DNA from: Maribacter litopenaei
Lineage (GTDB): Bacteria > Bacteroidota > Bacteroidia > Flavobacteriales > Flavobacteriaceae
Length of the DNA: 64,000 nt
NCBI RefSeq assembly: GCF_025244665.1
Contig: NZ_CP104205.1
Span: forward strand, 2,415,001 to 2,479,000
Reading direction: 5' to 3'
A program made the translations under genes and the position numbers. This document shows positions 1 through 64,000 of the stretch, in pieces. Under the pieces are notes generated by a model, which worked only from the letters and a program-made list of their open reading frames with translations, had not been told where the DNA came from and did not search any database. Each line of letters opens with the position of its first letter. The stretch's first letter is position 1.

Positions 1-416
1 AAACCTTCGGCCACTATAGCATCCACACCGGCCTTTTGTGCCTTTAATGCAAACTTTAGGCTGCTAACTACATGAACCACGGTAATACCCCTTTCCTTTA
101 GATGGTCCGTCCATGTTTTTGGGTTGCCCGCAGAAGTGAAAACAATTCCAACGTTTTCTTCTTCGATTATCTTAAAAATTTCTCCCACATTTGGATAGAG
201 CATGGGCACATTTACTCCAAATGGCTTGTTAGTAGCAATCTTACATTTTTTGATATGCTCCCTAAGTACCTCAGGATACATACTCCCCGCTCCTAATAAT
301 CCCAGTCCGCCAGCATTGGAGACAGCAGATGCCAGTTTCCATCCACTGGCCCACACCATTCCTGCCTGGATAATCGGATATTTGATTTGGAACAATTCGG
401 TTATCCTGTTATGCAT
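1..416 (-). CDS. Nitronate monooxygenase / NAD(P)H-dependent flavin oxidoreductase, C-terminus outside window
   Basis: Reading the minus strand from an ATG at 416 gives an unbroken frame of 138 codons that runs off the left edge. The N-terminus contains IKYPIIQAGMVWASGWKLA, then a Gly-rich AVSNAGGLGLLGAGSM segment and NKPFGVNVPM, the usual opening of the FMN-binding TIM barrel of the nitronate monooxygenase / 2-nitropropane dioxygenase family. Later strands read GIVFTSAGNPK and VVHVVSS, then AGVDAIVAEG at the edge. The family oxidises alkyl nitronates with FMN, but many members act on other substrates, so the true substrate is open. The catalytic His region lies outside the window. Confidence 0.85.
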   Translation of the reverse strand, partial: MHNRITELFQIKYPIIQAGMVWASGWKLASAVSNAGGLGLLGAGSMYPEVLREHIKKCKIATNKPFGVNVPMLYPNVGEIFKIIEEENVGIVFTSAGNPKTWTDHLKERGITVVHVVSSLKFALKAQKAGVDAIVAEG

Positions 417-458
417 AGGTTTTAATTTTTATGGTCAATAAGATCACGAGAAAAATAT

Positions 459-1649
459 TTAAGAAATAACTCCTGAACCTAGAAGCTCGTCATCCATATA
501 CCAAGCTACGAATTGACCTTCGGTTATAGCTGATTGCTTTTCTTCAAAATCCACATATAATCCCCCATCTGTTTTATAAAGAGTGGCATTTTGAAGTTCC
601 TGACGATATCTAATCCTGGCTTTTACTTTGAGATTTTCATCCGTTTTTAAACGTAAATCCGATCTCACCCAATGAATTTCGGAATCATGAACAAACAATG
701 TTCTCCTGTATAGGCCTGGATGGGATTTTCCTTGTCCTGTATAAATAATGTTTTGCTCAACATCCGTCTCAATAACAAACAATGGCTCCTTGGTTCCTCC
801 TACATTAAGTCCTTTTCGCTGCCCTTTGGTAAAATAATGTGCGCCTTGGTGCTCCCCCACTATCTTTCCATCTTCCACGGAATATTGAGGTTTTCTAGCA
901 AAATATTCCAATTCCGATACCTTATCATCAAAATTTGGAATCGACAGTTCGTATTTAGTGACTGTTGAAGAAACCTCTATAATCTTACCCGTTTTGGGTT
1001 TTAGCTGTTGTTGCAAGAATTCCGGAAGACGTACCTTACCTATAAAACATAGTCCTTGGGAATCCTTTTTATCAGCTGTTATCAAATTCATTTTAGAAGC
1101 AATTTGACGTACCTCTGGTTTTGTCAACTCACCTATTGGAAATAGTGTCTTTGATAATTGTTCCTGTGATAACTGACATAAAAAATAGGACTGGTCTTTA
1201 TTTTTGTCCTTACCTGCCAACAATTGATAGGTTTCGGAGCCGTCAGAATTTATAAGAGTCCCTTTCCTACAATAGTGTCCAGTGGCAACATAATCCGCTC
1301 CCAATTGCAACGCTATTTTTAAAAAAACATCAAACTTGATTTCCCTATTGCAAAGTACATCCGGATTGGGAGTACGTCCCATCTCATATTCCCTAAACAT
1401 GTAGTCTACAATCCGTTCCTTATATTCAGCACTTAAATCTACTGTTTGAAAAGGAATACCCAGTTTTTCCGCTACTATTAGGGCATCGTTACTATCCTCG
1501 AGCCATGGACATTCCTCTGAAATAGTTACAGTATCATCATGCCAATTCTTCATAAAAAGACCGATTACCTCATATCCTTGTTCTTTTAAAAGATAGGCTG
1601 CAACACTGGAATCTACTCCACCCGAAAGTCCAATTACTACTTTTTTCAT
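459..1649 (-). CDS. mnmA: tRNA-specific 2-thiouridylase MnmA
   Basis: This 396-residue protein thiolates U34 of tRNA-Lys, Glu and Gln in the cytoplasm. It starts [20 protein letters not shown], with the PP-loop SGGVDSS that binds ATP. The two catalytic cysteines are visible in [10 protein letters not shown] and [10 protein letters not shown], and a C-terminal beta-barrel follows ([13 protein letters not shown]). A start ten codons upstream at 1679 is possible but unlikely, because a -7 promoter box at 1669-1676 would then lie inside the gene. Length and motif order match the family. The gene is intact, and its neighbour downstream on the same strand is the nitronate monooxygenase. Confidence 0.96.
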
Positions 1650-1668
1650 CTTGACTACTTTGTCGTTA

Positions 1669-1676
1669 CAAAAATA
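1669..1676 (-). promoter_or_regulatory. -7 promoter box of mnmA (TATTTTTG)
   Basis: The minus strand reads TATTTTTG here, an exact match to the Bacteroidota -7 consensus TAnnTTTG. It ends 19 bases before the mnmA ATG at 1649, which puts the transcription start between the box and that ATG. This favours the shorter start. Confidence 0.6.
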
Positions 1677-1679
1677 CAA

Positions 1680-2003
1680 AATTACACTGCTGTCTCATCT
1701 ACAAGTAAATCAAAGAAAACTTAAGGATTCCATGATAAAAAATTGTCGTGAGCATCAACTTAATTTGACAAGTAGCCGTCAACCTAAAGCATCTTAAAAC
1801 CAATCAACTATGTTAAAGTTTGATAAATTTTTCCTGTTAAGATTGAATTCCTTTTTAATTAAAATTGACCGATTTTATTACCCTTTATCGATGAATGACG
1901 AGTTAAAAATCACGCCATACATACTCCTAATTTTAACAAAGCCTTAAATCAAGAACATTGATTTTGTTTAACTTCATTTAAAATTACTTAAACAAAAAAT
2001 ACT
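1680..2003. other. Intergenic region between divergent mnmA and the fasciclin gene
   Basis: This 324-base AT-rich gap must hold the promoters of both divergent genes. I see no strong hairpin, repeat or RNA gene. A 45-codon open frame from 1810 (plus strand) has no recognisable features and is probably chance. Confidence 0.5.
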
Positions 2004-4024
2004 ATGAAAACAATGACTACCTATTTTAAACCTTTGCTACTGCTTCCGGTTTTGGCTTTTACTATTTCCTGTAGTGAGGAGGAAAATGAAGAACCCATGG
2101 TGATGGATTCCTCAACCATCGTGGACATTGCCCAGGATGAAGAAGCACTGACCTCGTTGGTTGCTGCCTTGACCACAGCGGATATTTCCGAAGCAACCGA
2201 CCTAGTTGGTACATTAAATTCCGACGATCCTTTTACCGTATTTGCCCCAACAAACGATGCTTTCATATCACTTTTGGCGCAATTAGATGGATTTGATTCA
2301 CTAGAAGATTTTGATACGGATGAAGAACGAGCCATTCTTGCAAAAATTCTGACCTATCACGTGGTGGCAGGAACTGCGGCCGCTTCTACGGATTTAACTG
2401 ATGGTATGACCGTATCAACCGTTCAAGGGGAGGATGTGACCATAAGTTTGGATGGGGGCGTATTTTTAGATGATGCTACAGATACGAATGCCGAAGTAAT
2501 TATTCCGGACGTTATGGCAAGTAACGGCATTGTGCATGTAATAGACAAAGTTTTATTGCCGCAGGAGATTATTGACGCATTAAATTCTGGTGAAATGGAA
2601 AATGAAAGTGGCACCCTGGTTGATATCGTGGTAGATACAGAAGCGCTTTCCATTCGGAAGCTGCGGTAATTAAAGCAGATTTGGTAGCTACATTAAATTC
2701 TGATGGGCCCTTTACAGTTTTTGCACCTACAGATGATGCATTTGTGGCCCTATTGGATTTACTTGGGGATGATTATAATAGTTTGGATGACTTCGACACT
2801 ATGGAAGAAATGTCCCTATTAAAAGATATCTTATTATTTCATGTAATAACGTCGGAGGTAAAATCTACCGATTTATCGGCTGGAGAAGTACCAACCGCAC
2901 TGCCAAATAATAGTATCGAAATTATATCCTCCGGAGATATATTTGTAATAGGGGATGCCTCTAGTACTGATGCAAATATTACAGGAGTTGACATCATGGC
3001 TTCCAATGGTGTTGCACATACCATAGATAAAGTTTTATTACCTCAAAGTGCCATTGATTTTGTAACACAGCTACAAATGAAGACCATAGTGGAAACCGCA
3101 GTGGACACAGATGATTTAAGCTTATTGGTTGATGCCTTGATTCAAGCGGATGCAGGTTTGGTGGAAACCTTGAACGGTAATGGTCCTTTCACGGTTTTTG
3201 CCCCTACAAATACCGCCTTTGCCGCATTGTTAGATACCTTAGGTGATGACTATAACAGTCTATCCGATTTTGATACGGAGGAGGAAAAAGACCTTTTAGT
3301 CACTATTCTAACTTATCACGTAGTTGCAGGAACAGCCGCGTTCTCCACAAATCTTTCAGATGGTCAGGAAATCGAGACTTTTCAAGGTGAGAATGTAACT
3401 GTAATCATAAAGGACGGGACCGTTCATATATCGGATGCAACTGATGAAAACGCTACTGTAGTGATTCCCGATGTGGAAGCTTCCAATGGAGTAGTTCACG
3501 TAATTGATAAAGTCTTATTGCCACAAGCAGCTTTAGATGCCTTGACTCCGCCTACTCCAAATATTGTTGAAGCCGCCCAAGCTACCGAAAGCTTGAGTGC
3601 TCCGGTATCTGCATTGATACAGTCTGACGCCGGTTTGGTTACTACCTTAAGTGGTGAAGGCCCTTTTACGGTATTCGCGCCAACAAACGAAGCCTTTACC
3701 AACTTCTTGAACGACTTGGGACCTAACTACAATAGTCTATCCGACTTCGATACGGAAGAGGAAAAGACCCTATTGGCCAAATTACTTACATATCATGTTG
3801 TATCCGGAGCAGCCGTTGCTTCCACCGACTTATCGGATCATCAGGAAATCGCAACTGTACAAGGAGAATCCCTTTTCGCCATTTTAAGTCACGGCGTCCA
3901 GATTAGGGACAAATCCCATGTAGATGCCAATGTGACCACACCGGATGTGATGACTAGTAACGGTATTGTTCATATAATAGACAAAGTACTTTTACCGCAG
4001 GAAATTATTGATGCACTACATTAA
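2004..4024 (+). CDS. Lipoprotein with four fasciclin (FAS1) domains; one frameshift near 2655
   Basis: The N-terminus is a lipoprotein signal ending in FTISC, followed by an acidic tether (SEEENEEP), so the protein is probably anchored in the outer membrane. Four FAS1 domains follow. Each has the H1 motif DPFTVFAPT or GPFTVFAPT and ends in the H2-type motif NGIVHVIDKVLLPQ or a close variant. FAS1 domains mediate adhesion or protein-protein contacts; no ligand can be named here. The first domain ends in a frameshift: the called ATTCGGAAGC becomes ATTCTGGAAGC, restoring the residues LSILEAAVIKADLVATL, which align with the other repeats. The repaired length is 673 residues. Adjacent repeats are similar but clearly diverged, so the duplication is old. 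A terminator follows at 4046-4075. Confidence 0.88.
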
Positions 4025-4045
4025 ATTATTGGAAACCCAAGTTAT

Positions 4046-4075
4046 AAAAACCTCCTCCCACATGGGGAGGTTTTT
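4046..4075 (+). terminator. Terminator of the fasciclin gene
   Basis: AAAAACCTCC pairs with GGAGGTTTTT across a ten-base loop and runs into a T tract, 21 bases after the stop codon. Confidence 0.8.
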
Positions 4076-4216
4076 CTATTGAATTTTAACAAACATCATT
4101 TAATCTACGTTTAGCATACAAGTTAGAACCCTTTACAACTAACTTTTTTTTAATCGAAGTACAATTAACAAATTTACATCCCCAAAACTTACCAAACCAA
4201 ACCTTAATCAATGGCA

Positions 4217-4246
4217 AAAGCCTCTACTAAAATTGTAGAGGCTTTT
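4217..4246 (-). terminator. Terminator of yidC
   Basis: AAAAGCCTCTA pairs with TAGAGGCTTTT around an eight-base loop. It lies 23 bases downstream of the yidC stop on the minus strand and carries T runs on both sides, so it could work in both directions. Confidence 0.7.
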
Positions 4247-4269
4247 CATTTTGTATTGTTTCAAAAGGT

Positions 4270-6125
4270 TTATTTCTTTTTTTGAGCTTCGGCCTGTTCC
4301 ATCATTTCTCTCATCTTTCGCTGAAACTTATTTTCCTTTTTTGGTTTCTTTTTGTTCTCCTGTATTTGTGCATGAATCTTGTCATTATCCAGGATGAAAT
4401 TCTTGATAACAAGCATAATTCCAATGGTTATCAAATTTGAAACAAAGTAATACAAACTTAAACCACTCGCATAGTTATTAAAGAAAAACAACATCATAAA
4501 TGGCATTAAGTACATAATGAATTTCATGTTGGGCATGCCAGGTTGTGTTGGCATATTCTGTCCCGTAGTCATCATCATATAAAAGAAAATCGCCACCGAA
4601 GCCAAAATAGGGAAAAAGGCTCACGTGGTCTCCATAAAACGGAATGGAAAAGCCTTCAGGAAACTGGTATATAGTATCAAAGGAAGACAAATCATCCGCC
4701 CATAAAAATGATTTTTGTCGCAACGCAAAGGATGTTGGGAAAAACATAAACAATGCATAGAAAATAGGCATTTGCAAGAATGCGGGTACACATCCACTCA
4801 TAGGGCTTACGCCGGCCTTACCATACAATTTCATGGTTTCCTGTTGCTTTTTCATGGCATTGTCCTTGTACTTTTCGTTCAATTCCGCAATTTACTGGTT
4901 TTAGAACTTTCATTTTCGCCTGTGACAAGTAGGACTTATAGGTCACCGGAGACATAGCCAGTCTTACCAAAATTGTCATAATGATGATGGCAATACCATA
5001 TGGAAAGTACGTACTTAACAATGAGTAGAACGGGGTAAATACGTATCTATTTATCCATCCAAAAATTCCCCAACCAAATGGTATGGAATCCACCAAATCC
5101 AAATCCTCATATTGGGAAAGTACCTCTAAATCTGTAGGGCCATAATACAAATACATGTTCTTGGTAATTTCGCCCCCTTTTACCTCCAAAGGTAAAACAG
5201 ACCCATAATTTTTAGTAAACCCAAAGGTCCTACTTTCTTCCTTCACCAGATCTTGGGATTTTAACTCTCCAGATTGGAAGGGCTCGTCGGCGCCTAAAAT
5301 CGAACTGAAAAAGTGCTGCCTGTAAGATATCCATTTAATGTCCTCCTCGGTTTCGTCATCATCACCACCAGCTGATAGTTTACTAAGTTTTCCATCTTCA
5401 TGATGATACGTCAAGCGGGTATATCTGTTTTCGTATTCAATACTCTTGGAGTGTCTTATGCCCTTCATCTTCCAATCGAAGGTTACTGGCTTACTACTGT
5501 TTAATACCCTATCCAATCCTTGGATCCGCACTGTAAAATCCACCAAATATTCATTGGGTTTCATTTCATATCGATATTCCAAAAATTGATTATTGGAAGT
5601 TTTGGCTTTCATAGAAAGTACCTGATTCTCCCCGGATTTTGTTAAAGAAGGTTCAAAATAAAGATCTTTTGTATTTAAGACACGGTTATCAGAAGTGGAA
5701 AAATCAATAGAATATGCAGAATTACCGTCCTTCACCAAATAAACCGGAACTGAATCATAGGTAACAAAATTCTTCATTTTAGCTTCCACAACATGACCTC
5801 CCTTGTTGCTTATTTCCAAATAAAGAACATCGTTCTCCAAAACGGTGGTTCCCTCTTTTGGGGTTGTAAATCCAAATGCACCTATTTGATTTTTATATCC
5901 GGCAACTGCGGTAGAGTCGTTTAAATCAACGGAAGGTGTATCGTCCACAACAATATCTTCAGTTGATTGTTCTTGTGCAGCTGCAGCATCAATTTGTTCC
6001 TGCTTAGCCTTTTGGGCCTCAAGTTCTTCGGGAGTAGGCTTGTTTTGATAGAACATGAAAATCAAAATGCCAAAAATCAAGACAAAACCGATAATAGACT
6101 TTACATCTAATTTCTTCTCTTCCAT
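4270..6125 (-). CDS. yidC: Membrane protein insertase YidC; two frameshifts
   Basis: YidC inserts proteins into the inner membrane. The protein starts [19 protein letters not shown], a first membrane helix, followed by a periplasmic domain of about 300 residues and the conserved helical core ([55 protein letters not shown]). The C-terminal tail is Lys-rich. Two single-base shifts break the frame. Near 4893 the called CCAGTAAATT should be CCAGAAATT ([12 protein letters not shown]). Near 4612 an extra base lies within GTGAGCCTTTTTCCCT, which does not contain the common error motif. After repair the length is 617 residues, normal for Bacteroidota. YidC is essential, so real inactivation is implausible. 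It lies immediately downstream of pyrG on the same strand. Confidence 0.93.
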
Positions 6126-6190
6126 TTAATTATAATAAGTATGGTACTAGTTTGGTTTACAGTGAGCAAATATATGCCCATTTACGTAGT

Positions 6191-7842
<1,652 letters not shown>

Positions 7843-7852
7843 TTACGGGACA

Positions 7853-7860
7853 CAAAGGTA
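7853..7860 (-). promoter_or_regulatory. -7 promoter box of pyrG (TACCTTTG)
   Basis: An exact TAnnTTTG match on the minus strand, ending 25 bases before the pyrG start. Confidence 0.5.
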
Positions 7861-7877
7861 CAAATTGAGAATATAAC

Positions 7878-8120
7878 TTATAGACTTTCCCTTGGAAAAT
7901 GTTTTTGAATTCCCCGAATTAGGGATTCCAAACTATTTGTTTTGATTTCTAGCATAGATCGCAATAATTCACCCAATTTTCCATCAGGAAATCCTTTTTG
8001 ATGGAACCACACCAAATAAGCTTCGGGCAAATCTACCAAATAGCGACCTTTATATTTTCCATAGGGCATTCGGTAATGAGCCAATTCAATTAAATCTTGG
8101 TTATCCGGTTTTAATTCCAT
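7878..8120 (-). CDS. DUF3820 family small protein
   Basis: This 80-residue protein starts MELKPDNQDLIELAHYRMPY. It contains MPYGKYKGRYLVDLPEAYL, then WFHQKGFPDGKLGELL, the signature of the DUF3820 family, whose members are often annotated as putative quorum-sensing-regulated virulence factors on weak grounds. An alternative start at 8171 would add 17 mostly hydrophobic residues that are not typical of the family. A related PYGKYKG/FGKHKGK-type segment closes the DnaQ-like exonuclease at 30632-31408, so the domain may be linked to nucleic-acid metabolism. No function is established. Confidence 0.75.
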   Translation of the reverse strand: MELKPDNQDLIELAHYRMPYGKYKGRYLVDLPEAYLVWFHQKGFPDGKLGELLRSMLEIKTNSLESLIRGIQKHFPRESL

Positions 8121-8245
8121 TTTTAAATCTAAAAAAATTATCTTTAGGAAATCAACTTTACTAGTAAACATAAAATGGTCCCTAAAAGATCTTAGTTTTA
8201 ATACAAGGTTTTAATGGACATTGAAAAGAGCTTAAAATACAACAA

Positions 8246-9115
8246 ATGAAAAGACGAGATTTTATAGGTACATCGGCCGCTGCTTCGGTAGGTTTTATGG
8301 CATCTGCCAAATCCAATGTTGGAACCAACATTACAGAGAAACCTTTCAAATTGAAGCACAATATTAACCATAGTGCATGTTACTGGTGCTATGGATCTAT
8401 TCCTTTTGAGGAGTTTTTGCAGGAGCTTAACAAACTGGACATTAGAGCGATTGACCTAGTGGACGCTGAACAATTTCCATTATTAAAAAAATATAACATC
8501 CATGCCTCCATGTGCTGGGGTGCCGGTCTAGGTATAGAAAAAGGGTGGAACGACCCACAGTACCATAAGGAACTTATCGAAGATTACAAAAGGGTAATCC
8601 CATTGGTGGCCGAAGGTGGTTACACCAATCTTATTTGCTTTAGCGGTAACAGAAATGGCATGAACGACATGGTAGGGCTAAGAAACTGTGCCAAGGCCCT
8701 AAAGGAAATTATTCCCATGGCCGAAGAATATGGCGTGGTTATTCAAATGGAGCTCTTGAATAGTAAGGTAAACCATAAGGATTATATGTGTGACACGAGC
8801 GAATGGGGTGTATCCCTTTGTGAGACCATTGGTTCGGACAATTTTAAATTGCTTTATGATATTTACCATATGCAAATTATGGAAGGTGATATTATTAGAA
8901 ACATTCAAGACTATCATCAATATTACGGTCATTACCATACTGGAGGGAATCCAGGAAGACACGAGATAGATGAGACCCAAGAAATTTTTTATCCGGCAGT
9001 CATGAAGGCTATTCCGGAGACCGGATACACCGGTCATGTGGCTCAGGAATTTGTGCCCAGTTGGGAAGATAAAATCGCCGCCTTAAAACAAGGAGTTACC
9101 ATCTGCGACGTTTAG
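8246..9115 (+). CDS. Hydroxypyruvate isomerase-like TIM-barrel protein, probably exported
   Basis: The 289-residue product starts MKRRDFIGTSAAASVGFMAS, a twin-arginine type signal. The rest is an AP-endonuclease-2-like TIM barrel of the sugar phosphate isomerase/epimerase superfamily. Metal-ligand regions are visible in VVIQMELLNSKVNHKDYMCD, LLYDIYHMQIMEGD, YYGHYHTGGNPGRHE and HVAQEFVPS. The closest named relatives are hydroxypyruvate isomerases, which interconvert hydroxypyruvate and tartronate semialdehyde; the export signal suggests a different substrate from the cytosolic enzyme. The gene stands alone and is followed by a strong terminator. Confidence 0.8.
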   Translation: MKRRDFIGTSAAASVGFMASAKSNVGTNITEKPFKLKHNINHSACYWCYGSIPFEEFLQELNKLDIRAIDLVDAEQFPLLKKYNIHASMCWGAGLGIEKGWNDPQYHKELIEDYKRVIPLVAEGGYTNLICFSGNRNGMNDMVGLRNCAKALKEIIPMAEEYGVVIQMELLNSKVNHKDYMCDTSEWGVSLCETIGSDNFKLLYDIYHMQIMEGDIIRNIQDYHQYYGHYHTGGNPGRHEIDETQEIFYPAVMKAIPETGYTGHVAQEFVPSWEDKIAALKQGVTICDV

Positions 9116-9138
9116 AATATTTATTATCAGCACATTGA

Positions 9139-9171
9139 TAGGCCCTTTTCACAAGAAAAGGGCCTTTTTTT
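9139..9171 (+). terminator. Terminator after the TIM-barrel gene
   Basis: AGGCCCTTTTC pairs with GAAAAGGGCCT across a short ACAA loop and is followed by seven T residues. Confidence 0.88.
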
Positions 9172-9228
9172 CGTTCTTACCTCATTGACAAAGGAAATTC
9201 ACTGTACAATCTACCCATTTCTCAAAAT

Positions 9229-9504
9229 ATGAAAAAAGCTTATTTGTGCTTGGCAACGGTTTCATTGCTTATTTGTAATAGTTGTGTAAAACAGGTAAAA
9301 GATGCATTTGATGAAACAACCCAAGCATTGACTTGTGCCAATCTCGTGCAAGAATTTGAGGATACCAACGAGGCCAATCCAGATAGAAGCTGTTCGGCTA
9401 TACTGGCCGATATTAACGACATAGAAGATTCTTGCTCCGTGTATTTATCTGAAAGTACCAAACAGTCATTTGCCGAACTGAGATCAGCATGTACAGGAAA
9501 CTAA
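9229..9504 (+). CDS. Small putative lipoprotein, unknown function
   Basis: This 91-residue protein has a lipoprotein signal (MKKAYLCLATVSLLICNSC, lipobox ICNSC). The mature part is acidic and has four further cysteines (TCANL, RSCSAI, EDSCSVY, RSACTGN), which suggests disulphide bonding in the periplasm. I do not recognise a family. Its stop overlaps the stop of the convergent DUF922 gene by three bases. Confidence 0.6.
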   Translation: MKKAYLCLATVSLLICNSCVKQVKDAFDETTQALTCANLVQEFEDTNEANPDRSCSAILADINDIEDSCSVYLSESTKQSFAELRSACTGN

Positions 9505-10043
9505 GAACTTTTGTCAGCTTCTAGCAACCTATCTATATGCTTTTGCCAAAGTTTTTGTTTTTCAATATTCCTGGAAAAATCCGTTTCAATATCATATCCC
9601 CTTTGAAAATCATCCAATTCTTTTAAAATACGCTGGTATAATACCCTAACCTCTTGTTTGATATTATCCGTGAATTTTGTTTTGGACATTTCCTCATCCA
9701 TTTTTCGGGCGAAAATTTCGGAAATATCAAAATGCAATTGCTCGTGTAATAAAGTTACTTCGTTGCATAAGGCTGGTCTATACCATGACTTGGTAGGATA
9801 AAAAAACGCTTCAACCTTATAATCCACTTTCATATCCCCATTTTCACGTCGCGAAGAAAAACTATAACTTATCCCACTTGCAGTGGTAGCCGCAGCCCTA
9901 GCCATGTGAGGAACTTCTCCTTTGAAATCCTTCCATTTCAATCTAAAATTGGGAGACCATGGAATTTCTTCCTGTGCCTTTATATTGGTACTATAAATGG
10001 ATAGCAATAATGAAAGACCAACTATGTACTTTGAAATTCCCAA
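9501..10043 (-). CDS. DUF922 family putative zinc protease
   Basis: The 180-residue product begins with a signal peptide (MGISKYIVGLSLLLSIYSTNIKA). The mature protein has IPWSPNFRLKWKDFKGEVP and a HEQLHFDISE motif, an HExxH-like metal-binding helix typical of DUF922, a family regarded as a putative metalloprotease. The C-terminal half is helical and charged. It lies directly downstream of the LysM fusion gene on the same strand, with 54 bases between them, so they may share a transcript. Confidence 0.7.
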   Translation of the reverse strand: MGISKYIVGLSLLLSIYSTNIKAQEEIPWSPNFRLKWKDFKGEVPHMARAAATTASGISYSFSSRRENGDMKVDYKVEAFFYPTKSWYRPALCNEVTLLHEQLHFDISEIFARKMDEEMSKTKFTDNIKQEVRVLYQRILKELDDFQRGYDIETDFSRNIEKQKLWQKHIDRLLEADKSS

Positions 10044-10097
10044 TAGTATCCGAGGGTTTAATGAGGTAAAAAATGTTATTTACCTACCATGAATATG

Positions 10098-12319
10098 CTA
10101 TTCCAATTGCTTTATATACATATTATCATAGCCCATGATATACGAGGCCTTATTGAAATATCCTGAAGAAATGTCCTTCTCATAGTCAAACTTACTTCCA
10201 CTGTATTGCGTTTCCCCTATAAACTTGGAAACATCCAATAAATCGTTCCTATAGGCCAATTTAAGTAGTAGATCGAATGTTACATCAAAACCTCTCACGG
10301 CAAACCTATCCGGTACATCTCCAAATCTTGCCTTGTACCTTCTTTCGAAGGAGTCTGAGGGAGCCTCCCTGTAAACCGACGGATACGTAAACCTGAGGTT
10401 GGATAGGTGGGTACTAGAAATAACGTCGTTATCAAAGGCGTTATTCTTGTCCGTGGTAAACATTCTAACTTGAATCTTTTCGGCTTTTGGATCCTCTATA
10501 TCCAAAACGGAGTTATGAAAAGAATTCAAAATGGACACTACACTGGAAATTAATTTGAAATTATCGGATTCTACAAAAACCCAGTTCTCGGTATCCTCTG
10601 ACAGCTGAAGTTCCAATTTATCTCTATTGATACCAATATTCTCTTCTTCCTCCTTGACTGCAAGTATTTTAGCGAAAGGGAATTGGCTTAAGATAGAATC
10701 CTTAACAGCTCCATTTTTTGCATCGGCAATAATGATAATATTTTGTTCCTCGCGTTTTTCCAAAACATATTTTAGCACGTGTTCCCGCAAGGTTTCTTCG
10801 GGTGTGTATGAGAAAAATACGTTTCCTAAACTTATATCGCTCTTTGCCGGTACAGGTGCTATAACAGGCAAATTATAGCTTGCTGCTTGTGTAGATGCCT
10901 CTTTTAGGGACAATACATCCAAGGGCCCAAAAATAGCGTTGAAAGATCCTAAATTTTCCCTTTGCAGGATTTCCTTGGTTCTTTGAAGGTCCAAACGATT
11001 ATCAAATGTTTTGACATCTACTGAAACCCCCAAGGATTTTATGGAGTCCAAAGCCACTAAAGCTCCGAATACAAACCAAGGCTATATTTTAGACTGTTTC
11101 TATTTTCTATGGTCCATTCAACTGTTTCAGCATCATTAAGGTCTAATTTATCCAACCTAAAGGGCAGAAGAAACATAATCTTGGGTTTATTTTCCACATT
11201 AATGCTGTCCATTAAATTGATTTTGTCCAACACCAAGGAGTTCCTTACTTCAAAATCACCCACTTGATTTTTGGGCAATTTAAGGACCATACCTGCTTTT
11301 AGCCCATCCTTAAGTTCAGGGTTAAGCTTAATCAATTCTTCCCAGCCCATACCAAACTTACGTGTTAATCGAAACTCGTTTTGCTTGGGTTTTACCTCAT
11401 AAAAAATATAGTTGTCCGTATTAATTTCTCCAGGATCCAATTTCCTCTCGGGCAGACGTATTACCATACCTTCCTTTAGCCCGCCCCGCTCGGTAATCTC
11501 CGGGTTCAATCGTACCACCTCATCGGACTTAACTCCAAATTCCCTTTCAAGCCTATAAAAATTCATTTTAGCCGGAACCGTATAAGAGGTATACAATTCG
11601 GTCTCCTGATTTTCCACGGTTGAACCAGCTCTTTTTGGGAGTAACAATTCATACCCTTCCTGCAAATAATTTGTGGTTTTGGAAAGTGAAGGGTTCAACA
11701 CCAACATACTATCAATGGTAATACCATATTTATTGGCAATACTCCAGCGCGTCTCTTTAGGCGCAACTATATATTTTTCAAAAGCATCAATGTCGATTGC
11801 ACCCTGAATTTCCTCTTGGGGCTTATATTTAGGGATTCTAATGACCATTTTCCGATCAAGTTGAGAAGAGTAAAGCTCTTTGTTAAACTTCTTTATCTCT
11901 TCTTCGGTAACTCCATATTGTTTTGAAATGCCATATAGGGTTTCTCTCTTTTTCACTTTATGTTCTACAAAGCCAATTGGTTCCCGTTTAACAACGGAGT
12001 CGTTCATTATCCTATTGACCAATTCCGCTACCTCCCCATCTACTTGATTGTTATTTTCTTTTCTACTTTCATTATCCTTTATCACATTTCCATTAGCACT
12101 AGGAATCACCAATATGGTGTTGATACTCAAGGATTCTCCTTTTTTAAGTTCTTTGTTATATTTAAGAATGTCCTCTTGGGAGACACCATATTTTTTGGCA
12201 ATGCTATACAACGTCTCATTCTGCTTTACTGAATGGGTCGTAAATTTTTGTCCTAAGGCCTTACAACCCAAAAACATACTAAAGCAAACCGTTAGAAAAA
12301 CCTTGACAAATCGTTTCAT
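10098..12319 (-). CDS. Five LysM repeats fused to a periplasmic-binding-protein-like domain; one frameshift
   Basis: A signal peptide or lipoprotein signal (MKRFVKVFLTVCFSMFLGC) is followed by five LysM repeats with the pattern VKQNETLYSIAKKYGVS, VKKRETLYGISKQYGVT, VAPKETRWSIANKYGIT, VPAKMNFYRLEREFGVK and VKPKQNEFRLTRKFGMG. The C-terminal half resembles a type 1 periplasmic-binding fold (FNAIFGPLDVLSLKEASTQA, LPVIAPVPAKS). LysM binds peptidoglycan; the second domain may bind a ligand, so a cell-wall sensor or scaffold is a reasonable guess. The frame breaks near 11066: TATTCGGAGC should be TATTCTGGAGC (GLYSGALVALDS). The repaired length is 740 residues. It starts two bases after the guaA stop, indicating an operon. 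Confidence 0.82.
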
Positions 12320-12321
12320 AT

Positions 12322-13853
12322 TTATTCCCATTCTATGGTCGCCGGCGGTTTAGAGCTTATATCATACACTACCCTATTTACGCCAGGCACTTTATTTATA
12401 ATATCATTCGAGGTTTTTTGCAAAAACTCATAGGGTAAATTTACCCAATCTGCGGTCATACCGTCAGTACTTTCAACCGCTCTTAGGGCAACGCACTTTT
12501 CATAAGTGCGTTCATCTCCCATGACCCCTACACTATTTACGGGCAAAAGCATTGCTCCGGCCTGCCAAACCTGGTCATATAGTCCCCAATCTTTTAATCC
12601 TTGAATAAAAATATGATCCACCTCCTGTAAAATGGCTACTTTTTCCCTCGTGATGTCTCCTAAAATACGAATGGCCGGACCAGATCCGGGGAAAGGATGC
12701 CTTCCTAAAAGATTTGGTTCCAATCCCATACTTTTACCAACCCTTCTAACCTCATCCTTAAAAAGCATTTTCAAAGGCTCCACCACTTTCAGCTTCATAA
12801 AGTCCGGTAACCCCCCAACATTATGATGACTTTTTATAGTTGCCGAAGGCCCACCTGTTGCGGAAACCGATTCAATGACATCCGGATAAATGGTTCCTTG
12901 AGCCAACCACTTTGCATTTTCAACCTTATGTGCCTCGTCATCAAAAACTTCTATAAAAACCCTACCAATGGTCTTTCGCTTCTTTTCAGGGTCACTTTCC
13001 CCCTCCAGTGCATCCAAAAAACGTGCCGAAGCATCCACTCCTTTTACGTTTAGCCCCATATCCTTGTACTGATGCAGCACATCATCAAATTCGTTTTTTC
13101 TGAGCAAACCGTTATTTACAAAAATACAATGCAGATTATCGCCTATGGCTTTATTTAAGAGTACCGCCGCTACTGATGAATCCACACCTCCGGAAAGTCC
13201 CGAATGACTTTCTCATCACCAATTTTTGCCTTTAGTTCGGCCACGGTCGTCTCCACAAACGCATCTCGGTGTCCATGTTTGTTCTACTTTAGCAATATGT
13301 ACTAAAAAATTTTCCAAGATTTGTTTTCCATCCGTTGAATGATACACTACGGGTGGAATTGTATGCCATAAGTATCCTCCCCTATAAACTTAAACGCAGC
13401 ATTTTCAACATCGTATGTGCTGGCCAATAAAATTGAGTTATCGGGAAGATTTTTAATCGTATCGGCATGGCTCATCCAAACTTGGCTGCCCACCTCAATA
13501 TCATTTAAAAATGGGTCTTCTTCATATAGTTTGGCCAACTTGGCCCTCCCATACTCCCGGGTATTTGATTTTTCAACATTACCCCCATTAAAATGGGCTA
13601 AATACTGGGCACCATAACAAACTCCCGTAAGAGGTTTTTTTCCTTTTATATTGCTAAGGTCCGGGTGCGGAGCATCCCCAGCCCTTACCGAATGAGGCGA
13701 ACCCGAAAGAATTACAGCCTTGTATTCGGATAAATCACCTGGTAACTTATTGTAAGGTTTTATTTCACAGAAAATATTTAACTCCCTAACCCTTCCGGCG
13801 ATGAGTTGTGTGTATTGGGAACCAAAATCGAGAATCAGAACATTATTTTGCAT
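12322..13853 (-). CDS. guaA: GMP synthase GuaA; three frameshifts
   Basis: GMP synthase converts XMP to GMP with glutamine and ATP. The start is [20 protein letters not shown]; the amidotransferase Cys sits in [12 protein letters not shown], and GIQFHP carries the catalytic His. The ATP pyrophosphatase domain has [12 protein letters not shown], and the C-terminus ends KPPATIEWE. Three lesions break the gene: near 13351 (CACCCGTAGTG for CACCCAGAAGTG), near 13266 (ACCGAGATGC for ACCAGATGC) and near 13201 (ATTCGGGACTT for ATTCTGGGACTT, giving [11 protein letters not shown]). After repair it has 510 residues, the family norm. A start five codons upstream at 13868 is possible but lies in front of the promoter box. 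Confidence 0.95.
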
Positions 13854-13856
13854 GGG

Positions 13857-13864
13857 CAAAAATA
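13857..13864 (-). promoter_or_regulatory. -7 promoter box of guaA (TATTTTTG)
   Basis: An exact TAnnTTTG match on the minus strand that ends only three bases before the conserved start ATG of guaA. With the usual distance from this box to the transcription start, the mRNA would be leaderless or nearly so. Confidence 0.5.
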
Positions 13865-13927
13865 GCAATTTGAAGTTTTTTGAAAACTATCTTTTGGTAT
13901 ATTTATCATAATTTAAAAACATTTGTT

Positions 13928-14652
13928 TTGAAACATATTTCGGCAATTATTTTTGGAGCTGCCATAGTGATTGCAGCCTTTTTCTTGGGGAATGCCTATG
14001 TAAAACGTGCGAATCCTCCACAGATAATTTCAGTTACCGGTTTGGGCAATGAAAACTTCACCTCGGACCTTATTGTTTGGGAAGGTCAATTTTCTACCAC
14101 CAATACAGATTTAAAATCGGCCTTTGACCAATTGAACAATGATAAGGGAATAGTAAAAGAGTATCTTACCTCTAAGGGTATCAATGATGAACAGATTATC
14201 TTCAACAGTGTTCAAACAATGGAACAAAGAGACAATAAGTATGAGAACGGAAATTACGTTGGAAGTATTTTCAGAGGTTATCAACTTACCCAAACTGTTA
14301 AAATTGAATCCCAAAATGTAGGTTTGGTAGAAAATGTTTCAAGAGAGATAACGGAGTTATTAAATAAGGGGGTTCAATTTAATTCCTATCCACCTCGATA
14401 TTATTACACCAAGTTGGCAGATTTAAAAATCGAAATGATATCTAAGGCTACTGAAGATGCAAGATTGAGAGCAGAAAAAATCGCCGAAAATTCGGGAGTA
14501 ATCTCGGTGATTTAGTATCGGCCAAAATGGGTGTTTTTCAAATTACAGGTCAAAATTCCGGAGAGGATTATTCATGGGGAGGAGCCTATAACACGGACTC
14601 AAAAAACAAGACCGCTTCCATAACCATGCGATTGGACTACAAAGTGAATTGA
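13928..14652 (+). CDS. SIMPL-domain (DUF541) membrane-anchored protein; one frameshift near 14505
   Basis: The protein starts at a TTG with KHISAIIFGAAIVIAAFFLG, an N-terminal membrane anchor. A periplasmic SIMPL domain follows (ISVTGLGNENFTSDLIVW, RGYQLTQTVKIES, LADLKIEMISKATEDARLRA). SIMPL proteins are poorly understood periplasmic proteins. The called frame ends in a stop at 14513-14515. Reading ATCTCGGTGAT as ATCTCTGGTGAT continues GDLVSAKMGVFQITGQ and ends in MRLDYKVN at 14652, for 241 residues. An in-frame TTG at 13880 would add 16 residues, but a promoter-like TATCTTTTG lies between the two starts, so I prefer the downstream one. Confidence 0.8.
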
Positions 14653-14750
14653 TTTAACTTACACTTAATATAAATATGCGCAATATACTGGTTTAAAATA
14701 AATTAACCTAATTCCTACAAATACATTTAATTATAACACACGATAAAACA

Positions 14751-14830
14751 AAAGCCCGGCGAATGCCGGGCTTTTTCAACCAACCTAACTGGAATACACT
14801 TCTGAAAAATTTCTTTTTCATAGCACTTTG
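14751..14830 (-). ncRNA. Candidate small RNA or leader element, copy A
   Basis: Read on the minus strand, the element begins CAAAGTGCTATGAAAAAG (14813-14830), has TTAGGTTGGTT at 14778-14788, and ends in a GC-rich hairpin with stem AAAGCCCGGC (14751-14774) followed by a U-rich tail. Copies B (14884-14975) and C (40363-40455) share the same three parts in the same order. No minus-strand gene lies downstream of this copy before the convergent SIMPL gene, so it looks like an independent transcript rather than a leader. In this copy the ATG could open a 37-codon frame, but the other copies stop after four or five codons. It is a candidate only; comparison with the Flavo-1 RNA family would be the first test. 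Confidence 0.42.
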
Positions 14831-14883
14831 CATTCCTCTTTATTTAGTCGAAAAAAATTCCAAACCTTACGGTTAAAAAAGAA

Positions 14884-14975
14884 AAGCTCGGGAACCACCC
14901 CGAGCTTACTAATTAAAATCAAAAACCAACCTAAAAATGATTCATCAACTAAATGTTCTTTTTCATAGCAATTTG
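14884..14975 (-). ncRNA. Candidate small RNA or leader element, copy B
   Basis: The minus strand begins CAAATTGCTATGAAAAAG (14958-14975), carries TTAGGTTGGTT (14924-14934) and ends in a hairpin with stem AAGCTCGGG (14884-14908). The gap between the two boxes is 24 bases, against 25 in copy A. The possible frame after ATG is only MKKNI. It sits immediately upstream of copy A on the same strand, giving a tandem pair. Confidence 0.42.
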
Positions 14976-15034
14976 TATATATAACAACCAACTCATAAAA
15001 TACCCTACCTTGTTTTTGTATTTTTATAAATAAA

Positions 15035-15577
15035 ATGATGGATATTTTTTGGAACGAACTTCAAGAAGAGCTTAAAAGGGGTACTACAGAGAAAAGACAT
15101 CCTTTTAGGTTTGGCACATTTGGAACCGTAGGAATTGATAAGTTACCAAGATTGCGGACTATAGTCCTTAGGCATGTATATGAAAATGGATATCTTAGTT
15201 TTTATACTGACAAGCGTTCGAAGAAGGTGATTCATATAACTGAGAACCCTAACGTTAGTCTTCTTTTCTATCATCCTGAAAAACTTTTACAAGTAAAAAT
15301 TGAAGGGCTTGCTTCCATAGTAACCGATGAGCACAAACTTCAGACCATGTGGAGGGATATTCCCGAAAGTAACAAGAAGGATTATACAACTGATAACGCT
15401 CCGGGAAGCACTTTAAAAAATCCGGATAATTTGGAATATTTGACTGGTGACCATTTCTTCTGTATGATTGAGATAGAACCTTTTAGAATTGAATACTTGA
15501 AGTTAAAAAGGCCTCACCACATTAGAGTGGCATATGCAAAGGAAGATAACTGGAAAGGTGAATTCTTAGTGCCTTAA
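15035..15577 (+). CDS. Pyridoxamine 5-phosphate oxidase-like FMN-binding protein
   Basis: This 180-residue protein has the split-barrel FMN-binding fold of the pyridoxamine phosphate oxidase superfamily. LPRLRTIVLRHV, LSFYTDKRSKKV and NPNVSLLFYHPEKLLQVKIEG match its strand order, and FRIEYLKLKRPHHIR resembles the C-terminal region that binds substrate or dimerises. True PdxH is usually longer and has a more exact C-terminal signature, so it is probably a general flavoprotein rather than the vitamin B6 enzyme. The second Met is an equally good start. It is intact and convergent with the PLP decarboxylase gene. Confidence 0.75.
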   Translation: MMDIFWNELQEELKRGTTEKRHPFRFGTFGTVGIDKLPRLRTIVLRHVYENGYLSFYTDKRSKKVIHITENPNVSLLFYHPEKLLQVKIEGLASIVTDEHKLQTMWRDIPESNKKDYTTDNAPGSTLKNPDNLEYLTGDHFFCMIEIEPFRIEYLKLKRPHHIRVAYAKEDNWKGEFLVP

Positions 15578-15584
15578 TTTTGCT

Positions 15585-16955
15585 TTATTCCATACTTTTT
15601 AAAATTTCCTCAATATCATTTTTTGTCGTATCGGGATTAATAAAGCAAAATCTGGATACCGTTTCATGGCCATTGGGAGATTTCCATTTTGTAGGGGTAA
15701 CCAGCGCAAAACCGGATTCATGGTTTTTATAGGTCCAATTCCTATAATCCTCCGCAGACCAACCAATCCTACGAAATAGCACGCAGGATAGACTTGGTTC
15801 CCTTACCAGTTCCGTCAATGGGTTTTTCTCAATGAGCTCCCCAGCCATTTGGGCCAGTTGTATCCCCTGTTCCACGGCCCATTCATATTTTTCAGTCCCG
15901 TGTGTCGCCAAAGAAAACCATAATGGAAGACCCCTAAGCCTTCGGTCAATTGAATTTGATAGTCTGAAGGGTTGAACCCAAAGGCCCCTTCATCCTTGAA
16001 TATTTCCAAATAACTTCCTTCTTGGGCATGTGCTTCTTTTGCCTCCTCAGGATTTTTGTAAATAACCGCACCACAATCGTAAGGGGAAAACAACCATTTG
16101 TGTGGATCTATGGTAACACTATCAGCCTTTTCTATCCCTTTGAAAAGATGCCTAACGGTTTTTGAAGCCAACGCACCCCCGCCATAGGCCGCATCCACAT
16201 GAAACCAAATTTTATGGGTAATGCAGAAATCCGCTATCCCATCAAGATCATCAATAATACCCGCATTCGTTGTCCCCCCGGTCCCCACTATGGCAAAGAC
16301 CCTTTCTTGTTCAGTTGTTGAAAGATTTCCGTAGAACCTGCCCAATGCCTGTTGAGTCATTGCGTCTTCCGACTCAACTAATAATACATCGGCATCTATC
16401 ACTTTTGCCATGGCCTTAATGGATGAGTGTGCCCCAATAGATGTAATTAACAATCCTTTTTGATTTATGTTTTTGGGATCTCTTCTCCATTTTTCCCTTG
16501 CCGTTACTATAGCCGATAAATTTGCGGCAGTTCCTCCACTAGTAAACACACCAAATGCAGGTTCAGGCATGCCAGTCAAGGAAACCAACCATTTCATGGC
16601 CTCATTTTCGCAGAATATGCCTCCAGCACCCTCCATCCAATAGGCCCCATGGATACTGGATGCCGAAGTCACCAAATCAAACAGTATAGCCGCCCTAGTG
16701 GGAGCGGCAGGCACAAAAGCCAAATGCCGTGGATGATCAATAGGAACCGTTGCCTTTACCAATACCTGACGAAATAGCTCAAAGGCCTTCTCGCCTCCAA
16801 TTCGAGAATCAGTTACCGTTTCACCAACCAATTTCCGAAGTTCGGCCTCGGATTTTGGCTTACCTAACTCCTGGATTGGTCTGTGTAATTCTATTTATGG
16901 CAAACTTGACCACGTCCAAGGTCATCTCGACCATGTCAATATCAATATCGTGCAT
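15585..16955 (-). CDS. PLP-dependent group II decarboxylase (glutamate/aromatic amino acid type); two frameshifts
   Basis: The protein carries the group II decarboxylase features: substrate loop PRHLAFVPAAPT, SGGTAANLSAI, FHVDAAYGGGAL with the PLP-contacting Asp, and DPHKWLFSPYDCG with the Schiff-base Lys. Its family decarboxylates amino acids such as glutamate, aspartate, tyrosine or DOPA; the exact substrate is not readable. The true start is MHDIDIDMVEM at 16955. One shift near 16873 (CCAGGAGTT for CCAGAGTT, NPELGKPKSEAEL) and one near 15943 (ACCGAAGG for ACCAGAAGG, LTRRLRGLPLWFSLATHGT) break it. The repaired length is 456 residues. It lies 70 bases downstream of bshC. Confidence 0.85.
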
Positions 16956-17025
16956 TATTACGATTTTTGAATTTCCCGTATTTATTTTCGGGGCCTTAGT
17001 TTCCGATTCTTTTAGGAGATACTAA

Positions 17026-18632
17026 TCAATCGATTGTAATCACCATAAATTTTAAATCCAAAGGATTCAAATGTTTCAACAGCATAGGAATCAATTCTCC
17101 CCCATATTCAATATATAGTTCAGAAAAATTTAACTGCCGTTCCTGTAATGAGTGGCCAGGAAATAACTGGTTTTGAATTTCGGTCAACCGAACCACGTGG
17201 TCTTCCAATTTTCTTTTTTGTGCTTTTAGCAGTCTTTTTTCAAGATTTTCCGAGACCTTTCTTTTGTTTTACCTCTTGGGCCTCAACCGCTCCTAGAAAA
17301 GACTTGTCCGTTTGTTGGGCAAGTTCGTACAGTCCCTTAAACTGGTCTTCCAAAAACTTTTTTTGCGGTGAAAAATCAATATCAATATTAGAAACCTCTC
17401 GTATCTTTTTATTGATCAAGCTATGTTGTTTCAAAAAAATATCCTCAAGACTAATGTTTAGCTTCTCCAACTTTTCATTCTGCTTTTCGGTAATTATCAA
17501 AACCGAATTACGCAGTAACAAGATTGGGAATGTAACCTTCATGGCGTCGAAAGAAGATTTTAACTGTAACCAATATGCCAATTCCCCTCCTCCACCTATA
17601 TAGCATAGATTAGGCAAAATTACTTCCTGATATAGGGGCCTTGCCACTACATTTGGTGAAAATCGCTCAGGATACTGCTTCAATTCCTCTAGCAATTCCT
17701 GTTTTGTAAATGATATTTGGGTGTCGTTTACAAAGTAATGACCATCCCTTTCCACAATTCGTTCCCTGACACCATCCTTTAGATAGAAGTAGTTGATTTC
17801 CCTTGGATTTACTTGGATACCATAATCAGAATTTAGTTGCTGTATTTCCTCAATTTTATTCGATACGGATTGAAAAGAAACTTGATCGAAAATGTCCTTT
17901 TGAACATAGGGAACTAGAAGTTCTTTTAAGCTTCGGTCGTCCCCATCAACAATAACCAGTCCTTCGTCTTTGAAAAGTTCGTTGGCCAAAAATCGGGTTG
18001 CCTTTGTCAAATTGTTATGTGTCAGGTATGCTTCGGTGAAAAGCTTCTTTAAGTAGGTGGCGTTTTTACTGCCTCCAATGGTATTGGAAAAAATCCCGAA
18101 CACTTCGTCCAATCCATCCGTGGAAAGATGACCAACTGCTCCTGATGCATTTTTATTCCATTGTATCTTTTTTCCCTTAAAACTGAAGTAGTTAATTTCC
18201 TCAAAATCATGGTCTTCCGTAGCCATCCAATAGACTGGAACAAAACTGCAATTGCTATATTTCTCCTTTAAAACTTTGGCCAAGTTTATAGTAGATACAA
18301 TTTTGTACAAAAAATATAGGGATCCAGTAAATAAATTTAGTTGGTGCCCCGTAGTTACGGTAAAAGTATCTTTAGAATCAAGGGCCTGAATGTTTTCAGC
18401 AGTGACATCGGATACGTCCGAGACCTTCATATTGGTTTTTTAAAGACTTGACCAAAGTGTGTCTATTGGCCATGGAAAAACTTTCCTTTTTCTCCTTTAT
18501 TTGTGCTTCAAAATTTTCCAGTTTGGGAAATCGATTGTATAGGGTTTCAAGTGCTTCTTTTTCCTCTATGTAATCACAGATCAAATCAGAAAAGTACCCT
18601 GTTTTTCGAAAAGGCAAACAATCAATATCCAT
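17026..18632 (-). CDS. bshC: Bacillithiol biosynthesis cysteine ligase BshC; two frameshifts
   Basis: BshC attaches cysteine to glucosaminyl malate in the last step of bacillithiol synthesis. The protein begins MDIDCLPFRKTGYFSDLICD and contains TVTTGHQLNLFTGSLYFLYK, VYWMATEDHDFEEINYF, SPNVVARPLYQEVILPNL and CYIGGGGELAYWLQLK, in the order expected for BshC. A C-terminal coiled coil follows (LEKRLLKAQKRK). Frame breaks near 18420 (GGTCTCGGACG for GGTCTGGACG) and near 17251 (GGTCTCGGAAAA for GGTCTGGAAAA) are both the same type of one-base insertion. The repaired length is 534 residues. Its presence implies this organism uses bacillithiol as a redox thiol. Confidence 0.92.
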
Positions 18633-18805
18633 ATAAAAATGTTAATCTCCGTAAATATAAAACACTCCTAACTTTCAGTTCCTAAAAATACGTTAATTAG
18701 CCCAGATGAAATTGATTATATATTCGTCGAAAACCCCATTTTACGTGATAAAATTTATCAATAATTTGGTAGATTTGAGTCTTTTGGACACCTTATTTAA
18801 ATTAA

Positions 18806-21259
18806 ATGAAAAAATTTTTACCTACTCTATTATTTGTTCTTCCCTTCGTGGTAATCGCACAGCTGAAATCACCCTCAGAATTTTTGGGATATGAATTGGG
18901 CACACAGTTTACCGAGACATCACCAAGTAGTAGACTATTATCAATACTTGGCACAGCAAGAACCTAATAGGATGAAATTGGAACAATACGGGGAAACCAA
19001 CGAAAGAAGACCTCTATTTCACGGCTTATATTTCCACAGAATCCAACATGGCCAATTTGGAGGAAATTAGAACAGAACACCTAAACAATATACAGGGTCA
19101 AAGCTCTCCCTCCAAAGCCATTGTTTGGCTGAGCTACAATGTTCACGGGAACGAAAGTGTAAGCACGGAAGCTTCTATGCAGACCATTTATGACCTGTTG
19201 ACCACTAAAAAGGAGTACTTGGAAAATCTCGTGGTAATTATGGATCCCTGCATCAATCCTGATGGAAGGGACCGGTATGTAAACTGGTACAATCAATATA
19301 AAAACACACCTTTTAATGTGAATCCTAACAGCAAGGAACATCATGAAGGGTGGTGGAGTGGCAGAAGTAATCACTATATGTTCGATTTGAACAGGGACTG
19401 GGCCTGGCTTACCCAAGTGGAAAGTCAGCAACGATTAAAGCAGTATAATAAATGGTTACCCCATGTGCATGTGGATTTCCATGAACAAGGTGTGGACAAT
19501 CCATATTATTTTGCTCCAGCTGCGGAACCATTTCATGAAGTAATTACGGATTTCCAAAGGGAATTTCAGGAAACCATCGGTAAAAACCATGCGAAATATT
19601 TTGATGCCAACGGCTGGTTTTATTTTACCAAAGAGGTTTTTGACCTACTCTACCCAAGCTATGGAGATACCTACCCAACCTACAATGGAGGTATTGGAAT
19701 GACATATGAACAAGGAGGCAGTGGACGTGCAGGGTTGGGAATAATTACCAGTATTGGCGATACGCTTACTCTTAAGGATCGTATAGCACATCATCATACG
19801 ACCGGACTTTCAACTGTGGAGGTGGCAAGTAATAATGTGGAAAGATTAAATACGGAATTCAAGAAATTCTACCAGCAAAAGAATTTTAGGCATCAAAATT
19901 ATATCCTCAACGGAAATGCAGATAAATTAGAAGCTTTGACAAAATTATTAGATCAACATGAGATTGAATATGGCTCGGGAAACAATGATACTTATCGGGG
20001 ATTTAATTATTCCAACTCTAAATCTGGTTCTTTAAGAGCTTCTAAAAACAGTCTGATTGTATCAACGGATCAGACCAAAGGAACCCTAGTAAAAGTATTG
20101 TTTGAACCCAACGCCAAACTTAGCGATTCTGTTACCTATGACATAACCGCTTGGTCATTGCCATATGCCTATGGCTTGGACGCCTTGGCAACGGAAAGCA
20201 ATATTCAAAAAGTACCCTACCAAACTTCGAATGAAAATATTGGTATTTCGTCACCTAATAACTATGCCTATCTAGCAGATTGGAACAGCATGAAAGACGC
20301 TAAATTTTTAGCGGAACTTTTGAACAATAAAATTCGTGTAAGATATGCCCAAAAACCTTTTAGTCTTGACGGTATCAATTATGATAGGGGAAGTCTTATA
20401 GTTATTAGGGCCGACAATAAGAATGTAGAGAACTTCACTGAAATATTGGATAATGCTTCCAAAAAATTCTCCAAAAGACTTACCCCTGCCAATACTGGAT
20501 TTGTAGATGGGGGCAAGGATTTTGGATCTCGCTATGTTGAAGTACTTCAAGAACTTAAAATAGCAGTGTTATCCGGTGAGCCTACTTCTACTTTGAGGTT
20601 TGGCGAAATTTGGCATTTCTTTGAACAGCAATTGAATTATCCAATTTCCGTTCTCGGACGAGAATTATTTTAACCGGGTTGACCTTTCAGGATATGATAT
20701 TCTTATTCTACCTGATGGGTGGGGCTATGGTAGTTTTTTAAATGAAAAAGTAGCTGAGAAAATAAAAGACTGGGTAAGGCAGGGAGGTAAGTTGATTGCA
20801 ATGGGAGGTGCGGTAGATGGACTTGCAAAGCAAAAAGGCTTTGGAATAAAGGAAAAAGAGCAAAAAAAAGATACTACCACCAACCTTCAGGCATTTGACA
20901 CCTCTGAGAGAGAATACATAAAGTCAGCTATCACAGGCGCTATTTTTAAGACCACTGTTGATACCACAAATCCTTTGGCGTACGGATATGAAGAACCATA
21001 CTTTACACTCAAACTGGGAGATCGCGCCTACAATTATTTGGATGGCGGCAATGCGGTTTATTTGTCCGAAGGTCAAAACATTCCTGTTTCAGGTTTTGCA
21101 GGGAGCGAGGCTAAAAAGAAGATTGCCGAGACCTTGATTTTTGGTACGGAAAGAATGGGAAGAGGCCATGTGATTTATATGATAGACAACCCATTATTTC
21201 GCGGGTTTTGGGAAAATGGAAAACTGTTTTTTGCCAATGCTCTTTTTATGGTCAATTAG
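18806..21259 (+). CDS. Secreted M14 family zinc carboxypeptidase; three frameshifts
   Basis: A signal peptide (MKKFLPTLLFVLPFVVIA) precedes an M14 metallocarboxypeptidase domain. The zinc ligands are in NVHGNESVSTEA (HxxE) and HVDFHEQGVDNPYYF (His). A second large domain of the type found in Bacteroidota M14 proteins follows, with a glutamine-amidotransferase-like end (DILILPDGWGYGSF, WVRQGGKLIAMGGAV). Three insertions break the frame: near 18914 (ACCGAGACAT for ACCAGACAT), near 19020 (TTTCACGGCT, best repaired as TTTCTGGCT) and near 20655 (GTTCTCGGACG for GTTCTGGACG). The repaired length is 816 residues. It probably digests extracellular peptides. A DUF4177-like gene follows 18 bases later. 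Confidence 0.88.
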
Positions 21260-21277
21260 TCTGAAATCAATACTATT

Positions 21278-21472
21278 ATGAAAGTATATAAGGTTGAAAC
21301 GCTTATCTACTATAGTAAGCTAACGCTGGACACCAAACATATCCTGAAATCCTCCCAAAAGGAAATTCAGGAGAAACTGGACGAGTATTCCAAGGATGGA
21401 TGGAAGTTGACCTCTACCGATGCTGTCAGCTTTGGTGCGGCGATATATATTTATCTATATTTCGAGAAATAG
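21278..21472 (+). CDS. DUF4177-like small protein
   Basis: This 64-residue protein starts MKVYKVETLIYYSKLTLDTK and contains EIQEKLDEYSKDGWKLTSTD, the helix and GWxL turn characteristic of DUF4177. Its role is unknown. The last residues (IYIYLYFEK) form the final beta-strand. It is intact and probably co-transcribed with the carboxypeptidase gene. Confidence 0.65.
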   Translation: MKVYKVETLIYYSKLTLDTKHILKSSQKEIQEKLDEYSKDGWKLTSTDAVSFGAAIYIYLYFEK

Positions 21473-21560
21473 CCAATTTCCTCCCTAATAACCTCTCGAC
21501 TGCCCTTGGGGTGACAGCCTATGGAAAGAAATTAAAATATCCTGATTGCCATTAATAGTG

Positions 21561-22861
21561 TTACACCGGCTCGCCATACAAATCAAAATCGGCGGCTTCG
21601 GTTATTTTGATAGTTTCGAATTCACCTTGTTTTAGGTAGTGTTTTGTCGCATCCACTAAAACTTCATTGTCCACATCCGGAGAATCGAACTCGGTTCTTC
21701 CTACAAAGTAATTACCTTCTTTACGATCGATAATACATCGAAAGGTCTGCCCAATTTTTTCCTGATTCAGTTCCCATGAAATTTGGGATTGAATTTCCAT
21801 AATAGCATTGGCGCGTTCCTGCTTAACTTCTTCCGGTACATCATCTACTAGATTGTAGGCATGGGTGTTTTCCTCATGACTATAGGTAAAACAACCCAAC
21901 CTTTCAAACCGCATCTCTTCTACCCATGACTTTAAAGTCTCAAAATCGGCTTCTGTCTCACCAGGATAACCTACTATAAGTGTTGTACGTATGGTCATTC
22001 CGGGAACCTCCTTCCTAAAATTCTTTAGTAATTGTGTAGTTTTCTCTTTTGTGGTTCCCCTGCGCATACTCTTTAGAATACTGTCTGATATATGTTGTAA
22101 TGGGATATCCAAATAATTGCACACTTTAGGTTCTTCTCTCATAACCTGTAAAACATCCATGGGAAAACCTGTTGGAAAAGCATAATGCAAACGAATCCAC
22201 TCAATACCTTCTACCTTGACCAATGCCCTCAAAAGTTCGGCCAAGTTTCTTTTTTTATAAAGGTCTAGCCCATAATACGTCAAGTCTTGGGCTATAAGAA
22301 TTAATTCCTTGACTCCTTTGCTTGCCAATTTTTCAGCCTCCAATACCAATTCCTCAATAGGCGTACTTTTATGCTTACCTCGCATCAAGGGTATAGCACA
22401 AAAGGAACAGGGCCTATCACAACCCTCGGCAATTTTTAAGTATGCATAATTTTTAGGTGTGGTTGTCAGTCTTTCACCTATAAGTTCATGTTTGTAATCT
22501 GCACCTAGCGCCTTTAAAAGATTGGGAAGCTCGCTGGTACCAAAATATTCGTCTACATTTGGAATTTCTTTCTGTAAATCGGTTTATAACGTTCGCTCAA
22601 ACAGCCTGTAACAAAGACTTTGTCCACTACTCCGTCTTCCTTTTTTTGTACATACTCCAAGATTGTATTAACGCTTTCCTCTTTGGCATTGGCGATAAAC
22701 CCACAGGTGTTGATCACCACAACGTTTCCTTCCTCTTCATGAACTACATCCTTGTCATTGGCACGTAACTGCCCCATCAGCACTTCGGAGTCATATACAT
22801 TTTTGCTACAACCCAAGGTAACCACGTTGATTTTATTCTTTTTAAGCGTCTTTGTTCGCAT
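21561..22861 (-). CDS. rimO: Ribosomal protein S12 methylthiotransferase RimO; one frameshift near 22580
   Basis: RimO is a radical SAM enzyme that methylthiolates an Asp of ribosomal protein S12. The N-terminal MTTase domain has INVVTLGCSKNVYDSEVLMG, VVINTCGFIANAKEES and VTGCLSERY with three Fe-S cysteines. The radical SAM motif CDRPCSFCAIP lies at about 22390-22430, and a C-terminal TRAM-like domain ends DFDLYGEPV. The frame breaks at AAACCGATTTAC; AAACCAGATTTAC gives YKPDLQKEIPNVDEYFG. The repaired length is 433 residues. The gene has its own promoter box at 22897-22904. Confidence 0.94.
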
Positions 22862-22896
22862 GAACTCTCCTTGTTTATATATTCTGTAAGGGGGTG

Positions 22897-22904
22897 CAAA
22901 AGTA
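22897..22904 (-). promoter_or_regulatory. -7 promoter box of rimO (TACTTTTG)
   Basis: An exact TAnnTTTG match on the minus strand, ending 35 bases before the rimO start. Confidence 0.5.
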
Positions 22905-22998
22905 CAATTTGAGATACAAATAACTTCTTATAACAAACTATTTCTTTGGAATTTACCCCCAGCCGCTAATGGATAAGGATTTCCTAAAAAGATTACTA

Positions 22999-24126
22999 TT
23001 AACGAATTCTATTGTACTTTTTCATTAAAGGAATTACCTCATCCAGCGGAAGTGCTTCTATGGTATGTCCTTGTCTCCCAATCTGGGTCTTTGCAGCGAA
23101 CAGTGAGTTTAAAATGGCCTCTTCTGTCGCCTCTATAGTAGCTAGAAATAAAGGAGACATTTCGTCATTCCTCAGTATTTTAAAACTGTCCAACGAACTT
23201 ATGGATTTGTAAGGAATTCTATTGTTTTCATTTGTAGAAACCGCAATAACATAATCTCCACTGCCGTTGGAAGCGATACCACCCGTTTTAGCAAGCCCCA
23301 TAATGCCTCTTTTAGCCAAGCGCTCAAGATTCCTGACATCGAGAGGCGCATCGGTCATGATAACAATCATACAGGAACCATCGGCATCGTTTAGAATCTT
23401 ATCCCGATAAGGATATTTATTCAACTCCTTACCTACTGGTACTCCATTGATTTCAAGTACGCCTCCAAAATTCGATTGCACCAGTACTCCAATCGTGTAT
23501 CCACCCAATGATTCAGGAAGTACCCTAGATGATGTTCCTATACCTCCTTTATATCCAAAACATATGGTACCTGTTCCGGCACCTATATTTCCTTCTTTAA
23601 CGGGACCTGAGGTCGCACTTGAAATAGCCTCAAAAACATGCTCTTTTTGTACATGCATGCCCCTAATATCATTGAGCCAACCATCGTTGGTCTCCCCCAC
23701 TACCGAATTTACCGAGCCTACATCCTCATTCCCAGGCAAATTCAGGGTGTAGGATATCAATGCTTCAGATGCTACTGGTACACTCAGGGTATTGGTCAAT
23801 ACGATTGGGGTTTCAATATTTCCCAATTCCTTTACCTGACTATACCCGGCCAGTTTACCAAATCCATTACCAATGTAAATCGCTGCCGGAACCTTTGATT
23901 GGAAGATATTCCCTGAATGGGGCAGAATTGCAGTTACACCTGTTCTTATATCATCACCGTATATCAACGAAACTTGCCCTACCCTAACACCTCCTACATC
24001 TGTGATGGCATTATAGGTTCCAGTTTCTAAAACTCCAATCTCAATTCCATACTCCCGTATTCTTTTTTGTGCATGCATGATTCCGTTATGAATTAGAAAA
24101 AGTAGTACTACAATTCTAAGTGTCAT
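22999..24126 (-). CDS. P1 family (DmpA/BapA-type) aminopeptidase
   Basis: This 375-residue protein has a signal peptide (MTLRIVVLLFLIHNGIMHA) and the architecture of the S58/P1 family of self-cleaving N-terminal nucleophile aminopeptidases: ITDVGGVRVGQVSL, GVTAILPHSGN, AAIYIGNGFGKLAGYSQV, then the cleavage region GGIGTSSRVLP, where the nucleophilic Ser becomes the new N-terminus. Family members cleave D-amino-acid or beta-amino-acid peptides; the substrate here is not known. The C-terminal LAKRGIMGLAKTGGIASNGSGDYV matches the family. It is intact and lies 12 bases after the amidase gene, so the two are probably co-transcribed. Confidence 0.87.
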   Translation of the reverse strand: MTLRIVVLLFLIHNGIMHAQKRIREYGIEIGVLETGTYNAITDVGGVRVGQVSLIYGDDIRTGVTAILPHSGNIFQSKVPAAIYIGNGFGKLAGYSQVKELGNIETPIVLTNTLSVPVASEALISYTLNLPGNEDVGSVNSVVGETNDGWLNDIRGMHVQKEHVFEAISSATSGPVKEGNIGAGTGTICFGYKGGIGTSSRVLPESLGGYTIGVLVQSNFGGVLEINGVPVGKELNKYPYRDKILNDADGSCMIVIMTDAPLDVRNLERLAKRGIMGLAKTGGIASNGSGDYVIAVSTNENNRIPYKSISSLDSFKILRNDEMSPLFLATIEATEEAILNSLFAAKTQIGRQGHTIEALPLDEVIPLMKKYNRIR

Positions 24127-24138
24127 ATTGAAGCTTGT

Positions 24139-25829
24139 TTATTGGTAATCTTTAGGCATTTTCCTTATGGGGAATGTATTTTCAAAAGTCTTTCCCATTC
24201 GTAACAAATGTGCTTCGGAAAAAGGCTCCCCAATAAAGGTTAAGCTAATTGGCTCACCGCTAGGTTTATAGCCCATGGGTATGGTCAAAGCAGGATACTT
24301 TGCCACTGCGGCATACCCTGCATGATAATTGTTGATGGACAATATAGCATCGAGGTCATGGGCATCCATGGCAGTATCAAAAAATGTTCTTCCACATTCC
24401 TCCAAATCCAATTTTATATGATCCAACTCCCCAGTGGTCGTTGAGTCAGCTATAATCCCTTCAAACAGTGCTTGTCCATAAGGGATTCTAATCAATGAGT
24501 CGGATTTATTGAAATCGACAATATCGGCAATGGATTTTACACTAACTAAATTAGGGTTTGAGTGAATCTCTAGATAAGTTGGGAGGTCATGCTTCATATC
24601 TATATTCAAAAGTGTAATAAAATTCTCCAAATGAATATCAATGGGAGGGGAAAATTCTACTATATGCGCTCCAGCTTCTTTCAGCGCCTCTACCGTTTCT
24701 TTATAGATACTATCCCTTTCCATTAAGGGTACCATGGCACCAAGGCGCATACTGGAAATATCCTCTCGGACTAAGACCTGATGATAGAATCCCGAGAAAA
24801 TTCTTCTTTCACGGATTTGGAATCCTCGGCATCATAGCCCAGCATAGCCGATAATAGGATAGCATTGTCGTTTACATTTTTTGTCATAGGATCGGGCGTA
24901 TCCAAAGTACTTGAAATTGGAACGATTCCTGATCGGCTCAAAAGACCAATTGTTGGCTTCAACCCCACCACGGAATTTTGGCTACTTGGAGAAAGTATGG
25001 AACCGGAAGTTTCGGTTCCTACGGCCGCAACTGCATAGTTTGCCGCTACCGAGGTTCCGCTTCCCGAACTGGAACCCCCAGTTTCAAAAATCCTTCTTCC
25101 GTACGGATTTAAGGTCTGCCCTCCAACCGCGCTATAGCCAACAGGACATCCACTACATAAAAAGTAGGCCCACTCACTGAGGTTTACCTTCCCTAAGATA
25201 AGGGCTCCATTTTCCTTTAAACGATGAACGATAAACGAATCATCTACCTCATTTTCCATAAGGGCTATGCTCCCGGCAGTGGTCTTCATCCCTGAAGTAT
25301 TGATATTGTCCTTTAAGAGTATCGGCATTCCAAAAATAGGGTGTCTTACTTCCGGTAAGTTTCCTTTTTTCCTTTGCTCATCCAGATCTCTAGCTTCTGC
25401 TACAACCTCTTTATTTAAGGCAATGACGGTATTTAAGGTAGTTTCATTGTTCAACTCGTATTTATAAATTCGGTAGAGATAAAATAAGACCAACGCTTCA
25501 TAGGATAACCGACCTTCCTCGATATGATTGCTTATGGTATAGATATCCTGTTCTAAAATTAAAGGTTTCAGGGACTCATATTGGGCCTCATCCATTTTGG
25601 AAACTTCATCATATAAGGGTAGAAACACCTCATTTTTATCCAACACTTTGGATTGGATGAGCTTGTATCTCATACGGGAAATCTCATAGTCCGCATTGGC
25701 GGCTATTTCCAAAGAATCGTTATACGGCTCCCAAAGCACTACATCTTTTTTTGGAGCTGACTCGTTTTTACAGGATAAAAGAAGTCCAACTAAAAGGGGT
25801 ATAATTAATTTCTTCATAGCATTTTTCAA
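24139..25829 (-). CDS. Amidase-signature family lipoprotein; frame disrupted near 24767-24794
   Basis: A lipoprotein signal (KKLIIPLLVGLLLSC) precedes an amidase-signature hydrolase. The catalytic triad regions are visible: Lys in GMPILLKDNINTSGMK, cis-Ser in GGSSSGSGTSVAANYA, and nucleophile Ser in GTETSGSILSPSSQN. The frame is lost between FS and SSMRLGAM. Two sites of the common type lie there: TCTCGGGATT near 24794 and CCGAGAGGAT near 24767. Removing one base from each gives FSGILSSGLSPEDISSMRLG and 562 residues; a single deletion at the first site would also restore frame. The ATGA overlap with the DUF2911 gene supports the start at 25829. Substrate unknown. Confidence 0.87.
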
Positions 25830-26707
25830 TTATTTTCCAGCTTGTCCTCCCATGTTTTAATACTCTTTTGATTGAGACGAACAAACTCGTCCTTATCTTC
25901 CATGGCCGCTAATTTCAAGGATTTGTTAGCAGATTGTATGGCTGCATCATAGTACCCCAAATCACCTTCTACCAAAGACTTGACCCTATAAAAATAATAG
26001 GTTTCTCCGCCTTTTTCCAAGGCCTTTTCCAAATAAGAAATCGCCTCAGCAAGATGAATCCCTTCCTCTTGGTAATACCGGGCGACCTCGTAATACGTTT
26101 GGGCGGTTGGATTTTCCTTCAACGTCCTTTCTATTTTGGTTCGCATAATTTCATAGGTATCAAACGTGATTAGAACATCCGCTTTTGTTCTCGCCCACTG
26201 GATGACCATTTTTACGGAATCATGCCCAATTTCATCAAATGAGATGAGTAAATTTTCTTGAAAAACCAAAGTAGTAATAGGTCGGATTCGTACCCTCAAC
26301 ACATCTTCTTTTGGGTCATAGTTATTCCTTCCGTCCCCCCAATGGGTAATGTTCATATGAAATACCAAATCCCAGTATTCTGAATAAGGAAATACATACA
26401 ATGCATACTGACCTTTAGGGAGGCTTTGGCCGTTCACTTTAACATCGGTATCAAAAGTAATTTTTGTGGATTCATTGGCGCCAACACGCCAAATACGTCC
26501 ATACGGCACCAATGCAGGTTGACCATCGGCCTGAAAACCAAAAATTTTACGCCCTCGTGCCGCAGGCCTAGAATATTCCACGATAATTTTTGATAGGCCA
26601 ATTTCCTGTTCAATAACAGAATATGGGCTGGCTTTGGGATGTATTATCTGAGACCACGATGTTATGGCGCAATGGAAAATAAGTACTAGTAGCCCAATTT
26701 TATTCAA
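25826..26707 (-). CDS. DUF2911 protein with C-terminal TPR-like helices
   Basis: The 293-residue product begins with a signal peptide (MNKIGLLVLIFHCAITSWS). The DUF2911 domain covers about residues 25-165, with KIIVEYSRPAARGRKIFG, LVPYGRIWRVGANESTKITF and LPKGQYALYVFP. The C-terminal third is helical with tetratricopeptide-like spacing (QTYYEVARYYQEEGIHLAEA, AISYLEKALEKGGETYYFY). DUF2911 proteins are common in Bacteroidota and have no proven function. It overlaps the amidase start by four bases and the ftsY stop by four bases, so ftsY, this gene and the amidase form a tight operon. Confidence 0.85.
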   Translation of the reverse strand: MNKIGLLVLIFHCAITSWSQIIHPKASPYSVIEQEIGLSKIIVEYSRPAARGRKIFGFQADGQPALVPYGRIWRVGANESTKITFDTDVKVNGQSLPKGQYALYVFPYSEYWDLVFHMNITHWGDGRNNYDPKEDVLRVRIRPITTLVFQENLLISFDEIGHDSVKMVIQWARTKADVLITFDTYEIMRTKIERTLKENPTAQTYYEVARYYQEEGIHLAEAISYLEKALEKGGETYYFYRVKSLVEGDLGYYDAAIQSANKSLKLAAMEDKDEFVRLNQKSIKTWEDKLENN

Positions 26708-27667
26708 TTATTAATATTAAAAAAAGAATCTACAAATTCATATTTATTAAACACCTGAAGATCCTCGATCCCTTCTCCAACCCCAATATATTTTACGGGA
26801 ATTTTGAATTGGTCCGAAATACCGATGACCACACCTCCTTTTGCAGTACCATCCAATTTAGTTACTGCCAGTGAAGTAACCTCCGTGGCCTTAGTGAATT
26901 GTTTTGCCTGCTCAAAGGCGTTTTGACCCGTAGACCCGTCCAGTACCAACAACACTTCATGAGGAGTATCGTCGACCACCTTCTGCATTACCCGCTTTAC
27001 CTTGCTCAACTCATTCATCAAGTTAACCTTATTATGTAATCTTCCTGCGGTATCAATGATAACAACATCCGCATCTTGCTTTACCGCAGAACTTAGGGTA
27101 TCGAATGCTACAGAAGCCGGATCACTCCCCATTTGTTGTTTCACAATGGGCACATCTACTCGATTGGCCCAAACCTGCAATTGGTCAATAGCGGCGGCCC
27201 TAAACGTATCCGCTGCACCAAGAATAACCTTTAATCCTTGCTTTTTAAATTGATGTGCAAGTTTTCCAATAGTAGTGGTCTTGCCAACTCCGTTTACTCC
27301 CACTACCATAATAACATAAGGCTTTTTACCTGTTGGCACATGAACTTCCGAGTCCTCACCAGTATGGGTCTCTGAAAGCAATCCTGCTATTTCTTCCCTT
27401 AATATGGTGTTTAGCTCATCAGTCCCCATGTATTTGTCCTGGGCAACCCGTGCCTCAATACGTTCTATAATCTTCAAAGTAGTACTAACCCCAACATCCG
27501 ATGTTACCAGCACTTCTTCGAGGTTATCCAAGACATCATCATCAACTTTGGACTTACCAGCAACGGCCTTTCCTAATTTGGTAAAGAAACTGGTTTTTGT
27601 TTTTTCCGAGACCTTTATCAAGGGTTTCCTTCTTTTCCGAAGAAAATATTTTTTTAAATAAACTCAT
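26704..27667 (-). CDS. ftsY: Signal recognition particle receptor FtsY; one frameshift near 27608
   Basis: FtsY is the SRP-receptor GTPase that docks ribosome-nascent chains at the inner membrane. The NG domain shows GVNGVGKTTTIGKLAHQF (G1), ILGAADTFRAAAIDQL, DVVIIDTAGRLHNK (G3) and AVTKLDGTAKGGV (G4). The true start is MSLFKKIFSSEKKETLDKGL at 27667; GGTCTCGGAAAAAAC should read GGTCTGGAAAAAAC, joining it to EKTKTSFFTKLGK. The repaired length is 320 residues, a short FtsY without a long acidic domain, usual for the phylum. A -7 box and a terminator directly upstream show that it has its own promoter, separate from the ribosomal operon. Confidence 0.95.
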
Positions 27668-27686
27668 CCTGTAATCAATAGTTCAT

Positions 27687-27694
27687 CAAATATA
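27687..27694 (-). promoter_or_regulatory. -7 promoter box of ftsY (TATATTTG)
   Basis: An exact TAnnTTTG match on the minus strand, 19 bases before the repaired ftsY start at 27667 and just after the ribosomal-operon terminator. It supports both the start and separate transcription. Confidence 0.6.
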
Positions 27695-27701
27695 AAAATT
27701 A

Positions 27702-27732
27702 AAAAGCCCCTTTCGTAAGGAAAGGGGCTTTT
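27702..27732 (-). terminator. Terminator of the rpmB-rpmG-DUF4295 operon
   Basis: AAAAGCCCCTTT pairs with AAAGGGGCTTTT around a seven-base loop, 19 bases after the DUF4295 stop, with a T-rich tail on the minus strand. Confidence 0.88.
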
Positions 27733-27751
27733 AAAACTCTTTAAAAATAGG

Positions 27752-27904
27752 TTATTTCTTGTCCAACCACTCATTAACCATTTCGGGGGCCATGACCGAT
27801 TCTACAAAAACATAAGCACCTGTTTTTGGTGACTTAACCATTTTTATGGCTTTTGTCAATCTTTTAGAACTTGATTGTAAACTTGCTACCGTCTTCTTTG
27901 CCAT
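27752..27904 (-). CDS. DUF4295 small basic protein
   Basis: A 50-residue frame begins MAKKTVASLQSSSKRLTKAI and ends NEWLDKK. This is the DUF4295 protein that follows rpmG in most Bacteroidota and is a likely ribosome-associated protein; this role is inferred from its size, basic charge and constant position. It starts seven bases after the rpmG stop. Confidence 0.9.
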   Translation of the reverse strand: MAKKTVASLQSSSKRLTKAIKMVKSPKTGAYVFVESVMAPEMVNEWLDKK

Positions 27905-27911
27905 GACCTAC

Positions 27912-28094
27912 TTATTTTATTTCTTTATGAACTGTCATTCTCTTCAAGATTGGATTAAACTTTTTAATCTCTAATCTCTCCGGAGTATTTTTCTTATTCT
28001 TTGTAGTAATATATCTAGAAGTTCCTGGTTGTCCGGACTCCTTGTGCTCAGTACACTCTAATATAACTTGTATTCTATTGCCTTTCTTTGCCAT
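27912..28094 (-). CDS. rpmG: 50S ribosomal protein L33
   Basis: The 60-residue product has the L33 sequence [33 protein letters not shown] and [17 protein letters not shown]. Only one Cys of the usual four zinc-binding cysteines is present, so this is the zinc-independent (C-minus) form. It is intact and follows rpmB by 19 bases. Confidence 0.97.
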
Positions 28095-28113
28095 TGTACT
28101 CTATAATTATAGG

Positions 28114-28351
28114 TTACTTTACTAACCCATTAGCTTTTGCGTCCTTTAATACGGCAGCAATACCTTTTTTATTGATAAGCTTCAAAGCTCTCGTAGAAAC
28201 TTTTAAAGTTACCCAACGGTCTTCCTCTCGGAATGTAAAATCTCTTTTTGGAAAGATTTACATCAAATCTTCTTTTTGTCTTGTTGATGGAGAAGGAAAC
28301 ATTGTTACCTACCATCGCCTTCTTTCCCGTAATTTCACAAACTTTTGACAT
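28114..28351 (-). CDS. rpmB: 50S ribosomal protein L28; one frameshift near 28230
   Basis: The protein starts [20 protein letters not shown] and has [16 protein letters not shown], both typical of L28. The frame is lost after FYIP: ATTCCGAGAGGAAG should read ATTCCAGAGGAAG, giving [19 protein letters not shown] and a C-terminus [10 protein letters not shown] with a stop at 28114. The repaired length is 78 residues. A 50S ribosomal protein with an alternative, truncated 60-residue product is not credible, which makes this one of the clearest artefacts in the window. Confidence 0.95.
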
Positions 28352-28381
28352 CGTGCCGAATTTTTTCTTTTAAACAGGGTG

Positions 28382-28412
28382 CAAATTTATATCATTTTTA
28401 TCTTCCAGCCAA
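28382..28412 (-). promoter_or_regulatory. Promoter of the rpmB operon
   Basis: On the minus strand a TTG lies at 28410-28412, then 20 bases, then TAAATTTG at 28382-28389. This matches the Bacteroidota -33/-7 promoter with correct spacing, 30 bases before the rpmB start. Confidence 0.62.
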
Positions 28413-28421
28413 CAATCCAAC

Positions 28422-29672
28422 TCACATTTTTAAAATTTCTTTTTGAAGCAACTCAAATGCCTTATTTACAGACTTTTGAACTATTCTTTCACGTTGACTT
28501 CCCATGGTGAATTTAAGGGCAAAAACATTGGTGGGCGACGCAATACCGATGTAGACTGTTCCTACTTCGGCATCGGAGTCACCTTTTGTGGGTCCGGCAT
28601 TGCCAGTAGTGGCTATGGCAAAATCAGTACCCAATAGCTTTTGAACACCCTTGGCCATGGCTACGGCCACTTGCTCGCTCACTACTGAGAAGTTGTCCAC
28701 CAATTCTTGGGGTACCCCTAATACGTTTACCTTTGTTTCCGTCGCATAACTAACCACACTCCCCTTAAAATATGCAGAAGCTCCTGGAACAGCCGTAATT
28801 TGACTGGCAATAGTTCCTCCCGTAAAACTTTCTGCCGTTGCCAAAGTCAACCCCTTTTTTGTCAATAACTTGGCAATGACCTCTTCAATAACTTCATCAT
28901 CTTCCGTACCCTGAATAATATCACCTATCAAGGGCACTAATTTTTCGGATTCCTCAGCAATAGCCTTAGACAAGATTTTATAGTCGGTTCCTTTGGCGGT
29001 TAAGCGCAATCTAACCTTGCCCAAACTTGGTAAATAGGCAAGTTTTATAAAATTTGGAAGATTATTCTCCCAGTCCTCTATCTTTTGGGCTATGGAACTT
29101 TCCCCCATTCCATAGGTGTTAATAGTCTTATGGATAATGTGCGGACGTTCATAAAAGTCTATCAATTACGGAATAACCACTTCCTTTATAAGATGTTTCA
29201 TCTCAAAAGGAACGCCCGGCAACGAAATAAAGGTGGTTTCATCCTCATAAAACCACATTCCAGGAGCCGTACCATTCGCATTATGCAAAACCTTGGCCTT
29301 ACTTGGCACCCAAGCTTGCTTTCTATTTAAGTCTGAAATTGGAGTATTGGATATGTGCTTTGCAAAAAGGTTTTCAACATGTTCAAGGACTTTCTTGTTC
29401 TCTACCAGTTCGTCATTGAAAAATTCGCAAAAGGTATGTTTGGTTATATCGTCCTTTGTAGGACCCAACCCCCCTGTCACTATTACTATATCCGCATGGG
29501 CCTTGGACTCCTCCAAAGCCTGTAGAATATGATCTCGCTCGTCTTGAACCGAGGTAATCTGATATACGGAAATCCCAATTTTATTGAGTTCCTTGGCTAT
29601 AAATGCTGAATTCGTGTCAATAATCCGGCCGATGAGAATCTCATCACCAATGGTTATTATATCAGCGAACAT
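28422..29672 (-). CDS. cinA: CinA-like protein (molybdopterin-binding domain plus nicotinamide-nucleotide amidase); in-frame stop
   Basis: The N-terminal half is the MoCF-like domain ([53 protein letters not shown]). The C-terminal half is the nicotinamide mononucleotide deamidase domain ([44 protein letters not shown]). The two halves are in the same frame but separated by a TAA near 29168. The called ATTCCGTAATTG would be ATTCCAGAATTG ([10 protein letters not shown]) in an intact gene, which is a same-length miscall of CCAGA. The repaired length is 416 residues. It overlaps the Hpt gene by one base. The protein is probably involved in repair of the pyridine nucleotide cycle. Confidence 0.9.
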
Positions 29673-30010
29673 TATAGGTGAAAGTCATTTTTTAGCTCAC
29701 CGATTACCTGATGGATATCGGTTTTTAGGATAGGAAAGGTCTTCTCTATGGCTTCCCAACTAGCACTTTGCTTTCCCAAGGTTTCTACTTCCAAAGCGGC
29801 AGCCCGGGTTTGCTCCATACCCAATAAATCCACATTGGGCTTTATCTTGTGAGCCAATTGATAGGTTGTTTCGTAGTCGCGTTCTTGAATCGCGGCTTCT
29901 AGACCCTTTAAGTCTTCAGGAACTTCGTCCAAAAAAACGGAAATGACGGATAGTATAAAATCCTGATCTCCATCGGCCATTTCATTAATCTTGTCTAAAC
30001 TATATATCAT
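29672..30010 (-). CDS. Hpt domain protein
   Basis: The 112-residue protein is a single histidine phosphotransfer domain: four helices with the phospho-accepting His in [16 protein letters not shown]. Such proteins relay phosphate between a hybrid kinase and a response regulator in a phosphorelay; no partner is encoded nearby. It overlaps the FAH hydrolase stop and the cinA start by one base each, so all three are in one transcript. Confidence 0.85.
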
Positions 30011-30621
30011 TATCTTATTTTGACATTAAAAAGTTCCTCGTCTTCCAAATACCCAGTAAGGTAGTCATTTGCACTAACTTTGCCAACCCCGGCAGGTGTT
30101 CCCGTAAAAATCACATCACCCTTTTTGAGCATAAAGAACGTGGACACATAGGATATTATTTCATCAATTTTCCATAACATTAGGGAGGTATTCCCTTTCT
30201 GCATAACCTCGCCATTCTTCAACAAACTAAAAGTCAAGTTGTTAAGGTCCTTAAAATTAGTCTTTGGCATCCATTTACCAATAACTGCAGCACCATCAAA
30301 ACCCTTGGCCTTTTCCCAGGGCAACCCTTTTTCCTTAAGTTTAGACTGTAAGTCCCTAGCGGTAAAATCAATTCCCAAACCAATTTCATCGTAATAGGTC
30401 CCGGCAAATTCCTCCTTAATATGTTTACCAACGCGCTTGATTTTCACTAATACCTCTACCTCATAATGGACATCCTCTGAAAATTCAGGGATATAAAAAT
30501 CTTGCTCCTTTGGCAATACCGCCGAATCCGGCTTTATGAAAATAACGGGTTCCGTAGGTTTTTCGTTCTTAAGTTCTTGTATATGCTCGGTATAATTTCT
30601 GCCGATACAGATTATCTTCAT
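30010..30621 (-). CDS. Fumarylacetoacetate hydrolase family protein
   Basis: The 203-residue protein begins MKIICIGRNYTEHIQELKNE and contains VIFIKPDSAVL, YEVEVLVKIKR with metal-ligand Glu residues, GIDFTARDLQSKLKEKGLPW and GDVIFTGTPAGVG, which are the signatures of the short FAH family (YcgM/acylpyruvase type). These enzymes hydrolyse beta-diketones such as acylpyruvates or decarboxylate oxaloacetate; the substrate here is not determined. It is intact and lies ten bases after the exonuclease gene. Confidence 0.9.
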   Translation of the reverse strand: MKIICIGRNYTEHIQELKNEKPTEPVIFIKPDSAVLPKEQDFYIPEFSEDVHYEVEVLVKIKRVGKHIKEEFAGTYYDEIGLGIDFTARDLQSKLKEKGLPWEKAKGFDGAAVIGKWMPKTNFKDLNNLTFSLLKNGEVMQKGNTSLMLWKIDEIISYVSTFFMLKKGDVIFTGTPAGVGKVSANDYLTGYLEDEELFNVKIR

Positions 30622-30631
30622 AATTATCGTT

Positions 30632-31408
30632 CTAACTAAGCTTATTATTAAGTTTGCTCAACTTTATCCGGGTTAGGATTTTTTTAGTGTAAAGTGGAAA
30701 GTCGGCATTTAAAATCCATCCAAAATATCCAGGCTCCTTTTCCAATACATCGTGTACCTTTTTACCTTTATGCTTTCCAAAGGAAAAAATAGCATCGCCT
30801 TCCTCATCCAGCCCGATGAATCCTGCAAAATCCACGAATTCCCTTCGCTTGGAAAATTCGGCCAGTTTTTTGATGTTATTTTCCGGATCCGGATAGCGTT
30901 CCAATTGAGAAAGTAAGACTTCATACGTTGCCGTTGTATCAGCCTCGGCGCTGTGGGCATCGGTCAAGTCCTTATCACAATAGAACTTGTAGGCAGCTTC
31001 CAAGGTCCTTTTTTCCTTTTTATGGAATATGTTCGGACATCCACCGATACCGTATTCTTCATATCGAAATCTATATCCACCCTTAAAAGTTCCTCGGCCA
31101 ACAATGGAATGTCAAATCGGTCAGAATTAAAACCGGCCAAGTCACTATCCTTAATCATCTTGTGTATTTCCCTGGATAGTTCCCTAAAGTTGGGTTCGTT
31201 GGCGACTTTTTCGTTTGAAATACCGTGGATGGCCACAACATCTTCCGGAATTTCCATTTCAGGATTTACTAACCATGTCCTACTTTCCTTATTACCATTT
31301 GGAAAAACCTTGAGAATGGATATCTCAACAATACGGTCTTTGGCCACATTGGTGCCGGTCGTTTCCAAGTCAAAAAAACAAATAGGTCTCGGTAAGCTTA
31401 AGCTCCAT
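30632..31408 (-). CDS. DnaQ-like 3-5 exonuclease with C-terminal DUF3820-like segment; two frameshifts
   Basis: The DEDD exonuclease motifs are visible: ICFFDLETTGTNVAKDRIVE (Exo I), LAGFNSDRFDIPLLAEEL (Exo II) and, in the other frame, HSAEADTTATYEVL (Exo III). The C-terminus (FSFGKHKGKKVHDVLEKEPG) resembles the DUF3820 domain of the protein at 7878-8120. Near 31034 GTCCGAACAT should be GTCCAGAACAT, and near 31390 ACCGAGACC should be ACCAGACC, giving a start MELKLTRPICFF at 31408. The repaired length is 258 residues. The protein is a probable proofreading or repair exonuclease. The -7 box at 31424-31431 fits this start. Confidence 0.88.
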
Positions 31409-31423
31409 AATTTTAATTTTGAG

Positions 31424-31431
31424 CAAAGATA
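31424..31431 (-). promoter_or_regulatory. -7 promoter box of the exonuclease gene (TATCTTTG)
   Basis: An exact TAnnTTTG match on the minus strand, 15 bases before the repaired start at 31408. Confidence 0.55.
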
Positions 31432-31474
31432 ACTTTTAACACCGAAGTCTAGGTCTATAAGACCATACACTTTA

Positions 31475-32746
31475 TTAAAGTCTTGTATTGATAATATTGT
31501 TAAATGCCGAGCCAAAGGTATAGCTCAATCCTATTCTAAAACCAGTTTCAAAATCCGTGGCAATCTGTTTTTGCTGTAACAAAACATCTTCGATGGAGGC
31601 ATCCCCTGCAGGTAAGTTAATTTGATCTCTAATGAGTTCAAATCTTCCTGAAAACCGTACGGATAGCCCCTTTAGAAGCCTAACAGATAAATTGCCGTTA
31701 AATTGAATTCTATTCTTGCTAAAATCATTTAAAAAAGTAGAGCCCCGCAATCTGGTATACACACTGCCCCAAGGTTGTCTGTAGCGAACTTGGAAATCCA
31801 GGGAATGATTGAAAATACCTTCATTCAACTTGTCGAAAATGGTCGCTTCTATATAGTCATTATGAAAATAGCCTATTTTATAGGCAAGGGTTATTTCCCG
31901 ACGAAGCACTTCCTTATATGGAAATATATTGTATTCCAACGCTGGCGTAAAATAATATCTAAAATCAAGATTTGTAAAAGTGTCATGCCTTCCCCCACCA
32001 AATACACCTGCAGACCAATGGTCAGACAAACTCCTTACTATACTGCCATCTAAAGAATATCTAAATCTTTGACTGGTAAAGGTCTCCTCATCCTGAACAT
32101 ATTCGCTGTTCGCCTGACTAACCCTAATATCAGTCCTAATGCGCCATTTTTCAGTTACATGATCGCTTTCAAAACCGAGGGTATAACTAAAGTTTTTTCT
32201 ACTGGATTCCTTATCCAATCTAGCATCACCAAAAACCTCAAATATCCAATTGTTCCAAGGATCTGTATAATTTATTTCCTGCACTTCTCCAGTGCCATCT
32301 CTATTTACGGTATAGGTGATATTATCTGCTAAACCAGAATGAATAACGTATTTTAAAAGTCCCGATTGAACCTTTTTTAGCAACCCTTTCCTAACCTCAT
32401 CGCCAGTCATGTTAGCTGTTGTATCATAGGTCAATTTTCCCAAAATATCCTCATAATATCCCTCACCCTGAAAATTTAAGGTATATTTTCTGCCGCCGCT
32501 TCCATTGGATATATCGAAAATAAATAATTTGATATTTGCTTGTGCCTGATCCCTGACATGGCCGACATATTTAATTTCCTGTCGTAGAAAATTCTTGTCA
32601 CAATTACAGTCGATAAAGAGCCTCATTTGAGTCTCCTTTTCTTCTTCGTTCTCTTGTGAAATTGCAAAGAGAGGGACTAGGCAAAGTAAAATAAGGGCAA
32701 GTCTTTCAAAAGATTTTTTGAAAAACATGGGTATGAATTTTAACAT
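31475..32746 (-). CDS. Outer-membrane beta-barrel protein, unknown function
   Basis: The 423-residue protein has a signal peptide (SFERLALILLCLVPLFAIS). The first 150 residues are a periplasmic domain with two closely spaced cysteines (DCNCDKNF). The remainder is a series of alternating polar/aromatic beta-strands (YSLDGSIVRSLSDHWSAGVF, YFTPALEYNIFPYKEV, FRIGLSYTFGSAFNNI) ending in the hydrophobic C-terminal strand typical of barrels. Position and layout fit a Bacteroidota outer-membrane barrel family. I cannot name a function. A later Met (residue 7) is a possible start. Confidence 0.7.
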   Translation of the reverse strand: MLKFIPMFFKKSFERLALILLCLVPLFAISQENEEEKETQMRLFIDCNCDKNFLRQEIKYVGHVRDQAQANIKLFIFDISNGSGGRKYTLNFQGEGYYEDILGKLTYDTTANMTGDEVRKGLLKKVQSGLLKYVIHSGLADNITYTVNRDGTGEVQEINYTDPWNNWIFEVFGDARLDKESSRKNFSYTLGFESDHVTEKWRIRTDIRVSQANSEYVQDEETFTSQRFRYSLDGSIVRSLSDHWSAGVFGGGRHDTFTNLDFRYYFTPALEYNIFPYKEVLRREITLAYKIGYFHNDYIEATIFDKLNEGIFNHSLDFQVRYRQPWGSVYTRLRGSTFLNDFSKNRIQFNGNLSVRLLKGLSVRFSGRFELIRDQINLPAGDASIEDVLLQQKQIATDFETGFRIGLSYTFGSAFNNIINTRL

Positions 32747-32843
32747 TTGTTGGTTTGGTAAGCCATCAAAGTTAAAATCAAAAAGAGAAATAGAATGTTA
32801 GAATTCTGTTAATCCAAAGTATTAAACTAAACAGGTTAGAGCC

Positions 32844-34203
32844 TTAAATTTCCCTATCTGCATCCCAGGCTTCCGGATAATCGGCCACGGCCTTGGCGAA
32901 CATACTTCCCAAGGCACCGTTCACTACCCTATGATCATAGCTATGTGATAAATACATTTTACTCCTCACCCCTATAAAATCACCTTCCTCGGTTTCTATC
33001 ACTGAGGGAATTTTTCGGATAGCTCCAAGAGCCATTATTCCCACTTGGGGTTGATTGATGATTGGCGTTCCAAAAACACTCCCAAAAGTACCTACATTGG
33101 TAACCGTATAGGTACCATCTTGAACCTCATCTGGTTTTAAGGCATTTTTTCTAGAGCGTTCCGCCAAGTCATTAACGACCCTTGCCATCCCCACCAAGTT
33201 CAATTGATCTGCATTTTTAATGACGGGTACAATTAAATTACCATCCGGGAGGGCTGCAGCCATTCCTATATTGATATTTTTCTTTTTTATAACATTGTCC
33301 CCGTCAACGGAAATGTTCATTAAGGGGTATTTTTTTAATGCCTTGGCAACGGCTTCCATAAAGATCGGCGTAAAGGTCAATTTTTCACCTTCTTGCTTTT
33401 CAAATGCGTCCTTCACCTTGTTTCTCCAATTTACGATATTGGTTACATCCACCTCAATGAAACTTTGAACATGGGCCGAAGTAGAAACACTCTCCGTCAT
33501 GTGTTTGGCTATCAGCTTGCCCATTCTCGGACAAGGGTATGATTTCATCACCTGCCCCCACCCTAATTTGGGCCTCATCCTTTTCAGCACTTTTAGGGAA
33601 CTGTATTGAATCCTCTTTTTTGCTTTGTAAAGGCTGAGGAACATCGGGTACTTTTTTGTTTTCGGTCGTAGCTGGTGTTCCATTGCTTCTTCCCTCAATA
33701 TAGTCTAGGATATCATTTTTAGTGACCCTTCCTTCCTTACCGGTGCCGGATATGGCTTCCAGTTCGGCAAATGAAACGCCTTCTTCCCTAGCAATATTCT
33801 TGACCAATGGCGAGTAAAATCTTTCTGAGTTAGAATAATCCGGAACGGGACTACCTACAGTTTCCTGAGCCCTTACCACTGCTTCCTCCGCTACAACAGC
33901 CATTTCCTCATCACTGTTGGACTCCTCATCACTCTTCCCTTCATCCTTATTTGCGGCATCCCCTTGAATTTCAATGACCGCAACCACCTGACCTACTTTG
34001 ACAATATCGTCAACATCAAATCTCTTCTCAATTAAAACTCCATCCACTTCACTCGGAACCTCACTATCTACTTTATCGGTAGCTATTTCAAATATAGCCT
34101 CATCCATTTCTACAGTGTCTCCTACTTCCTTCAACCAGGATGTTAATGTAGCCTCGGCAACACTCTCACCCATTCTTGGTAATTTCAATTCGAATTTTGA
34201 CAT
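32844..34203 (-). CDS. 2-oxo acid dehydrogenase E2 (dihydrolipoamide acyltransferase); one frameshift near 33528
   Basis: The lipoyl domain carries the modified Lys in FEIATDKVDSEVPSEV. A linker rich in Glu and Ser and an E3-binding domain (YSPLVKNIAREEGVSFAEL) follow, then the catalytic CoA-dependent acyltransferase domain. The frame breaks at TTGTCCGAGAATGG, which should be TTGTCCAGAATGG (LSRMGKLIAKHM). The repaired length is 452 residues. The catalytic motif reads SYDHRVVNGALG, with Asn where E2 enzymes normally have Asp in HRVVDG. It belongs to the branched-chain or pyruvate type; E1 and E3 genes are not in the window. Confidence 0.9.
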
Positions 34204-34240
34204 ATCAATAATCTAACGTCCTTTTTGAATGATTTTTTTG

Positions 34241-34248
34241 CAAAAATA
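34241..34248 (-). promoter_or_regulatory. -7 promoter box of the E2 gene (TATTTTTG)
   Basis: An exact TAnnTTTG match on the minus strand, 37 bases before the E2 start. Confidence 0.45.
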
Positions 34249-34295
34249 ATAAATTTAAAAGCCCTTTTCTGACTTTGCAATAACTTTACCTCTGA

Positions 34296-34916
34296 TTAAT
34301 TATTATTAAAACTTCCCTCGAAAGGTATCCTATTCAAAATACTACGGCCCAAGGTAACCTCATCCGCATATTCAAGTTCATCCCCTACCGCAATTCCTCT
34401 TGCTATTGTGGAAGTTTTAACCTGGGTCCCTTCAATTTGTTTAAAAATATAAAAATTGGTAGTATCCCCTTCCATCGTTGAACTTAAGGCAAGAATCAAT
34501 TCATTAACCTCACCTTCCTTTACCTTTCGCACCAAAGAGGAAATTGTGAGATCTTGAGGTCCCATGCCTTCTATAGGCGATATTTTCCCTCCTAAAACAT
34601 GATACAATCCTCTATATTGCCCCGTATTTTCAATGGCCATTACGTCTCTAATATCTTCCACCACACAAACCAAGGTTGCATCCCTTTTTGGGTTAGAACA
34701 GATTTCACAAAGTTCCGTATCTGATATATTATGGCACTTTTTACAAAATTGTACCGTATTTCTCAACTTCATTATGGCGTTGGACAAATCCTCGGTCCGG
34801 CGCTCGGGTTGTTTCAAAAGATGCAACACCAGTCTTAAGGCAGTACGCTTACCAATTCCTGGTAATTGAGCCATTTCATACACAGCATTTTCCAATAATT
34901 TGGAAGAAAAATCCAT
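34296..34916 (-). CDS. recR: Recombination protein RecR
   Basis: RecR acts with RecF and RecO in gap repair. The protein has the N-terminal HhH region ([20 protein letters not shown]), a four-cysteine zinc finger ([16 protein letters not shown]), and a Toprim domain ([38 protein letters not shown]). At 206 residues it is of normal length and intact. It starts 67 bases from the divergent symporter gene. Confidence 0.97.
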
Positions 34917-34983
34917 TGCGTTGAGTTTCGGTAAAATTACGTACTATTTTTACTTTTTGTACTTTGACGATAAATAAATTACC

Positions 34984-36465
34984 ATGACCGCATCCCATAT
35001 TCTACTCCTAATTGGCAGTTATTTTGCTGTTCTTTTATTGATTTCCTACTTCACGGGCAAGAATGATTCCAATGAGGATTTCTTTAAGGCGGGGAAGCAA
35101 TCTCCATGGTATTTGGTCGCTTTTGGAATGGTGGGGGCTTCCTTATCCGGTGTTACATTTATATCCGTGCCCGGATGGGTAGATGCCTCGAAATTCAGTT
35201 ATCTTCAGGTTGTTTTTGGTTATTTGGTGGGCTACTTTGTAACTGCTTATGTATTGCTTCCAATCTACTATAGGCAAAATGTTACATCGATTTATGAATA
35301 CTTGGATAACCGGTTCGGTTTTGTGAGTTATAAGGTAGGGGCAGTGTCTTTTTTCGTATCACGGGTGTTAGGGGCTGCATTTCGTCTTTTTCTCGGTTGC
35401 CATTGTATTACAGCAATTTGTATTCGATGCCTGGAACGTTCCTTTTGAAATAACGGTGACCTTATCTATACTACTAATTTGGATCTATACTTTTAAAGGT
35501 GGCATTAAGACCATTGTTTGGACGGACACCCTCCGGACATTGTTCATGCTAATTTCGGTGGGTTTATCCATCTATTTTATACTCAACAAATTGGAGTGGA
35601 GTTTCGGTGATTTTCTAAAATCCGAAGAACTTTCCAATTATAGTCAGACTTTCTTTACTGATGACTTTTTTGCCAAAAACCACTTTGTGAAATCATTTTT
35701 AGGAGGAATGTTCGTCACCATTTGTATGACAGGTTTGGATCAGGACATGATGCAAAAAAACCTTACCTGCAGGAATTTAAAGGATGCGCAGAAAAATATG
35801 GTTTCCTTCAGTTTTGTGCTTGTGCTGGTCACCTTTGTCTTTATGTTATTGGGCGCATTATTATTTATTTATGCAGACCGTTACCAAATCGGCATACCTT
35901 TAATGGACGGACAACCTAAAACAGACCTTTTATTTCCGAAATTGCGCTGAACAGCGGTTTGGGAATGACGGTCGCCATTACTTTTATGCTCGGCCTTATA
36001 GCCGCTGCCTACAGCAGTGCGGATAGTGCCCTGACATCTTTAACGACTTCCTTTTGCGTCGACTTTTTGGGAATAGGCAAGAAAACGGAGCAAAAAGCGA
36101 GAAAAATTAGAAGACAAACACATGTGGGAATGAGTCTTCTACTCATTTTAGTAGTAATCACTTTTAAATATGTATTGGACAGAAATGTTATCGATGGACT
36201 TTTAACCGTTGCTTCCTATACCTACGGATCCCTTTTGGGCCTGTTCGCCTTTGGTATATTCACTAAACATCAAATCAAGGATGGCTTTACGTGGATTGTG
36301 GCACTGATTTCTGTTTTGATTATTGTAGGCCTAGCAAAAATTCCCACCGGATATCTTGGCGGTTACGAATTTGGGTATGAACTGTTACCCCTTAACGGAC
36401 TAATAACTTTTATAGGTTTATGGCTTATAAGGAAAAAACCGGAAACTATTCCTACAAGCACATAA
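34984..36465 (+). CDS. Sodium:solute symporter (SSS family); two frameshifts
   Basis: The protein has about 13 membrane helices and the SSS signatures [32 protein letters not shown] and [13 protein letters not shown]. Near 35394 TTTTTCTCGGTTGC should be TTTTTCTGGTTGC ([20 protein letters not shown]), and near 35938 TTTCCGAAATT should be TTTCCAGAAATT ([16 protein letters not shown]). The repaired length is 493 residues. The substrate cannot be read from sequence. It lies opposite recR and ends just before the convergent CoA-binding gene. Confidence 0.9.
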
Positions 36466-36475
36466 GGCTTTTTTC

Positions 36476-36835
36476 CTAGTACTGGCCGGTCGCCAAGAGC
36501 ACTAAAGTACAGGCAACTTCTGCTTTTATACCATTAGCTTCAAGAAGCCCTTGAAAATCTGGATTTTCGGTACCAGGGTTGAATATGACCCTTTTTGGCG
36601 CCAAATCTATAATACTGTCATAATACTCTTCTTGCCTAACCGGATTAATATATAACGTTATAGTATGAATATTTTGGAATTGTTCTAAATTGGTTTTAAC
36701 TTGCACTCCCCCGATTTCTCCAGCTCTTAATCCGTAAGCTTCGGTATCGATTCCGTTACCCATAAGCCGATGAATTACCAAATTACTGTAACGGTTTGGT
36801 TTTAAGGATGCACCAAAAACAAGAGTAGTTTTCAT
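36476..36835 (-). CDS. CoA-binding domain protein
   Basis: The 119-residue protein begins MKTTLVFGASLKPNRYSNLV, a Rossmann-like nucleotide-binding start, and contains GNGIDTEAYGLRAGEIGGV and APKRVIFNPGTENPDF, matching the CoA-binding domain family. It converges with the symporter gene, ten bases apart. No pathway can be assigned. Confidence 0.85.
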   Translation of the reverse strand: MKTTLVFGASLKPNRYSNLVIHRLMGNGIDTEAYGLRAGEIGGVQVKTNLEQFQNIHTITLYINPVRQEEYYDSIIDLAPKRVIFNPGTENPDFQGLLEANGIKAEVACTLVLLATGQY

Positions 36836-37220
36836 GTTTAATCAGGGTGTTAAAATTTTTAAGTTCTGTAACTATTTTCAGGATTAATAGTCTTTAAGGT
36901 GTTATAATAATTACAAGAAGGTTTATTTTTAATAAAATTAAAATATTTAAAAAGTTGATAGTGCTATATATTTATAGTTAATGGTTAGTGTTTAGTATAG
37001 CTTATCAGCATAGAAACCCGGGCAAATGTCCGGGTTTCGCTTTATTAAGCAATATGCTAGCGTTAATCTATAGTTAAAGGGTGCCAAACCTGTAACATAA
37101 TGGTTATTTAAAAGTCTATTATAACAAGGATTAAGGTTTTGAGAAAAGGGAATTGGTTGGTTTTCCCTTTTTTAACTTTAACCTAATGGAAACCCGTGGC
37201 CGTGGCCACGGGTTTTTTAT
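36836..37220. other. Intergenic region with three consecutive hairpins
   Basis: This 385-base gap between fabH and the CoA-binding gene has no convincing open frame. Three hairpins occur: 37014-37037 (GAAACCCGG / CCGGGTTTC), 37144-37170 (AAAAGGGAA / TTTCCCTTTT, loop contains GGTTGG, six T after it) and 37190-37215 (AAACCCGTGGCC / GGCCACGGGTTT, T-rich tail). The T tracts of the last two are on the plus strand, although both flanking genes read on the minus strand. This suggests plus-strand transcripts, possibly small RNAs. Confidence 0.5.
37190..37219 (+). terminator. Strong hairpin terminator beside fabH
   Basis: A 12-base-pair stem (AAACCCGTGGCC with GGCCACGGGTTT) around a GT loop is followed on the plus strand by TTTATTT. 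The minus strand offers only TTTCC after the stem, so it probably ends a plus-strand transcript, with a weaker role for fabH. Confidence 0.65.
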
Positions 37221-38228
37221 TTACCATCTGATGATAACACTGCCCCAAGTAAATCCACTACCAAATGCGGCTAGTACCACCAAATCACCGGAGTTTACCT
37301 TACCGGATTCCCACGCTTCTGTCAATGCAATGGGTATAGAGGCGGCGGTTGTATTACCGTAACTCATAATGTTGTTGAACACTTGGTCATCTTTTAGCCC
37401 GAATTTATTCTGTATGAATTGCGATATCCTAAGATTTGCCTGATGTGGAACCAATAAATCAATATCATTTGGCTGCAATCCATTTTTCCCTAGCCCTTCC
37501 ATAATCACCTCGCTGAATCGAACTACCGCATTTTTAAACACAAATTGTCCGTTCATATAGGGAAAATATGATTCATCATTGGGGTCGTTATCGGCAATGA
37601 TGTCGGATACCCATCTTTTCCCCATGCCAGGCGCTATTAAGGAGAGCTCCTCAGCATGTTGCCCTTCGGAATGTAAATGGGTGGAAAGAATACCCTCATC
37701 CTGACTTTCGGCCCGACTCAGAATAGCCGCACCTGCACCATCACCAAAAATCACTGAGACGGCCCTTCCTCGGGTAGTCATATCCAATCCGTATGAATGC
37801 AACTCGGAACCTATTACAAGTATGTTTTTGTACATGCCCGTTTTAATATATTGGTCCGCCACCGAAATGGCATACACAAAACCGGAACATTGGTTTCTAA
37901 CATCCAAGGCCCCAACGGTTTTTATCCCTAAATCGCGCTGCACTAGTACACCTGGCCCAGGAAAGTAATAATCCGGACTGAGTGTGGCAAACACAATAAA
38001 ATCGATATCATCCTTATCGATTCCAGCCCGTTCAATGGCAATCTTAGCGGCCTTTACTCCCATGGATGTGGTGGTATCCTCACCCTTTATGACATGTCTA
38101 CGTTCCTTGATACCCGTTCTTTCTTGAATCCATGCATCATTGGTATCCATGATTTTGGAAAGGTCATCATTGGTTACCACGTTATCAGGTACATAATAGC
38201 CCAGTCCCGTAATTTTTGAATTGTACAT
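37221..38228 (-). CDS. fabH: 3-oxoacyl-ACP synthase III FabH
   Basis: FabH condenses acetyl-CoA (or another acyl-CoA primer) with malonyl-ACP to start fatty acid synthesis. The catalytic triad is visible: Cys in DVRNQCSGFVYAI, His in LVPHQANLRI and Asn in MSYGNTTAASIPIAL. The N-terminus MYNSKITGLGYYVPDNVVTN and SVIFGDGAGAAIL are also typical. At 335 residues it is intact. It is not beside other fab genes, so it may be a second copy or one with a specialised primer; this is a guess from position only. Confidence 0.94.
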   Translation of the reverse strand: MYNSKITGLGYYVPDNVVTNDDLSKIMDTNDAWIQERTGIKERRHVIKGEDTTTSMGVKAAKIAIERAGIDKDDIDFIVFATLSPDYYFPGPGVLVQRDLGIKTVGALDVRNQCSGFVYAISVADQYIKTGMYKNILVIGSELHSYGLDMTTRGRAVSVIFGDGAGAAILSRAESQDEGILSTHLHSEGQHAEELSLIAPGMGKRWVSDIIADNDPNDESYFPYMNGQFVFKNAVVRFSEVIMEGLGKNGLQPNDIDLLVPHQANLRISQFIQNKFGLKDDQVFNNIMSYGNTTAASIPIALTEAWESGKVNSGDLVVLAAFGSGFTWGSVIIRW

Positions 38229-38317
38229 ATTGTGAATTTTAGCCGTATTTAGTGCCTATACAAGCAGTGCAATATAAGAACTATTCCTAATTTCACATTC
38301 ATTTTAAAAGAAGGTTA

Positions 38318-39632
38318 TTATGCTTGTAGATACTTTTGAAAGTGATTTACCTTTATTTCAGCGTTTAGGTCGTTCAAAAGATTGTATAGTCCAAAGAATG
38401 TCCTATTCATATATAAAAAGTGTTTGGAACCCCTATTTCCGTTCATCTTTCTAATTTGTTTATCAGAAGCATAGTGCTCACTTAGAGCAGCGATTTTATT
38501 CCAAAAATCGGTATCGCCAAAATCAAACTTCTCTTCATGAAAAGGAGAAGTAAAAAGGCTTAACATTTCATGAAAGAGCGATTTAAAGAATTTTATTTCC
38601 TTTTCCGTATCGGAAGGTGTGAGAATTTCCAATTCATATAACTTTTGAGTGAAAATAGCATCATTGGAAATATTTTCTTTTTTTGCCAATTCAAAGTAAG
38701 GATTATAAAAATCATCCGGTACTTCCTTAATACATCCAAAATCAATCACTACCAACTCGCCTTTAGAATTGACCAAAAAGTTTCCAGGATGTGGATCTGC
38801 ATGTACCTTTCTAATCCCATGTATTTGATACATGTAAAAATCCCAAAGTGTTTGGCCCAATTTATTTCCGACTTCCTTTGAAAAGCTGGTTTTGGTAAAC
38901 TCTCCAAGGTGTGTGCCCTTCATCCAATCCATGGTGATAATACGCTCGCTGGAAAGGGCTTCATAATAGTTAGGAAACCGTAAATTCTCAATATGGCTGC
39001 ATTTCGAGGTAATTTCTTTACTCTGTTCAATTTCTAAAAGGTAATTGGTCTCCTCCAATAATTTATGCTCAACCTCCTTAAAATATTTGTCAGAGTCCTT
39101 TCCCTGAAGATTGAACATTCGTAGGGCAATCGGTTTAACCAGGGCCAAGTCACTGCTAATGCTTTCCGCCACACCCGGATATTGTATTTTCACAGCTAAG
39201 TCCATACCATCCTTGGTGGCACGGTGAACCTGACCTATACTGGCCGCATTTATAGATTCCCTTTCAAATGAATCAAAAATCTCTTCCGGATACTTATCGA
39301 GATATTTTTTAAAGGTTTTTCGCACCAAAGGCCCTGATAAGGGAGGAACGGAAAACTGGGAAAGGGAGAATTTTTCAACATAGGCATTCGGTAACAGGTT
39401 TTTCTCCATGCTCAACATTTGAGCTACCTTTAGTGCACTACCTTTTAGGCTTTTGAGTCCGTCGTAAATATCCCCCGCATTATCGTTATCAAGTTCATCC
39501 CTTGTCAAGTCTCGGATTTACTATTTTTTTGCCGTAATATTTGGCATAATTTCCTCCTATTTTCACCCCCGTTTTTATGAGTTTGCTGGCACGTTCAATT
39601 TTTCCGGTAGGTATTTTGTCTAATGTTTTCAA
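38318..39632 (-). CDS. ABC1/UbiB family atypical kinase; one frameshift near 39512
   Basis: The kinase-like fold shows the family motifs KIGGNYAKYYGKK at the N-terminus, LKSLKGSALKVAQMLSMEKN (KxGQ-like), MDLAVKIQYPGVAESISSDL with the ATP-contacting Lys, VHADPHPGNFLV and VVIDFGCIKEV. Family members support ubiquinone or other prenyl-lipid metabolism. Upstream sequence encodes a further N-terminus starting at a TTG (39632): KTLDKIPTGKIERASKLIKT. The frame is restored by reading AATCCGAGACTT as AATCCAGACTT. The repaired length is 437 residues. It lies 18 bases after the TetR gene, indicating co-transcription. Confidence 0.88.
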
Positions 39633-39650
39633 GTTCTATGAATTAGGGTG

Positions 39651-40305
39651 TTATGCGAACGTTTCCTTGTACAGGAATTTTCCAAAATCCACAATATTTT
39701 CCAAAGGAGTGTTGTCAAAGAGGTCAAATACGGTATTGACGGATTTCTCGATGGCCATATCCGTTTTTTCAAATCCCTGGGATTCATCGTTCATCCAAAA
39801 TTTCAACAAAAACAGTAATTGCAACCAAGCTCCTTCCGAAAAAATGGAAGGATTATGTTTTGTGATTTTACTTGTTTTTTGTTCGTTTCCATCGGCAATC
39901 AACTCCTTTGCAAAATCTTTAAAGTATATTCTTAAACCTTTTAGTTGCTCCAAACTTTTAAGCTGGTTTCCACTTTGAGTTAGGGCAAATAGCACATAAC
40001 TTCTGTTAAGGGTCAACATTTCAAAAAAAGTATAAAAAAAGGTCAATAACTTATCTCTATTCGTAAATGCGGCGTATTCCTTATTTTTGGTCATCAATGC
40101 CTGGGAATTAGTAAAAAAGGTATTCCGAGATACCTTTTTTCACAGAAAGTATGGAGGCAAAATATTTGTAAAAATCGGCTTCGGACATTTTATTTTCCTT
40201 ACAAAACTTATAGACCGTCTTTGGTTCCTTTTCCTGTTCCAAAACATAATCCATGTACTTGGCAATCATTTCCTCTTTTGTTATACTCTTTTTCTTAGTG
40301 GCCAT
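39651..40305 (-). CDS. TetR family regulator; one frameshift near 40127
   Basis: The N-terminus (MATKKKSITKEEMIAKYMDY, then VYKFCKENKMSEADFYKYFA) is a TetR-type helix-turn-helix. The rest is the helical ligand-binding domain (NRDKLLTFFYTFFEMLTLNR, GLRIYFKDFAKELI). The frame breaks at GGTATCTCGGAATACC; GGTATCTGGAATACC gives GIWNTFFTNSQALMTKNK. The repaired length is 217 residues. The gene for an ABC1 kinase follows on the same strand, a pairing that suggests the regulator controls that kinase or itself. A candidate RNA element (copy C) lies upstream. Confidence 0.8.
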
Positions 40306-40624
40306 ATTTTAAACTATTTAAGTTCTATGATTTACCTTCAAAAAATATCTGATTTAGACTAAAAAACGTGCCTTCAGAGGAAAGCACGTTTTCAAACAAC
40401 CTAACCAATAAATAATCAAACGTGATTATGATTAAAACTTTTTCATAGCATTTTCTTTCCTAATCACAAGTAAAATTAAATAATGTTTAATCTTTATTAA
40501 AAAAAATTAAACAAAAATTTTGTTAAAGTTTGATTATCAGTAAGTGTGTCAGTTTGTCACTTTCAATAAGTCTCGGTATTTTTTTTGTCCAACGATGTTT
40601 GCAATAATTAAAAAAATCTAGGTA
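40306..40624. other. Divergent intergenic region between TetR and htpG
   Basis: The 319-base gap holds candidate RNA element C (40363-40455) and an AT-rich region of about 170 bases before htpG. Next to htpG are an imperfect palindrome (GTGTCAGTTTGTCAC, 40546-40560) and a promoter-like pair: TTTG, 20 bases, then TATTTTTTTTG near 40577-40587. No protein gene is apparent. Confidence 0.5.
40363..40455 (-). ncRNA. Candidate small RNA or leader element, copy C
   Basis: On the minus strand it begins GAAAATGCTATGAAAAAG (40438-40455), carries TTAGGTTGTTT (40394-40404, one mismatch from copies A and B) and ends in a hairpin with stem AAAACGTGC (40363-40392). The gap between boxes is 33 bases. The ATG would encode only MKKF before a stop. 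It lies 58 bases upstream of the TetR gene on the same strand, so in this case it could be an attenuator or leader. Confidence 0.4.
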
Positions 40625-42514
40625 ATGGCTACAGGTAAAATAAATGTTTCGGTAGACAATATTTTTCCACTTATAAAAAAGTTCTTGTATTCCGATCATG
40701 AAATTTTTCTACGTGAATTAATATCTAATGCAACCGATGCAACACTTAAATTAAAGCACTTAACCGCCATTGGCGAGGCAAAAGTAGAGTACGGCAACCC
40801 CTTGATCGAAGTAAAAATAGACAAAGAGGGTAAAAAGCTTCACGTCATCGACCAAGGTTTGGGAATGACGGAAGAAGAGGTCAAAAAGTATATCAATGAG
40901 GTTGCCTTTTCCGGGGCGGAGGAATTTTTGAACAAATATGAAGATTCTGCCAAAGATGCAGGTATCATTGGGCATTTTGGACTTGGCTTTTATTCCGCTT
41001 TTATGGTGGCCCATAAAGTGGAGATTATCACCAAAAGTTATAAGGAAGAGCCAGCAGTGCACTGGACCTGTGATGGTTCCCCTAACTTCACTATTGAGGA
41101 ATCTAATAAAACGGAACGTGGTACTGAAATCATTCTTCACATTGCAGAGGATTCCACCGAGTTTTTGGAAGAGGGAAGAATACGGGAGTTGCTAAGAAAA
41201 TACAACAAGTTTATGCCGGTTCCCATTAAGTTTGGAACCAAAACGGAAACACTTCCCAAACCAGAGGACGCCAAGGAAGAAGATCCGGCCCCAACCAAGG
41301 AAGTTGATAATATCATCAATAATCCAAATCCGGCTTGGACCAAGCAGCCTACGGATTTAAAAGACGAGGATTATAAGAGTTTTTATAGGGAACTGTATCC
41401 CATGCAGTTTGAGGAGCCACTGTTCCACATTCATTTGAACGTGGATTATCCTTTTAACTTAACGGGTATCCTATATTTCCCCAAGCTTACAAATGACTTG
41501 AATATTCAGAAAGATAAGATTCAGTTGTACCAAAACCAGGTATTCGTAACGGACAACGTAGAAGGCATCGTTCCCGAATTTTTGACAATGCTACGTGGTG
41601 TCATTGATTCCCCGGATATTCCTTTGAATGTCTCAAGGTCGTATTTACAGGCTGATGGGGCCGTTAAGAAAATTTCTTCTTACATAACCGGAAAAGTAGC
41701 GGATAAGCTGAATTCCCTTTTCAAGAATAACCGTGAGGATTTTGAAAAGAAGTGGAACGATATTAAAATCGTTATTGAGTACGGTATGTTGTCCGAGGAT
41801 AAGTTCTTTGAAAAAGCGGACAAATTTGCATTGTATCCAACCGTTGATGGTGCCTATTATACTTTTGAGGAACTGCAAGAGAAAATAAAGGGCAACCAAA
41901 CGGATAAGGATGACAAAATGGTCATTTTGTATGCATCGGATAAAGAAGCACAGCATAGCTATATTGAAACTGCAAAGGCCAAAGGATACGAGGTTTTATT
42001 GTTAGATTCACCTATAATTGGTCATCTGATGCAAAAATTGGAGACCACAAAAGAGAAAATTTCCTTTGCTAGGGTCGATGCGGATCATATCGACAAGTTG
42101 ATTCAGAAAGAGGACACGCAAATCTCCAAATTATCCGACGAAGAGAAAGAAAAGCTAAAAGCTGATCTGGAAGCCGTTTTTGGAGAAAAAAGCAATTACA
42201 CCGTGCAATTGGAAGCCATGGATAGCGATGCTTCCCCATTCGTGATTACGGAGCCGGAATTTCTACGACGAATGAAGGAGATGCAGCAAACCGGTGGAGG
42301 CGGTATGTTCGGTATGGGGAATATGCCGGAAATGTATAACCTCATCGTAAACACCAATCATGAATTGGTAAGCGAAATCCTGAATACAAAAACGGCCAAG
42401 AAAAAAGAACGATTGATCAATCAGTCTTTAGATTTGGCCAAGCTTTCCAAAGGTTTGTTGAAAGGAGCAGACTTAACGAACTTTATTAAGCGGAGTTACG
42501 AAATGGTAAAATAA
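40625..42514 (+). CDS. htpG: Molecular chaperone HtpG (Hsp90)
   Basis: The 629-residue protein has the GHKL ATPase motifs: EIFLRELISNATDATLKL, VIDQGLGMTEEEVKKYI and GHFGLGFYSAFMVA. The middle domain follows (YPMQFEEPLFHIHLNVDYPF, PLNVSRSYLQADG) and the C-terminal dimerisation domain completes it. HtpG is a cytoplasmic ATP-dependent chaperone induced by heat. It is intact and of normal length. A strong terminator follows at 42530-42560. Confidence 0.97.
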   Translation: MATGKINVSVDNIFPLIKKFLYSDHEIFLRELISNATDATLKLKHLTAIGEAKVEYGNPLIEVKIDKEGKKLHVIDQGLGMTEEEVKKYINEVAFSGAEEFLNKYEDSAKDAGIIGHFGLGFYSAFMVAHKVEIITKSYKEEPAVHWTCDGSPNFTIEESNKTERGTEIILHIAEDSTEFLEEGRIRELLRKYNKFMPVPIKFGTKTETLPKPEDAKEEDPAPTKEVDNIINNPNPAWTKQPTDLKDEDYKSFYRELYPMQFEEPLFHIHLNVDYPFNLTGILYFPKLTNDLNIQKDKIQLYQNQVFVTDNVEGIVPEFLTMLRGVIDSPDIPLNVSRSYLQADGAVKKISSYITGKVADKLNSLFKNNREDFEKKWNDIKIVIEYGMLSEDKFFEKADKFALYPTVDGAYYTFEELQEKIKGNQTDKDDKMVILYASDKEAQHSYIETAKAKGYEVLLLDSPIIGHLMQKLETTKEKISFARVDADHIDKLIQKEDTQISKLSDEEKEKLKADLEAVFGEKSNYTVQLEAMDSDASPFVITEPEFLRRMKEMQQTGGGGMFGMGNMPEMYNLIVNTNHELVSEILNTKTAKKKERLINQSLDLAKLSKGLLKGADLTNFIKRSYEMVK

Positions 42515-42529
42515 GACCATTGTTTAAAT

Positions 42530-42560
42530 AAAAAAGGGCCACAATGTGGCCCTTTTTTTA
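42530..42560 (+). terminator. Terminator of htpG
   Basis: AAAAAAGGGCCACA pairs with TGTGGCCCTTTTTT, leaving almost no loop beyond AT, followed by T residues. It lies 15 bases after the stop. A-rich flanks allow it also to serve the convergent inositol oxygenase gene. Confidence 0.88.
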
Positions 42561-42574
42561 TTCTTCATAAACAA

Positions 42575-43388
42575 TTACCAATAAATAGGTCCTTTCCCCA
42601 AATATTTTTCCGCAATGGGTTGATAGTACTCCCTAACGTCTTCTAGGTCATATATTTTTTGACTTTTGGTATATAGATCATATTTGTTGAAATCCTTTAT
42701 GATTTCCAAATATTCCTTATCCTTTTCATTGGTCAATTCCTTATAGCTTCCTCCAGAGTGCCAAGGATAAAAGGAGTGGTATCTGATCATGACCATAGCC
42801 TCATCGGGTAGTGAATTTTCCTTGTGATTATTTAATACCTGATACAGATACTCATCGTGTCCCCATGCCAATTCCAGATTGTCCAACCCACACCCTTCTT
42901 CATAAACACCTGTTGTTGTATTGTAGCGGTCATCTTTCATGTCCGGGTTTAAGGCATTGAATTCGGGATACACACAAGAAGATGGTAATTTACATCCAAC
43001 CACAAAAACATCACCAACCATTCCCCATTGCTCCGCCTGACTTGTACCGTCGGCATCGCTGCCCCACATAAACATAATCTTTCCTAAATCGTGAATGAGT
43101 CCCGTAAGTTGCATCCAATCAGGTCTGTTGTCCGCCCTAATGGCTTCTGCACTCTGAATCAAGTGCTGCACATTGGGTAAATCCAAATCTGGATCGCTCA
43201 CATCTATCAAACTATTTAAATGCCCCATTGCTTCCCGCAGATCCATCGGCTTGTCAAAAGTGAGGTATTTTTTATGCATGCGCTGTACATAATCGTATGT
43301 CCGGTTTTGACGCATCTTACGATAATGTTCCTTCACGGCTACGGACACATCTCGGCGCATCGTAATTCCTAAATGTTTTTTCTTCCAT
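42575..43388 (-). CDS. Inositol oxygenase (MIOX family); one frameshift near 43353
   Basis: MIOX is a di-iron oxygenase that cleaves myo-inositol to D-glucuronate. The protein starts MEEKTFRNYDAPDVSVAVKE after repair of GCGCCGAGATGTG to GCGCCAGATGTG. The iron ligands and substrate region are visible: QLIQSAEAIR-like region, LTGLIHDLGKIMFMWG, VVGCKLPSSCVYPEF, AWGHDEYLYQVLNNH and MIRYHSFYPWHSGGSYKEL. The repaired length is 270 residues, close to the family norm. A sodium symporter follows upstream in the same operon at a 42-base gap, so the two probably import and oxidise inositol together. Confidence 0.92.
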
Positions 43389-43430
43389 CTTTTACTCTAA
43401 ACTATTTTAATATATACAAATTACTGAATT

Positions 43431-45029
43431 CTAGACATTTCCCAATAGAAAATAGATGATAACCGTAAAAAGTACCAGGAAAATGCTGAAAGGTTTTGCC
43501 AATTTCCATGGCTTTACATCTAATACATTGGCGTCTTGAATAGAAAACCGTGTTTTAGTTGGCCGATATAAAGACGCCAAATGCATTATCCCAATATTTA
43601 ACACCAGCTCAATGCCCCAAATATGTACAAAATGCAAGTTCACCTCTAGTATGTAATACATGAGTACATAAAAGACTAGGCCAAAACAAAGCCCCACCTT
43701 TGCTCCAAATGCCGAAACCCTTGGAAACAGAAATCCCGCTATAATGACGCTGGCAATGGGTATAAAGAAAATGCCATTGAGCTGCTGCAGTAACTGATAA
43801 AGTCCATCCGGGGCATTCGCCACAAAGGGTGCAATACCAATGGCAAAAATAGCAAGCAATAACGAGGTCCATTTACCGATGGCGACCAACTTTTGGTCGC
43901 TGGAATCCTTGAAAATATATCGCTTATAAATCCCAAGACTAAAAACAGTGGCAGCACTGTTAAGCGCACTATTAAAGGTGCTTAAAATAGCGCCCATCAT
44001 GACCGCCACAAAAAAACCGGTGAGCCAAAAAGGCATCACTTTTTTCACCAGCTCAGGATATACGCTATCCGGATTGTCATAAAAAGATTCCCCAAAATAA
44101 TAGAATGCGATTAGCCCAGGCAATACAATGATGAGGGGAACCGGAATTTTCAAAAGCCCCGTATATAGCAATCCCTTTTGGGCTTCCTTTAAACTAACCG
44201 CCCCCAAAACCCTTTGTATAATGGATTGGTGCATGGTCCAAAAATAGATTTGGTTGACCATAAGACCTGTAAATAGCACCTCAAAAGGTAGAATGGCAGA
44301 CCTTGCACCTTCCCCAACTCCGGATTCTTTGCTGATTACATTGAATTTTTCCGGGGCATTGTTAAACACCTCTCCCAGTCCATGGAACAAATTTCCATCC
44401 CCAATTGCCAAGAGCGCCAAAACAGGTACCAACAGACCGGCTACCAACAACCCAAAACCATTGATTGTATCCGTATAAGCTACCATCTTGAGTCCCCCAA
44501 AAATTGCATAGATGGCTCCAATGGTCCCGACTACTAAAATGGTTACCCGGATACCCTGGGACTTACTAATGTCCAAAAGGTTTGAGATATCAAAAATGGC
44601 TTCTATGTTAAGGGCTCCTGTATACAATACGATAGGCAGCAACGTTGCCACAAAGGAGATGATAAGAAGTAAGGCAACTATGGTTCCGGTAAGGCCGTCA
44701 AACCGTTTTTCCAAAAATTCGGGAATGGTCGTCAATCCCATTTTCAAATACCTAGGGGCAAAATATAGGGCCCCAATGACCAATGCCAATGCCGAAGTAA
44801 CCTCCCAAGCAATGATAATGGCACCGTTTCTATAGGACGAACCATTCATACCTACCAAATGCTCTGTGGAAATATTCGTTAATAGCAAAGACCCTGCAAT
44901 TACGATTCCCGTCAAGGAACGTCCTCCCAAAAAGTAACCGTACTTAGTATTTAGTTTATCCTTACGAAGTTGATAGGTCGCATAAAAAGCGACAAAACCG
45001 GTAAAGAGCAAAAACGATAGGAATATCAT
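43431..45029 (-). CDS. Sodium:solute symporter, probable inositol or sugar transporter
   Basis: The 532-residue protein is an SSS-family transporter with about 14 membrane helices; GYFLGGRSLTGIVIAGSLLL and NISTEHLVGMNGSSYRNGAI match the SGLT-like subgroup that moves sugars and myo-inositol. The later signature GAILSTFNSALNSAATVFS is also present. It lies upstream of the inositol oxygenase gene, which makes myo-inositol the most likely cargo; this is inference from context. The gene is intact. Confidence 0.88.
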   Translation of the reverse strand: MIFLSFLLFTGFVAFYATYQLRKDKLNTKYGYFLGGRSLTGIVIAGSLLLTNISTEHLVGMNGSSYRNGAIIIAWEVTSALALVIGALYFAPRYLKMGLTTIPEFLEKRFDGLTGTIVALLLIISFVATLLPIVLYTGALNIEAIFDISNLLDISKSQGIRVTILVVGTIGAIYAIFGGLKMVAYTDTINGFGLLVAGLLVPVLALLAIGDGNLFHGLGEVFNNAPEKFNVISKESGVGEGARSAILPFEVLFTGLMVNQIYFWTMHQSIIQRVLGAVSLKEAQKGLLYTGLLKIPVPLIIVLPGLIAFYYFGESFYDNPDSVYPELVKKVMPFWLTGFFVAVMMGAILSTFNSALNSAATVFSLGIYKRYIFKDSSDQKLVAIGKWTSLLLAIFAIGIAPFVANAPDGLYQLLQQLNGIFFIPIASVIIAGFLFPRVSAFGAKVGLCFGLVFYVLMYYILEVNLHFVHIWGIELVLNIGIMHLASLYRPTKTRFSIQDANVLDVKPWKLAKPFSIFLVLFTVIIYFLLGNV

Positions 45030-45066
45030 CGTTTTAAATGTAGTGATAAATTTTAAATCACTTTCG

Positions 45067-45478
45067 CTAGATTATTACCTTATGCTTGGAGAAATACTGT
45101 TTTAATAAAAGAATTTGGAACAAGATAAAAATGACAAAACCCGCCATCGCATAACTGGTAGTATTCCATTGAATGTCCTCCATTCGGAGATTAAAAAAAT
45201 CAAGATTTCCAATGGTATTATATTTCATTGAAAAGAGCCAAAAGTCGGGATGTGGTTTTGCCATAAAGCCAATTGCCAAAATTCCAATTAAGAAAAGACC
45301 TAATACAAACCGAGACCACTTTGGGTATCAAAGGGGTATGGGCCACCTTTTTGCCCTCTATTTGGGCAATCTTCTGAAACAGTTTTTTATTAAAATCCGC
45401 AGATACCTCTTCAGGTATTAGTTCTTTCATCGCAGTCTTTAAGAATGCATCCAATTCCTTATCTTCTTGTTCCCTCAT
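45067..45478 (-). CDS. Putative anti-sigma factor, membrane protein; one frameshift near 45311
   Basis: The N-terminal 50 residues are acidic and helical (REQEDKELDAFLKTAMKELI). After repair of GGTCTCGGTTTG to GGTCTGGTTTG the frame reads PKVVWFVLGLFLIGILAIGF, a membrane helix, and ends with a second one (YAMAGFVIFILFQILLL). The repaired length is 136 residues. Its start overlaps the end of an ECF sigma factor gene by 20 bases, the usual arrangement for a membrane anti-sigma factor. No recognised domain, so the role is inferred from topology and overlap. Confidence 0.7.
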
Positions 45479-46049
45479 AATTATGAATTGTTTCCGGTTC
45501 CAATGAATTTCTTAAAATTGAGGCCAACTTTTTTCTCGCCCTATGCAGTTTTACTTTCACCGTATTTGTTTCAATATCCATTATATCTGAAATCTCGACT
45601 AGAGAAAGCTCCTCATAGTAAAACAGCGTTATTAAAACACTGTCCTCGTTCGCCAGTTTTTCAATCGCACTTTTAATAGTATTTCTTCTCTCCCTTATTT
45701 CTAGGTCGTTCCATATCTCTGTAGTTAAAGGAATGATTGATCTAATATCCTTATCAAATTCTTTTGTTTTCGGCAGCGACCTTCTTTTTTTTAAACAATC
45801 CAGTCCTTTTCTATAGGCTATTTTATATAACCACGTAGAAAATTTGCTATCGCCTTTGAATGAGGCCAAAGCACTATACACCTTCAAGAATGTATCTTGG
45901 GCCACCTCTTCGGCATCCTCCCTATTCCCCACCAATCTAAACGTCAAGGTAAAAACCATATGTTTATAATTATCCACTAGTTTTTCATAAGCGGACATAT
46001 CGCCTTTTTGGGCAAGGGCTATTAATGGTTGGTCGCTTTGCTTGTTCAT
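45459..46049 (-). CDS. ECF-type RNA polymerase sigma factor
   Basis: The 196-residue protein has sigma-70 region 2 (VDNYKHMVFTLTFRLVGNRE, then EDAEEVAQDTFLKVYSAL with its conserved hydrophobic core) and region 4 (LVEISDIMDIETNTVKVKLH) as a C-terminal helix-turn-helix. It has no region 3, typical of the extracytoplasmic-function group. It probably forms a switch with the overlapping anti-sigma-like gene. The divergent DUF6249 membrane protein could be one of its targets. Confidence 0.95.
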   Translation of the reverse strand: MNKQSDQPLIALAQKGDMSAYEKLVDNYKHMVFTLTFRLVGNREDAEEVAQDTFLKVYSALASFKGDSKFSTWLYKIAYRKGLDCLKKRRSLPKTKEFDKDIRSIIPLTTEIWNDLEIRERRNTIKSAIEKLANEDSVLITLFYYEELSLVEISDIMDIETNTVKVKLHRARKKLASILRNSLEPETIHNYEGTRR

Positions 46050-46180
46050 TTCTATACGTTGGACGAAATGTACTGGACTAAGGTTACAGTTTTAAAGAAA
46101 AATTAAAAAAGTTGTAACCTGAAGATTTTTATTGTCGTCATAGAAGTAAACAGTTTATTTATCAATTAAAAAACAAATCA

Positions 46181-46534
46181 ATGGGAGGAGAAGTAATTAT
46201 TTTCACGTTAATCTTTGGGGTTATTTTTGGTATAGCCTATTTATTCTTTTCAACAAGGAACAAGGAACGTATGGCACTTATAGAAAAAGGTGCGGACGCA
46301 AGTATTTTTGTAAAAGGCAGAAAAGAACCAACCGCACCATTTTGGAAAGTCCTAATCCTAAATCTCTCCTTATTACTCATAGGGATTGGTTGTGCTATCT
46401 TTTTGGCATCGATTATGGTGTATAGCTTAGGAGTCGAGGACAGTGTTGCCTATCCCGGAACCATATTCCTTATGGCCGGAATTGGACTATTATCTCGGTT
46501 TTTTCTTACCAAAAAGTTGGAAAAGGAGGTATAA
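46181..46534 (+). CDS. DUF6249-like membrane protein
   Basis: The 117-residue protein has an N-terminal helix (VIIFTLIFGVIFGIAYLFF), a cytoplasmic loop with ERMALIEKGADASIF and two further helices, one at each end of the loop (ILNLSLLLIGIGCAIFLASI, IFLMAGIGLLSRFFL). ERMALIEKG is the hallmark of the DUF6249 family, common beside ECF sigma factors in Bacteroidota. It is divergent from the sigma factor gene and may be under its control. Function unknown. Confidence 0.78.
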   Translation: MGGEVIIFTLIFGVIFGIAYLFFSTRNKERMALIEKGADASIFVKGRKEPTAPFWKVLILNLSLLLIGIGCAIFLASIMVYSLGVEDSVAYPGTIFLMAGIGLLSRFFLTKKLEKEV

Positions 46535-46557
46535 AGACTGCTTTACAATTTAGTATA

Positions 46558-46590
46558 ACCGCCAGTTTTCATCTCGGCGGTTTTTTTTAT
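46558..46590 (+). terminator. Terminator of the DUF6249 gene with a one-base bulge
   Basis: ACCGCC pairs with GGCGGT, followed by eight T residues. The called sequence has CTCGGCGGT opposite ACCGCCAG. Removing one C gives a perfect ACCGCCAG / CTGGCGGT stem with a seven-base loop. The called ATCTCGG is therefore likely to be ATCTGG, the same error type seen in broken genes, but here in non-coding DNA. Confidence 0.82.
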
Positions 46591-46599
46591 CTTCACATT

Positions 46600-47238
46600 A
46601 TGAAGGTAATTTCCACCAATGTCTGCAACGAGCCTAAAACCTTTATTTGGAACGGCGCCGAAGAACAAACCGGTATTTTCAAATTTCCAACTTCGGAAAA
46701 ATTATTCCTGACCAAAAGTGATGTTCGTAAGGACACTATCATTAATAGGGTAAACCATGGGGGCGAAAACAAGGCATGTTATCTGTTTTCCGCCGAACAG
46801 TATCCTTTTTGGAAGGAAAAATATCCCAAACTTGATTGGAATTGGGGCATGTTTGGAGAAAACCTTACCATAACAGGTTTAGATGAATCCAAGATAAGGG
46901 TAGGTTCTATTTATAAATTAGGAAATGCCTTGGTTCAGGTGTCGCAACCAAGGGAACCTTGTTATAAGCTGGGAATACGATTTGGTACCCAACAAATCCT
47001 AAAAGAATTCATCGATCAAAATCATCCTGGTACGTATGTGAAAATTACGGAGGAAGGGGAAGTCAGTGTTGGCGATGAACTCCAATTGATACAGCTTTCG
47101 GAGAATACCTTAACGGTACAGGAATTCTATCAGCTCATGTTTATGAAAGAAAAACCCAAGGAACTGCTTCATAGGTTTATGGAAAATCCTGCAGTACCCC
47201 AATATAAAAAAGACCGAATGCAAAAATTTCTTGAATGA
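46600..47238 (+). CDS. MOSC domain protein (YiiM-like)
   Basis: The 212-residue protein has the MOSC fold with conserved VNHGGENKACYLFSAEQYPF, FGENLTITGLDESKIRVGS and SQPREPCYKLGIRFG, where the Cys is the presumed sulphur or metal site. MOSC domains handle sulphur transfer to molybdenum cofactors or reduce N-hydroxylated compounds. No molybdenum enzyme lies in the window. The gene overlaps the DoxX-like gene by four bases (ATGA), so the two are co-translated. Confidence 0.88.
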   Translation: MKVISTNVCNEPKTFIWNGAEEQTGIFKFPTSEKLFLTKSDVRKDTIINRVNHGGENKACYLFSAEQYPFWKEKYPKLDWNWGMFGENLTITGLDESKIRVGSIYKLGNALVQVSQPREPCYKLGIRFGTQQILKEFIDQNHPGTYVKITEEGEVSVGDELQLIQLSENTLTVQEFYQLMFMKEKPKELLHRFMENPAVPQYKKDRMQKFLE

Positions 47239-47600
47239 ACCTTCATTTTCCTTGGCACCTGTATTTAATGGCCGCACTGTATGTGTTTGCAGGTCTCATG
47301 CATTTTATAAAGCCCAAAATATACCTTAGGGTAATGCCCAACTATCTGCCCTATCCAAAATTTTTAGTACTTCTAAGTGGTGTTTTTGAAATTCTATTGG
47401 GTATTGCTCTCTGTTCACAGGAAACAAAAAATATAGCCATCTATGGTATCATTGCCATGTTGGTGGTCTTTCTATTGGTTCACTTTTATATGCTCAAGGG
47501 CGAAAAAGAATCCGCTGGTTTTCCTAAGTGGTTACTATTACTGCGTATTCCTATGCAATTTCTGCTCATGTATTGGGCCTATACTTACGTAAGCTTATAA
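47235..47600 (+). CDS. DoxX-like membrane protein
   Basis: The 121-residue protein has four hydrophobic helices (YLMAALYVFAGLMHFI, FLVLLSGVFEILLGIALC, IAIYGIIAMLVVFLLVHFYM, LLLRIPMQFLLMYWAYT), the pattern of the DoxX family. Members have loose links to thiosulphate oxidation, but most are uncharacterised. It overlaps the MOSC gene by four bases. Confidence 0.78.
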   Translation: MNLHFPWHLYLMAALYVFAGLMHFIKPKIYLRVMPNYLPYPKFLVLLSGVFEILLGIALCSQETKNIAIYGIIAMLVVFLLVHFYMLKGEKESAGFPKWLLLLRIPMQFLLMYWAYTYVSL

Positions 47601-47606
47601 AAACGT

Positions 47607-47630
47607 AAAGGGGACTCTCCAGTCCCCTTT
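47607..47630 (+). terminator. Bidirectional terminator between two convergent genes
   Basis: AAAGGGGACT pairs with AGTCCCCTTT around a CTCC loop, between the DoxX-like stop and the stop of the convergent secreted protein gene. Confidence 0.72.
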
Positions 47631-47653
47631 CCTTGAAATTAACTTAAACCAAC

Positions 47654-48238
47654 TTAATTAACAACAAATTCTTCACTGTACGTTTTAGTATCATCGGATA
47701 CTACAACCATATAACTTCCGGAGTAAGCTCCTTCAAAATTGAAGGCTTTCTCAATGATCATCTTATCGGATACGGTTTCAGAGAATACCAATCTATAGTT
47801 TTGATCATACACTTTTAAGGATACCTCGGATTTATCCAAGTTCAAAAAGTTCATGAACACCCTGTCGGCCGTTTTTCTGAAGAATGGTTTAGCATCTACT
47901 TCAGCATCGATGATTTCAATGACACCATCATTTAAGGAAATAGTGTACATGTTACTTTTAAGACCACTTTCAGCGACCAAATAATAATATCCATCTACCA
48001 AGTCTTTCATGTTCAGTTTTTTACTGAAACGACCATTTGAAAGTTTTTCAAAATAGATGCTATTAGAATCCGAATCCAAAAGCTGGATGGTTACACTTTG
48101 GTCAGGTGCATCCAATGTCAATAAGACACTTTTGGATTTACCTAAGGTAACAACGTCCAATTTAGGCTCTCTTGCCATGCCCGCTACTGTAGCGAACATA
48201 AAGGCAACTACGGTTGTGATTTTTACAATTGTTTTCAT
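47654..48238 (-). CDS. Secreted protein, unknown function
   Basis: The 194-residue product has a signal peptide (MKTIVKITTVVAFMFATVAG) and a mature part made of beta-rich repeats with alternating strands (VLLTLDAPDQSVTIQLLDSD, KMIIEKAFNFEGAYSGSYMV). The C-terminus (TKTYSEEFVVN) resembles a short Ig-like strand at the end of Bacteroidota secreted proteins, but I cannot assign it to a defined family. It is intact and convergent with the DoxX-like gene. Confidence 0.6.
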   Translation of the reverse strand: MKTIVKITTVVAFMFATVAGMAREPKLDVVTLGKSKSVLLTLDAPDQSVTIQLLDSDSNSIYFEKLSNGRFSKKLNMKDLVDGYYYLVAESGLKSNMYTISLNDGVIEIIDAEVDAKPFFRKTADRVFMNFLNLDKSEVSLKVYDQNYRLVFSETVSDKMIIEKAFNFEGAYSGSYMVVVSDDTKTYSEEFVVN

Positions 48239-48454
48239 AATAAATTACTTTAAAGGATTAATTAATAATTTACGTTACAAACATACGTCTGATATCCAGC
48301 CTCCACTACAGCTTATTTTTCCAATTTATGTGCTATTTTACCAGTCTTAACATCACTTTAAGATAGTAATGTTAATATTCCACATATTTAGGTTAATTTT
48401 GCAAAGTGACCTCCAAAAAAGGTTGCCTAACTTTACATTAGCAAACCCATAGAG

Positions 48455-49326
48455 ATGATTGCACAAAAACCTACATTTGAGGCCATTGAACCAGATTTTG
48501 GACATTCTTTTACCTATCAAAAGTTTGATGAGCACAGGGTTAATAGAAATAACGTGTGGCACTACCACCCGAACTGGAACTGGTCTATGTAAATGGTGGT
48601 TCCGGCAAACGCCAAATAGGTAGTCATGTTTCCTATTATACAGATGGTGACCTTATATTAATAGGAAGTAACCTGCCCCATTGCGGATTCACCGATGCCC
48701 TTACGGGTAATACTAGTGAAACGGTAATACAGATGAAACTGGACTTTTTGGGAACCGACTTTTTCACTATTCCCGAAATGAAGAAAATCAAAAAGCTTTT
48801 TGAAATTGCCAGTGGCGGTATTGCCTTTTTTGGCAAGACCAAAAGAAAAATTGGTGAAAAAATGGAAGTACTGGAATATCAGACCGATTTCCAACGTCTC
48901 CTAAGCATTTTAAACATTTTGAATGAATTAGGCGGTTCGCAAGAAATGAAGCTCTTAAATGCCACTGGGTTTTCCCTCGCCACGGATATTAAGGACAATG
49001 ACCGAATCAATATTGTTTTCAACCATGTGAAAAACAATTTTAAGGAAGAAATAACCTTAGAAGAGATTTCCTCTATGGTGAGTATGACCATTCCATCATT
49101 TTGTAGATATTTCAAAAAGCTAACTAACAAAACTTTTGTACAGTTTGTGAACGAATATAGGTTGGTACATGCCTCCAAATTATTGGCCGAAAAACCCATG
49201 AGTATTACGGAGGTCTGTTTTGAATGTGGTTTTAACAACTTTTCTCACTTCAATAAGTCGTTCAAGGCCTTTACGGGTCAAAATCCTAGTGAATATAGAA
49301 ATGAGCTGAAAGCCGTATTGGTCTAA
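48455..49326 (+). CDS. AraC family regulator with N-terminal cupin-like domain; one frameshift near 48571
   Basis: The start is MIAQKPTFEAIEPDFGHSFT at 48455. The N-terminal half is an AraC-type cupin (VWHYHPELELVYVNGG after repair of CACCCGAACTGG to CACCCAGAACTGG), ending near LPHCGFTD. The C-terminal domain has two helix-turn-helix units (ITLEEISSMVSMTIPSFCRY, PMSITEVCFECGFNNFSHFN), with the AraC signature FNKSFKAFTGQNPSEYR. The repaired length is 290 residues. Its stop codon shares a base with the alkB start, so the pair forms one unit. Ligand unknown. Confidence 0.87.
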
Positions 49327-49922
49327 TGCAGGAAAAAAAGAATTTCACACAATTGGATTTGCCAGATTGTGACATACAATATTACCCTAATTTTTTTCCA
49401 AGTGAGGTTGCCGATACCTTTTTTCAAAAGTTACGGATCGAAACCCCCTGGCAACAGGATGACATCAAAGTTTTCGGAAAAGTGTATGCCCAGCCCAGGC
49501 TTACCGCATTGTATGCCAATAATGACAGGCCTTACGCCTATTCCAACATTATTATGACACCTCATCCGTTTAGCAAGATATTATTGGAAATAAAATCGGA
49601 AATTGAAAAACACGTCTCACAACAATTTACCACCTGTTTACTGAATCTGTACAGGGATGGCAAGGATAGCAATGGTTGGCATGCCGATAATGAGAAGGAA
49701 CTAGGTAAAGACCCTGTCATCGCCTCTGTGAGTTTGGGGGCCGAACGTATGTTCCACCTAAAACACAATACTAAGTCATTTGCAAAGCACAAAATGATCC
49801 TGGAACACGGAAGTTTATTATTGATGCAGGGGGAAACCCAACATACTTGGAAGCATCAAATACCAAAAACGGCAAAACCGGTTGGGGAACGGATCAATCT
49901 CACATTTAGGATAATTAAATAA
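49326..49922 (+). CDS. alkB: AlkB family alpha-ketoglutarate-dependent dioxygenase
   Basis: The 198-residue protein is a Fe(II)/2-oxoglutarate-dependent dioxygenase of the AlkB family, which repairs alkylated bases by oxidative demethylation. The iron motif HxD is in NGWHADNEKELG, the second His in QHTWKHQIPK, and the 2-oxoglutarate Arg pair in GERINLTFRIIK. The substrate loop FGKVYAQPRLTALYANN also fits. Its start overlaps the stop of an AraC regulator by one base, so the repair enzyme is probably under direct control of that regulator. Intact. Confidence 0.93.
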   Translation: MQEKKNFTQLDLPDCDIQYYPNFFPSEVADTFFQKLRIETPWQQDDIKVFGKVYAQPRLTALYANNDRPYAYSNIIMTPHPFSKILLEIKSEIEKHVSQQFTTCLLNLYRDGKDSNGWHADNEKELGKDPVIASVSLGAERMFHLKHNTKSFAKHKMILEHGSLLLMQGETQHTWKHQIPKTAKPVGERINLTFRIIK

Positions 49923-49988
49923 AGATGACTTAGACAATTTATAGAAAACTTTTAAATCGATTTTAGCCCTTGTCAAACTTAAATAAAA

Positions 49989-50017
49989 AAAAAATCGGTT
50001 GTGGGAACCGATTTTTT
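49989..50017 (+). terminator. Terminator of the AraC-alkB unit
   Basis: AAAATCGGTT pairs with AACCGATTTT around GTGGG, followed by two further T residues and A-rich flanks. Confidence 0.8.
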
Positions 50018-50154
50018 ATGCCTTTTGTAGACCGACCATCTTTAATACCAGGGCACACCAATATTAATCTGCTTGTCGGGCCCTACGCTAGCCTCTAATT
50101 TTCAAATGTCATGCCAAACTTCTTTTATCAAAGGCTTTGTATATTTGTAATGCT

Positions 50155-50433
50155 ATGACAAAAGAATTTACAGAAAGGGAATTGGACCGTATTATTGAAA
50201 TGGCCTGGGAGGATAGAACTCCTTTTGAGGCTATTACTTTTCAGTTCGGTATCAGCGAACAGGAAACTATTGAAATCATGCGTAAGCAAATGAAGCCAAG
50301 CAGTTTTCGCATGTGGAGAAAAAGGGTTCAGGGTAGGGCCACCAAACACAGAAAATTACGAGAAAATGTATCAGGACGGTTTAAATGTTCCCGACAAAAA
50401 AATATAAGTGGAAACAAAATTTCCAAACGGTAA
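50155..50433 (+). CDS. DUF2805 / TIGR03643 family small protein
   Basis: This 92-residue protein starts MTKEFTERELDRIIEMAWED. The core is IEMAWEDRTPFEAITFQFGI, SEQETIEIMRKQMKPSSF and RMWRKRVQGRATKHRKL, which matches the DUF2805 / TIGR03643 family. The basic C-terminus (RFKCSRQKNISGNKISKR) suggests nucleic-acid binding, but no function is established. A start six codons upstream is less likely. It is followed by the convergent nuclease gene. Confidence 0.82.
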   Translation: MTKEFTERELDRIIEMAWEDRTPFEAITFQFGISEQETIEIMRKQMKPSSFRMWRKRVQGRATKHRKLRENVSGRFKCSRQKNISGNKISKR

Positions 50434-50440
50434 TTCAAGT

Positions 50441-51215
50441 TTATTTGAAAATATCATTTAACATGGCTGCCAATCGGATTCCACCTTTCAACAATTGATT
50501 TTCAACCGTATTCCACCATCGATAGCTATATTGATACCCCAACTTCTCTCCTACTTCAACAGAATCATAGACTTCATTCGTAATTTCTTGGGTTTCCTCT
50601 ATCCATACATAGATATCGCCTTTTTGAATTTGTTTTACCTCTTGTTTGGAGATTTTTGGAAGGGAGTTTGAAAGTTCCGTAAAACTCATACCATAATCAT
50701 CGATCATATTGGAGTCCCATACTCGGTGAAGGTTACTCCCTCTCCCAAACCACTGTAATTGGATGTCATTTCCTCCTTTGTCTTCCAGGCGACCGATATG
50801 CATAGGCTGATGCAAATCCCCAATAAGGTGAACCAAAAACTTTAAATAAAAAGCTTTATCCTCCTTGGAACTTACTTCTGAGGTAATGATTTCTATGCAT
50901 TTGTTGATTCCTATTACCAAATCCCCATATTCACTGGGTTCCACGTCCTTGTAATCCTTATCAGCGGGGAAATTGACATAATGCCAAGCACTGAATTCGC
51001 TATATTTCCTATCGGCCTTAATTTCATCTCCAAAATTGGAAACCGCTGCCAAACTTTGGCCATCCAGTAATTGTTCAATGGCCTTTCTTGCTTTTCTAGT
51101 TAGGTAGTCCTGAGCTACATCCCCAATGACCCGATGGCCTGTTTTGGATCAGATTTCATCATTGGCAAACGAGCATTGAACTATTACCGAGAAAAATTAG
51201 TGTGAGTTTCTTCAT
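50441..51215 (-). CDS. S1/P1 nuclease; one frameshift and one in-frame stop
   Basis: This secreted zinc-dependent nuclease cleaves single-stranded nucleic acids. The visible zinc ligands and motifs are SAWHYVNFP, FLVHLIGDLHQPMHIGRLED, QLQWFGRGSNLHRVWDSNMI and WWNTVENQLL. After repair the start is MKKLTLIFLVIVQCSFANDEI and the mature protein begins with the required Trp (WSKTGHRVIGDVAQ). Two lesions hide this. Near 51189 TTTCTCGGTAAT should be TTTCTGGTAAT. Near 51150 the mature N-terminal Trp codon TGG is called TGA (ATCTGATCC for ATCTGGTCC). The repaired length is 257 residues. Both lesions lie at TCTGG. Confidence 0.88.
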
Positions 51216-51397
51216 GAATATGGTTTTGGACAAAAATAGGACTTCATCTTTTAAGGTATTGTTAAAACTCAGGTCAGCTAAAATATTAATAAGAACTTGC
51301 AACCATGAAACCCTCATGGAGGGATTTGGTAGGGCAAACTAAATACCGATATAAAAGGAAATGGTTAATACCAATCCATTAACCTAATTTTAAACTT

Positions 51398-53662
51398 GTG
51401 AAGAAGTTAAAAGACCTATTACTGAGAATAAAACCTCCTATCCTAAGGTACCTACTTTTGGGAATAGTAGGCCTTGCTTTTATTTTCCTACTCTTTTTAG
51501 GCAGCATATATGCAGGGGTATGGGGAAAGATACCAAGTAAAAAAGATCTTTCTAATTTTCAGTATCAAGTGGCATCGGAAGTATTCACTTCGGATAGTGT
51601 CCTTATCGGAAAATATTACTTAAATGACAGACAGCCCATCACCTTTGAAGAGTTTCCGAACATCTTCTACAAGCTTTGATTTCTATCGAGGATGAACGAT
51701 TCTACGAACATTCCGGCGTGGACTATCCCAGTCTTCTTAGAGTAGGTCTAAAGACCATACTTATGGGAGATGAATCATCGGGTGGTGGAAGCACCATTAG
51801 CCAGCAATTGGCAAAAAATCTATACCCCGTAAAAGATAGGAAGCCAACTAATATCGTAATCGATAAAATCAAGGAAATGTTTATCGCTGGCAGACTTGAA
51901 GATATTTACGATAAAAACCAAATACTCACTCATTACCTTAATACAGTTTCCTTTGGTGATAACACCTTTGGGATTGAAAGTGCCTCTTTGAAATTCTTTA
52001 ATACTAGAACTAAAGATCTTTCTGTGGAAGAGGCGGCAACATTGGTGGGTATGTTGAAGGCGACCTATGGCTACAACCCAAGGATATTTCCGAAAAGAGT
52101 AAGGCAAGAAGAAATCCGGTGTTGTATACTATGGAGAATAATGGATTCCTATCCACAACCGAATCCGACTCACTTCAAAAATCCGAGCTCGATCTTGATT
52201 ATAGGGATTATGATTATAGTTCGGGACTCGCCCCATATTTTAGGGAGGAAGTGCGTAAGCAATTACTGGAATGGACAAAAAAACAAAATGAGCAGGGCCA
52301 GGCATACAATATTTATACTTCGCGCCTCAAGGTTTACACTACCTTGAATTATAAAATGCAACAACTGGCGGAGCAAAGCATGGTGGAGCACATGAGTAGA
52401 TTACAAAAAGACTTTGAAAAAAGCTATGGAAAAAATGCCCCATGGATTGTAAACAAAAAATTGATCAAAACGATAGCTAGAAGAAGTCCGGCGTATCAAA
52501 ACCTTAAAAAACAGGGATTATCCGACGATGAAGTATTTGATAGTCTAAGTCGTACCAAAAGAAAAATGGTACTAAAGAATTGGGAAGAAGATACGGAAAA
52601 GGAGGTAAGTATTCTTGATAGCATTCAACACTATATGAAGTTTTTGAACACCGGCTCCATTTCCATGAATCCAAAAACAGGTGAAGTATTGACCTGGATT
52701 GGTGGCGTCGACTTTAAGCAATTCAAGTATGACCATATTTCCCAAAGCAAACGCCAAGTAGGTTCTACGTTTAAGCCAATCGTTTACACCGCAGCTTTAG
52801 AACAGGGAATTGAACCCTGTACCTATTTTTCAGCCGAGGAAGTTGCATATGAAAATTTGGAAGGCTGGTCACCGAGCAATTCAGGGGACAAGGATGAGGC
52901 CTACCTCAATTATTCCATGGAAGAAGGACTTAGTAAATCCGTTAATACGATAGCGGTGAAGGTTATGGAAAAAACAGGTATTGATAACGTGCTTGCTCAA
53001 GCAAATAATATGGGAATCGAAGAAAAACTACCGAGGGAACCCTCGATTGCCCTAGGTACCGGTGAAATAAAATTGATCGAATTGGCAAAGGCGTATACTA
53101 GCTATTTAAACGACGGTAGGTCTGTTGAACCATTTTTGATAAAAGGTATTACCGCCCGTAATGACTCCCTATTGGCAAAATTCGAAACCAAAAAGAGTGA
53201 AAATGCCGCGTTCTCTACGGAAAATGGACAGATTATGCTGGAAATGATGACATCGACCATAAATTCAGGGACAGCCTCTCGAATCCGTTCCACCTATAAA
53301 CTATCTAACGATATAGCCGGGAAGACTGGAACTACCCAAAATAACAAGGATGCTTGGTTTGTGGCACTTTCCCCTAATTTACTTCATGTTACGTGGGTCG
53401 GGTTGGACAATCATGAAATCGGATTCAAAAATACCACCATTGGTCAAGGAGCGAACGCGGCCTTGCCCATGTATGCGCTATTCTTACAGAAACTGAACAA
53501 GGAAAAAGGGTTCAACTATATTACCCAAGCAAAATTTCCACCTCCCAGTGACTATGTTCAAGAAATTCGGATTGCGAGCCTGTAAAACGTGATGGGTTCT
53601 TTAAAAGGCTTTTCAAAAACCCAAATAAGAAAAAGACCCGGAAATTTAGAAGTCAAGATTAA
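51398..53662 (+). CDS. Penicillin-binding protein 1A (transglycosylase/transpeptidase); three frameshifts
   Basis: This class A PBP polymerises and crosslinks peptidoglycan. It starts at a GTG with KKLKDLLLRIKPPILRY and a membrane helix (LLLGIVGLAFIFLLFLGSIY). The transglycosylase motif is SIEDERFYEHSGVDYPSLL, with GGGSTISQQLAKNLYP. The transpeptidase has GSTFKPIVYTAALEQG (SxxK), GLSKSVNTIAVK (SxN) and AGKTGTTQNNKDAW (KTG). Lesions near 51658 (TTTCCGAACATC for TTTCCAGAACATC), near 52092 (TTTCCGAAAAG for TTTCCAGAAAAG) and near 53568 (ATTCGGATTGC for ATTCTGGATTGC) break it; the true C-terminus ends KKTRKFRSQD. The repaired length is 755 residues. Confidence 0.94.
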
Positions 53663-53704
53663 CTTTTAACACCACTAGCTAGTTTTAATTTTTTTTGATA
53701 TATT

Positions 53705-53727
53705 TATGATATCATTTTAATATCATA
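53705..53727. promoter_or_regulatory. Inverted repeat directly upstream of the SPFH gene, candidate operator
   Basis: TATGATAT (53705-53712) is mirrored by ATATCATA (53720-53727) with a seven-base spacer, and the left part also contains the palindrome ATGATATCAT. It ends four bases before the SPFH start. Because the same cluster encodes an Arc-type DNA-binding protein at 55163, an operator for self-regulation is a reasonable hypothesis. Confidence 0.4.
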
Positions 53728-53731
53728 TACC

Positions 53732-54583
53732 ATGTCAAACGAAAAAAACTATAGCCCCATCAACGGCTACGTAATGATTGCAGTTGTCTTAGGGCTTTTA
53801 ATCGGGGGCGTTGCCCTATTGAGAATTTACTTGGGTATCCTTTTAATCCTTTTGGGAATTATCTGTATAGCCGGATTTGTGTTGGTAAACCCTAATAGTT
53901 CTAGGGTTTTATTGCTATTTGGTAAATATGTAGGTACCATAAAAAATAATGGCTTCTTTTGGGTGAACCCACTTTATTCGAAAAGGAAAATATCCTTGCG
54001 AGCAAGCAATTTTGATAGTGAGCGGTTAAAGGTAAATGACAAGCTGGGAAATCCGGTAATGATAAGCACCATTTTGGTATGGAGGGTTACCAATACTTAC
54101 AAGGCAGCTTTTGATGTGGACGATTATCAAAACTTTGTACGAGTACAAACCGATGCCGCAGTGAGAAAATTGGCCAGTATGTATCCTTATGATAACTTTG
54201 CCGATGAAGGTTTGGATGAAGATATCACTCTAAGGTCCAGTGTCAACGAAGTGAGCGAGGCCTTGGAAACAGAGGTACAAGAACGTTTGGCCATGGCGGG
54301 AATTGAGGTATTGGAAGCCCGAATCGGTTACTTGGCCTACGCACAGGAAATAGCCAATGCCATGCTAAAAAGACAACAGGCCACGGCCATTGTGGCGGCA
54401 AGGCATAAAATTGTCGAAGGTGCCGTAAGTATGGTGGAAATGGCCTTGGAAGAGTTGAGCAAAAAAGAATTGGTGGATTTGGATGAGGAGCGCAAAGCGG
54501 CGATGGTAAGTAATCTTATGGTAGTACTATGTTCTGACAAGGATGCATCTCCCATAGTGAATGCGGGTACTTTAAATCACTAA
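53732..54583 (+). CDS. SPFH (stomatin/prohibitin-like) domain membrane protein
   Basis: The 283-residue protein has two hydrophobic N-terminal segments (YVMIAVVLGLLIGGVALL, YLGILLILLGIICIAGFVLV) and a cytoplasmic SPFH domain: NSSRVLLLFGKYVGTIKNNG, NPVMISTILVWRVTNTYKA, then an amphipathic coiled coil (VSEALETEVQERLAMAGIEV, KRQQATAIVAARHKIVEGAV). SPFH proteins organise membrane microdomains and scaffold other complexes. It is followed after one base by a small membrane protein and then by a small Arc-like gene, a three-gene cluster. Confidence 0.88.
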   Translation: MSNEKNYSPINGYVMIAVVLGLLIGGVALLRIYLGILLILLGIICIAGFVLVNPNSSRVLLLFGKYVGTIKNNGFFWVNPLYSKRKISLRASNFDSERLKVNDKLGNPVMISTILVWRVTNTYKAAFDVDDYQNFVRVQTDAAVRKLASMYPYDNFADEGLDEDITLRSSVNEVSEALETEVQERLAMAGIEVLEARIGYLAYAQEIANAMLKRQQATAIVAARHKIVEGAVSMVEMALEELSKKELVDLDEERKAAMVSNLMVVLCSDKDASPIVNAGTLNH

Positions 54584-54584
54584 C

Positions 54585-55082
54585 ATGCGCTTTTTTAAGG
54601 AAACTCAACGGTTCGATCAATGGTGGTTTCACCTCATCAACATCCTTGTTTTAGGAGTAATGATATACCCAACCTATCAGGCGTTTCGCTCAAATAATTT
54701 GGAAGCAACGGAAATATATGTCCTTATTTTGGCCTTCATTTTGGTATTGTTGCTTCTAGGACTAGTCTACAGTATTAAACTTAGAACGCAAATTGATGAA
54801 AAGGGTATTCATTATGGATTTTTTCCATTTCATAGGAAAAACAGAATCGTGCCTTGGTCAAATATTGAACATTGCTACGTTAGAACCTACAACCCGATTA
54901 CTGAATACGGCGGATGGGGTTACAGGGGAATACGAAGAAACAGCAAAGCCTTTAATATCAAGGGTAATCAAGGCATACAGATAGTTTTTAAAACTGGAGG
55001 AAAACTTTTGATAGGTACCCAAAAAACCGCTGAAGCGGGACAAATCATAAACAGATATTTTAAACAGGATGAGGGAATATAA
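54585..55082 (+). CDS. Small membrane protein with PH-like C-terminal domain
   Basis: The 165-residue protein has two N-terminal helices (FHLINILVLGVMIYPTYQA, YVLILAFILVLLLLGLVYSI) and a C-terminal beta-rich region (IDEKGIHYGFFPFHRKNRIV, PWSNIEHCYVRTYNP, GIQIVFKTGGKLLIGTQ), a layout like bacterial PH-domain membrane proteins. The family cannot be named with confidence. It starts one base after the SPFH stop, so the two are translationally linked. Confidence 0.68.
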   Translation: MRFFKETQRFDQWWFHLINILVLGVMIYPTYQAFRSNNLEATEIYVLILAFILVLLLLGLVYSIKLRTQIDEKGIHYGFFPFHRKNRIVPWSNIEHCYVRTYNPITEYGGWGYRGIRRNSKAFNIKGNQGIQIVFKTGGKLLIGTQKTAEAGQIINRYFKQDEGI

Positions 55083-55162
55083 GGTAATAGGTTGGATCAT
55101 AGACCTCATCAATAACAATTAGTATTTGACAATGCTATGATTCATGGATTGGAGATACAAAT

Positions 55163-55327
55163 ATGAGTAAGAAAAAAGCGTTTGCATTACGGGTCAGTGA
55201 GGATATGCTGAAGGCCATTGAAAAGTGGGCAGCGGATGAATTCCGTAGTACCAATGGCCGGATTGAATGGATGTTGATGAAATGTCTAAAAGAGGCCAAG
55301 CGCGAACCTAAGAAAAAACAGGAGTAA
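55163..55327 (+). CDS. Arc-like DNA-binding protein (54 residues)
   Basis: The frame ATG at 55163 gives a 54-residue protein: MSKKKAFALRVSEDMLKAIE, then KWAADEFRSTNGRIEWMLMK, then a Lys-rich tail. The short beta-strand (AFALRV) followed by two helices and the NGRIEWML segment is the ribbon-helix-helix fold of Arc-family repressors. It is too short for standard length cut-offs and easily missed. It lies 80 bases after the PH-like gene and may regulate its own cluster through the repeat at 53705-53727. Confidence 0.72.
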   Translation: MSKKKAFALRVSEDMLKAIEKWAADEFRSTNGRIEWMLMKCLKEAKREPKKKQE

Positions 55328-55390
55328 TCTTTTAGGCTTTTTTTAACGCAACTATGCATTAACTTTACGCTCCAAAGTTTCCAATCCAAA

Positions 55391-57589
55391 ATGACCAAAT
55401 TTACCTGTACAGCAGTACTGTTGCTTTCATGTTTTGCTCTCATATCCCAAAATCCTGAGAAATCCTTCACGGTAAAACACACATCGGAAAAAATACAATT
55501 GGACGGAATTTTGGACGACCCCGCTTGGTCTTTTTCGCAAAGTGCCGGCGAATTTCAACAGTATTTTCCATCTGATAAAGTGCCAGCACAGTATCAAACC
55601 GATATTCGCATGCTTACCGACGGAACAACCCTCTTTATAGGAATTACAGCCTATTCCCCAGGTATGGATTACGTGATTCCTTCCCTGGAAAGAGACTTTA
55701 GGGCTGGGGGTAACGACAATATCAGTTTGGTTTTTGACACTTTTAACGATGGTACCAATGCATTTCTTTTTGGTATAAACCCTTATGGAGTGCGCAGAGA
55801 AGCACTCATTGCTGGGGGTGGGCAGGATTTAAGTGGTTTTACCACCTCCTGGGATGTAAAATGGAAAGCAGAGACCAAAATCTATGACAATTACTATACG
55901 GCGGAAATAGCCATTCCTTTGACTTCATTTAAGTTTGCCGAAGGTGAAACCAAATGGCGATTCCAAAGCTATCGGTTCGATATGCAATCTAACGAACGCA
56001 GTAATTGGTTTTTAATACCCCAAAACCAAAGTGTGATCAATTTGGCATTTATGGGAGACATGCATTTTGAAAGGCCTTTGGGAAAATCAAGAACTCCTGT
56101 AGCTTTAATTCCATATATAAACGCCATTTCTGATAAGGATTTTACAACAGATGAACGCAATACAAAGTTAAAAGTTGGAGGGGATGCGAAAATATCCATT
56201 GGCAACGGCATGAACTTGGATGTCACCATAAACCCCGATTTTTCAAATGTTGAAGTGGATGCCATTATCACCAACCTTACCAGATTTGAAGTTTCTTTAC
56301 CGGAAAGGAGGCAATTCTTTATTGACAACAATGACCTCTTTGGAAGTTTTGGAAGTATCAGACATTCCAATGCCTTCTTTTCCGGACGTATTGGTATTGC
56401 TACGGATAGACTTGGAAACTCTGTACAAAATGATATTCTAGGCGGTGTACGGCTTAGTGGAAAATTGAACAAAAACCTTCGGTTGGGCTTTTTGGACATT
56501 CAAACCGCAAAAAACGAGGACCAAGAAGTAGCCTCCAATAATAATTTAATGTTTGCCTTACAGCAAAAAGTGTTTTCCCGCTCCAATATTGGCATGTTCT
56601 TCATAAATAGACAAGCCTTTGGAAACGAACCTTACTTAACACCGGAGGAAGAGTATAATAGGGTACTGGGAATAGATTATAATCTTGCCAGTGAGGACAA
56701 CACTTGGAATGGTAAGTATTATCTCCATAAGTCCTATCAACCTGGAGACAATGAAGGAAATCTGTCGGCCGGAGCCTTACTGAGCTACAATTCCAGGTAT
56801 TGGAATTCATTTCTAGATTTGGCCTATATAGACAATGATTTCCAATCTGACCTTGGTTTTATCCCAAGAACGGATATCGCTAAAGCTGTTGGCTCGGTAG
56901 AGCGTCTTTTTTGGCCGAGAAAGGGTGCTATCAATAATCACGGTCTTCAGGTATTTGGAATATTCAATTGGAGACCTTCCTTGGATTATCAATTAGCAGA
57001 TTATGATATTCGAGGTCAATACAATTTTGTGCTTAAGGACTTTACGGAGTTTGGGGCTGAATATTCCTCTAGTTATATCTATCTATTTGACCCCTTTGAC
57101 CCCACCGGGACAGATGGAGCCGTACAACTACCCGGAAACCAAGAATATAGATTTGGCACTTTTACGTTGGGATATCAATCAAATAGGGCCAATGTTTTTG
57201 CATTTGAAGGCGAAACTTCTATAGGCAATTTCTTTAACGGGCAGCGTTTTTCCATTGGTGGGGAGGCTACCCTTAGACTACAACCAAAAGTGCGCATAAG
57301 CCTAAATGTGAATTATGATAAAATCAGTTTACCTGACCCCTACCCCAGTGCAGATCTTTGGTTGGTAAGCCCTCGTTTTGGATTTACTTTTAGCAAGTCC
57401 GTTTTTTGGACCACACTCCTCCAGTACAGCAATCAGAGGGATAACCTAGGAATCAATTCCCGGTTACAATGGCGATTTGCGCCTCTGTCCGACTTGTTTA
57501 TAGTTTACAACGACAATTATTCCGTAAATATCTTTGAACCAAAATATCGTTCCATAAACTTAAAGCTCACCTATTGGTTAAACATATAA
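55391..57589 (+). CDS. DUF5916 outer-membrane protein with CBM9-like N-terminal domain
   Basis: The 732-residue protein has a signal peptide (MTKFTCTAVLLLSCFALIS) and an N-terminal CBM9-like beta-sandwich (KIQLDGILDDPAWSFSQSAG, NDNISLVFDTFNDGTNAFLF). The C-terminal two thirds is the DUF5916 region (DVTINPDFSNVEVDAIITNL, FEVSLPERRQFFIDNNDLFG), a beta-barrel-like domain with a final aromatic strand (SINLKLTYWLNI). Members are widespread in marine Bacteroidota; a role in uptake or surface attachment is suspected but not shown. It is intact, unlike its paralogue next door. Confidence 0.85.
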   Translation: MTKFTCTAVLLLSCFALISQNPEKSFTVKHTSEKIQLDGILDDPAWSFSQSAGEFQQYFPSDKVPAQYQTDIRMLTDGTTLFIGITAYSPGMDYVIPSLERDFRAGGNDNISLVFDTFNDGTNAFLFGINPYGVRREALIAGGGQDLSGFTTSWDVKWKAETKIYDNYYTAEIAIPLTSFKFAEGETKWRFQSYRFDMQSNERSNWFLIPQNQSVINLAFMGDMHFERPLGKSRTPVALIPYINAISDKDFTTDERNTKLKVGGDAKISIGNGMNLDVTINPDFSNVEVDAIITNLTRFEVSLPERRQFFIDNNDLFGSFGSIRHSNAFFSGRIGIATDRLGNSVQNDILGGVRLSGKLNKNLRLGFLDIQTAKNEDQEVASNNNLMFALQQKVFSRSNIGMFFINRQAFGNEPYLTPEEEYNRVLGIDYNLASEDNTWNGKYYLHKSYQPGDNEGNLSAGALLSYNSRYWNSFLDLAYIDNDFQSDLGFIPRTDIAKAVGSVERLFWPRKGAINNHGLQVFGIFNWRPSLDYQLADYDIRGQYNFVLKDFTEFGAEYSSSYIYLFDPFDPTGTDGAVQLPGNQEYRFGTFTLGYQSNRANVFAFEGETSIGNFFNGQRFSIGGEATLRLQPKVRISLNVNYDKISLPDPYPSADLWLVSPRFGFTFSKSVFWTTLLQYSNQRDNLGINSRLQWRFAPLSDLFIVYNDNYSVNIFEPKYRSINLKLTYWLNI

Positions 57590-57634
57590 TGGATTATACT
57601 TAAGTATTTGTAACATCCGATTAAAAACTAAAGA

Positions 57635-59847
57635 ATGTCGTTTAATTCTACCAAAAAAACAACTCTTAGCTTTCTTTCATTTATCATTTCGTTTTGCGCG
57701 TTTGCCCAAGAACAGACCAAACAAATCAATGTCAAGTTCATTACCGAGGAAATCACTCCGGATGGCTTGTTGGACGAACCCATTTGGGCAATTGCCGGTA
57801 TGGCTGAAGATTTTTGGGAGTATTTTCCCTTGGATTCAGTTCAGGCCAAAAAGCAATCCCAAATTAAAATTCTATACGACGAAAAGAACTTATATATTGG
57901 AATAAAAGCATATTCAAGTGGAAAAAACTACGCAACTCAATCACTGCAACGTGATTTTAGAGGAAGCGGAAGTGATAGCTTTACGCTTGTTTTTGATACC
58001 TTCAACGATGGCACTAACGCTTTTTCATTTGGTATTAATCCCTATGGTGTACGCCGTGAAGGCCTCATTGCAAATGGAGGTGCCGACCAAAGTGACTTTA
58101 ATCTATCCTGGGACGTAAAATGGAAAGGTAATGCTAAAATTCATGATGATTACTTTACTGCGGAAATGGTCATTCCCCTCACCTCTTTAAAGTTTGAAGA
58201 AGGCGCTACCAAATGGCGGTTCAATTCCTATCGTATCGAAACACAATCCAACGAACGCAGTACTTGGATCAGAATACCTCAAAATCAACTTATCTATAAT
58301 CTTGCCTTTATGGGCGAACTCCTTTTTGAGAAACCTCTTGGCAAGTCTAGAACGCCTTTCGCTATAATACCCTATGTAAATGGTATTAGCGCCAAGGACT
58401 TTGATAATGGTGAAAACCTGGATAATTTTAAAGTTGGTGCAGATGCCAAAGTTTCTATTGGGAATAGCTTAAATCCGGATCTTACAATAAATCCGGACTT
58501 TTCGACCGTAGAAGTGGATAATTTTATCACCAATCTCACGCGCTTCGAAATTGCACTGCCGGAGCGTCGTCAATTTTTCATAGACAACAATGATCTTTTT
58601 GCGAGTTTTGGAAACGGTTTTGACTTTAGTCCTTTTTTCTCAAGACGTATTGGTATCGCGAGGGACACCGTTGGGAATACCATAGAAAATAATATTCTTG
58701 GTGGCGTACGGCTTAGTGGAAAGCTGACCAACGATTTGAGGGTTGGGGTATTGAATATTCAGACCGCGGAAGATTTAGATAATAGAATTCCATCAAATAA
58801 TAACACGATGTTGGCATTGCAGCAGCGTGTTTTCTCACGATCCAACATAGGTGTTTTTTTTATAAATAAGGAGTCTTTCAAGGATTATGATTTTGTAGAA
58901 AGGGAAGACGAATACAATCGAGTTTTAGGTGTTGACTATAACTTGGCCTCTAAGGATAACACATGGAATGGATCGTTCATAACCCATAAATCCTTTCAAC
59001 CGGATGATAATGTGGGGAACTTTGCCTCTAGTGCCCTAATTCGATATAATACAAGAAAATTAAATGTATTCGCCAAAGGTACTTTTATTGATGAGGACTT
59101 TCGTTCGGATTTAGGCTTTGTGCGAAGAACCGATCTGTTTAAGACGCTCTTTAGCCTGGAACGGGTATTCGGCCAAGAAAAGGAATTGTCCAGAACCATA
59201 CGCTTCGGTCATTTACAAATATACGATGGAGCCCTAGCATGGATTTTAAAAATACAGATTATGATCTTCAATACAGTTATGAAATTCAATTCAATAATCA
59301 ATCACAGGCACGAGTAGAGTACACGAATACTTTCACGTTCTTGTTCGATTCTTTTGATCCGACACGGACCGAGGGTGCTATACCTCTCCCAGCTAACAAA
59401 AATTATCATTATAATAGTGTTCAGGCAGGATTTCAATCCGATCAGCGAAAACTTTTTTCATATGCCATCCAGTCCACTGTGGGACGCTTTTTTAATGGAA
59501 ATCGATTTTCAATGGAAGGTTCTATGGCCATGAGGTTTCAACCTAAAGCATCGATTTCCCTCCAATTTAATTATGATCAAATAGATTTACCCGAACCCTA
59601 TTCAAGTGCCAATATCTCGGTTAATAAGCCCACGGATGGACCTTACCTTTAGCAAATCCATTTTTTGGTCACTTTGATTCAATACAGTAATCAGCGGGAT
59701 AACTTGGGCATTAATTCTAGATTGCAGTGGCGATTTGCACCGCTCTCCGATTTGTTTATAGTGTATAATGATAATTATGCCGTAAGCCAATTCGAGCCAA
59801 AATATAGATCCATAAATTTAAAGCTATCTTATTGGTTAAATATTTAG
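57635..59847 (+). CDS. Second DUF5916 protein (paralogue); three frameshifts
   Basis: The layout equals the upstream gene: signal peptide (TTLSFLSFIISFCAFA), CBM9-like domain (DGLLDEPIWAIAGMAEDFWE), DUF5916 region (LTINPDFSTVEVDNFITNLT) and C-terminus SINLKLSYWLNI, nearly identical to the paralogue. Three lesions occur. Near 59231 TACGATGGAGC needs one more base (YDWSPSMDF). Near 59618 AATATCTCGGTTAAT should be AATATCTGGTTAAT (NIWLISPRMDLTFSK). Near 59668 TTTTTTGGTCAC should be TTTTTTGGGTCAC (IFWVTLIQYSNQ). Only the middle one lies at TCTGG. The repaired length is 737 residues. Tandem duplication of the upstream gene is likely. Confidence 0.83.
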
Positions 59848-59848
59848 T

Positions 59849-60652
59849 ATGAAGTTCAAGTTACTATGCTCTGATCTGGATGGAACTTTATTGTCGACCA
59901 AAAGTGATGTATCAAAATACACCATTTCACAGATTGGCAGAATAAAACAAGCTGCTCGAATCATTTTGGTTTCTGCCGGAATGCCCAATGGTATGTATTA
60001 TATACAGAGGGATTTGGGAATTTTAGACCAACCAATAATTAGTTATAACGGCGCATTGGTATTGGATGGTGCCAAGGAACTGCTTTCCGTAACCATTCCT
60101 TTAAATGTGGTAAAGGAAATCCATGAAGTTTGTGAAGAGCACAGTACCGATTTAGGCCTATATGCTTATAACGAATGGCATGTACCCAAAACATCGGAAA
60201 GGGTCGAAAAGGAAATAAAATACACCAAGACCAACCCGGTATTTCAGCCAACCTTAAACACTCTAGAGCAATGGGCAACCAAAAAAAGTGGAATACATAA
60301 AATAATGCTCATGGGTACCAAATCTACCGCGGATGCTTTAATGCCGATACTTCAGGAAAAATTCGAGAATGAGATTAATTTGTACCGATCCAATGATACC
60401 CTCATAGAAATCGCACCAAAATCGGTATCAAAACTAACAGCTATACAAAAACTATTGCATTCTGGTGAATTACTACAGGATGTCATAGCATTTGGTGACA
60501 ATTACAATGATATTGAAATGTTGACCCATGTTGGTTGGGGTGTCGCGGTCTCCAATGGAAGGGAGGAAGTGAAACAAATTGCCAATTTTATTACTTCCAG
60601 TAATACTGAGAACGGAGTTGCCCAATACATTGAACAACATCTACTTATTTAA
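59849..60652 (+). CDS. HAD hydrolase of the Cof type (IIB)
   Basis: The 267-residue protein has the HAD motifs: LLCSDLDGTLLSTK with the nucleophilic Asp, ILVSAGMPNGM, a Lys in motif III (ISKLTAIQKLLH-like region) and VIAFGDNYNDIEMLTHVGWG with acidic metal ligands. A cap domain lies in the middle, as in Cof-type phosphatases, which act on sugar phosphates or cofactors such as pyridoxal phosphate. It begins two bases after the DUF5916 stop, so it may be in the same transcript. Intact. Confidence 0.9.
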   Translation: MKFKLLCSDLDGTLLSTKSDVSKYTISQIGRIKQAARIILVSAGMPNGMYYIQRDLGILDQPIISYNGALVLDGAKELLSVTIPLNVVKEIHEVCEEHSTDLGLYAYNEWHVPKTSERVEKEIKYTKTNPVFQPTLNTLEQWATKKSGIHKIMLMGTKSTADALMPILQEKFENEINLYRSNDTLIEIAPKSVSKLTAIQKLLHSGELLQDVIAFGDNYNDIEMLTHVGWGVAVSNGREEVKQIANFITSSNTENGVAQYIEQHLLI

Positions 60653-60684
60653 GTATATTTGGTTCCCAAGGAAAATTCTTCATT

Positions 60685-61959
60685 ATGGACAACCCTGTCG
60701 ATCAACCTTTGATTGTTAATGATACCGTTGTATTTGGCCTTTTGGCACTAGCCCTTGGCTTTATATTTTATACCTCCAATCTAAAAACTGGTTTACGGCA
60801 AAAATTCTATTCAATTGTACCTGCAGTGCTTATGTGTTATTTGATACCTGCGCTTATGGCAAGTGCCGGTTTGATATCGGATGATACTTCAGGCCTTTAC
60901 TTTATGGCCAGTAGGTATTTGTTACCAGCAGCGCTGGTTTTGATGACACTGAGTATTGACCTTAAGGCAATCAGTAATTTGGGTTCGAAAGCAATCATCA
61001 TGTTTTTAACGGGTAGTTTTGGTATTATCATCGGGGATTCACTGGCCATACTTTTGGTGTCCATATTTTCTCCAGAAACAGTTGGCGGTAACGATTTTGA
61101 TGCGGTTTGGAGAGGACTGGCTACCATCGCCGGAAGTTGGATCGGTGGCGGGGCCAATCAGGCGGCCATGCTCGAAATTTTTAAATACAACCCAGAGAAA
61201 TATGGGGGAATGGTACTTATCGATATCGTTGTTGCTAATATTTGGATGGCCGTGATACTATTGGGCGTGGGCAAAACGAAAAGAATCGATAAATGGTTAA
61301 AGGCCGATACCTCTGCCATTGAAACCTTAAAAGTAAAGGTAACCGAGTTTACGGAGAAAATTACCCGGGTGCCAACGCTCCAAGATTATATGATCATGCT
61401 TTGTTTGGCCTTCACAGCCGTAGGAATTTCCCACTTTTTTGGAGATCATATCAGCGAATTCCTAATATCAAATTTTGAAGCCGTCAGTGACAAGAAAAGT
61501 TTTCTTTCCTTTTTGGGGTCTCGGTTTCTTTTGGATGGTGGTACTATCTACTTGTGCGGGTATAGCTATGTCATTCACAAAGGCGAAGAATTATGAGGGT
61601 GCCGGGGCAAGTAAAATTGGTGGAATGTTCATTTATATTCGGTGGCTACCATTGGTATGAAAATGGACTTGGGCAAGGTTTTGGAGAATCCAGGTCTTAT
61701 TGCCATTGGTTTTGTTTGGATCAGCGTACATGCATTGCTACTCATTCTAGTAGCCAAAATCATTAAGGCGCCATATTTCTTTTTGGCCGTGGGTAGCCAA
61801 GCCAATGTGGGCGGTGCCGCTTCCGCGCCGGTAGTCGCAGCAGAATTTCATCCCTCCTTGACTTCGGTAGGTGTTCTATTGGCCGTATTGGGGTATGTTG
61901 TAGGTACTGCAGGTGCCTTGCTATGTGCTTACTTAATGGAAGTAGCCTCCAGCTTATAG
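60685..61959 (+). CDS. DUF819 family membrane permease; two frameshifts
   Basis: The protein has about ten membrane helices. The region SWIGGGANQAAMLEIFKYNP and the C-terminal VGSQANVGGAASAPVVAAEF are signatures of the DUF819 (YjcL-like) family, whose substrates are unknown. The frame breaks near 61521 (GGGTCTCGGTTTC for GGGTCTGGTTTC, GSGFFWMVVLSTCAGIA) and near 61640 (ATATTCGGTGGC for ATATTCTGGTGGC, FIYILVATIGMKMDLGKV). The repaired length is 424 residues. It follows the HAD gene by 32 bases. Confidence 0.86.
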
Positions 61960-62117
61960 TATTTAATTTTTCAATTGCATTTTCTTTAAAAATTTAATGA
62001 TATTTGCCCCCTGAATGAAATGAGTTAATAAACAATTGCAGCTGTTGTCCTATTTCCAATTGACTGCGATTTACACATTAGTTCCTCGAAATAAAAAAAG
62101 TTTTAAGAATTTGATCT

Positions 62118-62813
62118 ATGAAAAAAGTTGTTGTTATCCTGTCTATACTTTTTATGGTTTCTTGCGGAAGCGATAAGGAAGATAACCTAATCGTAAATGG
62201 AAAGGTTAGAGGGTTAAAAAAAGGAACACTCTATTTACAGCATTTGACAGATACCACTTTGGTCTCGGTGGACTCCCTAGAAATTGATGGCGACGGCACG
62301 TTTAGTTTATCGACTTTCCTGGAAAGCCCGAAATATATTATCTGTATTTAAATAAAAAGGACAATAACGACATCAATGACCGAATTACTTTTTTTGCTGA
62401 ACCAGGTACCATCACTATTAATTCAGACTGGAATACCTTTGATACCACGGCGGAAATTACAGGTTCACCTTCCCAGGTAATGCTAGAGGAATATCAAAAA
62501 GCATTGTCCAATATTAATTTAAGGAATATGGAGATTATGCTAAAGGCCTCACAATCCGAAGAACCTTTGGACCAAGCCGCAATAGACTCTTTGGAACAGG
62601 TAAGTGTAAAGAATACAAAGAGAGGGTATGCCTATTCCATTAATTTTGCCCTGAACAACAAGGATTCGTACATTGCCCCTTATATCGCAACTAAGGAAAT
62701 TCCAGATGCCAATATAAAATATCCGGATTCTATATATAATGTTCTTTCTCCGTGATGTAGCCAATTCCAAGTATGGAAAGGAACTGAAAAAACTGTTGGA
62801 GAACAAGCAATAA
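62118..62813 (+). CDS. DUF4369-like lipoprotein; two frameshifts
   Basis: A lipoprotein signal (KKVVVILSILFMVSC) precedes a DUF4369-like domain (NGKVRGLKKGTLYLQHLTDT, VDSLEIDGDGTFSLS). This domain is normally the N-terminal part of a thioredoxin-like Bacteroidota protein, but here no thioredoxin follows. Lesions near 62330 (AGCCCGAAATATAT for AGCCCAGAAATATAT, SPEIYYLYLNKKD) and near 62752 (TCTCCGTGATGTAG for TCTCCAGATGTAG, SPDVANSKYGKELK) hide the true C-terminus, KKLLENKQ at 62813. The repaired length is 231 residues. Confidence 0.75.
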
Positions 62814-62840
62814 AAAAAGCATCCGAAAAGGATGCTTTTT
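62813..62840 (+). terminator. Terminator of the DUF4369 gene
   Basis: AAAAAGCATCC pairs with GGATGCTTTTT around a short loop directly after the stop codon. A-rich and T-rich flanks suit both directions, so it also serves the convergent gene. Confidence 0.85.
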
Positions 62841-62861
62841 GCTTTATGGTGAAAGCTATTG

Positions 62862-63131
62862 CTAAGCCATACTATTTAATTTATCCACCAATTGATTGGC
62901 CTTGGTTTCCAATTCGATCCTTATCCCATTAAAATGGGCCTTTTTGTTTTCAATATCATCTTGATTAACCTTGGCAATCAGCTCATCAAAAGTTTCAATA
63001 GCACCATCTATTATAGCTGTTCCCTCTTTTGATGGACCAACTCCATTCGCTTCTTCAACTATGTAGACACCTTCAATAATATCACCAAGGACATTATTTA
63101 TATCTTTTTTCAAATTTTTAATACTTGCCAT
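62862..63131 (-). CDS. Conserved hypothetical helical protein
   Basis: The 89-residue protein (MASIKNLKKDINNVLGDIIE) is acidic and predicted mostly helical, with a heptad-like pattern toward the end (NKKAHFNGIRIELETKANQL). It has no signal peptide or recognised motif. Small proteins of this kind occur beside manA-like genes in flavobacteria, but I cannot assign a function. Confidence 0.65.
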   Translation of the reverse strand: MASIKNLKKDINNVLGDIIEGVYIVEEANGVGPSKEGTAIIDGAIETFDELIAKVNQDDIENKKAHFNGIRIELETKANQLVDKLNSMA

Positions 63132-63185
63132 TTGTTTTAAATTTTGAACAAAAGTACAATTTAACCTTAGAATATTTGCAAAAGT

Positions 63186-64000
63186 TTAAATAGTAACTTC
63201 CAGTAATTTAACCCCTGTAGTTTTTATAGCTATCTCCTCAGTGATTGCCGGCAAAAGCGTAGTTTCTCCTTTTTCTAAACTTACTTTACCAAATTCGTTT
63301 TCAATTAGTGCCTCCCCATCCACACACATATAAATAGTAAAGGAATCTCGATTTTTAGTTTCAAACTTGAGGTCTTTGTCTAAATCCAAGAAGTTGGTTT
63401 TAAAATAAGGGCAGTCCACCATACTGTTTACAGAGTTCATTCCTTTAGGGTATTCTACCTTGAAATCATCCTTATTTTTATAATCAATTGCGTCCAAGGC
63501 CAGTTCTGTGTGCAATTCTCTCAAATTTCCATCTTTGTCCTTTCTGTTAAAGTCGAAAACACGATAGGTAACATCTGAAGTTTGTTGAATTTCGGCCAAA
63601 AGGACCCCGGCACCAATGGCATGTATTTTTCCCGTATTAATAAAAAATGTATCACCCTCCTTGACCTTTTCATAATTCAACAAGTCCAGTAACGTATCAT
63701 TTTCTAGACTCTTGGAATACTCCTCCTTTGAAACATCCTTATTAAAGCCTACAATTAATTCCGCTCCAGGATCAGCATCCATAATATACCACATTTCTGT
63801 TTTGCCAAAGGAATTATGTCTTTCCTGTGCCAATTCGTCATTAGGGTGTAGTTGAATGGAAAGGTCCTGTTTAGCATCTATAAATTTAATCAGTATTGGA
63901 AACTCAGTTCCAAATCGTTCCACTACGCTCTTACCCAATAATTCTTCGGGATATTTTTCTATTAATTCTTGAAGTGAAGTATTGGCAAGTTCGCCATTGG
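63186..64000 (-). CDS. manA: Mannose-6-phosphate isomerase, class I, N-terminus outside window
   Basis: The frame runs from the right edge to a stop at 63186. Visible features are SIQLHPNDELAQERHNSFGK and GKTEMWYIMDADPGAELIVG with zinc-binding residues, NTGKIHAIGAGVLLAEIQQ and DVTYRVFDFNRKD, the pattern of the short class I PMI. The enzyme interconverts mannose 6-phosphate and fructose 6-phosphate. The TTG in LLGKSVVERF could be mistaken for a start, but the frame continues upstream (ANTSLQELIEKYPEE), so the true start lies beyond base 64000. Confidence 0.92.
   Translation of the reverse strand, partial: NGELANTSLQELIEKYPEELLGKSVVERFGTEFPILIKFIDAKQDLSIQLHPNDELAQERHNSFGKTEMWYIMDADPGAELIVGFNKDVSKEEYSKSLENDTLLDLLNYEKVKEGDTFFINTGKIHAIGAGVLLAEIQQTSDVTYRVFDFNRKDKDGNLRELHTELALDAIDYKNKDDFKVEYPKGMNSVNSMVDCPYFKTNFLDLDKDLKFETKNRDSFTIYMCVDGEALIENEFGKVSLEKGETTLLPAITEEIAIKTTGVKLLEVTI

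Follow-up and report, generated by a model that had tools for sequence, protein, structure and literature searches.

The question

A 64,000-nucleotide stretch of the Maribacter litopenaei chromosome (the window) contains many apparently broken genes, including some that encode essential functions, and raises the question of whether these genes decayed in the living strain or were broken in the course of sequencing. A first-pass annotation, which repaired each reading frame, had listed 45 lesions in 27 genes and placed 42 of them on a single pentamer, CCAGA (TCTGG on the other strand). We aligned the unrepaired DNA with that of five relatives (identity 74-80%) and kept a coding frameshift where at least three of the five supported it. 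A comparable load emerged, 39 coding frameshifts in 24 relative ORFs and four further in-frame stops, one of which (4893) adjoins the frameshift at 4896. The domains of the relatives' proteins identify YidC, CTP synthase, GMP synthase, an FtsY-length SRP-type GTPase and a class A penicillin-binding protein, confirming the genes first named as yidC, pyrG, guaA, ftsY and PBP1A. The principal features are:

4270..6125, minus strand, yidC, called as fragments; frameshifts near 4612 (no CCAGA-like form) and 4896
6250..7827, minus strand, CTP synthase pyrG; frameshift near 6292
10098..12331, minus strand, LysM-domain protein; frameshift near 11066
12322..13868, minus strand, GMP synthase guaA; frameshifts near 13201, 13267 and 13350
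15585..16870, minus strand, pyridoxal-dependent decarboxylase; frameshifts near 15943 and 16870
17240..18430, minus strand, bshC; frameshifts near 17251 and 18415
21561..22861, minus strand, UPF0004/radical SAM/TRAM protein; frameshift near 22580
24139..25829, minus strand, amidase; frameshifts near 24775 and 24802, both without CCAGA-like form
26704..27621, minus strand, SRP-type GTPase ftsY; frameshift near 27608
32844..34203, minus strand, 2-oxoacid dehydrogenase acyltransferase (E2); frameshift near 33528
34984..36465, plus strand, sodium/solute symporter; frameshifts near 35394 and 35937
51398..53585, plus strand, PBP1A-type class A penicillin-binding protein; frameshifts near 51658, 52092 and 53566
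57635..59670, plus strand, second member of a tandem pair of large, similar genes, with a relative ORF of 750 aa; frameshifts near 59170, 59618 and 59670; no NCBIfam match
60685..61959, plus strand, gene whose relative ORF has 424 aa; frameshifts near 61521 and 61640; no NCBIfam match
1..64000, no strand, CCAGA/TCTGG depletion, 30 sites against 121.6 expected

Lesions and their motif

The pentamer commonest in the relatives at these lesions is CCAGA/TCTGG, carried by at least two relatives at 14 of the 39 frameshifts compared with 1.9% of random positions. The window itself has a string one edit away from CCAGA/TCTGG within six bases of 31 frameshifts (random expectation 4.7); at two more (18415 and 51184) a CCGAGA reaches just beyond this radius, and at another three (13350, 19021 and 62752) the looser forms of the first-pass annotation are present. 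CCAGA-like forms are therefore found at 33/39 frameshifts by a strict count and 36/39 by a loose one, upholding the earlier placement, and the frameshifts at 4612, 24775 and 24802 have none. Two of the four stops (4893 and 29167) bear distortions of CCAGA already listed in that annotation. The one-edit test is blind to the difference between CCAGA and CCGGA (31 frameshifts each) because CCGAGA is one edit from both; CCAGA is preferred because CCGGA is found in at least two relatives at only 6/39 lesions, and because CCAGA, unlike CCGGA, is depleted. Gap counting without the coding filter was set aside in favour of the coding-only count, as intergenic indels swamp it (109 clusters, 12 with CCAGA in at least half of the relative contexts).

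The frameshifts and stops do stand in the deposited sequence, and 5-methylcytosine is mutagenic in general, as would suit a mutational process or lost selection that broke these genes in the living strain. But the lesions cluster on one pentamer, all nine sampled relatives are normal, and the genes struck include pyrG, yidC and guaA, the last three times, so we regard real decay as very improbable. Instead, the assembly seems to have most of its CCAGA sites misread, and many of the apparently broken genes appear to be sequencing artefacts.

Depletion in the window and around the chromosome

Deviations are specific to CCAGA, and its depletion is genome-wide. Compared with the number expected from the five relatives, the 30 intact copies in the window make CCAGA/TCTGG the most depleted of 512 pentamers and leave about 92 sites missing, more than the first-pass annotation had noticed; the eight intact sites it quoted are all real, to within two bases. 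Outside the window, twenty 20 kb stretches (400 kb around the chromosome) contain 156 copies against 670 expected, and CCAGA is again the most depleted pentamer. The first-pass annotation had named a lack of CCAGA enrichment elsewhere in the genome as refuting its reading; checked as depletion, this condition did not refute it. Each of the 20 stretches is low, with 1-12 copies where the same number of stretches taken from two relatives have 21-46 each, and the ratio of observed copies to third-order expectation is 0.41 here compared with 1.04-1.30 in 9/9 sampled relatives. The distorted form CCGAGA is in excess (203, against a mean of 85 and a maximum of 116 in seven relatives). GGACC, the second most depleted pentamer, was rejected as an error motif, being below 0.70 in 6/9 relatives too.

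The assembly is a single contig with a completeness of 81.68%, compared with 97-100% for five other single-contig members of the genus. Frameshifts were tallied in the 64 kb window and the genome-wide evidence is the pentamer depletion in the sampled stretches; extrapolation to the whole genome gives an upper figure of about 5,000 sites that may be wrong, and assembly quality would be about Q29 if every missing CCAGA site were an error.

Fate of conserved sites

Where at least three of the five relatives carry CCAGA (n = 32), the window has 2 intact sites, 23 substitutions and 7 indels. This indel rate (22%) is the highest of all pentamers with at least 12 sites, compared with 0.4% overall. 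When three relatives were each taken as the focal genome CCAGA was intact at 10/16, 10/17 and 9/22 sites with no indels, and at gap-free sites 3/73 are intact in the window compared with 82/222 in these three relatives. ACAGC is intact at 0/12 sites in the window, lower than CCAGA, and the intact rate alone is therefore noisy.

We further read whole codons at gap-free sites, scoring a loss as residue-changing where it altered a residue agreed among the motif-carrying relatives. Such losses make up 19/73 for CCAGA, against 115/957 in the window for a set of 12 control pentamers, and 20/222 for CCAGA in the relatives. An initial silent/replacement count had found losses to be mostly silent; in the whole-codon count both kinds are in excess, silent losses amounting to 51/73 against 513/957 for the control pentamers. 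A codon-position argument for coding-blind errors (middle base at positions 1 and 2, 0/41 intact against 38/111) was dropped as proof, as silent exits exist there.

The silent excess led us to weigh avoidance slightly higher, and sequencing error slightly lower. If a resident enzyme cut CCAGA, the pentamer might be truly rare, and depletion alone would look alike; CCAGA is indeed listed as a restriction-modification target elsewhere (BspNCI; NEIS0771). Avoidance, however, gives no frameshifts, creates no CCGAGA and leaves the residue-changing excess unexplained, and it is hardly likely to be the sole cause, although part of the depletion and of the silent losses may reflect it.

Surviving sites and the sequencing reading

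Survival of CCAGA depends mainly on neighbouring bases. The 30 intact sites of the window favour T after and A or T before the pentamer, in agreement with the earlier remark that intact sites are mostly followed by T. The effect of adjacent bases is strong (χ2 110 at +1 and 39 at -1) and that of distant positions within 14 bases weaker (17.9 at +5 and 15.7 at +13, for positions taken singly). Several flanks show almost complete depletion with no second half-site; the target of a Type I restriction-modification system would be bipartite.

Control by neighbouring bases is expected of base-caller errors, and would also fit a general weakness of nanopore sequencing or polishing at CCAGA that needs no modification. 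Such a weakness is improbable, as seven ONT-only Listeria genomes are reported at Q47-Q60 (PMC10687267), values that should be out of reach with failure at most CCAGA sites, and a strain-specific cause is therefore needed.

The lesions are very probably consensus errors in a nanopore-dominated assembly at a modified CCAGA to which the base-caller was blind. CCAGA (TCTGG) would carry a DNA modification in the living strain, probably 5-methylcytosine (m5C), and a base-caller unaware of the mark would produce a wrong consensus at the pentamer in what is presumably a nanopore-dominated assembly, the wrong calls surfacing as frameshifts, stops, and residue-changing and silent substitutions. The first-pass annotation had likewise proposed base-calling errors at CCAGA and a probable modification; our data support the errors and leave the modification probable.

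This is a known kind of artefact, with a motif different from its precedent. Listeria ONT assemblies are described with strain-specific pentamer errors at GCAGC and GCTGG and qualities of Q26-Q32, the errors being sharply reduced by whole-genome amplification, nearly all of them mismatches, with 7-306 indels per genome (Chiou et al. 2023, PMC10687267). The Maribacter case is similarly strain-specific and concentrated on one pentamer, with what would be thousands of sites and a similar quality if all missing sites are errors, but the motif is another, frameshifts and indels are common, and the cause is deduced here from the assembly alone. Among the papers listed by our literature searches, none was seen to name CCAGA as a motif of nanopore errors.

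Nature of the proposed mark and candidate enzymes

If one m5C enzyme acted alone, only one strand would be modified and the reads of the other would stay clean, a point against m5C. A cytosine or adenine derivative bulkier than plain methylation, made by an unrecognised enzyme or by an HTH-m5C methyltransferase/HNH pair that serves an asymmetric pentamer as a one-enzyme system, would explain failure at most sites and the common indels, but we think it a distant prospect.

The genome-wide methyltransferase search that the first-pass annotation had proposed yielded three m5C enzymes, one of them HNH-paired, but did not tie this candidate to CCAGA by sequence. It is an HTH-fused methyltransferase at 1,952,124-1,953,629 (C5-methyltransferase domain PF00145, 3.2e-88) with an HNH protein downstream, the pair spanning 1,952,124-1,954,719. 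As the best of the three we tentatively propose it, with its HNH neighbour, as the agent, an assignment that is plausible while falling somewhat short of probable.

Three plasmids have methyltransferases about 55% identical to its catalytic part, in each case next to an AAA ATPase and an endonuclease of the LlaJI family. LlaJI itself is described as having two m5C enzymes and the asymmetric site GACGC (PMC1459862). The likeness thus lies in related plasmid methyltransferases, site asymmetry and m5C; the differences are the number of m5C enzymes, the LlaJI site, and the HTH fusion and following HNH protein in Maribacter. A 156 kb Acinetobacter plasmid carries one such 55%-identical methyltransferase, and CCAGA is not avoided in the 96 kb of it that we examined (1.18).

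A match in the pentamer comes from Neisseria meningitidis, where NEIS0771 (M.Nme15193ORF2725P, M.Nme12ORF2740P) is given as a CCAGA m5C methyltransferase, the one m5C enzyme listed for this asymmetric site; CCAGA is reported as confirmed by MspJI in serogroup W, and in serogroup Y the confirmed motif is CCAGR, ascribed to CCAGA and CCWGG enzymes (PMC7973814, PMC7046676). The pentamer is the same in a different phylum, and our candidate has the C5-methyltransferase catalytic domain expected of such an enzyme. The Biopython enzyme table gives CCAGA as the site of BspNCI as well; a literature search by that name found no paper.

A variant of the modified-CCAGA explanation places N6-methyladenine (m6A) on the central A, through an enzyme absent from the assembly, such as a Type III enzyme encoded on a plasmid since lost. 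At asymmetric sites Type III enzymes typically modify a single strand, and the commonest altered form is the middle A-to-G change (CCGGA at 7/34 sites and 5/19 residue-changing forms). Nevertheless the chromosome has no match to the beta-class/Type III Mod family PF01555 (control positive in 11/14 genomes), and none was found to alpha-class PF02086 or MmeI-type PF20473 methyltransferases; the documented CCAGA enzyme is m5C, and CCGGA genome-wide only just exceeds the relatives' maximum (1029 against 1009). We consider m6A unlikely, if still a serious contender. The gamma-class matches are two Type I HsdM and two further proteins that resemble PrmC and TrmN6. Type III Res endonuclease PF19778 has no match here or in the control genomes, and DndC (phosphorothioate) has none here, its control matches in 5/14 genomes all lying below cut-off.

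Implications

A finished public genome thus appears to be wrong at as many as 5,000 or so copies of one motif. Such errors would fragment essential genes and probably lower the completeness score, and anyone using the assembly for annotation, pseudogene counts or core-gene trees would be misled. An assembly without raw signal is also enough to reveal a candidate modified motif, by combining depletion relative to relatives with coding frameshifts, and the same scan over public single-technology genomes could both single out faulty assemblies and yield a collection of modification motifs.

Results and discussion

The genome holding the window is a single 3,864,532-base contig with a completeness of 81.68%, whose HSP90-family protein finds matches of 88-96% identity in 34 of 35 same-genus genomes. 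Several Maribacter are among its named matches in another collection, from which the closest records may be absent, the top one reaching 91%, and the host is accordingly taken to be a marine Maribacter. Alignment of the window, unrepaired, with syntenic stretches from five relatives, which covered 51-63 kb at 74-80% identity, revealed 39 coding frameshifts backed by at least three of the five, spread over 24 genes, and four in-frame stops. When each pentamer was scored by its frequency in the relatives at these 39 lesions against random positions, CCAGA/TCTGG ranked first, being carried by at least two relatives at 14 of the 39 (random positions 1.9%) and by at least one at 20 (5.9%), with binomial tails near 1e-14. 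No CCAGA-like form is present at three of the 39 frameshifts (window 4612, 24775 and 24802). Position 4612 adjoins A and G runs; the other two lie in an amidase gene, separated by 27 bases.

CCAGA is also the most depleted of the 512 pentamers in the window, with 30 occurrences where the five relatives predict 121.6. Across a chromosome-wide sample of twenty 20 kb stretches it occurs 156 times against 670 with two relatives as yardstick, a ratio of 0.23, and relative to a within-genome third-order expectation it stands at 0.41, compared with 1.04 to 1.30 in nine other sampled genus members. If every missing site were an error, extrapolation would give an upper bound of about 5,000 wrong sites and a consensus quality near Q29. 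The first-pass annotation had placed the gene-breaking lesions on CCAGA by repairing them, and the unrepaired frameshifts, the relatives' pentamers and this depletion show that it was right. Its repair argument alone is insufficient to fix the pentamer, since a one-edit test gives 31 of 39 lesions for CCAGA and likewise 31 for CCGGA.

At 32 places where at least three relatives carry CCAGA, the window has two intact sites, 23 substitutions and seven indels, an indel rate of 22% (0.4% overall) that no other pentamer with 12 or more such places matches. With the relatives G030, G007 and G005 as focal genome, comparisons that have relatives in common and are not independent, 10/16, 10/17 and 9/22 sites are intact and indels are absent. 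At gap-free coding sites where at least two relatives carry the motif, CCAGA is intact at 3/73 in the window versus 82/222 in these three relatives. A residue agreed by the motif-carrying relatives is altered at 19 of the 73 window sites, compared with 20/222 in the three relatives and 115/957 at twelve control pentamers in the window; silent changes account for 51/73 against 513/957 at controls, so both kinds of loss are in excess. Together with the frameshifts, the excess of residue-changing losses points to errors, and real decay of genes in the strain fails as an explanation, contradicted by at least one result of the analysis. The excess of silent losses leaves room for some real avoidance of CCAGA; as sole cause, avoidance is likewise contradicted by at least one result. 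The clearest new form is CCGAGA (203 versus a mean of 85). ACAGC/GCTGT is kept at none of 12 places where at least three relatives carry it, all by substitution and none by indel, which in these small numbers is probably ordinary divergence.

Survival of CCAGA is set mainly by adjacent bases, from minima at CCAGAC (0.07) and CCCAGA (0.10) to maxima at CCAGAT (0.46) and ACCAGA (0.42). Across 210 surviving sites, position +1 shows the largest effect (chi2 110), ahead of -1 (39) and +2 (22), with some distant positions mildly uneven (+5 17.9, +13 15.7, -13 12.7, +8 12.7, -14 12.6), a pattern that base-caller context fits better than a longer target. A general base-caller weakness fails, contradicted by at least one result. 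A strain-specific modification at CCAGA, which would lie behind the miscalled sites, fits the data; we infer both it and the nanopore origin.

Candidate enzymes

The chromosomal loci considered include:

Genome 1,952,124-1,953,629: candidate m5C methyltransferase with an N-terminal helix-turn-helix, followed by an HNH protein
Genome 2,871,321-2,874,986: Type I R-M locus (L170)
Genome 3,174,148-3,176,331: R-M locus (L173)
Genome 3,607,713-3,614,834: Type I R-M locus (L171)

No beta-class (PF01555), alpha-class (PF02086) or MmeI-type (PF20473) methyltransferase was found in the chromosome, and its gamma-class matches are two Type I HsdM genes and two more that by eye read as PrmC-like and TrmN6-like. 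At L170 HsdM is called as two pieces with a CCGTA form close to the break; such a form is absent at the edge of the HsdS-like piece.

There are three m5C methyltransferases. Plasmid relatives of the one at 3.68 Mb are 46-48% identical, and two of three of their neighbourhoods hold Sau3AI/MutH- or BglII/BstYI-family endonucleases close by, which suggests a GATC-like target. The second, at 3.175 Mb, is called split with CCGAGA at the break and adjoins a fragment of an EcoO109I-family endonuclease, which suggests a GGNCC-like target. GGACC/GGTCC ranks second in depletion in the genome (0.51 of relatives, 0.44 of expectation) and is likewise low in 6/9 sampled relatives (0.56-0.67), which could reflect m5C deamination or avoidance tied to the EcoO109I-like system; GATCC/GGATC is enriched 1.57-fold.

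With the others set aside, the enzyme at 1,952,124-1,953,629 is the best candidate for the agent at CCAGA, by elimination, its link to the pentamer being indirect. Searched alone of the three, it has a full-length match only in this genome among 36 of the genus, with partial matches, to the catalytic part, in 24 others. Three plasmids carry methyltransferases that share about 55% identity with that part and have an AAA ATPase and a LlaJI-family endonuclease as neighbours. In MT835668.1, a phage entry from human faeces, positions 10056-11057 encode a methyltransferase with 61.8% identity to the candidate over 88% of the searched part.

An m5C enzyme acting on this asymmetric pentamer has already been reported: two meningococcal methylome studies list CCAGA for the Type II methyltransferase NEIS0771, MspJI cleavage confirming it in one and giving CCAGR, attributed to CCAGA and CCWGG enzymes, in the other (PMC7973814, PMC7046676). 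BspNCI has the identical site (Biopython table).

Implications

The same kind of artefact is known from Listeria ONT genomes, for which Chiou et al. describe Q26-Q32 assemblies whose errors fall on GCAGC or GCTGG and drop sharply after amplification (PMC10687267). The earlier interpretation of base-calling errors at CCAGA is supported. In the report on Maribacter halichondriae Hal144, an ONT-only R9.4.1 assembly, 173 pseudogenes, mostly frameshifts, are interpreted as possible niche adaptation (PMC10942906). The pattern described here is a quality artefact, of a kind already known, whose cause is probably biological, and has a practical consequence for any user of this genome.
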